Assembly: GCA_903933805.1 (NCBI GenBank)
Contig: CAIZLM010000258.1
Span: forward strand, 1 to 44,362
From: an uncultured Bacteroidota bacterium
GTDB lineage: Bacteria > Bacteroidota > Bacteroidia > Chitinophagales > Saprospiraceae
Direction: 5' to 3'
DNA length: 44,362 nucleotides
Position 1 is the first letter of the stretch. Every line of letters starts with the position of its first letter. The position numbers and the translations under genes were made by a program. Shown here in pieces: positions 1 through 44,362 of the stretch. The notes beneath the pieces were generated by a model. It worked only from the letters and a program-made list of their open reading frames with translations. It had not been told where the DNA came from and did not search any database.

Positions 1-2
1 AA

Positions 3-887
3 TTTGAAATGATGGTCCGCTACCTGCGAGAACACCACGAACTGTCTATTCAAACCGTAGAAGATCTCCTGGGCGGTGAAAACCCCTTCGAAGTGCGCAT
101 CCCCGTGGCCGGTGATGGCTCGGGCGGCAACGTAATCTTACACGGACGCGAAGGACGGCCCATCAAAGCAAAGACACGAAACCAACGCAAAATGGTGGAA
201 ATTTGCGAAACAAGCGACATCGTTTTCGCACTCGGACCAGCAGGTACCGGCAAAACCTACACCGCTGTCGCCATCGCGGTACGCGCCCTGAAAAACAAAC
301 TCGTTAAAAAAATCGTTCTTACAAGGCCCGCCGTAGAAGCCGGCGAAAACCTCGGATTCCTTCCCGGTGACCTCAAAGACAAGGTGGACCCGTACCTGAG
401 GCCCCTCTACGATGCACTCGACGATATGCTACCCATGGACAAACTTAATTTTTTCATGGAAACCCGTGTCATCGAAATCGCACCCCTCGCATTCATGCGC
501 GGCCGTACCCTCGACAATGCCTACATCATCCTGGATGAAGCGCAAAATGCTTCGTCCCTCCAACTCAAAATGTTTCTCACCCGTCTGGGTCCTTCCGCCA
601 AATGTATCATCACCGGTGACCTAAGTCAAGTGGACCTGCCGTACCACCAGAAATCAGGACTGAAACAAGCGGTGGATATCCTGCACGGCGTAGAAGGTAT
701 CACGGCCATTCACCTCACCACAGAAGATGTGGTGCGCCACAGACTGGTCAAAGAAATCATCAAGGCTTACGAAAAAACTGAAAACGAAGAGCGCGCCCGA
801 AAAGAACGCAGAAAAGCAGACCAAAACCCAGACAAAGAAGTGGTGGTAGAAGATGTACCTGTGCCGGCAAAAGGAACAGACACGTAA
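3..887 (+). CDS. phoH: PhoH-like P-loop ATPase (5' end cut by the window)
   Basis: Predicted cytoplasmic PhoH-family ATPase, a group linked to RNA metabolism and ribosome maturation (YbeZ-like). The frame is open from base 3 (Phe-Glu before the first Met), so the true start lies outside the window; family members are usually about 30 residues longer. Counting from the Met at base 9, the Walker A motif GPAGTGKT is at residues 76-83 and a Walker B-like ILDEAQN is near residue 173, both typical of PhoH. The C-terminal 35 residues are charged and low in complexity ([14 protein letters not shown]), which is common in Bacteroidota members. A strong intrinsic terminator at 930-970 follows the stop. 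The family assignment is firm; the exact cellular role is not established from sequence. Confidence 0.95.
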
Positions 888-929
888 CAATGGACGGGAT
901 CCGTTACACAGCTTTTGTGCACACGATAA

Positions 930-973
930 GGCCGATTCTTGGGGACATTCCAACCAAGAATCGGCCCTTTTTT
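930..973 (+). terminator. Intrinsic terminator of the phoH-like gene
   Basis: Thirteen-base perfect arms GGCCGATTCTTGG (930-942) and its complement (954-966) with an 11-nt loop, followed by a run of seven or more T on the plus strand. There is no matching T run on the minus strand, so it serves the plus-strand phoH gene rather than the convergent iron-transporter gene that ends at 988. Confidence 0.9.
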
Positions 974-987
974 TGTCTATTCTCCTG

Positions 988-2100
988 TTAGCCCGCCAGC
1001 GAAACACCTATAATATGACCAACACCATACGTAACCGCCGCCGCCGTCAACCCAAAAAACACCTGCCGTAACCCGGAAAACCATACCGACCGCCCTGTAA
1101 AAAGAGACGTCGCGCTTCCTATACCAAACAACCCCACAACACTCAAGGAAATACTGACGTATATGGCCATACGACCTTGGGTGAAAAAAAATGGCATAAC
1201 CGGAATGATGGCTCCAAGGGCAAACAACAAAAATGATGTAATGGCTGCCTCCCATGACGACCCACCCAACTCCGCCTTGTCTATCCCCAACTCCTCCCGC
1301 ACCAAGGTGTCCAAGGCCATGTCCTTGTCAACCATGATTTTTTTGGCCATCTCTTGTGCCTTCGCTTTGTCTATGCCTTTCGCTTGATAAATAAGGGCAA
1401 GTTCCTGCTCCTCATGCTCCGGAGAAGACGCCAATTCCTCCGCTTCCAAGGCAATTTGCTTCAAAAACAACTCCCTGGAACTCTGTACCGACAACCACTC
1501 TCCCAATGCCATCGAAATAGCCCCTGCCAACAAACCCGCCAAACCAGTCAATAAAATCATGTTGTTCTCTGCCGCCGCCCCAGCTATACCCATCACAAGA
1601 CTCATGTTGGACACCAAGCCATCGTTGGCGCCCAAAACAGCCGCACGCAATGCATTCCCGCCAACAGATTTGTGCCGCCCCTCCATCTTGGATAAAAATC
1701 CACCACTGACGTTCGCCGTCGTTCGCTGGGACAAAGCTTCCAGTATCTTGAGGTGGTTGTGCTCAAAACCACTGGGCACTTCTCCTTTACCCAATTTGTG
1801 CTCAATGGCCGAACGCGCAATCTGACGCTCCACTGACGATAAATTGGCGATGATGAAATCATACCCAAATACGCCCCCCATTTTAAATTGAAGCCGGGCC
1901 TTCGAACTCGGCGCAGGCAACTGGACAGCAGGCGCCAAAACCCGAATTTTGCCCAAAATGTGATCCGCATGGCTTTTTTCAATCTCCGCTAAACTCCGCA
2001 GTACCGCTGCTGTGGATGCGTCCTCTTGGATACCAGCCAGACGTTCATACAGGTATGCCGTGTCAACTTCCAGTTGCAACGACGCCATTTGCTCTTTCAT
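988..2100 (-). CDS. Ferritin-like domain fused to VIT1/CCC1 iron transporter (MbfA type)
   Basis: Predicted inner-membrane Fe/Mn exporter of the erythrin-vacuolar iron transport type. The N-terminal ~140 residues look like a rubrerythrin/ferritin four-helix domain with spaced Glu and His (AEIEKSHADHILGK near residue 40). The C-terminal ~230 residues carry the VIT1/CCC1 region with GANDGLVSNMSLVMGI and about five hydrophobic segments. MbfA of alphaproteobacteria has the same domain order and exports iron; that role is inferred here. The ATG at 2100 starts directly on the ferritin-like helix and 370 residues fits the family. The gene converges on phoH and is followed upstream by an unrelated membrane-protein gene, so it is probably monocistronic. 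Confidence 0.9.
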   Translation of the reverse strand: MKEQMASLQLEVDTAYLYERLAGIQEDASTAAVLRSLAEIEKSHADHILGKIRVLAPAVQLPAPSSKARLQFKMGGVFGYDFIIANLSSVERQIARSAIEHKLGKGEVPSGFEHNHLKILEALSQRTTANVSGGFLSKMEGRHKSVGGNALRAAVLGANDGLVSNMSLVMGIAGAAAENNMILLTGLAGLLAGAISMALGEWLSVQSSRELFLKQIALEAEELASSPEHEEQELALIYQAKGIDKAKAQEMAKKIMVDKDMALDTLVREELGIDKAELGGSSWEAAITSFLLFALGAIIPVMPFFFTQGRMAIYVSISLSVVGLFGIGSATSLFTGRSVWFSGLRQVFFGLTAAAVTYGVGHIIGVSLAG

Positions 2101-2202
2101 AAGATGTCTTTTTTAGGTGCTTTCGGTTACTTTATGCCATAAAACTATCTCCATACGTATCCAACCAACAGGTGTAACGTCTTTTTTATTCACCCTTTAC
2201 AG

Positions 2203-2241
2203 CCACTTTTGGGCCAGACAACGCGCCTCCGAACCAGTTGC
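2203..2241 (+). mobile_element. MITE fragment R1 (right half only)
   Basis: Decayed right end of the window-wide GTAAC...GTTAC element: a ttgggccagacaacgcgcc-type arm ending in GAACCAGTTGC. No left half can be recognised. It lies 25 bp beyond the stop of the 2267-4159 minus-strand gene. Confidence 0.7.
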
Positions 2242-2266
2242 AAATTGGTGTTTGCCAAACAAACAA

Positions 2267-4159
2267 CTACACCAACCTCGAAAACCGAACGTTGGAATAC
2301 GGAAAATCAATGCCCATCGCAAAAAAGGCAAACAGGCCTCCTACAACCGCCGCCACCACCGTCTCCCAACCCAAACCAGGCGCTACTGAAAGCGCCTCCG
2401 CCGGTATGACGGTCATCAATATGCCAACCATTACCGACAAAATGGCTGTCCACTGGTACAACCGAAGGCCCCTTACAACGAGCGTTTGTGCCTCTCCACG
2501 ATAAGCCTCCTCCACAAAACGACCCAAACCGGTCAATATCAAATATTGCCCAAAAATAAACGGCGCCGAAAAATGATGCCCCCAAAGTGACCACAACACC
2601 AAACCAACCAACAACAACCACAACATCGCGTAAAGCTGTGTCGGATGCAGCAACCGACCTTTTAACCCTGAAACATTGACCACCCTCGATCGACTGTGAA
2701 AAAAACGTATCCCGATTGTCGGATTGTCCACAGGCCGCCCATGACAACAACCGTTGACCAAACACCTTAACCGGCCAATTGCCTGTACCCATGGCATGAC
2801 CACCGAAATCACCGCTATGATCACCCAGACATGGACACCCATCGCCCAAACAGCAAGGCTGCCAAAGGGTATGCCCACCAAAGCCCCATAATACCCAAAT
2901 GGCCTTTTTAACTTCTCCGACCCCTCTACTACCTGGGCCCAAATCGCAGAAAATACAATGACAATGACCGCAAATACCAGAATAGACCATGCATAGACCG
3001 GACCAGATAGATACCCTGCCAACAAAATACCCAAAAAAGCGCCAAGCCCAATGTAAAAACCGTGGTTGATCACCCTGACCTTGCCAAAAATCCACTCCCG
3101 CCAGGAATTCGCGATCTCTTCAGCCGTGCTTTTCAGGAATATCCAAATAGCGCCGTAATGGGACGACAATGCAAATATGACCAGGGAAGTAAGCAGGTGC
3201 AACAAGGAGGATTGACTGTTGGAAAGCGACACCAAACTGAGCAGGATCGCCAAAAGGCTGAACAACAGGAAATACCGACGCGATTGTCGAACAACGGCGC
3301 TGTATCCCATGAAAACCATGAAAAGCGGAACAGCGGTTAACATTCTCACCAAATTCCATCCAGCACCAGCGCTGAAATAACCCCCCGGCAGGTATTGCGC
3401 GCCCACCGTTGGATGTATGATCGCTGAAAAAATGGAACACGCCAACCCTATGATCGCAGAAATTGACCAGTCCAATAAATCATTTTTTCTGTTGATAAAA
3501 ATTGGAACCGCCATGACCAGTATGAAGACCAGCACACGCAACGCCGTATTTTCAAAAAATGGGTGCACAAGCACCGTGTTGCCTAACAACGGTGGGGTGT
3601 TTTCACACAGTTTCAATACCAGATAATTCCCCACCACCAACAAACTCGCTACCCAAAACACAGACGCAAGCCGATCTCTCCACGTTGTCAACGCGGGGCT
3701 GTCTGTCGGAAGATCCAACACCGTGCGAAGAACAGACCCGGGGAATCGCTCCTCCAAGTCAATTTTTTCGTACCCCCACACGAGGGCGACCATTCCCAAT
3801 ATCGTTGTAGGCGCTACCAGCCACAAACCACTGGCAGAACCCGTCACGACCGCAACCCCAACCACCAAGAAGCCAAAACCCCAGTAAATAGGATGCCTGA
3901 AAAGTCGGTAAGGGCCTGCCGCAACAAATTCAGGCGGCGGAAAGGAGTTCATCGGCAAACCTTTGCCGTATTTTCGCAAAGCAAACATCCCCCACAACAG
4001 CAGGAATATCCCGACAACAACCAGCAACAAACCGGAAGTCTTCGACGCAATGGCCGGAAATCGAACGATCGATTCGGTAAACACAGCCCAATACCACAGC
4101 CCCGCCGGCACCAACACCAAAAAGAGAAAAGCGTACAGAATTTTACCAAGTGTTTGCAT
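2267..4159 (-). CDS. Methyltransferase-like / Lgt-like polytopic membrane fusion protein
   Basis: A 630-residue polytopic membrane protein with two recognisable parts. Residues ~1-140 resemble isoprenylcysteine carboxyl methyltransferase / phospholipid methyltransferase proteins (GPYRLFRHPIYWGF at 82-95, then EKIDLEERF at 131-139). Residues ~360-590 resemble prolipoprotein diacylglyceryl transferase (Lgt): GRLRCLVNGCCHGR at 462-475, HPTQLY at 505-510 and GRFVEEAYRGE at 546-556. The middle (~160-350) is hydrophobic and unassigned. Bacterial Lgt is normally a stand-alone protein of 260-300 residues, so this is probably a paralogue with another lipid-modifying role rather than the housekeeping Lgt. 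The ATG at 4157-4159 begins a clean first membrane segment. The gene lies downstream of the squalene/phytoene-synthase-like pair, separated from it by MITE E1. Confidence 0.8.
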   Translation of the reverse strand: MQTLGKILYAFLFLVLVPAGLWYWAVFTESIVRFPAIASKTSGLLLVVVGIFLLLWGMFALRKYGKGLPMNSFPPPEFVAAGPYRLFRHPIYWGFGFLVVGVAVVTGSASGLWLVAPTTILGMVALVWGYEKIDLEERFPGSVLRTVLDLPTDSPALTTWRDRLASVFWVASLLVVGNYLVLKLCENTPPLLGNTVLVHPFFENTALRVLVFILVMAVPIFINRKNDLLDWSISAIIGLACSIFSAIIHPTVGAQYLPGGYFSAGAGWNLVRMLTAVPLFMVFMGYSAVVRQSRRYFLLFSLLAILLSLVSLSNSQSSLLHLLTSLVIFALSSHYGAIWIFLKSTAEEIANSWREWIFGKVRVINHGFYIGLGAFLGILLAGYLSGPVYAWSILVFAVIVIVFSAIWAQVVEGSEKLKRPFGYYGALVGIPFGSLAVWAMGVHVWVIIAVISVVMPWVQAIGRLRCLVNGCCHGRPVDNPTIGIRFFHSRSRVVNVSGLKGRLLHPTQLYAMLWLLLVGLVLWSLWGHHFSAPFIFGQYLILTGLGRFVEEAYRGEAQTLVVRGLRLYQWTAILSVMVGILMTVIPAEALSVAPGLGWETVVAAVVGGLFAFFAMGIDFPYSNVRFSRLV

Positions 4160-4189
4160 GGTCTGGATCGGTTCTATTGTTGTTGTTTT

Positions 4190-4351
4190 GTAACTGGTTA
4201 GCGTGGTCGCGTCTGAGACAAAAAAGTGGCCATTTTTTGCCAGACGAAGCGGATTTTTTTGACCGTAGCAGCGCTACGGTCAAAAAAATCTGCGAAGGAT
4301 AGCGGAAAATGGGCCTTTTTGGGCCAGACAGCGTGCCACCTAACCAGTTGC
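4190..4351 (+). mobile_element. MITE E1, long form, 8-bp duplication GTTGTTTT
   Basis: Complete 162-bp copy. The left end reads GTAACTGGTTAG and the right end CTAACCAGTTGC. The 8-bp direct repeat GTTGTTTT flanks it exactly (4182-4189 and 4352-4359). The centre contains an 18-bp perfect inverted repeat, GATTTTTTTGACCGTAGC and its complement around AGC, so it can extrude as a hairpin. It was inserted beside an older element end (R6, 4360-4374). Confidence 0.93.
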
Positions 4352-4359
4352 GTTGTTTT

Positions 4360-4374
4360 GCAACTGGTTAGGTG
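4360..4374. mobile_element. MITE end fragment R6 supplying a stop codon
   Basis: GCAACTGGTTAGGTG, one terminal arm of the element family without its partner. Read on the minus strand it is CACCTAACCAGTTGC, and its TAA (4368-4370) is the stop codon of the CrtC/AttH-like gene. E1 was later inserted next to it. Confidence 0.7.
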
Positions 4375-5234
4375 TTTTTTAGCGAGGTATTTTGTTGTTT
4401 TCCATTGAATTCAACCAATTCGTGTATGGCTTTTCCACGACCAATCACCGCCCCATGACGCAACAACGCACCCCCACTGAGCCATTTGTGCTCCGCTGCC
4501 AGCAGAAAGGGGAGGGGTACCCCACGCTTAAATCCCGGCATAAAGGGCAATAGCTTTTTGACCACTGAGAAAATTTTTTTCTCCGATTCCAACACCACCT
4601 GCCGGTCTAGTTGCAGTTCTAAGTCTTTTTCGGAAACAACAATTCGGTCGTCTTCGATGACGCCGTTTTGTATTTTTTCTCCATTCACCCACAGCCATTG
4701 TTGCCTTACTTGCGACCTAAGTTCTATCCACACCCAGTAGTGTTCCTCCGAAGAGAACCGCCCCCAACGCAGTTCCCGCATCGGTATTTTCCAAGGAAAC
4801 ACCGTGAGCATCAGTTGCTCGACGTACCCGGTCCCCTGGATGATGGTGCCATCGTCAAATTGAAGGGTTACCTTGGACGATGGTTGATGACAATGCCAAT
4901 CGAGATGCCCAGCACCATCATCAAACAACCTGGCCTGAAGCGGCGGGGCCTGTGATACCCAACGCCCTGATACCCCATATTTTTCATCCTGCCACGTGAT
5001 CGTATTACCCTTGCAAACAGGGGCCTGCACAGCCCTAAACCCGGAAGTTTCCCGCACACCGGTCGCCGGATCGTACCTCAACCAACTGGCGTACGAAACT
5101 GTCCACCCTTTCCATCCGAGCTTGGCCGAATAAAAAATCATGGCCTCTCCATGCTCCCCGACGACATCAAGAAACCATTTGTCGAGGTAAAAATCGCCCT
5201 GTGGTGTGTTTGTGTGGCCGTTTTCTGGTTTCAT
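4368..5234 (-). CDS. CrtC/AttH-like lipocalin-fold protein (carotenoid 1,2-hydratase-like)
   Basis: A 288-residue soluble protein rich in Trp and aromatic beta-strand patterns (KLGWKGWTVSYASWLRYD near residue 38, HYWVWIELRSQVRQQWLWV near 165). I match it to the CrtC (hydroxyneurosporene synthase) / AttH lipocalin superfamily, whose members hydrate or bind isoprenoids; the match is by overall pattern, not a diagnostic motif. Its start codon overlaps the stop of the upstream squalene/phytoene-synthase-like gene by 4 bp (5231-5234, ATGA), so the two are almost certainly co-translated, and this supports an isoprenoid-related job. The C-terminus (QQNTSLKNT) ends in a stop codon supplied by a MITE end, so the last residues may have been altered by that insertion. 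Confidence 0.7.
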   Translation of the reverse strand: MKPENGHTNTPQGDFYLDKWFLDVVGEHGEAMIFYSAKLGWKGWTVSYASWLRYDPATGVRETSGFRAVQAPVCKGNTITWQDEKYGVSGRWVSQAPPLQARLFDDGAGHLDWHCHQPSSKVTLQFDDGTIIQGTGYVEQLMLTVFPWKIPMRELRWGRFSSEEHYWVWIELRSQVRQQWLWVNGEKIQNGVIEDDRIVVSEKDLELQLDRQVVLESEKKIFSVVKKLLPFMPGFKRGVPLPFLLAAEHKWLSGGALLRHGAVIGRGKAIHELVEFNGKQQNTSLKNT

Positions 5235-6085
5235 GGCGTCTTTGTTGACTCGGACAGAATTTTTCGAAATACTTTTCTGGCAGGCAATTCATATACCAAG
5301 TAGAAGGTGACCCTGGAAAGCAACGAGAATTTACCCTCCGGCATCCTGCGGTGATGCTCCTCCAACAAAGCGAGTCCCGCCTCTGCCCGAAGACGAAACC
5401 ATTTTTGTATCCCCAAAGCACGTGGGTTGTGCAAGTCTTCGCGACGAATGCCCAAACGAGCACACTCCTCTTGGGAAATATTCACATATCCGGCAGCTAT
5501 ATCTGATTCAAAATCCTCCAAATCAAATTGATAGCGGGACGCAGTGCCCAACGGTTCCAGCAAAGGGTATTTCTCCGGATCTTCCTTGAAAATTTTGAGG
5601 GTTGCCCGGATGGTACCCCGTATATCCAACAAATGAAAATGATGGATCAGCGCCTCTTCTGAAAAAATCATCAACCGCCCCCTCCGCTTGGCATCAAAAA
5701 GTAGTGACGTTAAAATATCGGTTGTTTCCGCGCTGAAATCTGTTCCAATTTTAGATGCCAATTCAAAACAATAGCGCATCAAATAATCCACATCATCCTG
5801 CGGGTGGTCCGGAAATCTAGAAAACCTAAGCTTTTCAGTGATGTAGGCACTCGCATCCTGATGCACGTCCGGCAACGGCGCATCACCATCGACCACATCG
5901 TCCAAATAACGCATCAAGGTGTAATAAGACTCTAGCAATGCACCCCTCGTAGGGGCCAGTGCCGCGTATTTGAACAACCGGAGGTACCGGATAAATGATT
6001 GAAACTTCCAACCCCGCTTCTCCAACATGTGCTGATACACGCGCCTGCGCATTTGTTCCGCATGTTGGTCAAGTTGATGCATCAT
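5231..6085 (-). CDS. Squalene/phytoene synthase-family protein
   Basis: Trans-isoprenyl diphosphate head-to-head synthase fold, cytoplasmic or membrane-associated. The first Asp-rich motif is intact (YYTLMRYLDDVVDGD, near residue 60 from the start used here). The second is atypical: where phytoene synthases have a DxxED segment, this protein has DLEDFESDIAAGYVNIS, still acidic and followed by the family's GYVNIS/GRVYLP-like stretch. I chose the ATG at 6083-6085 (284 residues); a TTG six codons upstream and an ATG one codon downstream are alternatives. It forms a two-gene translationally coupled unit with the CrtC/AttH-like gene. The product cannot be told from sequence: squalene, phytoene and a C30 carotenoid precursor are all possible. 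Confidence 0.85.
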   Translation of the reverse strand: MMHQLDQHAEQMRRRVYQHMLEKRGWKFQSFIRYLRLFKYAALAPTRGALLESYYTLMRYLDDVVDGDAPLPDVHQDASAYITEKLRFSRFPDHPQDDVDYLMRYCFELASKIGTDFSAETTDILTSLLFDAKRRGRLMIFSEEALIHHFHLLDIRGTIRATLKIFKEDPEKYPLLEPLGTASRYQFDLEDFESDIAAGYVNISQEECARLGIRREDLHNPRALGIQKWFRLRAEAGLALLEEHHRRMPEGKFSLLSRVTFYLVYELPARKVFRKILSESTKTP

Positions 6086-6116
6086 TTCTGTGGTTTTTTT
6101 CAACGGATAGGGTAGC

Positions 6117-6160
6117 CGTGTCTGATAAAAAATGGCATTAGAAGAACACAGCGTGCCACC
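6117..6160 (+). mobile_element. MITE fragment R2, decayed short form
   Basis: Degenerate copy with the tctgataaaaaatggc segment of the left arm and acagcgtgccacc of the right arm, both in plus orientation. The outer GTAACTGGTT ends are lost. It lies just upstream of the squalene/phytoene-synthase-like gene. Confidence 0.6.
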
Positions 6161-6292
6161 TGCACAATGTTAATTTTACCCAACTTTGTACGGTCAATTT
6201 TCAGCATCAGCCGTGCAAAAAATAATGACAGGCGTCGCGATCAAGGATGATTTGGATCATGCCCAATAGCAAGCAAAGGCTCAATAAAAAAT

Positions 6293-6445
6293 CGGTGGTC
6301 GCGTCTGAGACAAAAAGTAGCCTTGTTTTGCCAGACGAAGCGGATTTTTATAGGCCATAGCAGCGCTGTGGTCAAAAAAATCTGTGAATTGTGGCGGAAA
6401 ATGGGCCTTTTTGGGCCAGACAGCGTGCCACCCCTAACCGGTTAC
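6293..6445 (+). mobile_element. MITE E2, long form, left end lost
   Basis: Long-form copy in plus orientation lacking the outer ~12 bp at the left (it starts at ggtggtcgcgtctgag) but complete at the right (CCTAACCGGTTAC). The central hairpin is partly decayed (cagcgctgtgg). It ends 6 bp before the stop of apaG. The rest of the 6086-6451 gap holds R2 and about 130 bp with nothing recognisable. Confidence 0.88.
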
Positions 6446-6451
6446 GAAAAT

Positions 6452-6838
6452 TTAATTCAATTTAGCGGGCATACACAACCTAAACTGCGGGACGGGTACA
6501 TCAAAATTAGTATCTTCATCGAGACGGGTTAGGAGAAAAGTGCCCAGCATTTTACCCAAATCGGTTTTTAAGTCGCAAAAAGAGGCGTATCGGTGGTATC
6601 CACCAGGCTGCAAAACAGGCTGTAGCCCGACAACGCCCTCGCCTTCCACTTCTCGGACAGTGCCGCAGGCATCATGGATAAACCAATGACGCCGAAGCAG
6701 TTGCACGGCATAATCATTGCCATTTTTTATCGTAATTTGATACCCAAAGACAAACCGGCCACCCCTTGGGTCGGAGTGGTTGGGTAAGTATTGGGTTTCC
6801 ACCGTAATGGTGATGCCGTTGGTCGTTTGTATTTCCAC
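6452..6838 (-). CDS. apaG: ApaG family protein
   Basis: Small single-domain ApaG protein of 128 residues, the usual length, with an immunoglobulin-like beta-sandwich fold. The signature blocks are present: TTNGITITVETQYLP at the N-terminus, FGYQITIKNGNDYAVQLLRRHW near residue 30, and GVVGLQPVLQPG near 66. The start at 6836-6838 is GTG; no ATG in frame fits the family N-terminus. ApaG is linked to Co2+ resistance and dinucleoside tetraphosphate metabolism in enterobacteria, but its biochemical role is unclear. It stands alone on the minus strand with MITE E2 directly after its stop and E3 upstream. Confidence 0.93.
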   Translation of the reverse strand: MEIQTTNGITITVETQYLPNHSDPRGGRFVFGYQITIKNGNDYAVQLLRRHWFIHDACGTVREVEGEGVVGLQPVLQPGGYHRYASFCDLKTDLGKMLGTFLLTRLDEDTNFDVPVPQFRLCMPAKLN

Positions 6839-6914
6839 GCCCGAAAGTTAGGGGAGTTACAGCGAAACAACCAAAAAGAAAATTTTGGGTAATGCCCTTT
6901 TTGGGAAAAAAGTA

Positions 6915-7063
6915 GGTGGCCGCGCTGAGACAAAAAATGGCCATTTTATGCCAGACGAAGCGGCTTTTTGCAGGCCGTAGCAGCGCTACGGTCAAAAAAA
7001 TGGGCGAAGTAGGTCGGAAAATGGACCTTTTTTGACCAGACAGCGTGCCACCTAGCCAGTTAC
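6915..7063 (+). mobile_element. MITE E3, long form, in a divergent promoter region
   Basis: Long form in plus orientation. It starts at ggtggccgcgctgagac without the outer left 12 bp, has an intact central hairpin (CCGTAGC-AGC-GCTACGG), and ends CTAGCCAGTTAC. It fills most of the 289-bp space between the divergent apaG and metalloprotease genes, so it may influence either promoter. Confidence 0.88.
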
Positions 7064-7127
7064 TTTTATTTTATTAGACGAATAAAGCGCAACTTTGGCT
7101 ATTATTGCGTCCTAAATCGCTACCTGC

Positions 7128-9665
7128 ATGAGCAAAAATTCCTACCTGTTTTCCGCCTTGGTGTCGCTGGTACTGTTCTCCAGCCAACACGTTTCGGCCC
7201 AAACCACGCCAACCAAAACCGATTCTGCCAAAATAGTGGTGAAAACCGCGCCAGCCGCTGCCGACAGCACCGGAAAAGAAAAGAAAAAAGGCCCCAAGCT
7301 GTTCTCGGATATCATCACCGCCAAAGCAAGTTCCATGTACGGCCTGGTAACCGTACACCGCGTGGAAGAAAAATACTACCTCGAAATCCCGGATTCTATC
7401 TTTGGACGCGACATCATGGCCATAACGCGTGTTGCCAAATCGCCCACGGGCGCTGGTTACGGCGGGGAGGAAGCCAACGAACAGGTCATTCGCTTCGAAC
7501 GCGGCCCAGCCGATAAAGTCTTCATCCGAGCCATTGACTATCGAAATGTGAGCACAGACTCTCTCCAACCCATCTACAAGGCCGTCCGAAATTCCAATGT
7601 GGACCCCATCGCTGCCGCTTTTGACATCAAGTCTATCCGAAAAGACACTTCCATTTTGATAGAGGTGACCGATTTTTTTAAAGAATCAAATCAGGTATTC
7701 TCTCTGCCGCCATTGATGAAACAATCGTACAAAATCAATGAGCTGCAAAAAGACCGGAGTTACATCACCAGTATCCGATCTTACCCCATTAATGTGGAAA
7801 TTCGCAGCGTTAAAACCTTCAGCGTTTCTCCGCCTTCTCTGAAACCTTCCGGTGGTGGCGATCCCTTCGAGCCCGTTAACCTGCCCGGTGGCATCGCCGC
7901 AGGCGCCGTCACCTTCGAACTCAATACGTCCCTGATTCTGTTGCCAAAAACACCCATGCGCAAGCGACTATTTGACCAAAGAGTGGGCTATTTTGCAACT
8001 GGATACACTGTCTTTGACGATAATTCTCAAAAAGCTGCCGATGAAACCATCGCCGTTCGCTGGCGCTTGGAAGCACGAAACGCCGCAGACGCCGCCCGTC
8101 AGCAAAAAGGCGAGAAAATTGAGCCAGCCAAACCCATCGTTTACTACATCGACCCCGCAACCCCCCAGAAATGGCGCGCCTTTTTGAAAAAAGGCATCGA
8201 AGATTGGCAGCCCGCTTTCGAACAAGCTGGCTGGAAAAATGCCATCCAAGCACGTGATTGGCCGGAAAACGATACCACCATGAGCCTGGAAGACGCTCGG
8301 TTTTCTGTCATCCGCTACTTCGCCTCCGAAACCCAAAATGCTTACGGCCCCAATGTGAGCGACCCGCGATCCGGAGAAATTATTGAAAGCCACATCGGTT
8401 GGTTTCACAATGTGATGCGACTGCTCAAAATGTGGTACACCATTCAAACTGGCGCCACAGACCCAAGATCGCATAAAAAAGAACTGGACGACAACCTCAT
8501 GGGTAGCCTGGTTCAATTTGTAGCAGCCCATGAAGTGGGGCACACCCTCGGCCTAAGACACAATTTCGGGGCAAGCAGCGCTACACCCGTAGCAAAACTC
8601 CGCGATAAAAAATTCCTAGAACAAAATGGCCACACGTCCTCCATCATGGACTACGCCCGCTTCAACTACGTAGCTCAACCAGAAGATGGTATCACCGACC
8701 TTTTCCCACGGGTAGGCGATTACGACCGCTGGGCCATCGAATGGGGATACAAGGCTATTTACAACACAAAAAGTGCCGAAGAAGACAAAAAAGTGCTCAA
8801 CAGGCTGTACCTCGACAAAGCGGCCGGCAATAACCGCCTGCACTTCCTGACGGAAAGCAGCCCATACGACCCTCGCGCACAAAGCGAAGACCTCGGAGAC
8901 AATGCCATGACGGCTTCTGACTACGGCATCAAAAACCTCCAGAGAATCCTGCCAAACATCGCGGCATGGAGCAAAGAGGAGGCTGAAGACTACGAAGAAG
9001 TGGCAGAAATATACAACAACGTGGTCGGACAATACCGCCGTTATATGGGCCATGTCACCAAATGGGTCGGTGGTGTATTTGAAACTCCCAAGAGCTCAGA
9101 CCAAGTCGGCGTGGTGTATGAGACGGCGCCAACAGCCATGCAACGCGATGCCGTCGCCTTTCTCAACAACCAGCTCTTCCAAACACCGCTGTGGCTCCTA
9201 AACCCCTCAATCCTGAAACTTATCAAGCCCGAAAACGGGGTGGTGGCGATCAACCGAATTCAAGAAAATTCCTTGAACAGCCTGTTCTCTTCAGACCGAC
9301 TACAACGCATGATCGAAAACGAAGCAGCAGACCCCAACACCTACTCCGTAGCAAACCTGTTCGACGACCTGCGGTCCGGGATCTGGTCAGAAATGAAGGG
9401 CGATGAACCAATCAGCGTACACCGTAGAAACCTTCAAAAAATATTTTTGGAAAAAATGATCGCGCTGTACAAACCAAGCACGCCATCAACAGCTGCTTCC
9501 TTCGACCTCAAAAAGTCTGACATTACATCGGTTGCCAGGGCTACGCTGCTGAAATTACAAGCGGAAATTGGCCAGGCCGCAGCCACGACCAATGATACCA
9601 TGAGCCGCTATCACCTCCAAGATTGCCTCAGCAGGATAGAATCAACTTTTGACAAAGGAAAATAA
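7128..9665 (+). CDS. Secreted zinc-dependent metalloprotease (metzincin-like, DUF5117/DUF4953 type)
   Basis: An 845-residue exported protease. The N-terminus is a signal peptide (YLFSALVSLVLFSSQHVSAQ). The extended zinc motif HEVGHTLGLRHN lies at residues 468-479 and a Met-turn-like SSIMDYARFNY about 35 residues later, as in metzincins. The upstream half (YGLVTVHRVEEKYYLEIPDSIFGRD onward, given here in outline) matches the DUF5117 segment of the large Bacteroidota zinc-dependent metalloprotease family. Length and domain order are typical. No T9SS sorting domain is visible at the C-terminus (ESTFDKGK), so it is probably periplasmic or outer-membrane associated. It stands alone; a terminator and minimal MITE E4 follow. 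Confidence 0.92.
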   Translation: MSKNSYLFSALVSLVLFSSQHVSAQTTPTKTDSAKIVVKTAPAAADSTGKEKKKGPKLFSDIITAKASSMYGLVTVHRVEEKYYLEIPDSIFGRDIMAITRVAKSPTGAGYGGEEANEQVIRFERGPADKVFIRAIDYRNVSTDSLQPIYKAVRNSNVDPIAAAFDIKSIRKDTSILIEVTDFFKESNQVFSLPPLMKQSYKINELQKDRSYITSIRSYPINVEIRSVKTFSVSPPSLKPSGGGDPFEPVNLPGGIAAGAVTFELNTSLILLPKTPMRKRLFDQRVGYFATGYTVFDDNSQKAADETIAVRWRLEARNAADAARQQKGEKIEPAKPIVYYIDPATPQKWRAFLKKGIEDWQPAFEQAGWKNAIQARDWPENDTTMSLEDARFSVIRYFASETQNAYGPNVSDPRSGEIIESHIGWFHNVMRLLKMWYTIQTGATDPRSHKKELDDNLMGSLVQFVAAHEVGHTLGLRHNFGASSATPVAKLRDKKFLEQNGHTSSIMDYARFNYVAQPEDGITDLFPRVGDYDRWAIEWGYKAIYNTKSAEEDKKVLNRLYLDKAAGNNRLHFLTESSPYDPRAQSEDLGDNAMTASDYGIKNLQRILPNIAAWSKEEAEDYEEVAEIYNNVVGQYRRYMGHVTKWVGGVFETPKSSDQVGVVYETAPTAMQRDAVAFLNNQLFQTPLWLLNPSILKLIKPENGVVAINRIQENSLNSLFSSDRLQRMIENEAADPNTYSVANLFDDLRSGIWSEMKGDEPISVHRRNLQKIFLEKMIALYKPSTPSTAASFDLKKSDITSVARATLLKLQAEIGQAAATTNDTMSRYHLQDCLSRIESTFDKGK

Positions 9666-9704
9666 CCGCGTCAGAACACTCAAACACAGTATGCTAAAAA
9701 CGGC

Positions 9705-9736
9705 GTAACTGGTTGGGTGGCACGCTAACCAGTTAC
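9705..9736. mobile_element. MITE E4, minimal 32-bp form, 8-bp duplication AAAACGGC
   Basis: Only the two terminal arms remain (GTAACTGGTT ... TAACCAGTTAC). The direct repeat AAAACGGC flanks it exactly (9697-9704 and 9737-9744). The right copy of the duplication is also the base of the terminator stem, so the insertion hit the foot of the metalloprotease terminator. Orientation is ambiguous because both inner arms look like the left end. Confidence 0.9.
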
Positions 9737-9778
9737 AAAACGGCAACCAATTCACAGTGGAGTTGGTTGCCGTTTTTC
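9737..9778 (+). terminator. Intrinsic terminator of the metalloprotease gene
   Basis: Perfect 14-bp arms AAAACGGCAACCAA (9737-9750) and TTGGTTGCCGTTTT (9763-9776) with a 12-nt loop; the stem ends in T's on the plus strand and A's begin it, so it could act in both directions between this gene and trxB. The following ~175 bp up to the trxB stop shows nothing I recognise. Confidence 0.85.
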
Positions 9779-9954
9779 GTACACATTGGTTCAATGTCGG
9801 ATGGCAACTGTCGAATGCATCATTTACAGACGCAGAAAGTGGTGATGTCCTGTTTAAATACCACCATCGCAGATAGTTCGTGACAAATACCCGCCCAAGG
9901 CACTGGTCGGATACCCATACCCTAAGATAAAAAGCGACCCAACCGTGCATCAAT

Positions 9955-10884
9955 TTAATACCCTTGCTCCACAAGGTATCGCTCAGCATCGAGCGCAGCC
10001 ATACAGCCGGTTCCAGCAGCCGTAACGGCCTGACGATATATTTTATCCTGTGCATCGCCACAAGCAAACACGCCCGGTATGTTGGTAAACGTGCGACCGG
10101 GTTGGGCAATGATATAACCGCTGTCGTCCAATTTGAGCCAATCCTTAAAAATACCGGTATTGGGCTGGTGACCAATTGCAACAAAAAAACCGGTTATTTC
10201 CAATGTACTCACCTCCTGCGTTACATTGTTTCGAATGCGAACGCCCGTAACACCGTCTTCCCCCAACACTTCCTCCGGTGACGTATTCCAATGGACGATC
10301 AAATTGGGGGTATTGAGCACGCGTTCCTGCATAATTTTTGAGGCGCGCATTTCTGATCTGCGCACCAATAGGTGTACCTCTGAACAAATTTTTGCCAAAT
10401 AGGTGCTTTCTTCGGCTGCGGTGTCACCGCCACCCACAATGGCTACTTTTTGCTTTCGGAAGAAAAAACCGTCGCAAACAGCACAAGCGGAAACGCCCTT
10501 GTTCTCCAACTCATGCTCACCGGGGATACCAAGCCACTTGGCACTGGCTCCGGTGGCAATGATGACCGTTGACGCCTCTATCTCTTGGCCACTTTCAGCC
10601 CAGAGCTTGTGCTTGGGGCCTGTGAAATCCACTTTCACGATCATCTCATTCCGAATGACCGTTTCAAAGCGTTCGGCTTGTTTGCGAAAATCTTCCATCA
10701 TCTCCGGGCCATTTCGACCTTCCGGATAACCTGGATAGTTTTCTACTTCATTGGTGATGATCAACTGGCCTCCCGGTTGAGGACCAGTATAAAGCACCGG
10801 GTTCAACCCGGCGCGGGCAGCATAAATAGCAGCGGCATAGCCAGCCGGGCCGGAGCCCACGATGAGACACTTGACTTTTTCCAT
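9955..10884 (-). CDS. trxB: Thioredoxin-disulfide reductase
   Basis: Cytoplasmic FAD/NADPH enzyme that reduces thioredoxin. The N-terminal FAD-binding motif is GSGPAGYAAAIYAARAG (residues 10-26), the redox pair CAVC is at 134-137, and the NADPH-binding GGGDTAAEE motif follows about 20 residues later. The C-terminal FAD segment FACGDAQDKIYRQA is also present. I start it at the ATG 10882-10884 (309 residues, the usual length); an in-frame upstream Met would add 18 Cys-rich residues unlike the family. A -7 box lies 8 bp upstream of this ATG. It is not in an operon with the nucleotidyltransferase gene, which lies upstream beyond MITE E5. Confidence 0.96.
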   Translation of the reverse strand: MEKVKCLIVGSGPAGYAAAIYAARAGLNPVLYTGPQPGGQLIITNEVENYPGYPEGRNGPEMMEDFRKQAERFETVIRNEMIVKVDFTGPKHKLWAESGQEIEASTVIIATGASAKWLGIPGEHELENKGVSACAVCDGFFFRKQKVAIVGGGDTAAEESTYLAKICSEVHLLVRRSEMRASKIMQERVLNTPNLIVHWNTSPEEVLGEDGVTGVRIRNNVTQEVSTLEITGFFVAIGHQPNTGIFKDWLKLDDSGYIIAQPGRTFTNIPGVFACGDAQDKIYRQAVTAAGTGCMAALDAERYLVEQGY

Positions 10885-10892
10885 AGTAATTA

Positions 10893-10900
10893 CAAAGGTA
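10893..10900 (-). promoter_or_regulatory. Bacteroidota-type -7 box upstream of trxB
   Basis: TACCTTTG on the minus strand, matching TAnnTTTG, 8 bp before the trxB ATG, which would make the mRNA nearly leaderless. No TTG box at the standard 19-21 bp spacing was seen, so this is tentative. Confidence 0.45.
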
Positions 10901-10960
10901 ACACAGTGTTGGCAGGAGCAGGTTCCAAAGAACAACAATTTGACAACAATTTGACCAAAC

Positions 10961-11040
10961 GTAACTGGTTAGCGTGGTCGCGTCTGAGACAAAAAAGTGG
11001 CCTTTCTTTCGTCCAGACAGCGTGTAGCCTAACCAGTTAC
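10961..11040 (+). mobile_element. MITE E5, short form, no target duplication
   Basis: An 80-bp short copy with perfect 12-bp termini GTAACTGGTTAG and CTAACCAGTTAC (right inner part gtgtagcct). Flanks GACCAAAC and TTTCACTC do not match, so it may be a recombinant of two copies or an old insertion. It lies 6 bp past the stop of the nucleotidyltransferase gene. Confidence 0.9.
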
Positions 11041-11046
11041 TTTCAC

Positions 11047-12051
11047 TCAGTCAAAATCAATCTCGGTGTTGTCCCCGATGTTAAGGCTCAGGTTCATCCC
11101 ACGAATACTGGCGTCGCTGCCAATGACCGAATGTTTCAACACCACCTCTTCTAAGGCGGCAAAATTACCAACAATACTGTCTTGTATGATCGAACGCTGA
11201 ATACTGGCATTGTCACCAATCGTAACGTGTGGACCAATAATGCTGTTGCTGATTTGGCAATTGTCGCCCACTGCCACAGGATGAATAAAGATGGTATTGT
11301 CAAAATCCGGCAAAATTGGCGGGGTGGTAAATTTCCGATCGCGCTGATCCAGCAACACAGCGTTGGTTTCCAACAATACTTCTTTGCGGCCGCAGTCAAA
11401 CCAGTTGTTTACGGTAAGCGCCTGAAAATACACGCCTTGTTCCGTCATGTATTGCAAAGCATCCGTCAACTGAAATTCACCAACGGTGCGCATATCATGC
11501 AGTATGAGGTAATCAATCGCACGCAACAGTGCCGGCACTTCTTTTACCTTATACAGGCCTACCAGGGCCATATTTGATTTTGGAATACGGGGTTTCTCAA
11601 CCATGCGCAGCACCCTGCCATCCTCTCCAAATTCTGCGACGCCAAAATCTCGTGGATCTGCGACTTTTTTTACGCCCAGACACGAGTGCGGACAATCCAG
11701 CATCTGACGAAGGTCCATTTCGAAAATGGTGTCTCCAAATGCAATAAAAATTTCGTCTTCGTCTTCAATGGTCTCTCGCGCCGTAGCAATGGCATGTGCC
11801 GAACCCTCGCGGTGTTCCTGGTACACAAACTCAACCTTCAAATCGGGGTAGGTTTCTTCGATGAAATGACGAATTTTTTCCCCCAAATAGCCCAGCACAA
11901 ACACAAAATCATTCAATCCTGCCTCCCTGAGCTTGTCCACAATGAAACAAATAATGGGTTTGCCGGCCACCGGCATCAGTGGCTTGGGTTGGGTGTACGT
12001 ATGTGGGCGGAGGCGCATGCCCGCCCCTGCAACGGGGATGATGACTTTCAT
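11047..12051 (-). CDS. Sugar-1-phosphate nucleotidyltransferase with left-handed beta-helix tail
   Basis: Cytoplasmic enzyme of the NTP-transferase family that activates a sugar 1-phosphate as an NDP-sugar, related to RmlA/GlmU-type proteins. The N-terminal signature VIPVAGAGMRLRPHTYTQPK, with KPLMPVAGKP just after, is at residues 3-30. The C-terminal ~90 residues show hexapeptide-like repeats (IFIHPVAVGDNCQISNSIIG, then VTIGDNASIQRS), indicating a left-handed beta-helix. The start is the ATG at 12049-12051 (334 residues). The in-frame extension to 12153 is not coding: it is translated from MITE E6. Substrate cannot be told from sequence. It is a lone gene with a MITE on each side. Confidence 0.92.
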   Translation of the reverse strand: MKVIIPVAGAGMRLRPHTYTQPKPLMPVAGKPIICFIVDKLREAGLNDFVFVLGYLGEKIRHFIEETYPDLKVEFVYQEHREGSAHAIATARETIEDEDEIFIAFGDTIFEMDLRQMLDCPHSCLGVKKVADPRDFGVAEFGEDGRVLRMVEKPRIPKSNMALVGLYKVKEVPALLRAIDYLILHDMRTVGEFQLTDALQYMTEQGVYFQALTVNNWFDCGRKEVLLETNAVLLDQRDRKFTTPPILPDFDNTIFIHPVAVGDNCQISNSIIGPHVTIGDNASIQRSIIQDSIVGNFAALEEVVLKHSVIGSDASIRGMNLSLNIGDNTEIDFD

Positions 12052-12088
12052 GGTGTTTTCGAAACGCGAATGGGTTGAAACAAAAAAC

Positions 12089-12165
12089 GCAACTGGTTGG
12101 GTGGTCGAGCCTGAGACAAAAAATGGGCCTTTTTTGGCCAGACAGCGTGCCACCTAACCAGTTAC
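12089..12165 (+). mobile_element. MITE E6, short form, 7/8 duplication CAAAAAAC/TAAAAAAC
   Basis: A 77-bp short copy from GCAACTGGTT to CCAGTTAC. Flanks are CAAAAAAC (12081-12088) and TAAAAAAC (12166-12173). It lies 37 bp upstream of the nucleotidyltransferase ATG and just downstream of a possible -7 box, so it would be transcribed in the 5' leader. Confidence 0.9.
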
Positions 12166-12172
12166 TAAAAAA

Positions 12173-12180
12173 CAAAGGTA
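12173..12180 (-). promoter_or_regulatory. Possible -7 box for the nucleotidyltransferase gene
   Basis: TACCTTTG on the minus strand, upstream of MITE E6. If used, transcription would start close to the left edge of the leader containing the element. No correctly spaced TTG box is visible, so confidence is low. Confidence 0.4.
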
Positions 12181-12257
12181 GTGGGAATGGAGGGAGGAAT
12201 ATTGAATAAGGCGCTCAAAAAGGATGATTGGTGTGCAGGCATTTCACCTTTCCACCC

Positions 12258-12295
12258 AAAAAACAGAAGCCACCCCGAAAACGGAGCGGCTTCTG
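12258..12295 (-). terminator. Intrinsic terminator of the esterase-like gene
   Basis: Arms CAGAAGCC (12264-12271) and GGCTTCTG (12288-12295) with an inner CCG-AAAA-CGG. On the minus strand the stem is followed by TTTTTT. It ends transcription from the T9SS esterase-like gene at 12366. The 12052-12365 gap holds this terminator plus MITEs E6 and E7. Confidence 0.85.
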
Positions 12296-12297
12296 AC

Positions 12298-12361
12298 GGT
12301 CGCGTCTGAGACAAAAAAGCGGGCCTTTTTGGGCCCGACAGCGTGCCTCCCAACCAGTTAC
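12298..12361 (+). mobile_element. MITE E7, short form, left end lost
   Basis: Short form in plus orientation starting at ggtcgcgtctgagac directly after the terminator stem, without the outer GTAACTGGTTAG, and ending CCCAACCAGTTAC. It ends 4 bp before the stop codon of the esterase-like gene. Confidence 0.87.
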
Positions 12362-12365
12362 TAAA

Positions 12366-13883
12366 TTAGTTCAAAATTATTTTTTGCGTGACAACGCCTT
12401 CTTTAAACGTTACACGGGCAAAATAAACACCCGCAGCAAGGTTGTTGCGTTTCACCTCAAACTGGTTGGCGTTTACGTGCAGGTATGTTGCACAACGACG
12501 ACCGGCAAGGTCAACAATTTCAATGTTTTGCATCTCAAAACGGTCTGCCGTTCTGAGCGTAAAGTCACCGGCAGTCGGGTTTGGAACAGCGGTCATACCC
12601 ACTTCACCAGTACTGAGCTCTTTGGTGTTCACCAATTGGCAGTCACTCGTCAGTCCCAACACGGCACAGGCACGTGGCGCAAAGTAACGCATGATGGTGT
12701 CCATGTACGCTGTGTGTGTGGCAGCCAAGGTTTCGCAGTTCGGGCTGGTACTCAAGTTGTATGGGTTAGCGCTGGAAGAGAACGCCCAAGGACTGGAGTC
12801 GTTGCCCAAGAAAGGATAGAAACCTTCAATGTTTCCATTGAGTGATCTGGCTTTCGTGGAAAGAGCATCCGTCAAATTGGCATTAACCATGACGTTTTGA
12901 TTGCCATAGTCGTTGATAATCTGCTGAAAAGAGCAGCTACCAGACACTTCTACTACAGGAAGATTGACGGGTGGTGGCACCAATACGATACCGTTGCCGC
13001 AAGGGGCATAAGGATCGGTTGGATTGTGAAAAGAGATGATGGGGGTTTCACCCGCCTCAACCCAACTGGTATCACCCAATGCACCGCCAAGATTTACAGC
13101 AAGGGCAAAATCGGAGCTGTATCCAACGTGATTGGGGTAGCAAAGGGTATCGCCGGCTGGGTAAGGAAGCCCGGGAACACCCGGATTTACACCATAAGAA
13201 GTACCATTGATGTTGCCACTCAAAAACTCTAAGACCATTGGTCCCAGTGGCGTCACAAATTTAGGAATGTACGTATCGGTGATGGTGTCCAATGTAGCGG
13301 AAGCCGTGGAAATGTAACCGCCCGTACCAATACCCCAAAGGGTGATTTTACTTGGGTCAATTTTATAGCTGTTGCCGTTGGCTGCATCTTTTTTAAAGTA
13401 CCGAATACAAGCACGTGAATCCTGCACACCGCGGTAAGCGGCATTGATGAGGGTGTAAACACGCTCGGTTTGGGTACTGGCGATGGGGTTCCAACCAAGA
13501 CGGTAGTCGGCAACTGCGGCTACATAACCCATTTTGGCAAGACGGGTTGCAATGGCAACATCGTCAGCGTCTTTCCTTGTCCCAGTACAACCGCCATTGA
13601 CTTGCGGTGGAAGGAAGTTGCCGGTGTGCAAAATAATCACCAAAGGACGTGCGGTTTCAACATCACCTTCCGGCGAATACAAATCAAAACGCAGTGTCTC
13701 AGGAATAGCCTGACCATAACCATTCGGTGGCGCAGCCAAATACAGTACGGTCGCGTTTATTGCGTACGCAATATCTGGACTCACACTGACATTGGAGAAC
13801 ACCTCGTCGAAATACCGACGCTGTGCTGAGAGCGACGCCGTTACAGCGACGGTCAACAATAAGAGTAATTTTAAATGCTTCAT
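12366..13883 (-). CDS. T9SS-exported alpha/beta-hydrolase (esterase-like) lacking the nucleophile Ser
   Basis: A 505-residue exported protein. It has a signal peptide (MKHLKLLLLLTVAVTASLSAQ), an alpha/beta-hydrolase region, and a ~75-residue T9SS type A sorting domain at the C-terminus (NPTAGDFTLRT ... GVYFARVTFKEG, ending in KIILN), so it should be secreted across the outer membrane and anchored or released. In the hydrolase region the oxyanion segment reads HTGNF (86-90) instead of HGGGF, and the nucleophile elbow reads GIGTGG (184-189), with Gly in place of Ser. The later HNPTDPYAPC segment looks like the Asp loop. Catalysis by the usual triad is therefore doubtful. The ATG at 13881-13883 is the start; upstream in-frame codons do not fit a signal peptide. 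The TonB-receptor gene lies 82 bp upstream on the same strand, so the two may be co-transcribed. Confidence 0.85.
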   Translation of the reverse strand: MKHLKLLLLLTVAVTASLSAQRRYFDEVFSNVSVSPDIAYAINATVLYLAAPPNGYGQAIPETLRFDLYSPEGDVETARPLVIILHTGNFLPPQVNGGCTGTRKDADDVAIATRLAKMGYVAAVADYRLGWNPIASTQTERVYTLINAAYRGVQDSRACIRYFKKDAANGNSYKIDPSKITLWGIGTGGYISTASATLDTITDTYIPKFVTPLGPMVLEFLSGNINGTSYGVNPGVPGLPYPAGDTLCYPNHVGYSSDFALAVNLGGALGDTSWVEAGETPIISFHNPTDPYAPCGNGIVLVPPPVNLPVVEVSGSCSFQQIINDYGNQNVMVNANLTDALSTKARSLNGNIEGFYPFLGNDSSPWAFSSSANPYNLSTSPNCETLAATHTAYMDTIMRYFAPRACAVLGLTSDCQLVNTKELSTGEVGMTAVPNPTAGDFTLRTADRFEMQNIEIVDLAGRRCATYLHVNANQFEVKRNNLAAGVYFARVTFKEGVVTQKIILN

Positions 13884-13965
13884 AATGAAAGTGATTGGTT
13901 TATAATATTCGAAGAAAATCAACGCCAAAGTGACTTGCTTTCGCCTCAACTTCTGCGTCAAAAGA

Positions 13966-16788
13966 TCATTTTTTTACAAAATCATACACCACAGAGGCAT
14001 ACGCCATCGTACCAATACGCGGCCCACCATACGTCTGTGATACCTGGTTGTTCAATATGTTGGACGCACCAATTTTGATGGTGGAATGAATTTTCTCAAA
14101 GGTAGCGCTTACCTGCGCATCCAGCATATCATACGTGGGTACAGGGCCCGTAAATTGTGGCGACCCTTCAAATGTAAAGCCTTCTATCCATTTGTACGTA
14201 ACGTTGAAGCCCATTTTTTTCAAACGACAAAAACCAAGGTTTAGGGGAACGTCCCGACCTGAAATACTGATGTTGTACTTGTTTTCCGGGGTATTAAAAG
14301 CTGGAATGATTGGGTCATCGGGAAAAGCCTTGTTGAGTTTGTTCCAAGAATAATTGCCGGCAACTTGATAGAATTTTCCAAAATAATAATTGAACCCGAC
14401 CGCCAATCCCTGCGTGGTAACCTCGTTGATGGAATTGGCCGCTACGCGGTATGCACGGGTGTTGAGTGGAAACCCTGTACTGGGGTCGAAATCCGAGTAA
14501 ATACCAATATTATAGCCAATGAAATCCTTGTAAAAACTGTAGTAGTAGCCTGCATCAATATAAAGATTTTCAAACAACGTGGTGCGGTACCCAATTTCAA
14601 CTGTTCTTACCTGCTCGGGCTGAATGGGTGGTGCATTAAAGTACACAACGCTGTCGCGGGTATCCAGGTATCTTTTAAAAGACGAAACCGTGATCAAGCT
14701 GTCAAAGCCATCGAGGTTGCCCAGCAGCGTTGCCCTGCCCACGTTGAAGTTCAAGTACTGATCCGTCAGGGTCGGGTTGCGCACGGCTGAAGAGAAGGAA
14801 AATCGCACATAATTGTTCATGGCCGGTTTCCACACCAGCGAGGCTGCTGGGGTAGGCACCAGGTTGAAATTTTGGTTTTTATCCAAACGAACAGTCACAT
14901 TGGCAATCAAACGATCGTCCAAGAATTTTTTCTCGAGACCGCCGTAAACACCAAACTCAAAATTCCGGATCTTTTCGTCGGTTGTATCTTTGAATATCGT
15001 GCCATCTGAGTTGGGGGTGTACAACCTCGCATTCGCGCCAACCCGTATTTCATCCGTCCACTTTGGCTCAAATCGGTATTCTCCGTGCACATGGTAAAGG
15101 GCAGATTTATCGTAAAAACGCGTGCCTCCTTCCGTTGATTTCAGAGACGTGATTCGGTCAAATTCGCGCTTAAACTCCGGTGTGCCCGGCACCAAAAACG
15201 GATGCGTTTCGTCCAGTTGTTGTGGATCCTGCTGATTGGCATACGCTTCCGCCAATTGATGCCACGCCGCCAAGTCAACCACGTGTTCACGCAACCACTG
15301 GTTGGAACCACTGGTGTCGAATGTCACGTACGGTGGCTCTGGCAGAAACACCAGTTTCTGGGGGTATCCCCCCGGTTTCATTTTTTTAAGAAAAATCTCA
15401 TTGCTCCAAAAATTACCATAGTTCAATGACCATGTCTCATCGTTTTTAGCGTACTGCTGTAAACGAAGTGCCGTAAAATACGGATCGTATGACTTCCCAG
15501 CATCTTCATTCGTAGCGTATGCACGAATAAAGAATTTGTCTTTTTTTCTGAACTCAATCCTGTTTTGAAAGAACCGAATGCCCCGCAAACTAAAACGATT
15601 GTCCCCTTGATAAACCGTGGTGCCCGTTCCAAAATTCGACGCAATGATCAACTCCGGAGACTCAAACTCCTTGCCAGGGTTGGTTCGAATATGGTACGCA
15701 ATACCCGCTTTAAGGTTTTTGGTGTTGTAGTCCACCAAATCCTCTTCCCGGTAGCCCGTGCGGTGAAAAACACCCAGCCCAGCTGTTGTAAGACCCAAAT
15801 TGGCGGGATCGGAAAGGTCGCTGAGGGAAAAATACTCGTCCCCATAAATATTGACCGCATCAAAGCGGCCGGGATTGCTGGCGCCAGCTTTGGTGTCAAA
15901 CGCCGGACTATAATTATTGGCGACCCAGTCATTGGCGCGCAAATAAAACAGGTTAACTTTCAACGCAGACGCCAGTTGCCCTTTTTTATTTTTGAAAGCC
16001 TGCCCCCAACGGATCGCCGATTCGGCCATGTCGCGACTGCCATATTTAACACTGGCTGACAGCCCTTGGTGAACAAACGGATTTTTTGTCTCCATAGAAA
16101 TGACCCCGTTGAAAGCATTCGGACCATAAAAAGAAGAACTAGCCCCTTGAATGATGTCTACTTTGATGACATCAAGATCACTGGAGCCCAAAAAATTACC
16201 CAACGAAAAATTGAGCCCCGGCGCCTGATTGTCAACACCATCTATAATTTGCAACGACCGCACCGGACTGGTAGAATTGAAGCCGCGGGTGTTGATGATC
16301 GTGAAACCAAGTGATGCTGTCGTGAGATCTACACCCTTCAGATTGCCCAAACTGTTGTAAAAATTCACCGCCGCCGTTTGTTTCATCGCAATAGCATCCA
16401 AGTTTTCCACCGTAAGAGGCGCCGATTTTTGCTTGTCATCTATCCGCTGACCCACTACAATGGCCTCGCCCATGACAATACTACTGGATGCCAAGCGAAT
16501 ATCAATGCGCTGGGAAACGTTGGAGACCTCCAATTCCTTTACTTCGTAACCAGTGTATGAAATCTTGATGGTAACCGGTAACGCTTCCACCTTCATAACA
16601 AAAGCCCCTTCATAATTGGTGAGCGTACCTCCGGCAACGCCTTTTGCAACGATGGTAGCCCCTACCAAATCTTCTCCCGATTCAGCATCGCGTACCCTGC
16701 CTTTGATGGTCACTTGGGCAGCCAAAAACGTGGGCAGAATGCCCAGAAACAATAGACTGAAAAAGATAATTTTGTACCGATACTTCAT
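13966..16788 (-). CDS. TonB-dependent receptor with carboxypeptidase-like regulatory domain
   Basis: A 940-residue outer-membrane beta-barrel receptor. Signal peptide (IIFFSLLFLGILPTFLAAQ), then a ~75-residue carboxypeptidase-D regulatory-like domain (VTIKGRVRDAESGEDLVGAT), then a plug domain (FYNSLGNLKGVDLTT, INTRGFNSTSPVRSLQIIDG near residue 165), then a long barrel with alternating aromatic strands ending in AYASVVYDFVKK, the usual aromatic-ended last strand. No SusD partner lies next to it, so it is not a standard Sus pair; the substrate is unknown. It is upstream of, and probably co-transcribed with, the T9SS esterase-like gene. The 440-bp region before its start is mostly MITEs R3 and E8. 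Confidence 0.94.
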   Translation of the reverse strand: MKYRYKIIFFSLLFLGILPTFLAAQVTIKGRVRDAESGEDLVGATIVAKGVAGGTLTNYEGAFVMKVEALPVTIKISYTGYEVKELEVSNVSQRIDIRLASSSIVMGEAIVVGQRIDDKQKSAPLTVENLDAIAMKQTAAVNFYNSLGNLKGVDLTTASLGFTIINTRGFNSTSPVRSLQIIDGVDNQAPGLNFSLGNFLGSSDLDVIKVDIIQGASSSFYGPNAFNGVISMETKNPFVHQGLSASVKYGSRDMAESAIRWGQAFKNKKGQLASALKVNLFYLRANDWVANNYSPAFDTKAGASNPGRFDAVNIYGDEYFSLSDLSDPANLGLTTAGLGVFHRTGYREEDLVDYNTKNLKAGIAYHIRTNPGKEFESPELIIASNFGTGTTVYQGDNRFSLRGIRFFQNRIEFRKKDKFFIRAYATNEDAGKSYDPYFTALRLQQYAKNDETWSLNYGNFWSNEIFLKKMKPGGYPQKLVFLPEPPYVTFDTSGSNQWLREHVVDLAAWHQLAEAYANQQDPQQLDETHPFLVPGTPEFKREFDRITSLKSTEGGTRFYDKSALYHVHGEYRFEPKWTDEIRVGANARLYTPNSDGTIFKDTTDEKIRNFEFGVYGGLEKKFLDDRLIANVTVRLDKNQNFNLVPTPAASLVWKPAMNNYVRFSFSSAVRNPTLTDQYLNFNVGRATLLGNLDGFDSLITVSSFKRYLDTRDSVVYFNAPPIQPEQVRTVEIGYRTTLFENLYIDAGYYYSFYKDFIGYNIGIYSDFDPSTGFPLNTRAYRVAANSINEVTTQGLAVGFNYYFGKFYQVAGNYSWNKLNKAFPDDPIIPAFNTPENKYNISISGRDVPLNLGFCRLKKMGFNVTYKWIEGFTFEGSPQFTGPVPTYDMLDAQVSATFEKIHSTIKIGASNILNNQVSQTYGGPRIGTMAYASVVYDFVKK

Positions 16789-16820
16789 ACTGACAGCTTA
16801 TTTATTTCGTAAAAACTTAA

Positions 16821-16884
16821 GTGGGGCGTATGAGCAAAATAATGGGCATTTTTTGGATAGACAGCGTGCCACCGAAGTAGTTAC
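16821..16884 (+). mobile_element. MITE fragment R3, decayed short form
   Basis: Degenerate short copy (tgagcaaaataatgggcattttttg-type core shown in outline, then gacagcgtgccacc, ending GTAGTTAC). Plus orientation; the left end is eroded. E8 is inserted 8 bp to its right. Confidence 0.75.
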
Positions 16885-16892
16885 TTTCAAAT

Positions 16893-17054
16893 GTAACCGG
16901 TTAGGCGGTCGTGTCTGAGACAAAAAAGTGGCTGTTTTTTGTCATACATAGCGGATTTTTGTAGGCCGTAGCAGCGCTATGGTCAAAAAAATCTGCGACG
17001 TATGGCGGAAAATTAGCCTTTTTGGGCCAGACAATGTGCCACCTAACCAGTTAC
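16893..17054 (+). mobile_element. MITE E8, long form, 7/8 duplication TTTCAAAT/TTTCAAAC
   Basis: A 162-bp copy from GTAACCGGTTAG to CTAACCAGTTAC. Flanks are TTTCAAAT (16885-16892) and TTTCAAAC (17055-17062). It sits directly beside R3, upstream of the TonB-receptor gene. The remaining 17063-17228 stretch is AT-rich and shows no recognisable feature. Confidence 0.92.
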
Positions 17055-17228
17055 TTTCAAACAATACTACGCCAAAGGGGCCCATTAGAACAACCCTGTT
17101 GTGCAGGCAAATAAAGAAAGAAAATTTGATTCTAAAATAAAAATAGCAAATAAGAGCGGAATTGATCTGAAAAAGGGCGGCCAACAGGACAATCTGAAAT
17201 CAGCCTACAAGATCAGCAGCGCCATATA

Positions 17229-17906
17229 TCACTCCTCCCGAAGCACATAACCCTGCCCAAAAAGCGTGTGCACTATTTTTTTGTCAAACCCCTTTTCCAA
17301 CTTGTTGCGCAAGTAATTGACGTACACTTCGATCAAATTGGTGCCCGTATCAAAATTCAAGTCCCACACCTTTTCGGCAATTGCTACTTTAGACAACACT
17401 ACGCCAGGATTGCGAAGAAAAAATTCAAGCAAAGCATACTCCCGGGGAGTAAGCGAAATTTCCTTCCCGCTGCGTGTCACTTTTTTTGCGTTCAAATCAA
17501 TGATTACATCCGAAAACTGAAGTATTTTTTCCGGCCGAACCGACGTGGTCGGCCGACGAGCCAATGCCTTGACCCGGGCCAACAACTCTCTGAACTCAAA
17601 TGGCTTTGCAAGGTAATCGTCGGCGCCAGCCTCCAACCCTGCCACCTTGTCGTCCGTATCCGACAGTGCTGTGAGCATCAAAATGGGTGTGCGTATGCCG
17701 CGATTGCGCAATTGCGCGCACAATTCGAGGCCACTCATACCCGGCAAGGTGATATCAGAAACAATGACGTCGTAGTCATCGTTTGACGCAAGCCGAAAAC
17801 CTGTGTCGCCCTCCATGGCCGTATTGACCGTCCAACCCTGCTCCTCCATGCCCTGCCGGAGAAAAAAAAGGGTCTTAATTTCATCTTCAACTAATAATAT
17901 GCGCAT
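17229..17906 (-). CDS. OmpR/PhoB-family response regulator
   Basis: A 225-residue two-component response regulator. The receiver domain has the acidic pair in LLVEDE (residues 4-9), the phospho-acceptor Asp51 in SDITLPG, the Thr switch region (LMLTALSD) and the conserved Lys in DYLAKPFEFREL. The C-terminal winged helix is of the OmpR type (SLTPREYALLEFFLRNPGVV; TNLIEVYVNYLRNKLEKGF). The start used is the ATG at 17904-17906 directly before ILLVEDE; the 29-residue upstream extension is not family-like. No histidine kinase gene is next to it on either side within the window, so its sensor is unknown. Confidence 0.94.
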   Translation of the reverse strand: MRILLVEDEIKTLFFLRQGMEEQGWTVNTAMEGDTGFRLASNDDYDVIVSDITLPGMSGLELCAQLRNRGIRTPILMLTALSDTDDKVAGLEAGADDYLAKPFEFRELLARVKALARRPTTSVRPEKILQFSDVIIDLNAKKVTRSGKEISLTPREYALLEFFLRNPGVVLSKVAIAEKVWDLNFDTGTNLIEVYVNYLRNKLEKGFDKKIVHTLFGQGYVLREE

Positions 17907-18011
17907 ACCCGTGGATAAAGATAGGGCTGAAAGATACGATACACCCATGCTTTTTAAAACAATAATTTTATTTGAAACAGCATTGTATCGCAATTTGCCT
18001 TTCAGAGCCTA

Positions 18012-18019
18012 TACCTTTG
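18012..18019 (+). promoter_or_regulatory. Possible -7 box upstream of the HAD gene
   Basis: TACCTTTG, 62 bp before the ATG at 18082. The nearest upstream TTG gives a 14-bp spacer, shorter than usual, so the assignment is tentative. Confidence 0.4.
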
Positions 18020-18081
18020 CAATAGACGCTACGCGGTCAGTCAACGCATAAGCGCACGCAAAACCCATAAATTTAACCGTC

Positions 18082-18522
18082 ATGACGTCATCAACGACAA
18101 ACTCAGAGGCCCTACAGGATGCATTTGGAGAAGATGGACAACGAATCAGCCCAAAACTGCTGCCACACCTCAAAAACTACCTGATTGACATCGATGGTAC
18201 GATTTGCGAAGATATACCCAACGAAGAACCGGAGCGCATGGCCACAGCACAGCCATACCCAGATGCCCTGGAAACACTCAACCGATGGTACGAAGAAGGC
18301 CACATTATTTTTTTCTTCACCAGCAGAACAGAAGAACACAGGCCTGTCACGGAGGACTGGCTCAAAACAGTTGGGTTTAAGTACCACGGCATCGTTTTCG
18401 GTAAACCAAGGGGCGGAAACTACCACTGGATCGACAACCACATCGTCAGAGCCACCCGCTTTAAAGGAAAATTTACCGACCTCGTGACAAAAAATCACAC
18501 CATTGAGGTGTTTTCAGAATAA
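18082..18522 (+). CDS. HAD-superfamily phosphatase-like protein
   Basis: A 146-residue cytoplasmic protein. HAD motif I is YLIDIDGTICED (residues ~33-44) with the nucleophile Asp and the +2 Asp both present; motif II is FFFTSRTEEH, with the Ser/Thr; a late acidic motif HWIDNH ends the core. It has no large cap domain, as in small LNS2-like or polynucleotide-kinase-type HAD proteins. The substrate is unknown. The lipoprotein gene starts 95 bp downstream on the same strand; a shared transcript is possible. Confidence 0.85.
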   Translation: MTSSTTNSEALQDAFGEDGQRISPKLLPHLKNYLIDIDGTICEDIPNEEPERMATAQPYPDALETLNRWYEEGHIIFFFTSRTEEHRPVTEDWLKTVGFKYHGIVFGKPRGGNYHWIDNHIVRATRFKGKFTDLVTKNHTIEVFSE

Positions 18523-18617
18523 AATATTCGCGTAGTATCACCACCCAAAAACCCATGCTCCACGGCGTAACACTTGTGTCGTAACTTCTCCATAATTTCC
18601 ACCAAGCACCCACCACA

Positions 18618-19490
18618 ATGCGCTATTTTTCAATATCGTCCATACTGCCCGCACTTTGTATGTGTTTTTGCTGTTCCCAAAAACCAGCCCAACTGAATAC
18701 AACCACTGGCACAAACGGACTCCCGTATGACCTCCAAAATCCATCCCTCACCATCCTGTTTGACAACGACGATTTGAAAGAAATTTCTGGGATAGGACCT
18801 ACTGCGGTGGCCGGGCAATACCTCGCCATCGCTGACGAACGAGGGGAATTTTTCTTCGTGGATGCTGCCAATGGTGGCGCTATTACCCTGCGGGTACTTT
18901 TTCGGGAAAAAGGTGATTTTGAAGGCGCCGAAATGGTAGAAAACACGCTCTGGGCCTTAAAAAGTGACGGAAAACTGTTCGCAGTAAGCGATTGGAACAA
19001 CAACCCGCCCACCGTTGCCGAATATCCAACACCCATTGAAAAAAAAGATGACGCGGAAGGCCTGGGCTATGATGCCGGCAGACAAGCACTCCTGATTGCC
19101 TGTAAAGGCGACCCCGACAGCGCTTATCTGAGACCTGTTTTTGCCTTTAACCTGAAAACAAAACTGCTCGACGCTAACCCGATTTACACCATTGATCCCA
19201 AGGAAGTCAATACCCTGGTGCCCTACAACGAAACAGAAAAACACGATTTTTTTAGCCCATCCGGCGTTGCCGTACACCCCCTGACCGGCGATGTGTTTGT
19301 TGTCTCCGCGGCCCTGAAACGACTTGTCGTCCTAGAAAAAAACAGCGGAAAAATCCGATACGCCAATCGCCTGGATAAAACTTTGCTCCCGCAACCGGAA
19401 GGCATCGCCTTTGACAAGCAAGGTAATTTGTACATCAGCAGCGAAGGGAAAAAAGGCGCCGGGATCCTGATGAAATTTAATTACTTGTAA
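18618..19490 (+). CDS. SdiA-regulated-type beta-propeller lipoprotein
   Basis: A 290-residue exported protein. The N-terminus is hydrophobic and ends in a Cys cluster (LCMCFCCSQKP), which suggests lipidation. The body shows the repeats of the SdiA-regulated family: DLKEISGIGPTAVAGQYLAIADERGEFFFVD (in outline), FEGAEMVENTLWALKSDGKL, FFSPSGVAVHPLTGDVFVVS and PEGIAFDKQGNLYISSEGKK, consistent with a beta-propeller. The function of the family is unknown. Its stop codon TAA (19488-19490) is formed by the first bases GTAA of MITE E9, so the original C-terminus may have been changed by the insertion. Confidence 0.82.
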   Translation: MRYFSISSILPALCMCFCCSQKPAQLNTTTGTNGLPYDLQNPSLTILFDNDDLKEISGIGPTAVAGQYLAIADERGEFFFVDAANGGAITLRVLFREKGDFEGAEMVENTLWALKSDGKLFAVSDWNNNPPTVAEYPTPIEKKDDAEGLGYDAGRQALLIACKGDPDSAYLRPVFAFNLKTKLLDANPIYTIDPKEVNTLVPYNETEKHDFFSPSGVAVHPLTGDVFVVSAALKRLVVLEKNSGKIRYANRLDKTLLPQPEGIAFDKQGNLYISSEGKKGAGILMKFNYL

Positions 19491-19649
19491 CTGGTTAGCG
19501 TGGTCGTATCTGAGGCGAAAAAGTGGCCATTTTTTGTCAGAAGAAGCAGATTTTTGCAGGCCGTAGCAGCGCTACGGTCAAAAAAATATGCGAATTATGG
19601 TGGAAAATGGGCCTTTTTGGGCCAGACAGCGTGCCACCTAACCAGTTAC
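19487..19649 (+). mobile_element. MITE E9, long form, flanks in inverse orientation
   Basis: A 163-bp copy with 12-bp perfect ends. Its first bases GTAA supply the stop codon of the upstream lipoprotein gene. Unlike other copies, the 8-bp flanks AATTACTT and AAGTAATT are inverse complements rather than direct repeats. An old fragment (R4) follows at once. Confidence 0.92.
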
Positions 19650-19651
19650 AA

Positions 19652-19681
19652 GTAATTACAGTAGCACGCCTAACCGGCTAA
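19652..19681. mobile_element. MITE fragment R4, decayed minimal form
   Basis: GTAATTACAGTAGCACGCC followed by TAACCGGCTAA, alignable to the 32-bp minimal copy E4 with several changes. The remaining 150 bp before odhB holds a TACCTTTG at 19719-19726 with no well-spaced partner box. Confidence 0.5.
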
Positions 19682-19831
19682 ATGTGCGAAGCCAATCAAA
19701 AATCATTTGTCAGCATCGTACCTTTGCCAACCATATTTCTTTTACCCACTGGGATTGCCGATATTCGGTGGTAGCAAACATGGGTTTTGGACCTTTCTTT
19801 TGTACATAATTTTTCACTTATCAACCATACA

Positions 19832-21097
19832 ATGCCAGTCGTTGAACTTAAAATTCCCAATCTGGGCGAATCCATATCCAGTGTTACCTTTTCCAAGTGG
19901 CTCAAGCCCAATGGCTCGATGGTCTCCATGGACGAGCCACTGTGTGAAATCGAAACTGAAAAAGCCAATCAGGAGTTGTCTGCAGACTCCACAGGACAAT
20001 TGACTTGGGTAGCGCAGGAGGGAGAAGACCTCCCCGTCGGCGCTCTTTTCGCAACAATTGATTCAAGCGCCAGCATACAGACACCCACCGCTGCCTCACC
20101 GACCGCTGCTACTGAAATCCAACCCGAAACCAGCGACAGCGCCGACAAAAAATCAGTCTCCTACGCCTCCGGAACACCCTCCCCAGCCGCTGCAAAAATC
20201 CTGACAGAAGGCGGTATCCCCACAAGCGACGTGTCCGGTACTGGAAGAGACGGCAGAATTACCAAAGAGGATGCTCAAAAGGCGGTAAGCGGCGCCACGC
20301 CTGCAACAACACCGGCAACAACACCGGCTCCGGCAAAACCAGCAACAACCAGCGCCCCTGCAGCCAACATCAAACCACAAACAAGTGTCAGTTTTTCCCG
20401 CAACGACCGTCGTGAACGCATGAGCCGTATGCGCCGAACCATCGCCAAACGATTGGTAAGCGCAAAAAACAACACTGCCATGCTCACCACTTTCAATGAG
20501 GTGGATATGACTGCCCTAATGGCTTTCCGGGAAAAATATCAGGATGCTTTCGTGAAAAAATTTGGCGTTAAACTGGGCTTTATGTCTGTGTTCGCCAAGG
20601 CTTGTGCAAAAGCATTGATCGAAATGCCCGATGTTAACGCCCGCATCGATGGCGATGATATTGTTTACCATGATTATGCAGACATCAGTTTTGCAATCAG
20701 CACGCCAACAGGCCTCGTGGTGCCTCCTATTCGCAACATTGAAAGCCTTCATTTCAGCGATATTGAAATAAAAATCAAAGAACTGGCCGTCAAAGCACGC
20801 GATGGAAAACTATCCCTGGAGGAAATGACTGGCGGCACCTTTACCATCACCAATGGCGGTGTCTTTGGCAGCCTGATGAGCACGCCCATCATCAACGAAC
20901 CGCAAAGTGCCATTCTGGGGATGCACGCCATCAAGGAAAGACCCATCGCCGTGGATGGTAAAGTTGAAATACGCCCGATGATGTACCTCGCACTCAGCTA
21001 TGACCACCGGGTCATCGACGGTAGTACTTCCGTGACCTTCCTCGTGAAAGTAAAAAACCTGATCGAAGACCCCATCACGCTGTTGATGGATTTGTAA
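19832..21097 (+). CDS. odhB: 2-oxoglutarate dehydrogenase E2, dihydrolipoyl succinyltransferase
   Basis: TCA-cycle enzyme component of 421 residues. The lipoyl domain is at residues 1-~80 with Lys44 in [11 protein letters not shown]. An Ala/Pro/Thr-rich linker follows, then a peripheral subunit-binding domain ([20 protein letters not shown]), a second Ala/Pro linker, and the catalytic domain ending with [19 protein letters not shown], which carries the acyltransferase HRxxDG motif. TEKANQE and the general pattern favour succinyl- over acetyltransferase. The ATG at 19832 is the start; 15 residues upstream do not fit. The E1 gene (sucA) is not adjacent. The C-terminus LLMDL is natural for E2, and its TAA lies in the first bases of MITE E10. 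Confidence 0.95.
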
Positions 21098-21124
21098 CTG
21101 GTTAGCGTCCAGTTACGTTTTTTT
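21094..21124 (+). mobile_element. MITE E10, minimal form acting as a terminator-like hairpin
   Basis: GTAACTGG-TTAGCGT-CCAGTTAC (21094-21116), an 8-bp perfect stem with a 7-nt loop, followed by GTTTTTTT. It overlaps the odhB stop codon. No target duplication is visible. It has the form of a rho-independent terminator made from an element end. Confidence 0.8.
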
Positions 21125-21151
21125 AGGTCTTCTCCCCATACCATAAAACAA

Positions 21152-21191
21152 ATGAGCCGCCTCGGATAATTCCGGAGCGGCTCATCTTTTT
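21152..21191 (+). terminator. Intrinsic terminator between convergent odhB and the T9SS giant gene
   Basis: Arms ATGAGCCGC (21152-21160) and GCGGCTCAT (21177-21185) around a CGGATAATTCCG-type inner stem, followed by CTTTTTATC on the plus strand. The minus side has only a weak T-rich tract, so it works best for odhB but may be bidirectional. Confidence 0.85.
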
Positions 21192-21232
21192 ATCACAACA
21201 AAAGCGACAGCAGTGCGCTGTCACACAGGTGT

Positions 21233-24205
21233 TTAGTGTTGCAGCACGACGCGACGAATGGCCGTTTCACCGTCCACCGTAACCCGTAGGAAGTAGGAAC
21301 CCTGTGCAAGATTGCCAAGTTCTACCGCCTGATGCAGCGAGGTTACCTTCCCGGCGTTGATGTTTTGAATGGTCTGGCCAAGGGTGTTCAATACCTCGAT
21401 GCGTACATCAGAGGCAGAAGCCAACGCAAGTTTCAACATCACTGTACCGGAAGTTGGGTTCGGGCTCACCGTGAGCGCCTGAACGGTTGACGGGTCTTTT
21501 GTACCAACCGTCACCTGCGCAGTTACCACTGCTTCCAGGGCACATCCGCTTTGATCAGAAACTACACAAGTGTACGTACCCGCTGCTACACCCGTAAGAT
21601 CCTGGGTAACAGCACCATTGCTCCACTGATAGGTATAGTAGGAATCATCGGCCAACAAAGCGCCCAAACCACCCGCAGGGGTTAGGTTAACCGCTCCGCT
21701 GCTCGTTACGACAGTTGCTGAAATATCGTCCAACAATGGCAGGAAAAATACCTGCGCAGACTGGCCAACGAAATAACAGCCTGCAGAAGGATCCACATTG
21801 CCAATGGACACGGCCAAGGCTGGATCGATGATGGTACCGCCGCCGAGCACAACTGGTGTTGCGTAGTAAACACCAAAAGGAAAACCTTGTGCGTCAGGCC
21901 CAATATTTTGGTAGCCAACAGCAAAAGGCGCATCCAAGAAGCCCGTGCTACCCAAATAACCGGAAACATCAGAAGGCCATGTACCCGCTGGTACCGGCGC
22001 TGAAGAAATCGCCCACGCAAGACCCGCTATCGGACCCTCATTGGGCAAAATGAAACTTGCTTCGTCAAGTTGAATAAGATCAGCCAACTGAGCCTCAAAG
22101 CACAAGAACGGATTGGGCACCTCGAAGGTTCCAACCGCAGCATCAGCACATGTAACACTGGCCACTTGTTTGATCTCTACACAAAACTGACCCAACGCAA
22201 CAGTGCCTGCGAAGTTAAAGCCATCCACCAACATGAAATAATTCTGACCAGCAATGGTTTGAACATCCAAACCTGCACGCCAGTCCGGCATACCGTCTGC
22301 GTACAAATCATCATTGCAAATAACTTCTGTAAGATCATCACAGTTATCCCCTGCATAAACCAACATTTGAGTGTCGCCTGGATCTTGCTGTGCCGTACCA
22401 ATATAATTCGTAGCATTGCAGGGCACCGTTTCTATATGGTACAAATTGCCGTCTCCGGTAAACGTGTACCACATGGATCCGTCCACAATGTCAGCACCGG
22501 TGGTCTCTCCCCAGCACGTAACATCCGGATCAGTAGCAGCTGCTGTAGCCGTTGTGTTGTTGTAAAGACCCGTGGTCTGGGCAACACCTGGCGCCGCGCC
22601 AAAATAAGAGGTAAGATCCACCGCAGAATCACACACATCCACATTGTACACCACCGGTGGCAGTCCAATGTATTCTACATCATCAATGTAGTAGGTACTG
22701 ATGTTGTTGGTACCGTAAAAGTCAATACCACCCAAATTTTTGGCGTACGGGATTTTTGCCACGTAGTTGTCATTAATCCAAAGGGTGAGGAAGTTGTTGT
22801 CCAAATCAATTTTCTGTCTCACCTCAAACCACTGGCCATTGGGATAGGAAAAATTAGCCAAAACTGCTCCTGCACCAATCTGAATGCGGCCGGCTCCGGC
22901 GTTTTCAAAGAAAACATCCAAGTTCCAATCACCAGCAACAATGGGCACGACATTCTGAATGTTGTAATAACCGTTTTTGCCAACGGGAATAAACATCTGC
23001 CACTTGAGCTCATAATTGCCGCTGGTTTTGTTGCCAAGCTTCAACACGACATCTTGTGGACCTCCTGCGGTAGCAGTACTGTTGATCTTAACAGAATTGG
23101 GCGCTGTATGCTTTTGTTCCGTTGTTACAATACCATCTTCGGTCGTACCTTCCGTACCACTCCAAGTAGACCACCAAGTAGCTTGTGGCCCCAGTTTCAT
23201 GGTCGTACTGTAGGTGTCAAAATTATCACAAATAATGGAATTTGGATTCAGGTTGCAAGGCAAAGCGCAGGCCACACAGGAAGCGAAGCATACGGCGGGC
23301 AAAGCAACATCTACCGTGGGCGTGATAAAGCGGTTGAAACCACCATTACCATCGTTTACGCCACAAGCGGCAGGTGCCTGCTCCCAGCCATTCGGGCCAT
23401 TTTTATACTTGTACTGATACGTCTCACCTTCTGTGAGCGCTTTGGTAAGACTCCAAATACCATTGCCTTCGTTGGTCATCGCCTCGCCGTTCCAATTGTT
23501 GAACGAACCTGCTAAAAAAGCACCCGCAGGGTCAATGGTTTGAAGGGCCATATTCACACGAAAAGTCACATTGACCGGAGCCGCCGGAGCGCCTTCATAC
23601 ATACTGACATCGTCCACCTTCCAATAGTACTCAAATTCACCGGAATAACGGAACTGAACCCACACCTGGGCCTTGTTGTCTGCCTCCGGAATTTCAAGGT
23701 CAATTTCACCCTGATAAACCTGTGGATTACCAGTGGTCTCTTGTACCAAGGCGTCAAACTGCGGCACATCGTGGTACGTAAAGTTGGTACCATCGGTGCT
23801 GATGCCAACACTTGCAATGTCCGTACCCGTGTAGGTGCGGAAATACGTGTTGAATTTCAGGTGAAGGTTGGACTTTCCAACACAGTTGGCAGGAACCGCT
23901 ATGCCCGTCAGCGTAACATCATACGGAAAACCCTGGCCATTGGCATCAGAGTCAAACCACATATAGCCCGTTGAAGAAGTTGGAGATACAAAATCTCCCG
24001 GTAGAAAACCGCCGGCATTTAATACATCGGTCCATGCCCAAATGGAAGGACCGGAATTGTCTCCGCCCTGTTCCCAATTCGTAAGGGAGGTCGTCTCATC
24101 CGAAAAGGTCTCGGTCCAAAACGGCGTTTGTGCAAAAGACATGGGGGAGGCCGCAGCAAAAAGAATCGCAAGCAGTAAACCCCTGAAAGTCAGCATTTTT
24201 GTCAT
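21233..24205 (-). CDS. Large T9SS-exported modular surface protein
   Basis: A 990-residue secreted protein. Signal peptide (MTKMLTFRGLLLAILFAAAS, then PMSFAQ); an N-terminal beta-sandwich region (TFSDETTSLTNWEQGG); a segment near residue 235 with VTFRVNMALQTIDPAGAFLA and GSFNNWNGEAM, which resembles the starch-binding/AMPK-type glycogen-binding fold; a concanavalin/LamG-like region (WWSTWSGTEGTTEDG, then FEVRQKIDLDNNFLTLWIND); a PPC-like region (DGSMWYTFTGDGNLYHIET); a short Ig-like segment (YTYQWSNGAVTQDLTGVAAG); and a T9SS type A sorting domain (VSPNPTSGTVMLKLALASAS). The GSFNNWNG motif suggests polysaccharide binding, but no catalytic domain is seen. The ATG at 24203-24205 begins the signal peptide. 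It is a lone gene. Confidence 0.85.
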   Translation of the reverse strand: MTKMLTFRGLLLAILFAAASPMSFAQTPFWTETFSDETTSLTNWEQGGDNSGPSIWAWTDVLNAGGFLPGDFVSPTSSTGYMWFDSDANGQGFPYDVTLTGIAVPANCVGKSNLHLKFNTYFRTYTGTDIASVGISTDGTNFTYHDVPQFDALVQETTGNPQVYQGEIDLEIPEADNKAQVWVQFRYSGEFEYYWKVDDVSMYEGAPAAPVNVTFRVNMALQTIDPAGAFLAGSFNNWNGEAMTNEGNGIWSLTKALTEGETYQYKYKNGPNGWEQAPAACGVNDGNGGFNRFITPTVDVALPAVCFASCVACALPCNLNPNSIICDNFDTYSTTMKLGPQATWWSTWSGTEGTTEDGIVTTEQKHTAPNSVKINSTATAGGPQDVVLKLGNKTSGNYELKWQMFIPVGKNGYYNIQNVVPIVAGDWNLDVFFENAGAGRIQIGAGAVLANFSYPNGQWFEVRQKIDLDNNFLTLWINDNYVAKIPYAKNLGGIDFYGTNNISTYYIDDVEYIGLPPVVYNVDVCDSAVDLTSYFGAAPGVAQTTGLYNNTTATAAATDPDVTCWGETTGADIVDGSMWYTFTGDGNLYHIETVPCNATNYIGTAQQDPGDTQMLVYAGDNCDDLTEVICNDDLYADGMPDWRAGLDVQTIAGQNYFMLVDGFNFAGTVALGQFCVEIKQVASVTCADAAVGTFEVPNPFLCFEAQLADLIQLDEASFILPNEGPIAGLAWAISSAPVPAGTWPSDVSGYLGSTGFLDAPFAVGYQNIGPDAQGFPFGVYYATPVVLGGGTIIDPALAVSIGNVDPSAGCYFVGQSAQVFFLPLLDDISATVVTSSGAVNLTPAGGLGALLADDSYYTYQWSNGAVTQDLTGVAAGTYTCVVSDQSGCALEAVVTAQVTVGTKDPSTVQALTVSPNPTSGTVMLKLALASASDVRIEVLNTLGQTIQNINAGKVTSLHQAVELGNLAQGSYFLRVTVDGETAIRRVVLQH

Positions 24206-24376
24206 AAGAAATGAAATTTGGTTAACAGTATATGATACGATTTTGTACTGCCAAAATTCCAAAAAAGAATCCGTACCGACAGGGCTTTGCCATCGGAATT
24301 TTGACATTTGACGTTTTATTGCAGTTTTTATTAAAAAATGGCGCTGAAAATCAGTCTCTTATGGTGTTACCGATGC

Positions 24377-25039
24377 CTACAAATTTAAATAATGCATCAG
24401 TGCATCGTAACGATCACGGATAAAATCGCTGCGTTCAAGCGCTCCAAAGGTTTCTTTTACCTCGTAATCATGTCTTTCCAAAGAGGCTATAACCCGGGAA
24501 AGGTCTGTTCCATCCAGTTTTAACGTTAGTTCCAGGTACTCCGGATTTGGCGCCGAGGTTACAAATGCACTCAATATCTTCACATTTTCATCTTCTACAA
24601 GATGCGAAATGTTGCTTAAGGAGTAATCTCGACGGGGCATTTGGAGCACCAAAACGGCGCCCTGCTCAGAAAAAGACGCTGTTTGTGCAAAATAACGCAA
24701 AAGATCCTGCTGGGAAATCAATCCGCGATAATTGCCATCCGTATCAATAACCGGTAATATCGTGAGCCGCAACTCGCCCATCATCCGCATAACCTCAAAA
24801 ATGTGCTCGTCTTCCAATATCGCCGCACGGCGCATCAAGGAAAAATCATATTCATTGATGGGCTCGAATAACTTGTGGTTGAAAATATCTTCCTCCGATA
24901 GAATTCCCACCAACTTCCCTTCGTGTACCACAGGAAGATGCTTCACATGGTACTCGCCGAGCATCTGTAGGGCATCGCGACCCGTCTGTTGCGGTGAAAG
25001 CGCTGGAATATCGTGTTCAATAAGTGTTTTCGCAGTCAT
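24377..25039 (-). CDS. CBS-domain pair protein
   Basis: A 220-residue cytoplasmic protein with two CBS motifs in its first ~125 residues (LGEYHVKHLPVVHEGKLVGI and MMGELRLTILPVIDTDGNYR, each followed by a Ser/Asp-rich helix start), which normally bind adenine nucleotides. The last ~95 residues (AVLVLQMPRRDYSLSNISHL) look like an ACT-type regulatory fold. No enzyme domain is present, so it is probably a stand-alone energy-sensing protein; its partner is not known. The gene is divergent from the class III aminotransferase; the 220-bp region between them must hold both promoters, but I see no clear boxes. Confidence 0.88.
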   Translation of the reverse strand: MTAKTLIEHDIPALSPQQTGRDALQMLGEYHVKHLPVVHEGKLVGILSEEDIFNHKLFEPINEYDFSLMRRAAILEDEHIFEVMRMMGELRLTILPVIDTDGNYRGLISQQDLLRYFAQTASFSEQGAVLVLQMPRRDYSLSNISHLVEDENVKILSAFVTSAPNPEYLELTLKLDGTDLSRVIASLERHDYEVKETFGALERSDFIRDRYDALMHYLNL

Positions 25040-25259
25040 ATAGGATACTTTTCAGAACAACTTTCTTCGGCCATTTTTTCGGTCAAACCTCCTCGAACCC
25101 TTTGCCCGGTTGGTTCAAAACAACACACTATGCGGCAAATATGGACTGAAATAGTTGTTTACACAAAAAAATTATTGTTAAAACAGTAAACCTGACGCAA
25201 TTAGGCCGACAGTTCAGGACTTTTGCAAGGAAAACAGTTCGTTTGTCCCAATTGTTGCT

Positions 25260-26441
25260 ATGAAAAATATTTCTCAACGCGCACTCTTCCTCCAACACGT
25301 GGCCCAAACCTCCCCGGCGCCAATGGCCCTCGAAATTGTCTCCGCTGAGGGCTGCTGGCTGATCGACAACAGCGGTAAGCGCTACCTGGATCTCATCGCG
25401 GGTATTGGCCCGAGTGTGCTTGGTCATAGGCACCCAAAAGTACAAGCAGCCGTCGAACAACAAGTCAAAGCATACTGGCACACCCTCGTGTATGGTGAAT
25501 ATGTGCTCGCGCCACAGGTACAATTCGCCAAACTACTCGCAGAAAACCTGCCCGGTCTGGACTCGGTATTCTTCGTCAACTCCGGGGCTGAAGCCACGGA
25601 AGGCGCCATGAAACTCGCCAAACGCGCAACCGGACGCCAAAAATTCATCGCCTGCTACAATGCCTACCACGGCAGTACACAAGGCGCCGCAAGCCTCATG
25701 TCTCCTGACTACTTTACGCAGGCTTTTCAACCCCTACTCCCAGGCATCCAACACATTGAATTTAACCGAGAAGATGACCTAAAACTGATTGATGATCGCG
25801 TAGCTGCTGTTGTCGTTGAAACCATTCAAGGCGAAGCCGGCCTCTATCAACCACGCACCGCCTGGCTTCAGGCACTGCGACAAAGGTGTACAGAAACTGG
25901 GACTTTGCTGATCCTCGACGAAATTCAAGCCGGCATGGGCCGTACAGGAAAGTTGTTCGCCTTCGAACACTTCGGTGTAACACCGGATATTTTGCTGCTT
26001 GCCAAAGGATTTGGCGGCGGAATGCCACTGGGCGCATTCGTGGCGCGCAGAGAATTGATGGAACTCCTGTCACATGATCCTGTTTTGGGACACATTACCA
26101 CATTCGGCGGACATCCTGTATGCACAGCCGCCGGACTGGCAACCCTACAAATCCTGTTAGAAACCGATTTGTTGACACAAGTGCCTGCAAAAGAGGCCCT
26201 GTTCAGAAGCCTGCTGGCACACCCCGCAATCAAAGAAATTAGAAGCGCAGGCCTATGGATGGCCGTTGACCTAGGAGACGCTCAACTGGTCCAAAAGGCC
26301 ATCCAACACTGCCTCCACCACGGTGTCATCACCGATTGGTTCCTATTCAACGACCGAAGCCTGCGCGTAGCCCCACCTCTCACCATCACGGAGGATGAAA
26401 TTCGTTTCGCCTGCAGGGTAATAAACAGCATACCAGTATAA
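25260..26441 (+). CDS. Class III PLP-dependent aminotransferase (acetylornithine/aspartate-type)
   Basis: Cytoplasmic fold-type I aminotransferase of 393 residues. Phosphate-binding VNSGAEATEGAMKLAKRATG at 106-125, cofactor-contacting LDEIQAGMGRTGKL at 219-231, and the PLP lysine in LLLAKGFGGG (Lys249), all typical of the acetylornithine/ornithine aminotransferase class. Substrate is not clear from sequence and no arginine-biosynthesis genes are nearby. It begins with ATG at 25260. It converges with the universal stress protein gene, whose stop lies 28 bp further on. Confidence 0.92.
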   Translation: MKNISQRALFLQHVAQTSPAPMALEIVSAEGCWLIDNSGKRYLDLIAGIGPSVLGHRHPKVQAAVEQQVKAYWHTLVYGEYVLAPQVQFAKLLAENLPGLDSVFFVNSGAEATEGAMKLAKRATGRQKFIACYNAYHGSTQGAASLMSPDYFTQAFQPLLPGIQHIEFNREDDLKLIDDRVAAVVVETIQGEAGLYQPRTAWLQALRQRCTETGTLLILDEIQAGMGRTGKLFAFEHFGVTPDILLLAKGFGGGMPLGAFVARRELMELLSHDPVLGHITTFGGHPVCTAAGLATLQILLETDLLTQVPAKEALFRSLLAHPAIKEIRSAGLWMAVDLGDAQLVQKAIQHCLHHGVITDWFLFNDRSLRVAPPLTITEDEIRFACRVINSIPV

Positions 26442-26469
26442 CAATACCACCACGCCAACCGGTCTTCCT

Positions 26470-27330
26470 CTACTCCTGCCAACCCACCGGCACCGCCAAC
26501 ACCGGAATATGGGTATGATTGACGGTATCTTCGGTAATACTGCCAAACAACAAGTGCGAAAGCCCTTGGCGTTGGTGGGTAGCCATCACAATCATGTCTG
26601 CGTTGCACTGATCGGAAGTAGATAAAATGCTGGTGTCCTCAAAAAACGATTCTGTGGTCATGATCACATCCGTCTTTTCCAGACCAGCGGCCTCGGCCAG
26701 TCGATTTTTTCGGGATTCGGCAGAACCGTCTGTGGGCAAACTAGAAGGGTTGTTGAGGTACAAAACCTTTACCAAAAAACCAAACATTTTCTCCCATTTG
26801 GCAAGGTAAAAAAACACACCCTTCTGGTCGTTTTTTAAGGTGGATGGCAGTAATACAATCTTGGGCGAGAACTTTCCAATATTTTCAGGAACTGCCAACA
26901 CAGGACACGGCGCGGTGCGAATCACTTTCTCTGTGTTGGAGCCGACCAAAAACTCGCTGATGCCGGAAGACCCCTTCGTGCCCATCACCACCAAATCAAC
27001 ATTGTCTTCATTGACCACTTTCCGAACCGAACGGTGCAGATACCCGTCCTCAACACGAATATTCACCGCCAATGAAGCGTACCTAGGATCAGCCAACAGT
27101 TCCATTTTAAGTTTTTCCAACTGAATGGTCGCAGATTCATCGTACTTCTCATCGTCCACGGCATAGCTGGTCACAGCAACATACTCAGACAAGGGTGCAG
27201 AATAAATGGAGGCCAAATTGACGTGTAACAGCTCCAACACAGCACCACTGCGGTGTGCAACCTCCGCAGCCACCCAAAAGGCATTCTTGGCGTTTTGGGA
27301 AAAATCAATGGGAACAAGTATCTTTTTCAT
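26470..27330 (-). CDS. Tandem universal stress protein
   Basis: A 286-residue cytoplasmic protein made of two UspA domains. The first starts KKILVPIDFSQNAKNAF and ends with the nucleotide-binding G-2x-G-9x-G-type segment MGTKGSSGISEFLVGSNTEK and PCPVLAVP. The second ends MATHQRQGLSHLLFGSITED and IPVLAVP. Both keep the ATP-binding-type loop, so nucleotide binding is likely. The start is the ATG at 27328-27330; a 12-residue upstream extension is not family-like. Function beyond stress survival in general is unknown. Confidence 0.93.
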   Translation of the reverse strand: MKKILVPIDFSQNAKNAFWVAAEVAHRSGAVLELLHVNLASIYSAPLSEYVAVTSYAVDDEKYDESATIQLEKLKMELLADPRYASLAVNIRVEDGYLHRSVRKVVNEDNVDLVVMGTKGSSGISEFLVGSNTEKVIRTAPCPVLAVPENIGKFSPKIVLLPSTLKNDQKGVFFYLAKWEKMFGFLVKVLYLNNPSSLPTDGSAESRKNRLAEAAGLEKTDVIMTTESFFEDTSILSTSDQCNADMIVMATHQRQGLSHLLFGSITEDTVNHTHIPVLAVPVGWQE

Positions 27331-27428
27331 AACAATTGCAATGGGATTGGTTTTTACCCTTTGCAAAAGTGAAGATTATACCCCCCATAAAGAATGACCT
27401 ACATCAGTATTATGATTGATTGTTAGGA

Positions 27429-28727
27429 CTACTTTCGGTATTTTTCTGCAAAACGCCGGGCCAATTGCTTGTGCTTGTTGTCTAGATCCAGCGCCCGACC
27501 CGCTATAAATGCCGCCGTGACAACGCAACCGCGCATGTCCAAAGCATCGCCTTCGCTGATGAACAACGTGGCGTCTTTACCGCTTTCCAGTGAACCACAA
27601 CGTTGATCAATACCCATAATTTTGGCCGTGTTTAAGGTAAGCGCACTGACCGCCGCCTCGCGAGGCAAGCCAAATCCACAGGCTTGACCTGCCTGAAAAG
27701 GAAGGTTGCGCTGGCGCCAACTACCGTTTCCCGTGAAGGCGAAAAGAACGCCTTTTTCGTACAGTTGCGCAGCCGTCTTAAATTTTTGATCCACCGCTGC
27801 ATCGTCGCGGGTTGGTAGGCTCTGCGTGATGCCCAGTACCACCGGAACTGCGTGGCTTTTTAAAAAATCTGCCACCATCCAGCTGTCTTCCCCACCAACT
27901 ATCACCAATCGAATGCCCCAGCTTTCAGCAAAAAGAACCGATTCTTGTATGGTTTTTGCGTTGTCTGTACGCACGTACAACGTCTGCCTTCTGTCAAAAA
28001 GTCCACGCATTGATTCAAATTTCAAGTTTACCACCTCCGGGTTGGTGCGCTGTGCATACGCCTGGGCTTCTTCGAAATAGCTGCGAAGGACCTGTATATC
28101 TTTGTCGTATTGTTCGTTTTTCTTGTTTTCCGAAGCACCTGTCCCATAGGCACCATTGCTCCTAACGGTGGGCCAGTTTAGCCAAATACCATCGTCCGCA
28201 CGGTAGGCCGCATCTTCCCAGTTCCAGGCGTCAAGTTGCATGACGGAAGAGGTGCCTGAAATACTCCCTCCCTCGGGCGCAACTTGGGCAAGCAACACTC
28301 CGTTGGACCGCACGGTTGGAATAATCTCGGAATCTGTGTTGTAAGACACAAGGGTGCGCAGGTTGGGCATAAACCCGCCAACATCGGAAAAATCAACGGT
28401 CGCCCGCGCCGCTTCAATTTCTACCAGACCAATACGGGTATCTGGGGCTATAAATCCCGGGTACACCTGTTTGCCCGTCGCATCGTACACCTTCCCGTAT
28501 TGACTGCGGTCTAAACGGAGGGTAGCGGCGGCGGCCACGAGGGTAATTTTGCCATTCTCAAAGGCAATGGCGCTGTTCTCAATGGTTTGGCCATTCCCGA
28601 GGTGCGCCGTGGCGCCTAGTATGAGGATGGCATTTTTCTGTGGCGCAGCCGGAACGGGGCGCTGAGCAGAAACATGGAGTGCCATTAAAAAGATGGCTGT
28701 AAATACAGTGGGCAGCGGATAATACAT
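27429..28727 (-). CDS. Exported amidohydrolase-like protein without metal ligands
   Basis: A 432-residue exported protein (signal peptide PLPTVFTAIFLMALHVSAQ). It follows the amidohydrolase plan: N-terminal beta-sandwich (AILILGATAHLGNGQTIENS), KQVYPGFIAPDTRIGLVE at 87-104, and a C-terminal LTLNTAKIMGIDQRCGSLES. In catalytic amidohydrolases the PGFIAPDTRIG position is PGLIDxHxH; both His are absent here, and the later region where the metal-binding Asp normally sits reads FTGNGS. A related branch of Bacteroidota amidohydrolases shares the PGFIAP form and is usually found as a pair with a longer copy, not seen here. Whether it is catalytic is unknown. The ATG at 28725-28727 begins the signal peptide. 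The GNAT gene ends 38 bp upstream on the same strand. Confidence 0.82.
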   Translation of the reverse strand: MYYPLPTVFTAIFLMALHVSAQRPVPAAPQKNAILILGATAHLGNGQTIENSAIAFENGKITLVAAAATLRLDRSQYGKVYDATGKQVYPGFIAPDTRIGLVEIEAARATVDFSDVGGFMPNLRTLVSYNTDSEIIPTVRSNGVLLAQVAPEGGSISGTSSVMQLDAWNWEDAAYRADDGIWLNWPTVRSNGAYGTGASENKKNEQYDKDIQVLRSYFEEAQAYAQRTNPEVVNLKFESMRGLFDRRQTLYVRTDNAKTIQESVLFAESWGIRLVIVGGEDSWMVADFLKSHAVPVVLGITQSLPTRDDAAVDQKFKTAAQLYEKGVLFAFTGNGSWRQRNLPFQAGQACGFGLPREAAVSALTLNTAKIMGIDQRCGSLESGKDATLFISEGDALDMRGCVVTAAFIAGRALDLDNKHKQLARRFAEKYRK

Positions 28728-28765
28728 CTTAATGCTTGGTTGATGTGTTGAGTTGAATGTTGTGA

Positions 28766-29239
28766 CTACGGTGATACCACAGTGGTATCGCCCAAATGGC
28801 CTGGGAAAAATACCTTCACGTTCCACCAGCCCTTTTCGACAATGGCGTGATTTTTTTCATAGAATTGTAGCGCCGGTTCATTCCAATCCAACACCTGCCA
28901 TTTCACCATTCGGCAACCCCGTCGGTGGCCTTCCGCCATGAAGGCATCAAATAATTTTTGACCAACACCAAAACGGCGATATGATTCACTCACCACAAAA
29001 TCATCCAAGTATAGCATACGCCCTTTCCAAGAGGAATAGGCTTCGAAAAACAACGTCATACCCACTACTTTTCCATCAATTTCGGCCACCATACTCTCAA
29101 ATCGCCCGGCTAAAAAATCACGCAGGTACTCTTCCGGGGTGGTCAATACCGCTTCCGGCTCTTTTTCATACACCGCCAACTCATACATGAGGGCGTGAAC
29201 ATACGGAATATCGGCTTCTGTCGTCGGGCGAATGAGCAT
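28766..29239 (-). CDS. GNAT-family N-acetyltransferase
   Basis: A 157-residue cytoplasmic acetyltransferase close to the spermidine/diamine N-acetyltransferase-like group. It begins LIRPTTEADIPYVHALMYEL, has the acetyl-CoA loop (YLDDFVVSESYRRFGVGQKL near residue 84, with the RxxGxG-type pattern RRFGVGQ) and the late motif VLDWNEPALQFYEKNHA, common to the SAT-like subfamily. The ATG at 29237-29239 is the start; the further upstream Met gives a MITE-encoded peptide (element E11). Its stop region contains a small palindrome (GATACCACAGTGGTATC) inside the last codons. It may share a transcript with the amidohydrolase-like gene. Confidence 0.9.
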   Translation of the reverse strand: MLIRPTTEADIPYVHALMYELAVYEKEPEAVLTTPEEYLRDFLAGRFESMVAEIDGKVVGMTLFFEAYSSWKGRMLYLDDFVVSESYRRFGVGQKLFDAFMAEGHRRGCRMVKWQVLDWNEPALQFYEKNHAIVEKGWWNVKVFFPGHLGDTTVVSP

Positions 29240-29271
29240 GATGAATGGTGTGAATGTGTTTAAAAGGTAAC

Positions 29272-29350
29272 GCAACTGGTTAGCATGGTCGCGTCTGAGA
29301 CAAAAAAATGGGTCTTTTTGGGCCAGACAGCGTGTCAACTAACCAGTTAC
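29272..29350 (+). mobile_element. MITE E11, short form, 8-bp duplication AAGGTAAC
   Basis: A 79-bp copy from GCAACTGGTTAG to CTAACCAGTTAC. Perfect flanks AAGGTAAC (29264-29271 and 29351-29358). It was inserted into an older element end: the right flank runs on into GTAACAGGTTAG (R5). It lies 32 bp upstream of the GNAT start. Confidence 0.93.
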
Positions 29351-29353
29351 AAG

Positions 29354-29365
29354 GTAACAGGTTAG
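29354..29365. mobile_element. MITE end fragment R5 supplying a stop codon
   Basis: GTAACAGGTTAG, a terminal arm with one change. Read on the minus strand, its TAA (29362-29364) is the stop codon of the methylmalonyl-CoA mutase gene. It is partly covered by the E11 target duplication. Confidence 0.6.
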
Positions 29366-31425
29366 TTGGCATCCAGCTTTTCCAGCAATTCCACAGCCGC
29401 TTTGGCCACCACGGTGCCGGGACCAAAAATAGCCGCTGCACCGGCTTCTCGAAGAAATTCATAGTCCTGCTGGGGTATGACCCCACCTACCACGACAAGG
29501 ATATCGTCACGACCGATCGACTTTAATTCAGCGATCGTTTGTGGCACCAGGGTTTTGTGGCCTGCAGCCAAACTGGAAATACCGAGGATGTGCACATCGT
29601 TTTCCGCAGCTTGACGTGCCGCCTCCGCAGGTGTCTGGAACAGCGGCCCAATGTCCACATCAAATCCCAGATCAGCAAAAGCGGTAGCAATGATTTTAGC
29701 ACCGCGGTCGTGGCCGTCCTGACCCAGTTTGGCAACCATGATGCGCGGGCGACGACCCTCCTGTTGGGCAAAAGTATCGACCATGGTACGAGCACTTTCA
29801 AAATCTTCGTTGGTACGCATATTGGCGGCATAAACACCTGAAATAGATTGTATGGTAGCGGTGTACCGCCCAAAAACTTGTTCCAAAGCGGTTGAGATTT
29901 CCCCCAGGGTAGCGCGGGCGCGGGCAGCAACAATGGCACATGAAAGCAGGTTGTCACCACCATCCCTTGCCGCTTGTTCCAAGGCCGCCAAGGCTGCTTG
30001 TACGGCCGTTTCTTGTCGGCCTTCTTTCACCTGTTGCAGTCTCGCCAACTGACGCTCCCGAACAACCGAGTTGTCCACGTCCAATATTTCAAACCGCTCG
30101 CTGTCCACCACCTGAAAAACATTGACACCCACTACTTTTGCTGTTCCTGAATCAATCTGCGCTTGTTTGCGGGCTGCAGCCTCTTCGATGCGCAATTTCG
30201 GCAAACCCTGCTCAATGGCCTTGGCCATGCCGCCGAGCGACTCTACTTCCTGCATCAACGCCCAAGCCTGCTCCACCAATTCCTCCGTGCGCCTTTCAAC
30301 AAAGTATGAACCCGCCCAAGGGTCAATGGAACGGGTAACCGCTGTTTCTTTTTGAATATACAGCTGCGTGTCACGGGCAATTTTGGCAGAAAAATCAGTG
30401 GGCAGAGCCATCGCCTCGTCGAAAGAGTTGGTGTGCAGGCTCTGTGTGCCGCCAAGCACCGCCGACATGGCTTCCATGGTGGTGCGGGCAACGTTGTTGA
30501 ATGGATCTTGCTCCGTTAGGCTCCACCCGGAAGTCTGGCAATGGGTGCGCAGCATGAGTGATTTGTTGCTTTTGGGATTAAACTGTTTCACCAAGGTAGC
30601 CCACAGCAATCGCCCGGCGCGGAGCTTGGCAATTTCCGTGAAATGGTCCATGCCGATGCCCCAAAAAAAGGAAAGGCGCGGAGCAAAATTATCAATATCC
30701 AAGCCAGCTGCCAACCCTGAACGAATATACGCAAGACCATCGGAAAGGGTGTAGGCAAGTTCCATTTCGGCAGGAGCCCCCGCCTCGTGCATGTGGTAAC
30801 CGGAAATAGAAATTGAATTAAATTTGGGCATACTTCGAGCGCAATACGCGAAAATATCACTGATGATGCGCATACTCGGATTGGGCGGATAAATATAGGT
30901 GTTGCGCACCATGAACTCTTTCAATATGTCGTTCTGAATCGTTCCGGACAATTTATCCGGTGTAACGCCCTGCTCTTCCGCTGCAACAATATAAAATGCC
31001 ATGATCGGAATTACCGCACCATTCATGGTCATGGAGACAGACATCTCCCCGAGCGGAATCTGATCAAACAGGATTTTCATGTCTTCCACGGAATCAATGG
31101 CAACGCCAGCCTTCCCCACATCGCCCACCACCCGCGGATGATCAGAGTCATAGCCCCGGTGTGTGGCCAAATCAAACGCCACAGAAAGGCCTTTTTGCCC
31201 AGCAGCCAAGTTTCTGCGGTAAAAAGCATTGCTCGCCTCCGCCGTCGAAAAACCAGCGTATTGCCGAATCGTCCAAGGCTGTGTGAGGTACATGGTAGAA
31301 TACGGACCACCGAGGTAGGGTGGTAAGCCAGCCGTAAATGGGAACGGACGAACAACCTGCGACGAACCCGCAGCAGGGCGAAGCGTGGGATCAAAAGAAA
31401 TGGTTGAAAAATCAGGTGTGGGCAT
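29362..31425 (-). CDS. scpA: Methylmalonyl-CoA mutase, large (catalytic) chain
   Basis: Adenosylcobalamin-dependent enzyme that interconverts (R)-methylmalonyl-CoA and succinyl-CoA, joining propionate metabolism to the TCA cycle. 687 residues: a TIM barrel with the substrate-binding [20 protein letters not shown] region near residue 40 and the conserved [19 protein letters not shown] near 290, then a C-terminal B12-binding domain with the base-off motif [10 protein letters not shown] and [13 protein letters not shown]. The start at 31423-31425 (PTPDFS) matches the family; an ATG 16 codons upstream is possible. No small-subunit gene lies in the window, so the protein may be homodimeric or its partner is elsewhere. 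The stop codon is supplied by MITE fragment R5; the last residues ELLEKLDAN look natural. Confidence 0.96.
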
Positions 31426-31768
31426 GTGTCGTTGATTGCAAGGCGAAATATCGGGGAATTTTATGCCATCCAATGCCCGTTGGGCGATAATTCCAAAATA
31501 ACAACCAACGGCAGCGATATTCAGTATAGGCCTAAAGTGCCCGTTTACCCCTTATTTCGTGGAAACTTTACCGTATTCTGAAATAAAATCGCTTCAAATG
31601 GTAAAAAAAATCCGATTTTATGGTCTCAACCACAACCACCCAAGCAGTTGCCAAAATCAGTATTCACCATTTACCATTCAATTATCTTCCCTACCTTTGT
31701 GCTGCTTTTTTGGAAACAATACCGAATGTTGTTTTGTTTCAATGTACTTAAATTTCGATTTTCAAAAT
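31426..31768. other. Intergenic stretch between divergent mutase and adenosylhomocysteinase genes
   Basis: About 340 bp, AT-rich, without a convincing open frame. It holds TACCTTTG at 31692-31699 on the plus strand, a possible -7 box for ahcY with MITE E12 between it and the ATG, but no TTG at proper spacing. Nothing resembling a cobalamin or SAH riboswitch was recognised. Confidence 0.5.
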
Positions 31769-31917
31769 TTAACTGGTTAAGTAGTCGCAACTGAGACAAA
31801 AAAGTGGCTTTGTTTTGCCAGAAGAATCGATTTGTTTGACCGTCGCGCCGCTACAGTCAAAAAAATCCGAAAAATGCTCCTTTTTTGTCTCAAATAGCCT
31901 GTCAACCAACCTGTTAC
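31769..31917 (+). mobile_element. MITE E12, diverged long form, 6/8 duplication
   Basis: Diverged long copy (about 149 bp) with an outer left TTAACTGGTTAA, a damaged central hairpin (ccgtcgcgccgctacagtc), and right CCAACCTGTTAC. Flanks TTCAAAAT (31761-31768) and CTCAAAAC (31918-31925) share TCAAAA. It appears older than the other long copies and lies 54 bp upstream of ahcY. Confidence 0.8.
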
Positions 31918-31971
31918 CTCAAAACAAAACATTTCTTACCTTCTCTCTCACCTTTTCACATCCTATCACGC

Positions 31972-33288
31972 ATGTCCGCTGCATCAGAATCACGCCCCCC
32001 ATACAAAGTAAAAGATATTGCCCTAGCAGAATGGGGCCGCAAGGAAATTCAACTCGCAGAAGCTGAAATGCCCGGCCTGATGGCCCTCCGCGAAGAGTTT
32101 GGCGCAACCAAACCTCTCCAAGGCGCACGGGTCGCCGGCTGCCTGCACATGACCATCCAAACCGCCGTGTTGATCGAAACACTCGTCGAGTTGGGCGCAG
32201 AGGTTTCTTGGTCTTCCTGCAACATTTTCTCAACACAAGACCATGCCGCCGCCGCCATGGCTGCCGTTGGCATTCCCGTGTACGCTTGGAAAGGCATGAA
32301 CGCAGAGGAATTTGATTGGTGCATCGAGCAAACCTTGTTCGCATTTAAAGATGGCCAACCGCTGAATATGATTTTGGACGATGGCGGTGACCTTACCAAC
32401 ATGGTGTTGGACCAGTTTCCCGAACTCGCAGCCGGTATCGGCGGCATCTCCGAGGAAACCACCACCGGCGTACACCGCTTGTATGAACGCGTCGCAAAAG
32501 GTACGCTGCCACTGCCCGCTATCAACATCAATGACTCCGTAACAAAATCAAAATTTGACAACAAATACGGCTGTAAGGAAAGCCTCGTTGACGCTATTCG
32601 CCGCGCAACCGACATCATGATGGCCGGTAAAGTAGCCGTGGTTGCAGGATATGGCGATGTGGGCAAAGGCTCCGCAGCCTCCCTGCGCGGCGCCGGCGCA
32701 CGCGTGATTGTCACAGAAATTGACCCAATTTGCGCACTGCAGGCTGCTATGGATGGCTTCGAAGTGAAACGAATGGAAAACGCTATTCCACGCGCCAACA
32801 TCGTCGTCACCGCAACAGGCAACTGCGACATCGTCAAAGAAAAACACTTCCGAATGATGAACGATAAAACCATCGTTTGCAACATCGGACACTTCGACAA
32901 TGAAATTGATATGGCTTGGCTCAATCAACAGTATGGCCAAACCAAAATTACCATCAAACCGCAGGTGGACCTCTACAATATCGATGGAAAAGACATCATC
33001 CTGCTCGCCGAAGGCCGTTTGGTAAACCTTGGTTGCGGCACAGGACACCCGTCATTCGTTATGTCTAACTCCTTTACCAACCAAGTGCTCGCACAGTTGG
33101 AACTCTGGCAAAATGGCAAAAACTACGACAACAATGTCTATATGCTGCCAAAACACCTCGACGAAAAGGTGGCGCGACTGCACTTGGCCAAAATTGGCGT
33201 GGAACTCGAAGAACTCGCCGAATACCAAGCCGAATACATCGGCGTGAAGGTAGAGGGCCCGTTCAAACCAGAGTACTACCGCTATTGA
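31972..33288 (+). CDS. ahcY: S-adenosylhomocysteinase
   Basis: Cytoplasmic NAD-dependent hydrolase that splits S-adenosylhomocysteine into adenosine and homocysteine, removing the product inhibitor of methyltransferases. 438 residues, typical length. Substrate-domain blocks: [20 protein letters not shown] and [15 protein letters not shown]; the NAD-binding motif [21 protein letters not shown]-terminal [20 protein letters not shown] and the conserved end [12 protein letters not shown]. The ATG at 31972 is the start; the 29-residue upstream extension begins inside MITE E12 and is not coding. Followed by MITE E13 and a very strong terminator. Confidence 0.97.
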
Positions 33289-33304
33289 TTGTACGCTTTC
33301 AATC

Positions 33305-33467
33305 GTAACTGGTTAGCGTGGTCGCGTCTGAGACAAAAAAGTGACCATTTTTTGCCAGACGACGCGGATTTTTGTAGGCCGTAGCAGCGCTACGGTCAAA
33401 AAAATCTGCGAAGTAGGACGGAAAATGGGCCTTTTTGGGCCATACAGCGTGCCACCTAACCAGTTAC
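33305..33467 (+). mobile_element. MITE E13, long form, 8-bp duplication TTTCAATC
   Basis: The best-preserved long copy, 163 bp, with perfect 12-bp ends and a perfect central hairpin (CCGTAGC-AGC-GCTACGG). Flanked exactly by TTTCAATC (33297-33304 and 33468-33475). It is inserted between the ahcY stop (16 bp before it) and the ahcY terminator. Confidence 0.95.
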
Positions 33468-33501
33468 TTTCAATCATATCCCTGTAATGGGATCTTCTGT
33501 T

Positions 33502-33540
33502 GGTTCTTGGGGGCTTTTCGCCCCCAAGAACCATTTTTTT
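33502..33540 (+). terminator. Strong intrinsic terminator downstream of ahcY
   Basis: Perfect 13-bp arms GGTTCTTGGGGGC (33502-33514) and GCCCCCAAGAACC (33520-33532) with loop TTTTC, then ATTTTTTT. E13 was inserted between the gene and this terminator. The 230 bp beyond it up to the TetR operator shows nothing else I recognise. Confidence 0.93.
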
Positions 33541-33774
33541 TACCAACCGGATGTGGGTGGGGATCTCTGAGACAACAAGCAACTGTTTTTTGACGTATTG
33601 AGCACAATTGGTGAACCGAAAAAAAGGGGCGTGCTCCAAAGCAAACTTGATCACATCGCCAATTTAAACCAGATATTCAAATCACCTTAATCATTGTTTA
33701 TCCCAATTCTGTAGGGCAGCCCATCCAAATAAACGCCAATTTTGGTCCGTTTGTCGAAAAATAATATATACAAT

Positions 33775-33802
33775 GGAAACGATTGTTGATAAAATCGTTT
33801 CC
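33775..33802 (+). promoter_or_regulatory. Palindromic operator upstream of the TetR-family regulator
   Basis: Perfect 10-bp inverted repeat GGAAACGATT - 8 nt - AATCGTTTCC, ending 17 bp before the tetR-family ATG. It overlaps the space between the -33 and -7 boxes of the predicted promoter, the expected place for autorepression by the adjacent TetR-type protein. Confidence 0.75.
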
Positions 33803-33815
33803 GCCGTTACCTTTG
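33786..33815 (+). promoter_or_regulatory. Bacteroidota-type promoter of the TetR-family gene
   Basis: TTG at 33786-33788 and TACCTTTG at 33808-33815, 19 bp apart, matching the TTTG / TAnnTTTG pattern of Bacteroidota housekeeping promoters. The ATG follows 4 bp after the -7 box, so transcription would start at or next to the start codon and the mRNA would be leaderless. If the ATG is not the true start, the next Met is far into the protein (DNA-binding domain), so a leaderless message is the simpler reading. Confidence 0.7.
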
Positions 33816-33819
33816 CGCC

Positions 33820-34413
33820 ATGTTTTCAGAACAAGAAAAAAAATGGTTAAAACGGGTGGAAGACCTGTTTTTGAGGCTTGGTATCAAAAGCATCACGATG
33901 GATGACGTGGCGCGGGAGTTGGGCATTTCTAAAAAAACGCTCTACACCTTCGTTGAAAGCAAAGATGACTTGGTCAAAAAAATGCTGGAACACTACATCG
34001 GTCAAGAGAAAAGAGGCTGTGAAGTCATGTTTCATTCAGCCAAAAACGCCATCGAAGAAATGTTCCTCGTCATCGAACACAATACCCAGCAGATGGCCCA
34101 AATGAAGGCGAATGTAATCCACGACCTACAAAAATACCACCGGGATTCTTGGGAAATGATGCGCGAATACCAACAGGGATTTCTCTACCAAATTGTTCGA
34201 TCAAACCTTGAAAGAGGGGTGCGAGAAGGCCTTTACCGCGATAATTTTGACATCGACATCGTCACCCGTTTTCACATCGCTTCCTCTTTTCAATTGTTCG
34301 ACGAATCCATTTTCCCACAAAACACCTTCAAACGAGATGAAATATTCAAAGAGTATCTCCTGCACTACCTGCATGGGATTCTATCAGAAAAAGGCAGAAC
34401 TCTCATTCCATAA
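33820..34413 (+). CDS. TetR/AcrR-family transcriptional regulator
   Basis: A 197-residue DNA-binding repressor. The N-terminal helix-turn-helix is SITMDDVARELGISKKTLYT (about residues 24-43). The C-terminal ~140 residues form the helical ligand-binding domain, which is not conserved enough to name a ligand. It is directly upstream of the TolC / adaptor / RND genes on the same strand, a usual arrangement for a local efflux regulator. The palindrome at 33775-33802 is a likely operator for itself, and the downstream efflux genes could be controlled through it. MITE E14 lies 10 bp after its stop. Confidence 0.93.
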   Translation: MFSEQEKKWLKRVEDLFLRLGIKSITMDDVARELGISKKTLYTFVESKDDLVKKMLEHYIGQEKRGCEVMFHSAKNAIEEMFLVIEHNTQQMAQMKANVIHDLQKYHRDSWEMMREYQQGFLYQIVRSNLERGVREGLYRDNFDIDIVTRFHIASSFQLFDESIFPQNTFKRDEIFKEYLLHYLHGILSEKGRTLIP

Positions 34414-34423
34414 TACAATCACA

Positions 34424-34584
34424 GTAACTGGTTAGTGGGCCGCGTTTGAGACAAGAAAGCGCGTATTTTTTGCCTGATGAAGCGGGTTTTTGTAGACCGT
34501 AGCAGCACTACGCTCAAGAAAATCCGGAAGTATGGCAGAAAATGGGCCTTTTGAAACCAGACAACTTGCCACAAATCCAGTTAC
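34424..34584 (+). mobile_element. MITE E14, long form, 8-bp duplication CAATCACA
   Basis: A 161-bp copy, GTAACTGGTTAG to AATCCAGTTAC, with a partly decayed hairpin. Perfect flanks CAATCACA (34416-34423 and 34585-34592). It separates the TetR gene from tolC-like by most of their 199-bp gap. Confidence 0.93.
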
Positions 34585-34612
34585 CAATCACATTACGATC
34601 CAAAACTCTCCT

Positions 34613-35938
34613 ATGCACAGACTTCCCTTGGTACTTTCCATTCTTTTCATCACACAACTCGCTTCCGCACAACAAACGCTCAGTTTGGAGGATTGTGTGC
34701 AGTATGCGCTCACCAACAGCCCAACCATCAAAACAGCCCAACTCCAGGTCATTGATGCCGACTGGAGCATCAAACAAAGCTTGTCCAGCGGATTACCACA
34801 AGTAACTGCCGGCGTAACGTACACGGGCTTCTTACAGCGCGCTGGTGTTCCTGCCAGTGCCCTTGGCTTCGGCACCGGTACAGAAAAAATTGTGTTCAGC
34901 TCTGTTCACAGCCTGGCCGGCGAGTTGAAACTAACACAACTAATCTTCAACAATTCCTACATCACCGCCATCAGAGCAGCCAAGTATTACAAACAATACG
35001 TGGAAGATCAATTGGCTGTTGCGCGCTACTCCCTGCGCAACCAGGTCACAGATGCTTACCTGCCTGCCCTGCTGATGTCTGATAACCTGGCTACCCTGGA
35101 CAAAAATATCGGCAATCTAAACAAACTGCTGACCGATACCAAGGCCATCAACCAAGCCGGATTTGCCGAACAATTGGATGTAGATAGGCTTGAACTCTCG
35201 CTGTCCACCCTCCGCAGCGAACGCGACAACCTGGCGCGTCAACAAGAAATGGTGGTCAATGCCCTCAAATTTTCCATGGGAATGCCCGTCGGCGAGTCCA
35301 TTACGCCTTCCGACAACGTGGAAAAGCTGTTGGTCCTATACGCTTCAGCCGACCTCTCCAGCCAACTCAATCCCATGAACCGCCCTGAATACGTGACCCT
35401 GCTGAAAGCTCGCGACCTCAATGTGGTACAAGTGGACCTATACTCCAAACCGTGGATGCCCTCCGTAGCCGGGTTCGCACAGTGGTCACCGGGCTTTCAG
35501 GGAGGCTTTGGCTCAAAAAGTAACCCCGGCCACAGCAACTGGTATTACATTCCTTCCGCCGTGGCCGGTGTTTCCATCGGTATCCCTATCTATGATGGCG
35601 GCTACTCAAAAGCACAAAAACAACGGGCCCTGATTGCACTGCAAAGTGTGGATGTACAGAAACAAATGCTCGAAAATGCCATGACACTCGAACTGGAAAC
35701 AGCACGCAAACAGTTCCAAAACGCCACTGAACGCGTCGCCAACCAACAAAAAAACCTTGACCTGGCTCAACGTATTTTCAACACAACCCAAACAAAGTAT
35801 AAATCCGGCGTAGGCAGTAGCTTCGAAGTAACGCAAGCGGAACAGGGCCTTTACGCCGCTCAACAGTCGCTCATGTCTGCCCGATACGATTTGCTGGGCG
35901 CACGGGTGGCCATAAAAAAAGCCCTCGGCAACCAATAA
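34613..35938 (+). CDS. TolC-family outer-membrane efflux protein
   Basis: A 441-residue outer-membrane channel subunit. Signal peptide MHRLPLVLSILFITQLASAQ; then the TolC-type repeated helical pattern, LSLEDCVQYALTNSPTIKTA at the N-terminus, and the second half with YKSGVGSSFEVTQAEQGLY and ARVAIKKALGN at the end. I use the ATG at 34613; the open frame extends 27 codons upstream but those bases are in MITE E14. It is the first efflux gene after the TetR regulator and is followed by the adaptor gene and RND pump, so it forms the outer-membrane part of a tripartite system. The 321-bp gap to the adaptor holds MITE E15 and no other feature I recognise. Confidence 0.93.
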   Translation: MHRLPLVLSILFITQLASAQQTLSLEDCVQYALTNSPTIKTAQLQVIDADWSIKQSLSSGLPQVTAGVTYTGFLQRAGVPASALGFGTGTEKIVFSSVHSLAGELKLTQLIFNNSYITAIRAAKYYKQYVEDQLAVARYSLRNQVTDAYLPALLMSDNLATLDKNIGNLNKLLTDTKAINQAGFAEQLDVDRLELSLSTLRSERDNLARQQEMVVNALKFSMGMPVGESITPSDNVEKLLVLYASADLSSQLNPMNRPEYVTLLKARDLNVVQVDLYSKPWMPSVAGFAQWSPGFQGGFGSKSNPGHSNWYYIPSAVAGVSIGIPIYDGGYSKAQKQRALIALQSVDVQKQMLENAMTLELETARKQFQNATERVANQQKNLDLAQRIFNTTQTKYKSGVGSSFEVTQAEQGLYAAQQSLMSARYDLLGARVAIKKALGNQ

Positions 35939-35982
35939 TTCGCACCATTGCACTGCTATTGCGCTCAAAACAATTTTTCTTC

Positions 35983-36061
35983 GTAACTGGTTAGCATGGT
36001 CGTGTCTGAGACAAAAAAGTGGACCTTTTTGGGCCGGACAGCGTGCCACCTAACCAGTTAC
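35983..36061 (+). mobile_element. MITE E15, short form, 8-bp duplication TTTTCTTC
   Basis: A 79-bp copy with perfect 12-bp ends. Perfect flanks TTTTCTTC (35975-35982 and 36062-36069). It lies between the TolC-family gene and the adaptor gene. Confidence 0.94.
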
Positions 36062-36259
36062 TTTTCTTCTTCCAAATTGGAAAAGGACGAAAAGATGGAC
36101 TTTATTGCCAAGTCCCAAACCTGAAAAAAAATTTGACAGCCGAATGGTGGTGTTTATGACTGGAAAAATTCATCCTCTGCATCCTGGCGCCAATGGTATT
36201 ACCGGTATCCCCAAGCGCTATTGGCACCCAATTCACAACAAAGACTAACAGCAACAACA

Positions 36260-37375
36260 ATGATACTTAGAAACATCTTCACCATTCCTACACTCCTTCT
36301 GGCATTCATCCTGATCACTTCCTGCGGCGATAGAAACAATGACCCCGCAAAAGAACTGGCCAAATTGAAGGAGCAAAAATCGAAAATTGAACTTAAAATT
36401 ACGGAACTCGAAAAACAAATCGAGAAGCCAACCCCTAAAATTCACACCGTCGCCCTCAGCGAAGTCAGCATCGCACCCTTCCGACACTACATTGATCTTC
36501 AAGGAAAAGTTGATGCCAATGAAAGTGTGATGGCAACAGCCAAAATGCCCGGTGCCCTGAAAAAAGTGTACGTCAAAAACGGTGATAATGTGCGCCAAGG
36601 CCAATTGCTCGCAGAAATTGACGACAATGTGATGCTCAAAAGCCTAGCGGAAATCGAAGGACAACTCGCCACCGCCACCGATATCTACAACAGACAAAAA
36701 GGGCTTTGGGATCAAAAAATCGGCACAGAAGTGGCCTTCATTCAGGCTAAAAACGGCAAAGAATCCCTGGAACGCAGCATCGCAACGGTGAAAGAACAGT
36801 TGGGTATGACCAAAATTTACGCGCCCACCAGCGGCAGTGTGGACCTGGTGATGCTCAAACAAGGACAAGCCATCGCGCCCGGTATGCCACTCTGCAATAT
36901 CCTCAACCTCAGCAATTTGAAAGTAAAAGGGGAGGTGACCGAGGCCTATGCCGCTCAAGTCCACAAAGGGGATGCTGTCCAGGTCCTGTTCCCCGATACC
37001 AACAAAGAAATCACAACCCGCGTCACCTTTGTCGGCAACACCATCAACCCCATGACTCGGACGTTCACCGTAGAATGTGCCCTCTCTGGATCTGGATACC
37101 GCGCCAATCAGGTCGCTGTCATGAAAATTATTGACTACCAAAACCTCTATGCCGTAACCGTGCCGGTCAACCTGATCCAAACCGCCGATGACGGAGATTT
37201 TGTGCTCGTCGCAGAAAAATCTTCCGACAAACAGGCCCTGGTGAAAAAAGCAAGCATCAAACAAGGGCAGAACTACGGCGGAAATGTAGAAGTACTGAGC
37301 GGATTGAAAAAAGGCGACTTGATCATCACAACAGGTTTTCAAGATGTGAATTCGGGTGAAACAGTCGCGTTTTAG
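36260..37375 (+). CDS. RND efflux periplasmic adaptor (membrane fusion) lipoprotein
   Basis: A 371-residue periplasmic adaptor linking inner-membrane pump and outer-membrane channel. Lipoprotein signal MILRNIFTIPTLLLAFILIT with SC lipobox (LITSCGD), a coiled-coil at ~25-60 (KELAKLKEQKSKIELKITEL), barrel-sandwich blocks (VKNGDNVRQGQLLAEIDDNV; ALKKVYV), a second helical hairpin, and IYAPTSGSVDLVMLKQGQAI. Start at ATG 36260; a GTG/ATG upstream at 36221 gives a non-signal extension. It is 82 bp upstream of the RND gene on the same strand. Confidence 0.93.
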   Translation: MILRNIFTIPTLLLAFILITSCGDRNNDPAKELAKLKEQKSKIELKITELEKQIEKPTPKIHTVALSEVSIAPFRHYIDLQGKVDANESVMATAKMPGALKKVYVKNGDNVRQGQLLAEIDDNVMLKSLAEIEGQLATATDIYNRQKGLWDQKIGTEVAFIQAKNGKESLERSIATVKEQLGMTKIYAPTSGSVDLVMLKQGQAIAPGMPLCNILNLSNLKVKGEVTEAYAAQVHKGDAVQVLFPDTNKEITTRVTFVGNTINPMTRTFTVECALSGSGYRANQVAVMKIIDYQNLYAVTVPVNLIQTADDGDFVLVAEKSSDKQALVKKASIKQGQNYGGNVEVLSGLKKGDLIITTGFQDVNSGETVAF

Positions 37376-37457
37376 TGCGTGACACTTTTTTATAGCCCTC
37401 CTGCATGCACACCAAAGCCCTTTCTCCTTTTCTACAATCCTCATTCACTCCTCAATA

Positions 37458-40400
37458 ATGAAAGAATTTAAACCAACTTCCTGGTCTATTGACAACCGAA
37501 CGGCCATTTTCGTCATTACGGTGATCATTACACTGGCCGGTATCATGTCGTACAATGCGCTGCCAAAAGAGCAGTTCCCCGATGTGGTGGTTCCTACCAT
37601 TGTGGTGTCCACCATTTACCCGGGGGCTTCTCCTTCCGACATGGAGCAGCTCTGCACCAAGCCCATCGAGAAACAGTTGAAGGGCATCAGTGGTGTTAAA
37701 AAAGTTACCTCTTCCTCCATTCAGGATTTCTCCAGCGTGGTGGTAGAATTCAACACCAACTTGGATGTCCCCATTTGTAAGCAAAAGGTGAAGGATGCGG
37801 TGGACAAAGCCAAACGTGACCTGCCAAACGACTTGCTACAAGATCCAACGGTGACGGAATTTGACATTTCAGACGTGCCCATCATGAATGTCAATATTTC
37901 AGGCGATTTTAGCCTCGACAAACTGAAAGACTACGCCGACCGCCTCAAAGATCGCATCGAAGATATGCGGGAAATTACCCGCGTGGACCTCGTTGGCGCT
38001 TTGGAAAAAGAAGTGCAGGTCAATGTGGACAAATATAAAATGGCGGCGGCCAGTCTCACATTCCGCGACATAGAAAATGCGCTGGCGTACGAAAACATGA
38101 CCATTTCAGCGGGCAACGTTGACATTGGTGGCATGACCCGTTCGGTTTCTATCCGTGGCGATTTTAAAGATGTCGAACAAATAAAAAATATCCTCATCGC
38201 ATCGCAGTCGGGCGCTATGCTTTACCTGAAAGATGTCGCTGAGGTAAAACTCGGGCACAAAGAGCAGGAAAGCTACAGCCGCCTCAATGGCAAAAATGTG
38301 ATTGGCCTCAACGTCATCAAAAAATCAGGTGAAAACCTCATCAATGCCTCTGACAAAATCAAGGCCATTGTCGCAGAGATGAAGGCCAATGATTTTCCGA
38401 CCAATCTGAATGTTACGGTCACGGGCGACCAGAGTCGCGCTACCCGCGTCACCTTGCACGACCTGATCAATACCATCATCATCGGGTTTATCTTGGTAGC
38501 CCTGATTCTCATGTTTTTCATGGGGGCCACGAACGCCATTTTCGTGGCCATGGCCGTGCCACTTTCTATGTGCATCGCTTTCATGGTGTTGCCAAGCCTT
38601 GGCTTTACACTCAACATGATCGTACTGTTTGCGTTCCTCCTCGGCCTCGGTATTGTGGTGGATGATGCCATCGTGGTGATCGAAAACACCCACCGAATTT
38701 ACCACGACGAGCCCGACCTAACCATCATTCAGGCTGCCAAAAAAGCAACCGGCGAGGTGTTTCTCCCCGTGTTGACAGGTACGGTCACCACCCTTGCGCC
38801 ATTTTTTCCCCTTGTTTTTTGGGGTGGTATTTTTGGTAAATTCATGCACTTCCTCCCGGTAACCATCATCATTACCCTCACCGCTTCCCTCTTGGTGGCC
38901 TACATCGTCAACCCTGTTTTTGCCGTGTGGTTTATGGGCGACAACAAGCGTGAAGGCGTGGTCGTAAACGAAACAAAACGAAAACGGAGGATCTATATTG
39001 GATACGCACTGTTCATCCTGGCCACCATCGGCTTTTATGTCAACGGCAACTCAGGACTGGGTAATTTTGCGGTAGCAAGCGCTTTGTTCGTTGTGCTGTA
39101 CAAATTTGCCCTCGAAAAAGCGGTCAATTGGTTTCAATTGAAAGGTTGGCCCGCCGTTCAAAATGCCTACGCAGGGTTTCTTTCCATGGCACTCACCCAC
39201 GCCTGGAAAATGATCACAGGAATGGTCGTCTTGCTGATGCTTTCCCTCGCCATGACCTTTTCGCGCCAGGCAAACATGGTCTTGTTCCCCAAAGCAGACC
39301 CGAATTTTATCTACGTTTTTGTCAACTTACCAGTCGGAACCGACGTGGCAGTAACCGATTCGTTGACGGGTATCGTACAACAAAAAGTGGTGGAAGTTTT
39401 GGGTAAAGACAACCCCATCGTGGAATCTGTCCTGACCAACATCGCCCTCGGAGCATCCGAAGACAACACAGACCGCACCGCCGCTTCCAACAAAGGAAAA
39501 GTTGGTGTCGCCTTCGTGGAATATGGCGAACGGCATGGCGAAGACACGAAAAAGTATATGGACCGCATTCGCGAAGCAACCAAAGGCCTTATCCCCGGCG
39601 CAGAAATCAGTGTCAATCAGGAACAAGGCGGACCGCCTACGCCAAAACCGATCTCTGTGGAAATTCGTGGCGACGACTTCAAGCAGCTCATCGCCGTTTC
39701 TTCCGCAGTTAAACACTACCTCGACTCGCTGTCAGTACCCGGGGTGGAGGAATTGCGGAGTGACCTCATCGTTTCTAAACCCGAAATCAGCGTTCAAATC
39801 GACCGCGACCGCGCCAACCGTGAGGGTATCTCCAGTGCCCAAATTGGCAGTGAGTTCCGAACCGCTATTCTCGGCAAGGAAGCCACCAAATTCCGCGATG
39901 GGGAAGATGAAATTCCTGTAATCATTCGCCTGATGCCTGAACAACGCGCCAATATCAACGCCGTCGAAAATATGAACGTCACGTTCAGAGACATGAATAT
40001 GGGAGGCGTATTGCGCTCTGTACCGGTCGCCGCGCTGGCCGATATCAAGTACACCAATACGTACGGTGGTATCCGACGGAAAGATCAAACTCGGATGGTC
40101 ACGATCTCTTCCAACATCACTGCGGAATATCAACCCAAACAAACGGAGGTGGTGAATGCTGTAAAAGCAGCCGTCGCTTCCCTGCCCGCTCAAGATGGTG
40201 TGACCGTAGGTTTCGCAGGAGAAGACGCCGAAATGATGGATGCCATGAGCTTCCTCGGAAACTCCCTGATCATTTCCATGTTCCTGATCCTCCTGATCCT
40301 CGTCGCACAATTCAACTCCTTTGGCAAACCGCTCATCATCCTCACAGAAGTCGTGTTCAGCATCATCGGGGTACTACTTGGCATGGCGATTTTTGAAATG

Positions 40401-40814
40401 GATTTCTCCGTGATCATGATGGGAGTGGGCATCGTTGCCTTGGCTGGTATCGTGGTGCGAAACGGTATTCTACTCGTCGAATTCACCGACATCCTGCGCG
40501 AACGGGGGTTGCCTGTCCGCGAAGCCGTCATTGAAGCCGGACGTATTCGAATGACGCCCGTACTCCTCACGGCTACGGCAACCATACTCGGCCTCATGCC
40601 CCTGGCCGTCGGACTAAACATTGATTTTGAAAGCCTGTTTACCCACGGAAACCCTAAAATATTCTTCGGAGGCGACTCCGTGGCATTCTGGGGCCCACTT
40701 TCCTGGACGATTATTTTCGGCCTTGGCTTCGCTACCTTCATTACCTTGATCATCCTTCCGGTGATGTACCTGAAAGGTTGGCAAGTGAAAAAATGGTGGG
40801 GAGAAAAAATGTAA
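37458..40814 (+). CDS. RND-family efflux permease
   Basis: An 1118-residue inner-membrane proton-driven pump of the AcrB/MexB-like or heavy-metal/lipid RND class. N-terminal transmembrane segment, then two large periplasmic loops and two six-helix bundles. Landmarks: FPDVVVPTIVVSTIYPGASP, GIVVDDAIVVIENTHRIYHD (TM4 region with the coupling Asp pair), and in the second half LAGIVVRNGILLVEFTDILR, the standard repeat counterpart. Substrate cannot be read from sequence. With the TolC and adaptor genes it forms a full tripartite efflux set under the TetR-type regulator. It is followed by a 16-bp-stem terminator. Confidence 0.95.
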   Translation: MKEFKPTSWSIDNRTAIFVITVIITLAGIMSYNALPKEQFPDVVVPTIVVSTIYPGASPSDMEQLCTKPIEKQLKGISGVKKVTSSSIQDFSSVVVEFNTNLDVPICKQKVKDAVDKAKRDLPNDLLQDPTVTEFDISDVPIMNVNISGDFSLDKLKDYADRLKDRIEDMREITRVDLVGALEKEVQVNVDKYKMAAASLTFRDIENALAYENMTISAGNVDIGGMTRSVSIRGDFKDVEQIKNILIASQSGAMLYLKDVAEVKLGHKEQESYSRLNGKNVIGLNVIKKSGENLINASDKIKAIVAEMKANDFPTNLNVTVTGDQSRATRVTLHDLINTIIIGFILVALILMFFMGATNAIFVAMAVPLSMCIAFMVLPSLGFTLNMIVLFAFLLGLGIVVDDAIVVIENTHRIYHDEPDLTIIQAAKKATGEVFLPVLTGTVTTLAPFFPLVFWGGIFGKFMHFLPVTIIITLTASLLVAYIVNPVFAVWFMGDNKREGVVVNETKRKRRIYIGYALFILATIGFYVNGNSGLGNFAVASALFVVLYKFALEKAVNWFQLKGWPAVQNAYAGFLSMALTHAWKMITGMVVLLMLSLAMTFSRQANMVLFPKADPNFIYVFVNLPVGTDVAVTDSLTGIVQQKVVEVLGKDNPIVESVLTNIALGASEDNTDRTAASNKGKVGVAFVEYGERHGEDTKKYMDRIREATKGLIPGAEISVNQEQGGPPTPKPISVEIRGDDFKQLIAVSSAVKHYLDSLSVPGVEELRSDLIVSKPEISVQIDRDRANREGISSAQIGSEFRTAILGKEATKFRDGEDEIPVIIRLMPEQRANINAVENMNVTFRDMNMGGVLRSVPVAALADIKYTNTYGGIRRKDQTRMVTISSNITAEYQPKQTEVVNAVKAAVASLPAQDGVTVGFAGEDAEMMDAMSFLGNSLIISMFLILLILVAQFNSFGKPLIILTEVVFSIIGVLLGMAIFEMDFSVIMMGVGIVALAGIVVRNGILLVEFTDILRERGLPVREAVIEAGRIRMTPVLLTATATILGLMPLAVGLNIDFESLFTHGNPKIFFGGDSVAFWGPLSWTIIFGLGFATFITLIILPVMYLKGWQVKKWWGEKM

Positions 40815-40838
40815 TCCTCAACCCTGTAAAAGCCTTTA

Positions 40839-40882
40839 CGTCGGCACTTTTTGCACAAGCAAAAGGTGCCGACGTTTTTTTT
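40839..40882 (+). terminator. Strong intrinsic terminator after the RND operon
   Basis: Sixteen-base arms CGTCGGCACTTTTTGC (40839-40854) and GCAAAAGGTGCCGACG (40859-40874) with loop ACAA and one T-G wobble, followed by eight T. It ends the efflux operon; aroB starts 40 bp later. Confidence 0.93.
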
Positions 40883-40921
40883 ACCCGCCAATTATGACCC
40901 CCGTGATACTACCTTCGCACC

Positions 40922-41974
40922 ATGGAACAACACCTCCAACTGCCCAACAGCCATGTTTTTGTAGGGTCTCTTTCAGAGACCTTCTCCGATTGGTTTAACC
41001 GTCAGCACTACTCCCAGGTATTTGTCATCGTGGATGAACACACGGAATCCTTTTGTCTCCCCATTTTTCTTGAACAAATCGGCAAAATACCTGCACCGGT
41101 AATTGCCAAAGTGCCCGCAGGAGAAGCCCATAAAAACACGGCCACCTGTGAAACAATATGGCAATGGATGTTGAACGCAAAACTCGACAGAAATGCGCTG
41201 GTGGTGAACCTCGGTGGTGGGGTGATTGGCGATATGGGCGGCTTTTGTGCCGCTACCTGGAAGCGTGGCGTAGATTTTATCCAAGTACCCACAACCCTAC
41301 TCGCCATGACAGACGCTGCCATCGGCGGAAAATTGGGTGTTGACTTTCATGGCATAAAAAATATAATCGGCGTTTTTAAAGAGCCGGTAGCGGTATTTGC
41401 CGACCCCGTATTCCTGAAAACACTCCCGGAACGAACGCTTAAAAGCGGTTTTGCAGAAGTGATCAAGCACGCCGTGATTGGTGATCCGGAACTTTGGACG
41501 CTAATGCCCCCAAAATGGCCATCCCCAAACTACTCAACCGATCAATGGATCCAACTACTGCATGCATCCATTGCAGTGAAAATCAGCATCGTCACGGATG
41601 ATCCACTCGAAAAAGGCCGCCGAATGCTCCTCAATTTTGGCCACACCTTCGGCCATGCCCTCGAAAGCTGTTTTCTGGAAACATCCGATCCGCTTACACA
41701 CGGAGAAGCCGTGGCCATTGGTATGATTTGCGAATCAATGCTCTCCAACAAACGCGACGAAATAACCGCACGTCTCTCATCTTATTTCCCGCACCGCCCC
41801 ATTCCACCAAGCGCATTCCCAGCTATCTGGAAATTGATGCTGCAGGACAAAAAAAATTCGTCCGGCAATGTGCGCATGGCATTGCCGGACGAATTGCCCT
41901 TTTCTATGAAAACCGTGGACATATCACCAGAAACCATGGTGCGCAGCCTCTCATTCTACAACGGTTTATGGTAG
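40922..41974 (+). CDS. aroB: 3-dehydroquinate synthase
   Basis: Shikimate-pathway enzyme converting DAHP to 3-dehydroquinate, NAD- and metal-dependent, cytoplasmic. 350 residues, normal length. NAD-binding block VNLGGGVIGDMGGFCAATWK near residue 95, the active-site FIQVPTTLLAMTDAAIGGK and DFHGIKNIIGVFKEP, and the metal-site block LNFGHTFGHALE with the adjacent HGEAVAIGM. The start is the ATG at 40922. No other aro genes are adjacent. A TACCTTCG-like sequence just upstream (near 40911-40918) is a weak -7 box. It converges with the DUF5777 gene, whose stop is 10 bp further on. Confidence 0.96.
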   Translation: MEQHLQLPNSHVFVGSLSETFSDWFNRQHYSQVFVIVDEHTESFCLPIFLEQIGKIPAPVIAKVPAGEAHKNTATCETIWQWMLNAKLDRNALVVNLGGGVIGDMGGFCAATWKRGVDFIQVPTTLLAMTDAAIGGKLGVDFHGIKNIIGVFKEPVAVFADPVFLKTLPERTLKSGFAEVIKHAVIGDPELWTLMPPKWPSPNYSTDQWIQLLHASIAVKISIVTDDPLEKGRRMLLNFGHTFGHALESCFLETSDPLTHGEAVAIGMICESMLSNKRDEITARLSSYFPHRPIPPSAFPAIWKLMLQDKKNSSGNVRMALPDELPFSMKTVDISPETMVRSLSFYNGLW

Positions 41975-41984
41975 GGCTTCGTTG

Positions 41985-42896
41985 CTATTCTAAACCCTTG
42001 GGCTTTTTTATCGTAAAAACACGGGAGACATTGAAGCCAAAACACAGGCCGCTGAGCAGGCGCCCTTCGCTGTTTTTGAAAAACCAAGACTCATCCGTTT
42101 CTGTGATAAACCCCTTGTAGGTCATGTCGCGTGTGTTGGTAAAATGGAGCTGAAAAACGTGGCCGCCCGTCTCAATATCAACCCCTACGGACAATGCGTT
42201 GTTGTAGGCAGTCGCAATTTGTCCCTCCGGCACATAATAATACTCGGCGTTGAACGCAATGCGTTTCGTAAGTTTTACACGACCGGCAGCACCAATGGCC
42301 ACCACGTCATTTTTGTCGTCGGGGGTGGTGGTGAGGTTGCGGTGTAAGAGGGTCGGCATCAATTGTAGAGACAGCCGTTCGCTGAATTTTCGTCCGACCA
42401 ACAACTGGTGGGTGTAATAAACCCTGGAGGAAAATTTGTTGTCCCGTTGCTTGTCCGAAAAAGCAACAGATTTTATCTGGCTGTCAACAAGATAGGACAC
42501 CGTCACCGGAATATTTTTTTTTCCACTGCACTGCCGCAGTATTTTATATTTCGCAAAGCCATCATATATCTTCTCTTTGTTCGACCGACCGACACCCACC
42601 ATCAACCTGTTGGTGATACCGTAGTCAAATCCAAAACGGATATTGGCGCCATCCAGCCCAAAAATATCGTAAATACCTTGCCGAAGTGGCGTAAATCGGT
42701 GCGATATTTTAAAATCCAACACACCACCAGCCGTATTTTCGATGGAATGGCCGTTGATGACTCGGTTCGTTTTAAAACTTGCCGTGGCGTAGTTGGTTGT
42801 TTTTTCCTCGCCGAGCAACGAAAGCAGGTCCTGTTCGTCCTGGGCACACAACCAAAAAGGTGCGAAAAAGGCAAGTAGTATGTAAATTTTTTTCAT
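41985..42896 (-). CDS. DUF5777-family outer-membrane beta-barrel protein
   Basis: A 303-residue exported protein (signal peptide KKIYILLAFFAPFWLCAQ) predicted to form an outer-membrane beta-barrel. Features of the Bacteroidota DUF5777 family: an N-terminal TNYATASFKTNRVINGHSIE segment, KISHRFTPLRQGIYDIFGLD, and repeated aromatic-ended strands with FGFDYGITNRLMVGVGRS. Function unknown; the family is often next to YceI-like or cytochrome genes in this phylum, as here with YceI just upstream. The ATG at 42894-42896 starts the signal peptide. Co-transcription with YceI is possible, but a long hairpin lies between. Confidence 0.85.
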   Translation of the reverse strand: MKKIYILLAFFAPFWLCAQDEQDLLSLLGEEKTTNYATASFKTNRVINGHSIENTAGGVLDFKISHRFTPLRQGIYDIFGLDGANIRFGFDYGITNRLMVGVGRSNKEKIYDGFAKYKILRQCSGKKNIPVTVSYLVDSQIKSVAFSDKQRDNKFSSRVYYTHQLLVGRKFSERLSLQLMPTLLHRNLTTTPDDKNDVVAIGAAGRVKLTKRIAFNAEYYYVPEGQIATAYNNALSVGVDIETGGHVFQLHFTNTRDMTYKGFITETDESWFFKNSEGRLLSGLCFGFNVSRVFTIKKPKGLE

Positions 42897-42923
42897 ACAA
42901 AAAGTGGATATGTTCCGCTTTGA

Positions 42924-42994
42924 AGGCCACCACAGCTTACGGGAAAGGTTGTGCATGGGTAGTTTTTTTTCCTACTGACGCGCTGTGGTGGCCT
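42924..42994. other. 13-bp inverted repeat with 45-nt loop between YceI and DUF5777 genes
   Basis: Perfect arms AGGCCACCACAGC (42924-42936) and GCTGTGGTGGCCT (42982-42994); the loop contains GTAG-TTTTTTTTC-CTAC, a small inner hairpin. It lies in the gap between the two minus-strand genes. It is unrelated in sequence to the MITEs. It may be an attenuator or mRNA-processing hairpin; it has no T run directly behind it. Confidence 0.75.
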
Positions 42995-43022
42995 ACATGG
43001 CAGGGAGGTAAATTATTTTGCG

Positions 43023-43580
43023 TTATTTCAATGGCGCCAACGTGGCATCAATGAGTATTTTGGCTTCTTTGGCTATTTTATCACTGACCAAAGACGGGAT
43101 GTCAACCCCATAATCAGACAGCAGCAGGGAAAAGCCTGCGTTCAATTTAATCGTACCACCAGCCACGGTGAGGGCGCCATTGGCTGTGATATCCTTGGTA
43201 ATACCGTGGACGGTCATTTTACCCGTAACAACCGCATTGTACGTACCATCTTTCCCAAGCAGTACCTCCTGAAGGTTGGTGATTTGACCAGAAAAGGTGG
43301 CCTTGGGAAACTTGCTGGATTCCATGTAGTTCTCATTGAAGTGCTCTTCCATCAGTGCTTTTTCAAACTGAAAGCCCTTCACAAGTACCGCCCACTGCAT
43401 CTTGCCCGTGGCAGCGTCAATGACGCAGGAACCCGTTTTACTCAAGGCTTCAATTTTTTCGGGAGAAGAAGGGGACGTGGCGTCAAACTTTACTTTACCA
43501 TCCCGGGTGAAGAAATTTTGCGCAGAAACGGTGGCCGCAATCGCAATACAAACGAGGATAACAGAAATTTGCTTTTTCAT
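43023..43580 (-). CDS. YceI-family exported protein
   Basis: A 185-residue secreted/periplasmic protein with signal peptide (KKQISVILVCIAIAATVSAQ) and a YceI-like lipocalin fold: FTRDGKVKFDATSPSSPEKI near the mature N-terminus, then HFNENYMESSKFPKATFSGQ and TVHGITKDITANGALTV. YceI proteins bind isoprenoid or amide lipids in some bacteria; ligand here unknown. The ATG at 43578-43580 is the start; 41 upstream residues are MITE E16-derived. It is upstream of DUF5777 and may share its transcript. Confidence 0.92.
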   Translation of the reverse strand: MKKQISVILVCIAIAATVSAQNFFTRDGKVKFDATSPSSPEKIEALSKTGSCVIDAATGKMQWAVLVKGFQFEKALMEEHFNENYMESSKFPKATFSGQITNLQEVLLGKDGTYNAVVTGKMTVHGITKDITANGALTVAGGTIKLNAGFSLLLSDYGVDIPSLVSDKIAKEAKILIDATLAPLK

Positions 43581-43633
43581 ATTCAGTATGATAGGTAAAA
43601 ATTGAGGGTGCTTAGAGGAACTATTTTTGGTTG

Positions 43634-43711
43634 GTAACTGGTTAGCGTAGTCGCGTCTGAGACAAAAAATCGACCTTTTTAGGCCAGACAGCATGCAAGC
43701 CAACCAGTTAG
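43634..43711 (+). mobile_element. MITE E16, short form, 7/8 duplication TTTGGTTG/TTTTGTTG
   Basis: A 78-bp copy, GTAACTGGTTAG to CCAACCAGTTAG (last base changed). Flanks TTTGGTTG (43626-43633) and TTTTGTTG (43712-43719). It lies 53 bp upstream of the YceI ATG and 20 bp after the stop of the OB-fold gene. Confidence 0.92.
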
Positions 43712-43731
43712 TTTTGTTGCAGCGGGAAGCA

Positions 43732-44139
43732 TCAGCGGACCTCCACGCAGTTGTTCAGTTGTACATCAAAGTTGAGGCCACTACAGGTACCCTTGAAAGT
43801 CACATTTTCCCCAGGGGAAAACTGGGTGCGAACATTTGGGTTGGTGGATGAAAGCTCGCAACGAACCCCGAAATCTCCCCCTGCATCCAGGCTTACTTTT
43901 ACGGAACCTTCATCGTTGGTTACTTCTTTTACCTTTCCGGTGACTGCCATTACCTTGTCGAGGTATTTGGCGTTACCGGCGCCTTCATCGCCGTTGTACT
44001 CCGCAAACAGTGCGGCTGCATCAATGGCCACATCGGTCTTGGCCGTTGACATGTTCTGTCGGGGCTTGTTCCATTGGTAATAGGCATCTGCGCCTCCAAT
44101 ACCGATCAACGCCAATAATAGGAGCAGGATTCGTTTCAT
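43732..44139 (-). CDS. Small exported OB-fold (tRNA_anti-like) protein
   Basis: A 135-residue protein with an N-terminal hydrophobic segment (MKRILLLLLALIGIGGADAY), which is a signal peptide or anchor, then a single OB-fold domain of the tRNA_anti-like group (KYLDKVMAVTGKVKEVTNDE, FGVRCELSSTNPNVRTQFSP and KGTCSGLNFDVQLNNCVEVR). Similar small proteins are often next to YceI or cytochrome genes in Bacteroidota; function unknown. The ATG is at 44137-44139; MITE E17 begins 18 bp upstream. Confidence 0.85.
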   Translation of the reverse strand: MKRILLLLLALIGIGGADAYYQWNKPRQNMSTAKTDVAIDAAALFAEYNGDEGAGNAKYLDKVMAVTGKVKEVTNDEGSVKVSLDAGGDFGVRCELSSTNPNVRTQFSPGENVTFKGTCSGLNFDVQLNNCVEVR

Positions 44140-44157
44140 AGCTTAAATAGTTTGAAA

Positions 44158-44234
44158 GTAACTGATTGGGTGGCACGCCGTTTGGCCCAAAAAGGTCCAT
44201 TTTTTGTCTAAGACGCGAACAACTAGCCAGTTAC
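44158..44234 (-). mobile_element. MITE E17, short form, minus orientation, 8-bp duplication GTTTGAAA
   Basis: The only well-preserved copy in minus orientation (the right-type arm ggtggcacgc comes first, the gtctaagac arm last). 77 bp, with perfect flanks GTTTGAAA (44150-44157 and 44235-44242). It sits between the OB-fold gene start and the cytochrome-like gene stop. Confidence 0.93.
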
Positions 44235-44254
44235 GTTTGAAATCAAGTGTTGTG

Positions 44255-44362
44255 TTAATTGTTGAGCGAACCTTGGCTTACCCAAGCAGCAATAATGGCG
44301 ATGTTGCAAGCGCTCATTTTTCCCGATGGCGGCATCAATGAACTTGTGCCATTGGTGCGATC
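44255..44362 (-). CDS. C-terminal end of a possible c-type cytochrome-domain protein (cut by the window)
   Basis: Open minus-strand frame from the window edge to TAA at 44255-44257. The last 35 residues include MPPSGKMSACNIAIIAAWVS and end QGSLNN. The MPPxGxxLSxCxIAxIxxWIxxGAxNN pattern is the usual end of Bacteroidota/planctomycete-type cytochrome c domains, with the Met as an axial haem ligand. The CxxCH haem motif would be outside the window. Family assignment is therefore provisional. It would be the first gene of a minus-strand run that includes the OB-fold protein. Confidence 0.65.
   Translation of the reverse strand, partial: DRTNGTSSLMPPSGKMSACNIAIIAAWVSQGSLNN

Follow-up and report, generated by a model that had tools for sequence, protein, structure and literature searches.

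The stretch of DNA analysed here (44,362 nucleotides, hereafter the window) carries a family of short, multicopy miniature elements (MITEs) without coding capacity. Most probably, an IS66-family transposase mobilises them in trans, and their hairpin core is older than its present ends and has switched ends. MITE families are usually defined by their ends; here, contrary to that usual definition, the interior is conserved and the ends differ. In the window the terminal inverted repeats are GTAACTGGTTAG and CTAACCAGTTAC.

With up to two mismatches allowed, GTAACTGGTTAG matches the window 32 times, compared with 1.97 expected, and none of 100 shuffles reaches 32; the repeat family with common 12-bp ends described in the initial annotation is real. 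An iterated nhmmer search returns 18 copies, of which two score weakly at about 22 bits; a 32-bp micro-form and the end fragments at 4360 and 21094 come in addition (Table 1). The initial annotation counted seventeen copies and at least six fragments. All seven exact 8-bp flanking repeats reported earlier were recovered, although the element flanked by AAAACGGC proves to be the micro-form. Three elements with flanks matching at 7 of 8 positions also held up, while a 6/8 match occurs at two elements (19487 and 31769) instead of one; for the former, whose flanks are reverse-complementary, the match may be chance. A single 162-bp consensus gives way to two size classes, which genome-wide are mostly 160-165 bp (long) and 76-80 bp (short). 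Placement is nearly, but not wholly, intergenic as had been claimed, since two predicted genes (18618-19490 and 19787-21097) end inside element ends, which supply their stop codons. The window does lack a transposase, in that none of its 31 genes, predicted by a simple ORF and codon-usage script, has a Pfam transposase domain above cut-off. The sole transposition-related Pfam match, IstB on a PhoH-like ATPase, falls below its cut-off. For the protein of gene 29362-31473, the one gene compared, the closest genomes are 85% identical, a distance judged too great for aligning intergenic sequence.

Table 1. Elements and element fragments in the window (TSD, target duplication)
Positions	Strand	Form and flanks	Remarks
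2165-2241	+	degraded short form, right part alone recognisable	weak, 22.2 bits
4190-4351	+	long form, TSD GTTGTTTT exact	
4360-4374	+	15-bp end fragment; inverted relative to right end of 4190 copy, across that copy's TSD	
6287-6445	+	long form, degraded left end	also core match of model R1
6904-7063	+	long form, degraded left end	also core match of model R1
9705-9736	-	32-bp micro-form, TSD exact (AAAACGGC on + strand)	
10961-11040	+	short form, 12/12 at both ends, TSD without match (3/8)	
12089-12165	+	short form, TSD 7/8	
12283-12361	+	short form, degraded left end	
16809-16884	+	short form, degraded; adjoins 16893 copy with 8-bp TTTCAAAT in between	
16893-17054	+	long form, TSD 7/8	
19487-19649	+	long form; flanks AATTACTT / AAGTAATT mutually reverse-complementary	
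21094-21105	+	end fragment; contains stop of gene 19787-21097	
29272-29350	+	short form, TSD AAGGTAAC exact; adjoins another element end (29354-29365)	
31505-31651	-	degraded long form	weak, 21.7 bits
31769-31917	+	long form, TSD 6/8	
33305-33467	+	long form, TSD TTTCAATC exact	
34424-34584	+	long form, TSD CAATCACA exact	
35983-36061	+	short form, TSD TTTTCTTC exact	
43634-43711	+	short form, TSD 7/8	
44158-44234	-	short form, TSD exact (GTTTGAAA on + strand)	

The genome-wide count that the initial annotation had called for gives 245 copies or fragments in the 953 kb of the same genome that were sampled. Among the 158 two-ended copies, an exact flanking duplication is found at a length of 8 bp in 53, at 7 bp in one and at 9 bp in none, whereas shuffled pairing of flanks yields a mean of 0.5 exact 8-bp duplications and a maximum of 3 over 200 shuffles. 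Flanks do not match at a chance rate, and the 8-bp repeats in this wider sample are target duplications, as first suggested. Exact duplications are present in both size classes (27 of 70 long and 26 of 84 short copies). About half of the two-ended copies (77/158) have flanks that agree at fewer than seven of eight positions, for which decay or recombination has to account. A regional bias in the orientation of copies is real overall (the sum of majorities is 164 of 222, and 2000 simulations reach 159 at most). A replication-strand hypothesis gains no support: neighbouring copies more than 1 kb apart share orientation in 80 cases and differ in 65 (p 0.24), and GC skew fails to explain orientation (p 0.08-0.13).

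Ends of IS66 elements start with GTAA, a start that we also saw on IS66 elements of several genomes. A congener, G009, encodes an IS66-family element with GTAACTGGTTAG at both termini (12/12) and TTTTCAGA flanking both sides; it is interrupted by other insertions, and its protein matches Pfam DDE_Tnp_IS66 with an E-value of 1.6e-32. A second congener, G025, itself a carrier of the MITE, has an internally deleted IS66 element with identical ends (12/12) and 6/8 flanks. The IS66 element with matching ends that the initial annotation had suggested looking for thus exists in congeners; no intact one was found in the genome's own assembly, which retains two degraded fragments of the G009-type transposase (at C332 and C104) with right ends 3' of them that match at 12/12 and 11/12. 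Other IS66 elements of this genome were rejected as partners on account of their different ends: that at C216 begins GTAAGCC, that at C180 has GTAACTATCCAG, and the remnant at C186 is of the C216 type. We take the partner-type elements, of the single-ORF kind, to represent subgroup ISBst12. Duplications of 8 bp also flank IS66 elements at C216 of the genome itself and in G007 and G009, and a passage in PMC3281130 lists IS66 elements with 8-bp repeats.

Mobilisation of these elements by an IS66-family transposase, proposed initially, is therefore well supported by the congener elements with identical ends, one of them with an exact 8-bp duplication, and by the remnants in the genome itself. Transposition of the present copies would proceed by recognition of the GTAACTGGTTAG ends by this transposase, acting in trans, with insertion into A/T-rich, mostly intergenic DNA creating the 8-bp duplication. 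MITE and IS66 elements are alike in their 12-bp ends (in the two congeners), GTAA start and 8-bp duplication, but the MITE is noncoding, and its interior past the ends matches none of the IS elements found. Agreement with the G009 and G025 elements is confined to the first 12-13 bp. This bears on a rival explanation, namely that the MITE arose from one IS66 element by ordinary internal deletion and that the related cores elsewhere reflect vertical descent of one old MITE with drifted ends. The match of its ends to the congener IS66 elements is what such a derivative should show, but sharing of the first 12-13 bp alone argues against it.

At full length, about 163 bp, the element folds into a single long, imperfect hairpin of -93.8 kcal/mol (z -10.7), and none of 200 shuffles folds as low. 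Its core of 112 nt shows strong covariation and conserved loops. A covariance model of the core matches 164 of the 298 genomes of the family, the genome itself counted, at E 1e-3, a count that contains false positives among its weak matches, to judge by a match at L362 of genome G223 (1.2e-6) that resembles an unrelated perfect hairpin. With a best match at E <=1e-10 the count, made by hand, is about 107 of 298. In 400 kb of G223 the model finds seven places up to E 0.1, and inverted ends are present at all three whose E is about 1e-10 or lower. At the sequence level, BLAST detects core homology in 9 genomes among 395 others of the order. In Rfam 15, no family reaches its gathering score in the window, and the 17 matches to ten loci at E up to 1 are all under gathering score.

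Across genera of the family, core elements of about 160 bp occur with at least four types of end: GTAAC with 8-bp duplications (type I), TAGACTT flanked by TA (type II), GAAGTTG with a 3-bp duplication (type III), and GAGCATG with a 3-bp TNA (type IV). The presence of the same 112-nt core between all of these indicates that end changes have taken place several times, probably with a change of transposase partner as well, and that the core predates the ends it now carries. IS66 is the sole transposase partner identified among the end types. The partner search for type II covered DDE_3 (IS630-type); DDE_3 matches occur in 5 of 12 genomes, and none of the 9 of 20 loci inspected revealed a partner with TAGACTT ends, nor did 400 kb of G223 contain an IS-sized pair of such ends. 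A passage in PMC3281130 assigns 2-bp repeats to the IS427 group of IS5, and an IS5-type partner is a further candidate. Separate transposases for types II-IV are suggested by their ends and duplication lengths; it is also conceivable that these types fall into groups of a single family.

On the core tree, end types form strong clusters, with at least five changes as opposed to 32 or more in 300 shuffles of the labels, and to that extent the tree agrees with vertical descent of the core with drifting ends. Duplication lengths, however, differ by end type (8, 3 and probably TA), and end drift is hardly a source of such differences. Within the window's own genus, TA-type copies of G008 sit beside a GTAAC-type copy of G012 (node support 0.79-0.97), and four genomes contain two end types together: G205 (I and II), G223 (II and IV), and G489 and G539 (II and III). 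We therefore regard the deletion derivative with vertically inherited, drifted ends as quite improbable.

Covariation in the core is 0.546, compared with 0.160 for shuffled and 0.08-0.14 for slid alignments, and double changes are found in 34 of 38 pairs. Between lineages, 149 compensated changes stand against 74 other mismatches; among copies within the genome, the 24 compensated changes are set against 226 other mismatches, and against 339 when unpaired changes apart from G.T are counted, so that single copies decay and their pairs are not kept. Bases in the internal loops show 90-98% conservation irrespective of end type. Selection on the folded strand, as RNA or single-stranded DNA, would maintain such a core.

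One role would be to benefit the host, for example by terminating transcription or stabilising mRNA with a hairpin where genes end, and mobility would be secondary. The hairpin is very stable, copies sit near genes (less than 40 bp away in 76 of 175 cases for a gene's 3' end and in 67 of 205 for a 5' end), and known bacterial MITEs are described in passages of PMC3733652 as transcribed, folded and affecting mRNA stability. The decay of individual copies noted above tells against this role, as does their placement. Copies number 34 in convergent, 49 in divergent and 107 in co-directional gaps, where gap lengths would predict 48, 51 and 92 (p 0.035), a deviation in the direction of fewer convergent gaps rather than enrichment. 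Orientation relative to co-directional genes shows no clear bias (43 same, 64 opposite, p 0.053). Just 4 of 42 terminator-like sites in positions 1-20000 touch a copy, and with convergent gaps not enriched, a terminator function is unsupported by gene context. Retention for host benefit thus seems unlikely.

A role in transposition is appreciably more plausible, although we give it somewhat less than an even chance: the core, folded as a single strand of RNA or lagging-strand DNA, would aid transposition, such that mainly elements that keep the hairpin amplify, whatever the transposase. Pair maintenance between lineages but not within the genome, and loop conservation across end types, both point this way. 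Among one-step changes between genomes, G.T is preferred to A.C by 57 to 23, an excess that may be inflated because these copies had been selected with an RNA model, and that is weaker (39 to 23, p 0.056) without five T.G-rich columns; within the genome it is 144 to 113 (p 0.06). Against such a role, quasipalindrome correction during replication could yield compensated pairs without selection, and orientation is not significantly related to GC skew (p 0.08-0.13). Tentatively, and with similar reserve, we picture the core as an evolving mobile unit, a structured, non-coding "parasite of parasites" with a lasting fold and loop sequence. It would repeatedly acquire the ends used by the transposase active in a given genome (IS66-type and, to judge by ends and duplications, at least one, perhaps three, others), and would take an active part as a folded strand in its own amplification.

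After insertion, deletions between direct repeats within the arms would tend to make the hairpin shorter. Deletion products of the 163-bp form measure 76-80, 32 and 12 bp, often with the duplication retained. The 32-bp micro-form is found 11 times genome-wide, with a duplication matching at 7/8 or better in 9 of 11, compared with 0 of 110 cross pairs. The 12-bp form is found 28 times, compared with none for the reversed pattern; 6 of the 28 have such a duplication (5 of 756 cross pairs), and at least four are variant ends of full elements. Junctions of short forms fall at direct repeats of at least 4 bp in 61 of 97 copies, compared with 6.6% for random junctions. These 97 copies include at least 20 junction classes, which speaks against descent of the short forms from a single master lineage. 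However, an imperfect direct repeat lies in the arms, about 85 bp apart, so that junction position fits repeated deletion and recombination between copies alike. Such a deletion series, at insertion sites marked by target duplications, is natural material on palindrome instability in bacteria.

MITEs are commonly viewed as passive leftovers, identified by the ends they carry. If a core is conserved across many genera under the ends of different transposons, the interior would matter for spread or survival, and non-autonomous elements would be able to switch transposase. Among the open-licence papers searched, none contains GTAACTGGTTAG or GTAGCAGCGCTAC, and titles, opening parts of abstracts and passages give no description of the present family. 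REPs are not known to make target duplications, and a REP-type identity is ruled out by the 8-bp duplications found here. To our knowledge, the MITEs NEMIS, ERIC, YPAL, RUP, Nezha and EFAR each have one set of ends, whereas the present family joins one core to at least four end types in many genera. Those six are presented in passages of PMC3733652 as bacterial hairpin MITEs that resemble ours in being 70-300 bp long, noncoding, foldable and gene-adjacent, with inverted-repeat ends. The same passages describe REP/RAYT systems, similar in being abundant palindromes in many prokaryotes, with REPs of just 20-40 bp, whereas the present elements have 8-bp duplications and transposon-type ends. MITECca01 of Cardinium, also in the Bacteroidota, is likewise high-copy and had its parental IS assigned by identical ends, but the ends are of the IS982 family, its length is about 240 bp, and a passage of PMC9769881 describes it as occurring in one strain only. 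TIMEs (inverted-repeat miniature elements derived from Tn3) are also non-autonomous, with common inverted repeats and described mosaics; according to a passage of PMC4133298 their ends are common, their core varies and their duplications are 5-6 bp, whereas in the present family the core is common and the ends vary.

Within the window, the element's 12-bp end, GTAACTGGTTAG, was matched 32 times with no more than two mismatches, against 1.97 matches expected. Repeat finding separated the copies into two size classes, and iterated nhmmer search settled on 18 copies, beyond which the window holds one 32-bp micro-form and end fragments. All seven exact 8-bp direct repeats listed in the initial annotation are present, and its statement that the window encodes no transposase holds as well: of the 31 genes that a script predicted, not one contains a transposase domain scoring above cut-off. 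Protein content places the genome in Bacteroidota, with the Por_Secre_tail and TonB receptor domains typical of that phylum. Individual loci are collected in the table; for the copy with reverse-complementary flanks, inversion of the element together with one flank would produce the arrangement seen.

The source genome, G000 (4.2 Mb, 336 contigs, the window being contig C258), yielded 245 copies or fragments in 953 kb on 33 contigs, or 0.26 per kb, a density inflated by the picking of nearly all these contigs for their matches. The genome total probably lies between about 440 copies, extrapolated from the hand-counted share of perfect short copies inside the fetched part (25 of 45), and about 1,080, extrapolated from the density that contig choice inflates. 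With the 78-bp form as query, only G000 and its congener G025 matched among 60 genomes, which included G000 and 36 others of the genus. Copy orientation is one-sided in some contigs (15:1 in the window, 20:3 in C72 and 12:0 in C202, with genes on both strands) and mixed in other G000 contigs; these three contigs have the most negative GC skews among 25, and orientation showed no significant correlation with GC skew across the 25. In C72 and C89, a 12-bp scar directly adjoins a full element. Among the matches listed was also a 4-kb contig of an uncultured Flavobacteriales MAG (CAJAVU010000113.1) with an exact match to the left-arm pattern; its sequence breaks off within a copy bearing the same GTAAC end, which makes the element a probable cause of assembly breaks in that MAG as well.

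Ends were measurable for 239 of the 245 copies, and 158 had sufficient flank and both ends with at most three mismatches. Exact direct repeats of 8 bp flank 53 of the 158, and 81 match at seven or more of eight positions, while exact repeats of 7 bp occur in one copy and of 9 bp in none. Shuffled pairing of flanks gave a mean of 0.5 exact 8-bp repeats and a maximum of three in 200 shuffles. The excess at 8 bp, with next to nothing at 7 or 9 bp, marks these repeats, which are A/T-rich, as target duplications of length eight. The initial annotation had read them so from the window, and in the 953-kb sample of the genome the flanks match far above shuffled pairing rather than at chance level.

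The annotation had also proposed a link to IS66, and end match, duplication length and Pfam domain all support it. The three IS66-family loci found in G000 with Pfam PF03050 do not carry the element's ends. IS66 transposases occur in 11 of 42 genomes of the genus, G000 included, and IS66 elements with the MITE's 12-bp ends were found in two congeners, G009 and G025; in G000 itself only remnants remain. The G009 element is interrupted by two near-identical IS1-like insertions, and G025 also contains the MITE. The G009 protein, used as query, found two fragments in G000 besides the locus on contig C180. One, on C332, shows 63-68% identity over 63-68 residues; CTAACCAGTTAC follows it, and immediately upstream of it lies a copy of the element. 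The other, on C104, is an N-terminal piece of a G009-type transposase followed by CTAACCAGTAAC. Given these fragments, the IS66 partner was probably once present in G000 and has since decayed or is missing from the assembly. A table in PMC3281130 gives 8-bp repeats for IS66 elements. The left end of the MITE in G012, GTAACTATCCAGCCGC, equals that of the C180 IS66 element at 16 of 16 positions, and the right end at 15 of 16, which makes these two a second MITE-IS66 pairing; the G205 left end, GTAAAAACTTAG, is identical to that of IS66 elements in G007. The best-supported mechanism is that IS66-family transposases would move the element in trans in G000 and that its hairpin would decay after movement.

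Over its whole length, the 163-nt form folds as a single hairpin (-93.8 kcal/mol versus -46.7 for shuffles). Elements come in four sizes: 160-165, 76-80, 32 and 12 bp. Deletion at AGCGTG repeats turns the long form into the 32-bp form, and deletion at GTTA (or TAAC) repeats turns it into the 12-bp form. Genome-wide, we found 11 of the former (at most three mismatches) and 28 of the latter, of which at least four (L128, L129, L144, L153) belong to full elements as variant ends; the patterns read backwards gave none of either. Duplications matching at seven or more positions flank 9 of 11 32-bp forms, versus 0 of 110 cross pairs, and 6 of 28 12-bp forms, versus 5 of 756; at six or more positions the latter counts become 10 of 28 and 17 of 756. 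Junctions of short copies fall at repeats of at least four bases in 61 of 97 cases, versus 6.6% of random junctions, and exact duplications are about equally common around short (26/84) and long (27/70) copies. We read this size series as shortening of the hairpin after insertion. An 88-bp version of the TA-type element in G223 indicates that shortening is not peculiar to G000.

A 163-nt query matched 10 of 396 genomes of the order, G000 included, with at most two candidates scored per genome. Outside G000, one of 16 matches reached a query end (G421, from position 1); the others lay within positions 16-138, and the flanks of these core matches are different inverted ends. At E ≤ 0.001, with 12 candidates scored per genome, a covariance model built from 11 such cores had matches in 164 of the 298 genomes searched from the family, spread over 78 of 112 genera; generic hairpins are among its weak matches, and about 107 genomes reach 1e-10 or better. 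In most copies whose ends were read, the whole element measures 158-164 bp. Four main end types were distinguished (table), two of them within one genome in G205, G223, G489 and G539, and a few copies in G069, G134 and G392 carry still other ends.

End types carried by the shared core, and positions of individual loci (G, genomes; C, contigs; L, fetched loci)
Feature	Ends	Genomes or position	Flanks
Type I	GTAAC or GTTAC (GTAAAAACTTAG in G205)	G000, G012, G205, G421, G513, G527, G536, G570, G604	Exact 8-bp duplication at 19 of 33 distinct places outside G000 (boundary choice somewhat favoured duplications)
Type II	TAGACTT..AAGTCTA or close variants	G008, G205, G223, G303, G321, G436, G489, G539, G568, G595, G599	TA on both sides at 7 of 12 G223 places, on one side at the other 5 (duplicated or part of end)
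Type III	GAAGTTG.. or close variants	G442, G446, G469, G487, G489, G503, G539, G573, G605	Exact 3-bp direct repeats at 7 of 13 places (judged by eye)
Type IV	GAGCATG or similar	G223, G250, G445, G480, G483, G534	3-bp TNA repeats (TTA, TAA, TGA) at 7 of 8 places (by eye) and at both of two further G223 places
More end variants on core	Including GAGCAGGTTTAA; at weaker matches, TACCCTGCACG and other inverted flanks	G223 C1:1-400000 (L374, L369, L370, L359)	TGA repeats with GAGCAGGTTTAA
IS66 element, G009	GTAACTGGTTAG at both ends	L177:594-3723	TTTTCAGA on both sides
IS66 element, G025, internally deleted	Same as G009 element	L178:350-1399	Match 6 of 8
Near-tandem copies, only about 5-8 bp apart (examples)		G000 C198:30947-31282; G000 C37:1142-1478	
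Perfect 15-bp inverted repeat, scoring as terminator-like site	Right end of 4190 copy and inverted 15-bp end fragment	Window 4337-4380	Encloses target duplication GTTGTTTT, then T6
19487 copy		Window 19479-19657	AATTACTT / AAGTAATT, exact reverse complements, not a direct repeat
Predicted genes with stop codon TAA within an element end		Window 18618-19490; 19787-21097	

The ends of types II-IV, although different, could belong to groups of one family. Repeats of 3 bp are known from IS5 groups other than IS427. The IS427 group itself is listed with 2-bp repeats in PMC3281130. A tree of 92 cores requires at least five end-type changes, versus 32 or more with shuffled labels; within the window's genus, TA-type copies of G008 stand beside the GTAAC-type copy of G012.

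Structure statistics rest on 92 distinct cores, all read in a single direction; a larger alignment with the same picture was set aside, as many of its copies were present on both strands. In the 92-core alignment, fitted to the model and so favouring pairing, 91.5% of pair cells are paired, both-side changes occur at 34 of 38 pairs, and the covariation score is 0.546, versus 0.160 when shuffled and at most 0.143 when slid. Both-side changes are already seen at 26 of 38 pairs in the structure-free seed alignment of 11 sequences. Conservation of the loop and apex bases (GA..C opposite CGAA; TAGC..GCTA) is mostly 90-100%, whatever the end type. Among 73 long G000 copies, changes off Watson-Crick pairing comprise 144 G.T and 113 A.C (p 0.06), together with 226 mismatches of other kinds and 24 compensated changes, and the small share compensated indicates that single copies decay freely. 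Between lineages, by contrast, 149 changes are compensated and 74 are other mismatches, and persisting lineages thus retain the fold; one-step changes there are 57 G.T versus 23 A.C, or 39 versus 23 without five T.G-rich columns (p 0.056). The simplest reading is selection for a folded strand, with quasipalindrome correction and an RNA-based choice of copies as caveats. The most likely account, though unproven, is that the hairpin aids its own amplification and has acquired, by recombination, the ends of several transposons.

Gene context lends no support to the element serving its host as a terminator. There were 222 copies of at least 30 bits, 14 inside predicted genes and 18 without a gene on one side; of the remaining 190, 34 lie between convergent genes, 49 between divergent and 107 between co-directional ones, where gap lengths predict 48, 51 and 92 (p 0.035), so that convergent gaps are under-used.

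Among the open-licence papers searched, none contains either signature sequence, and none of those listed describes the element family. Of the kinds found in the sources consulted, the nearest are the bacterial MITEs that PMC3733652 names, the high-copy IS982-type MITE of Cardinium described in PMC9769881, and the TIMEs of PMC4133298.
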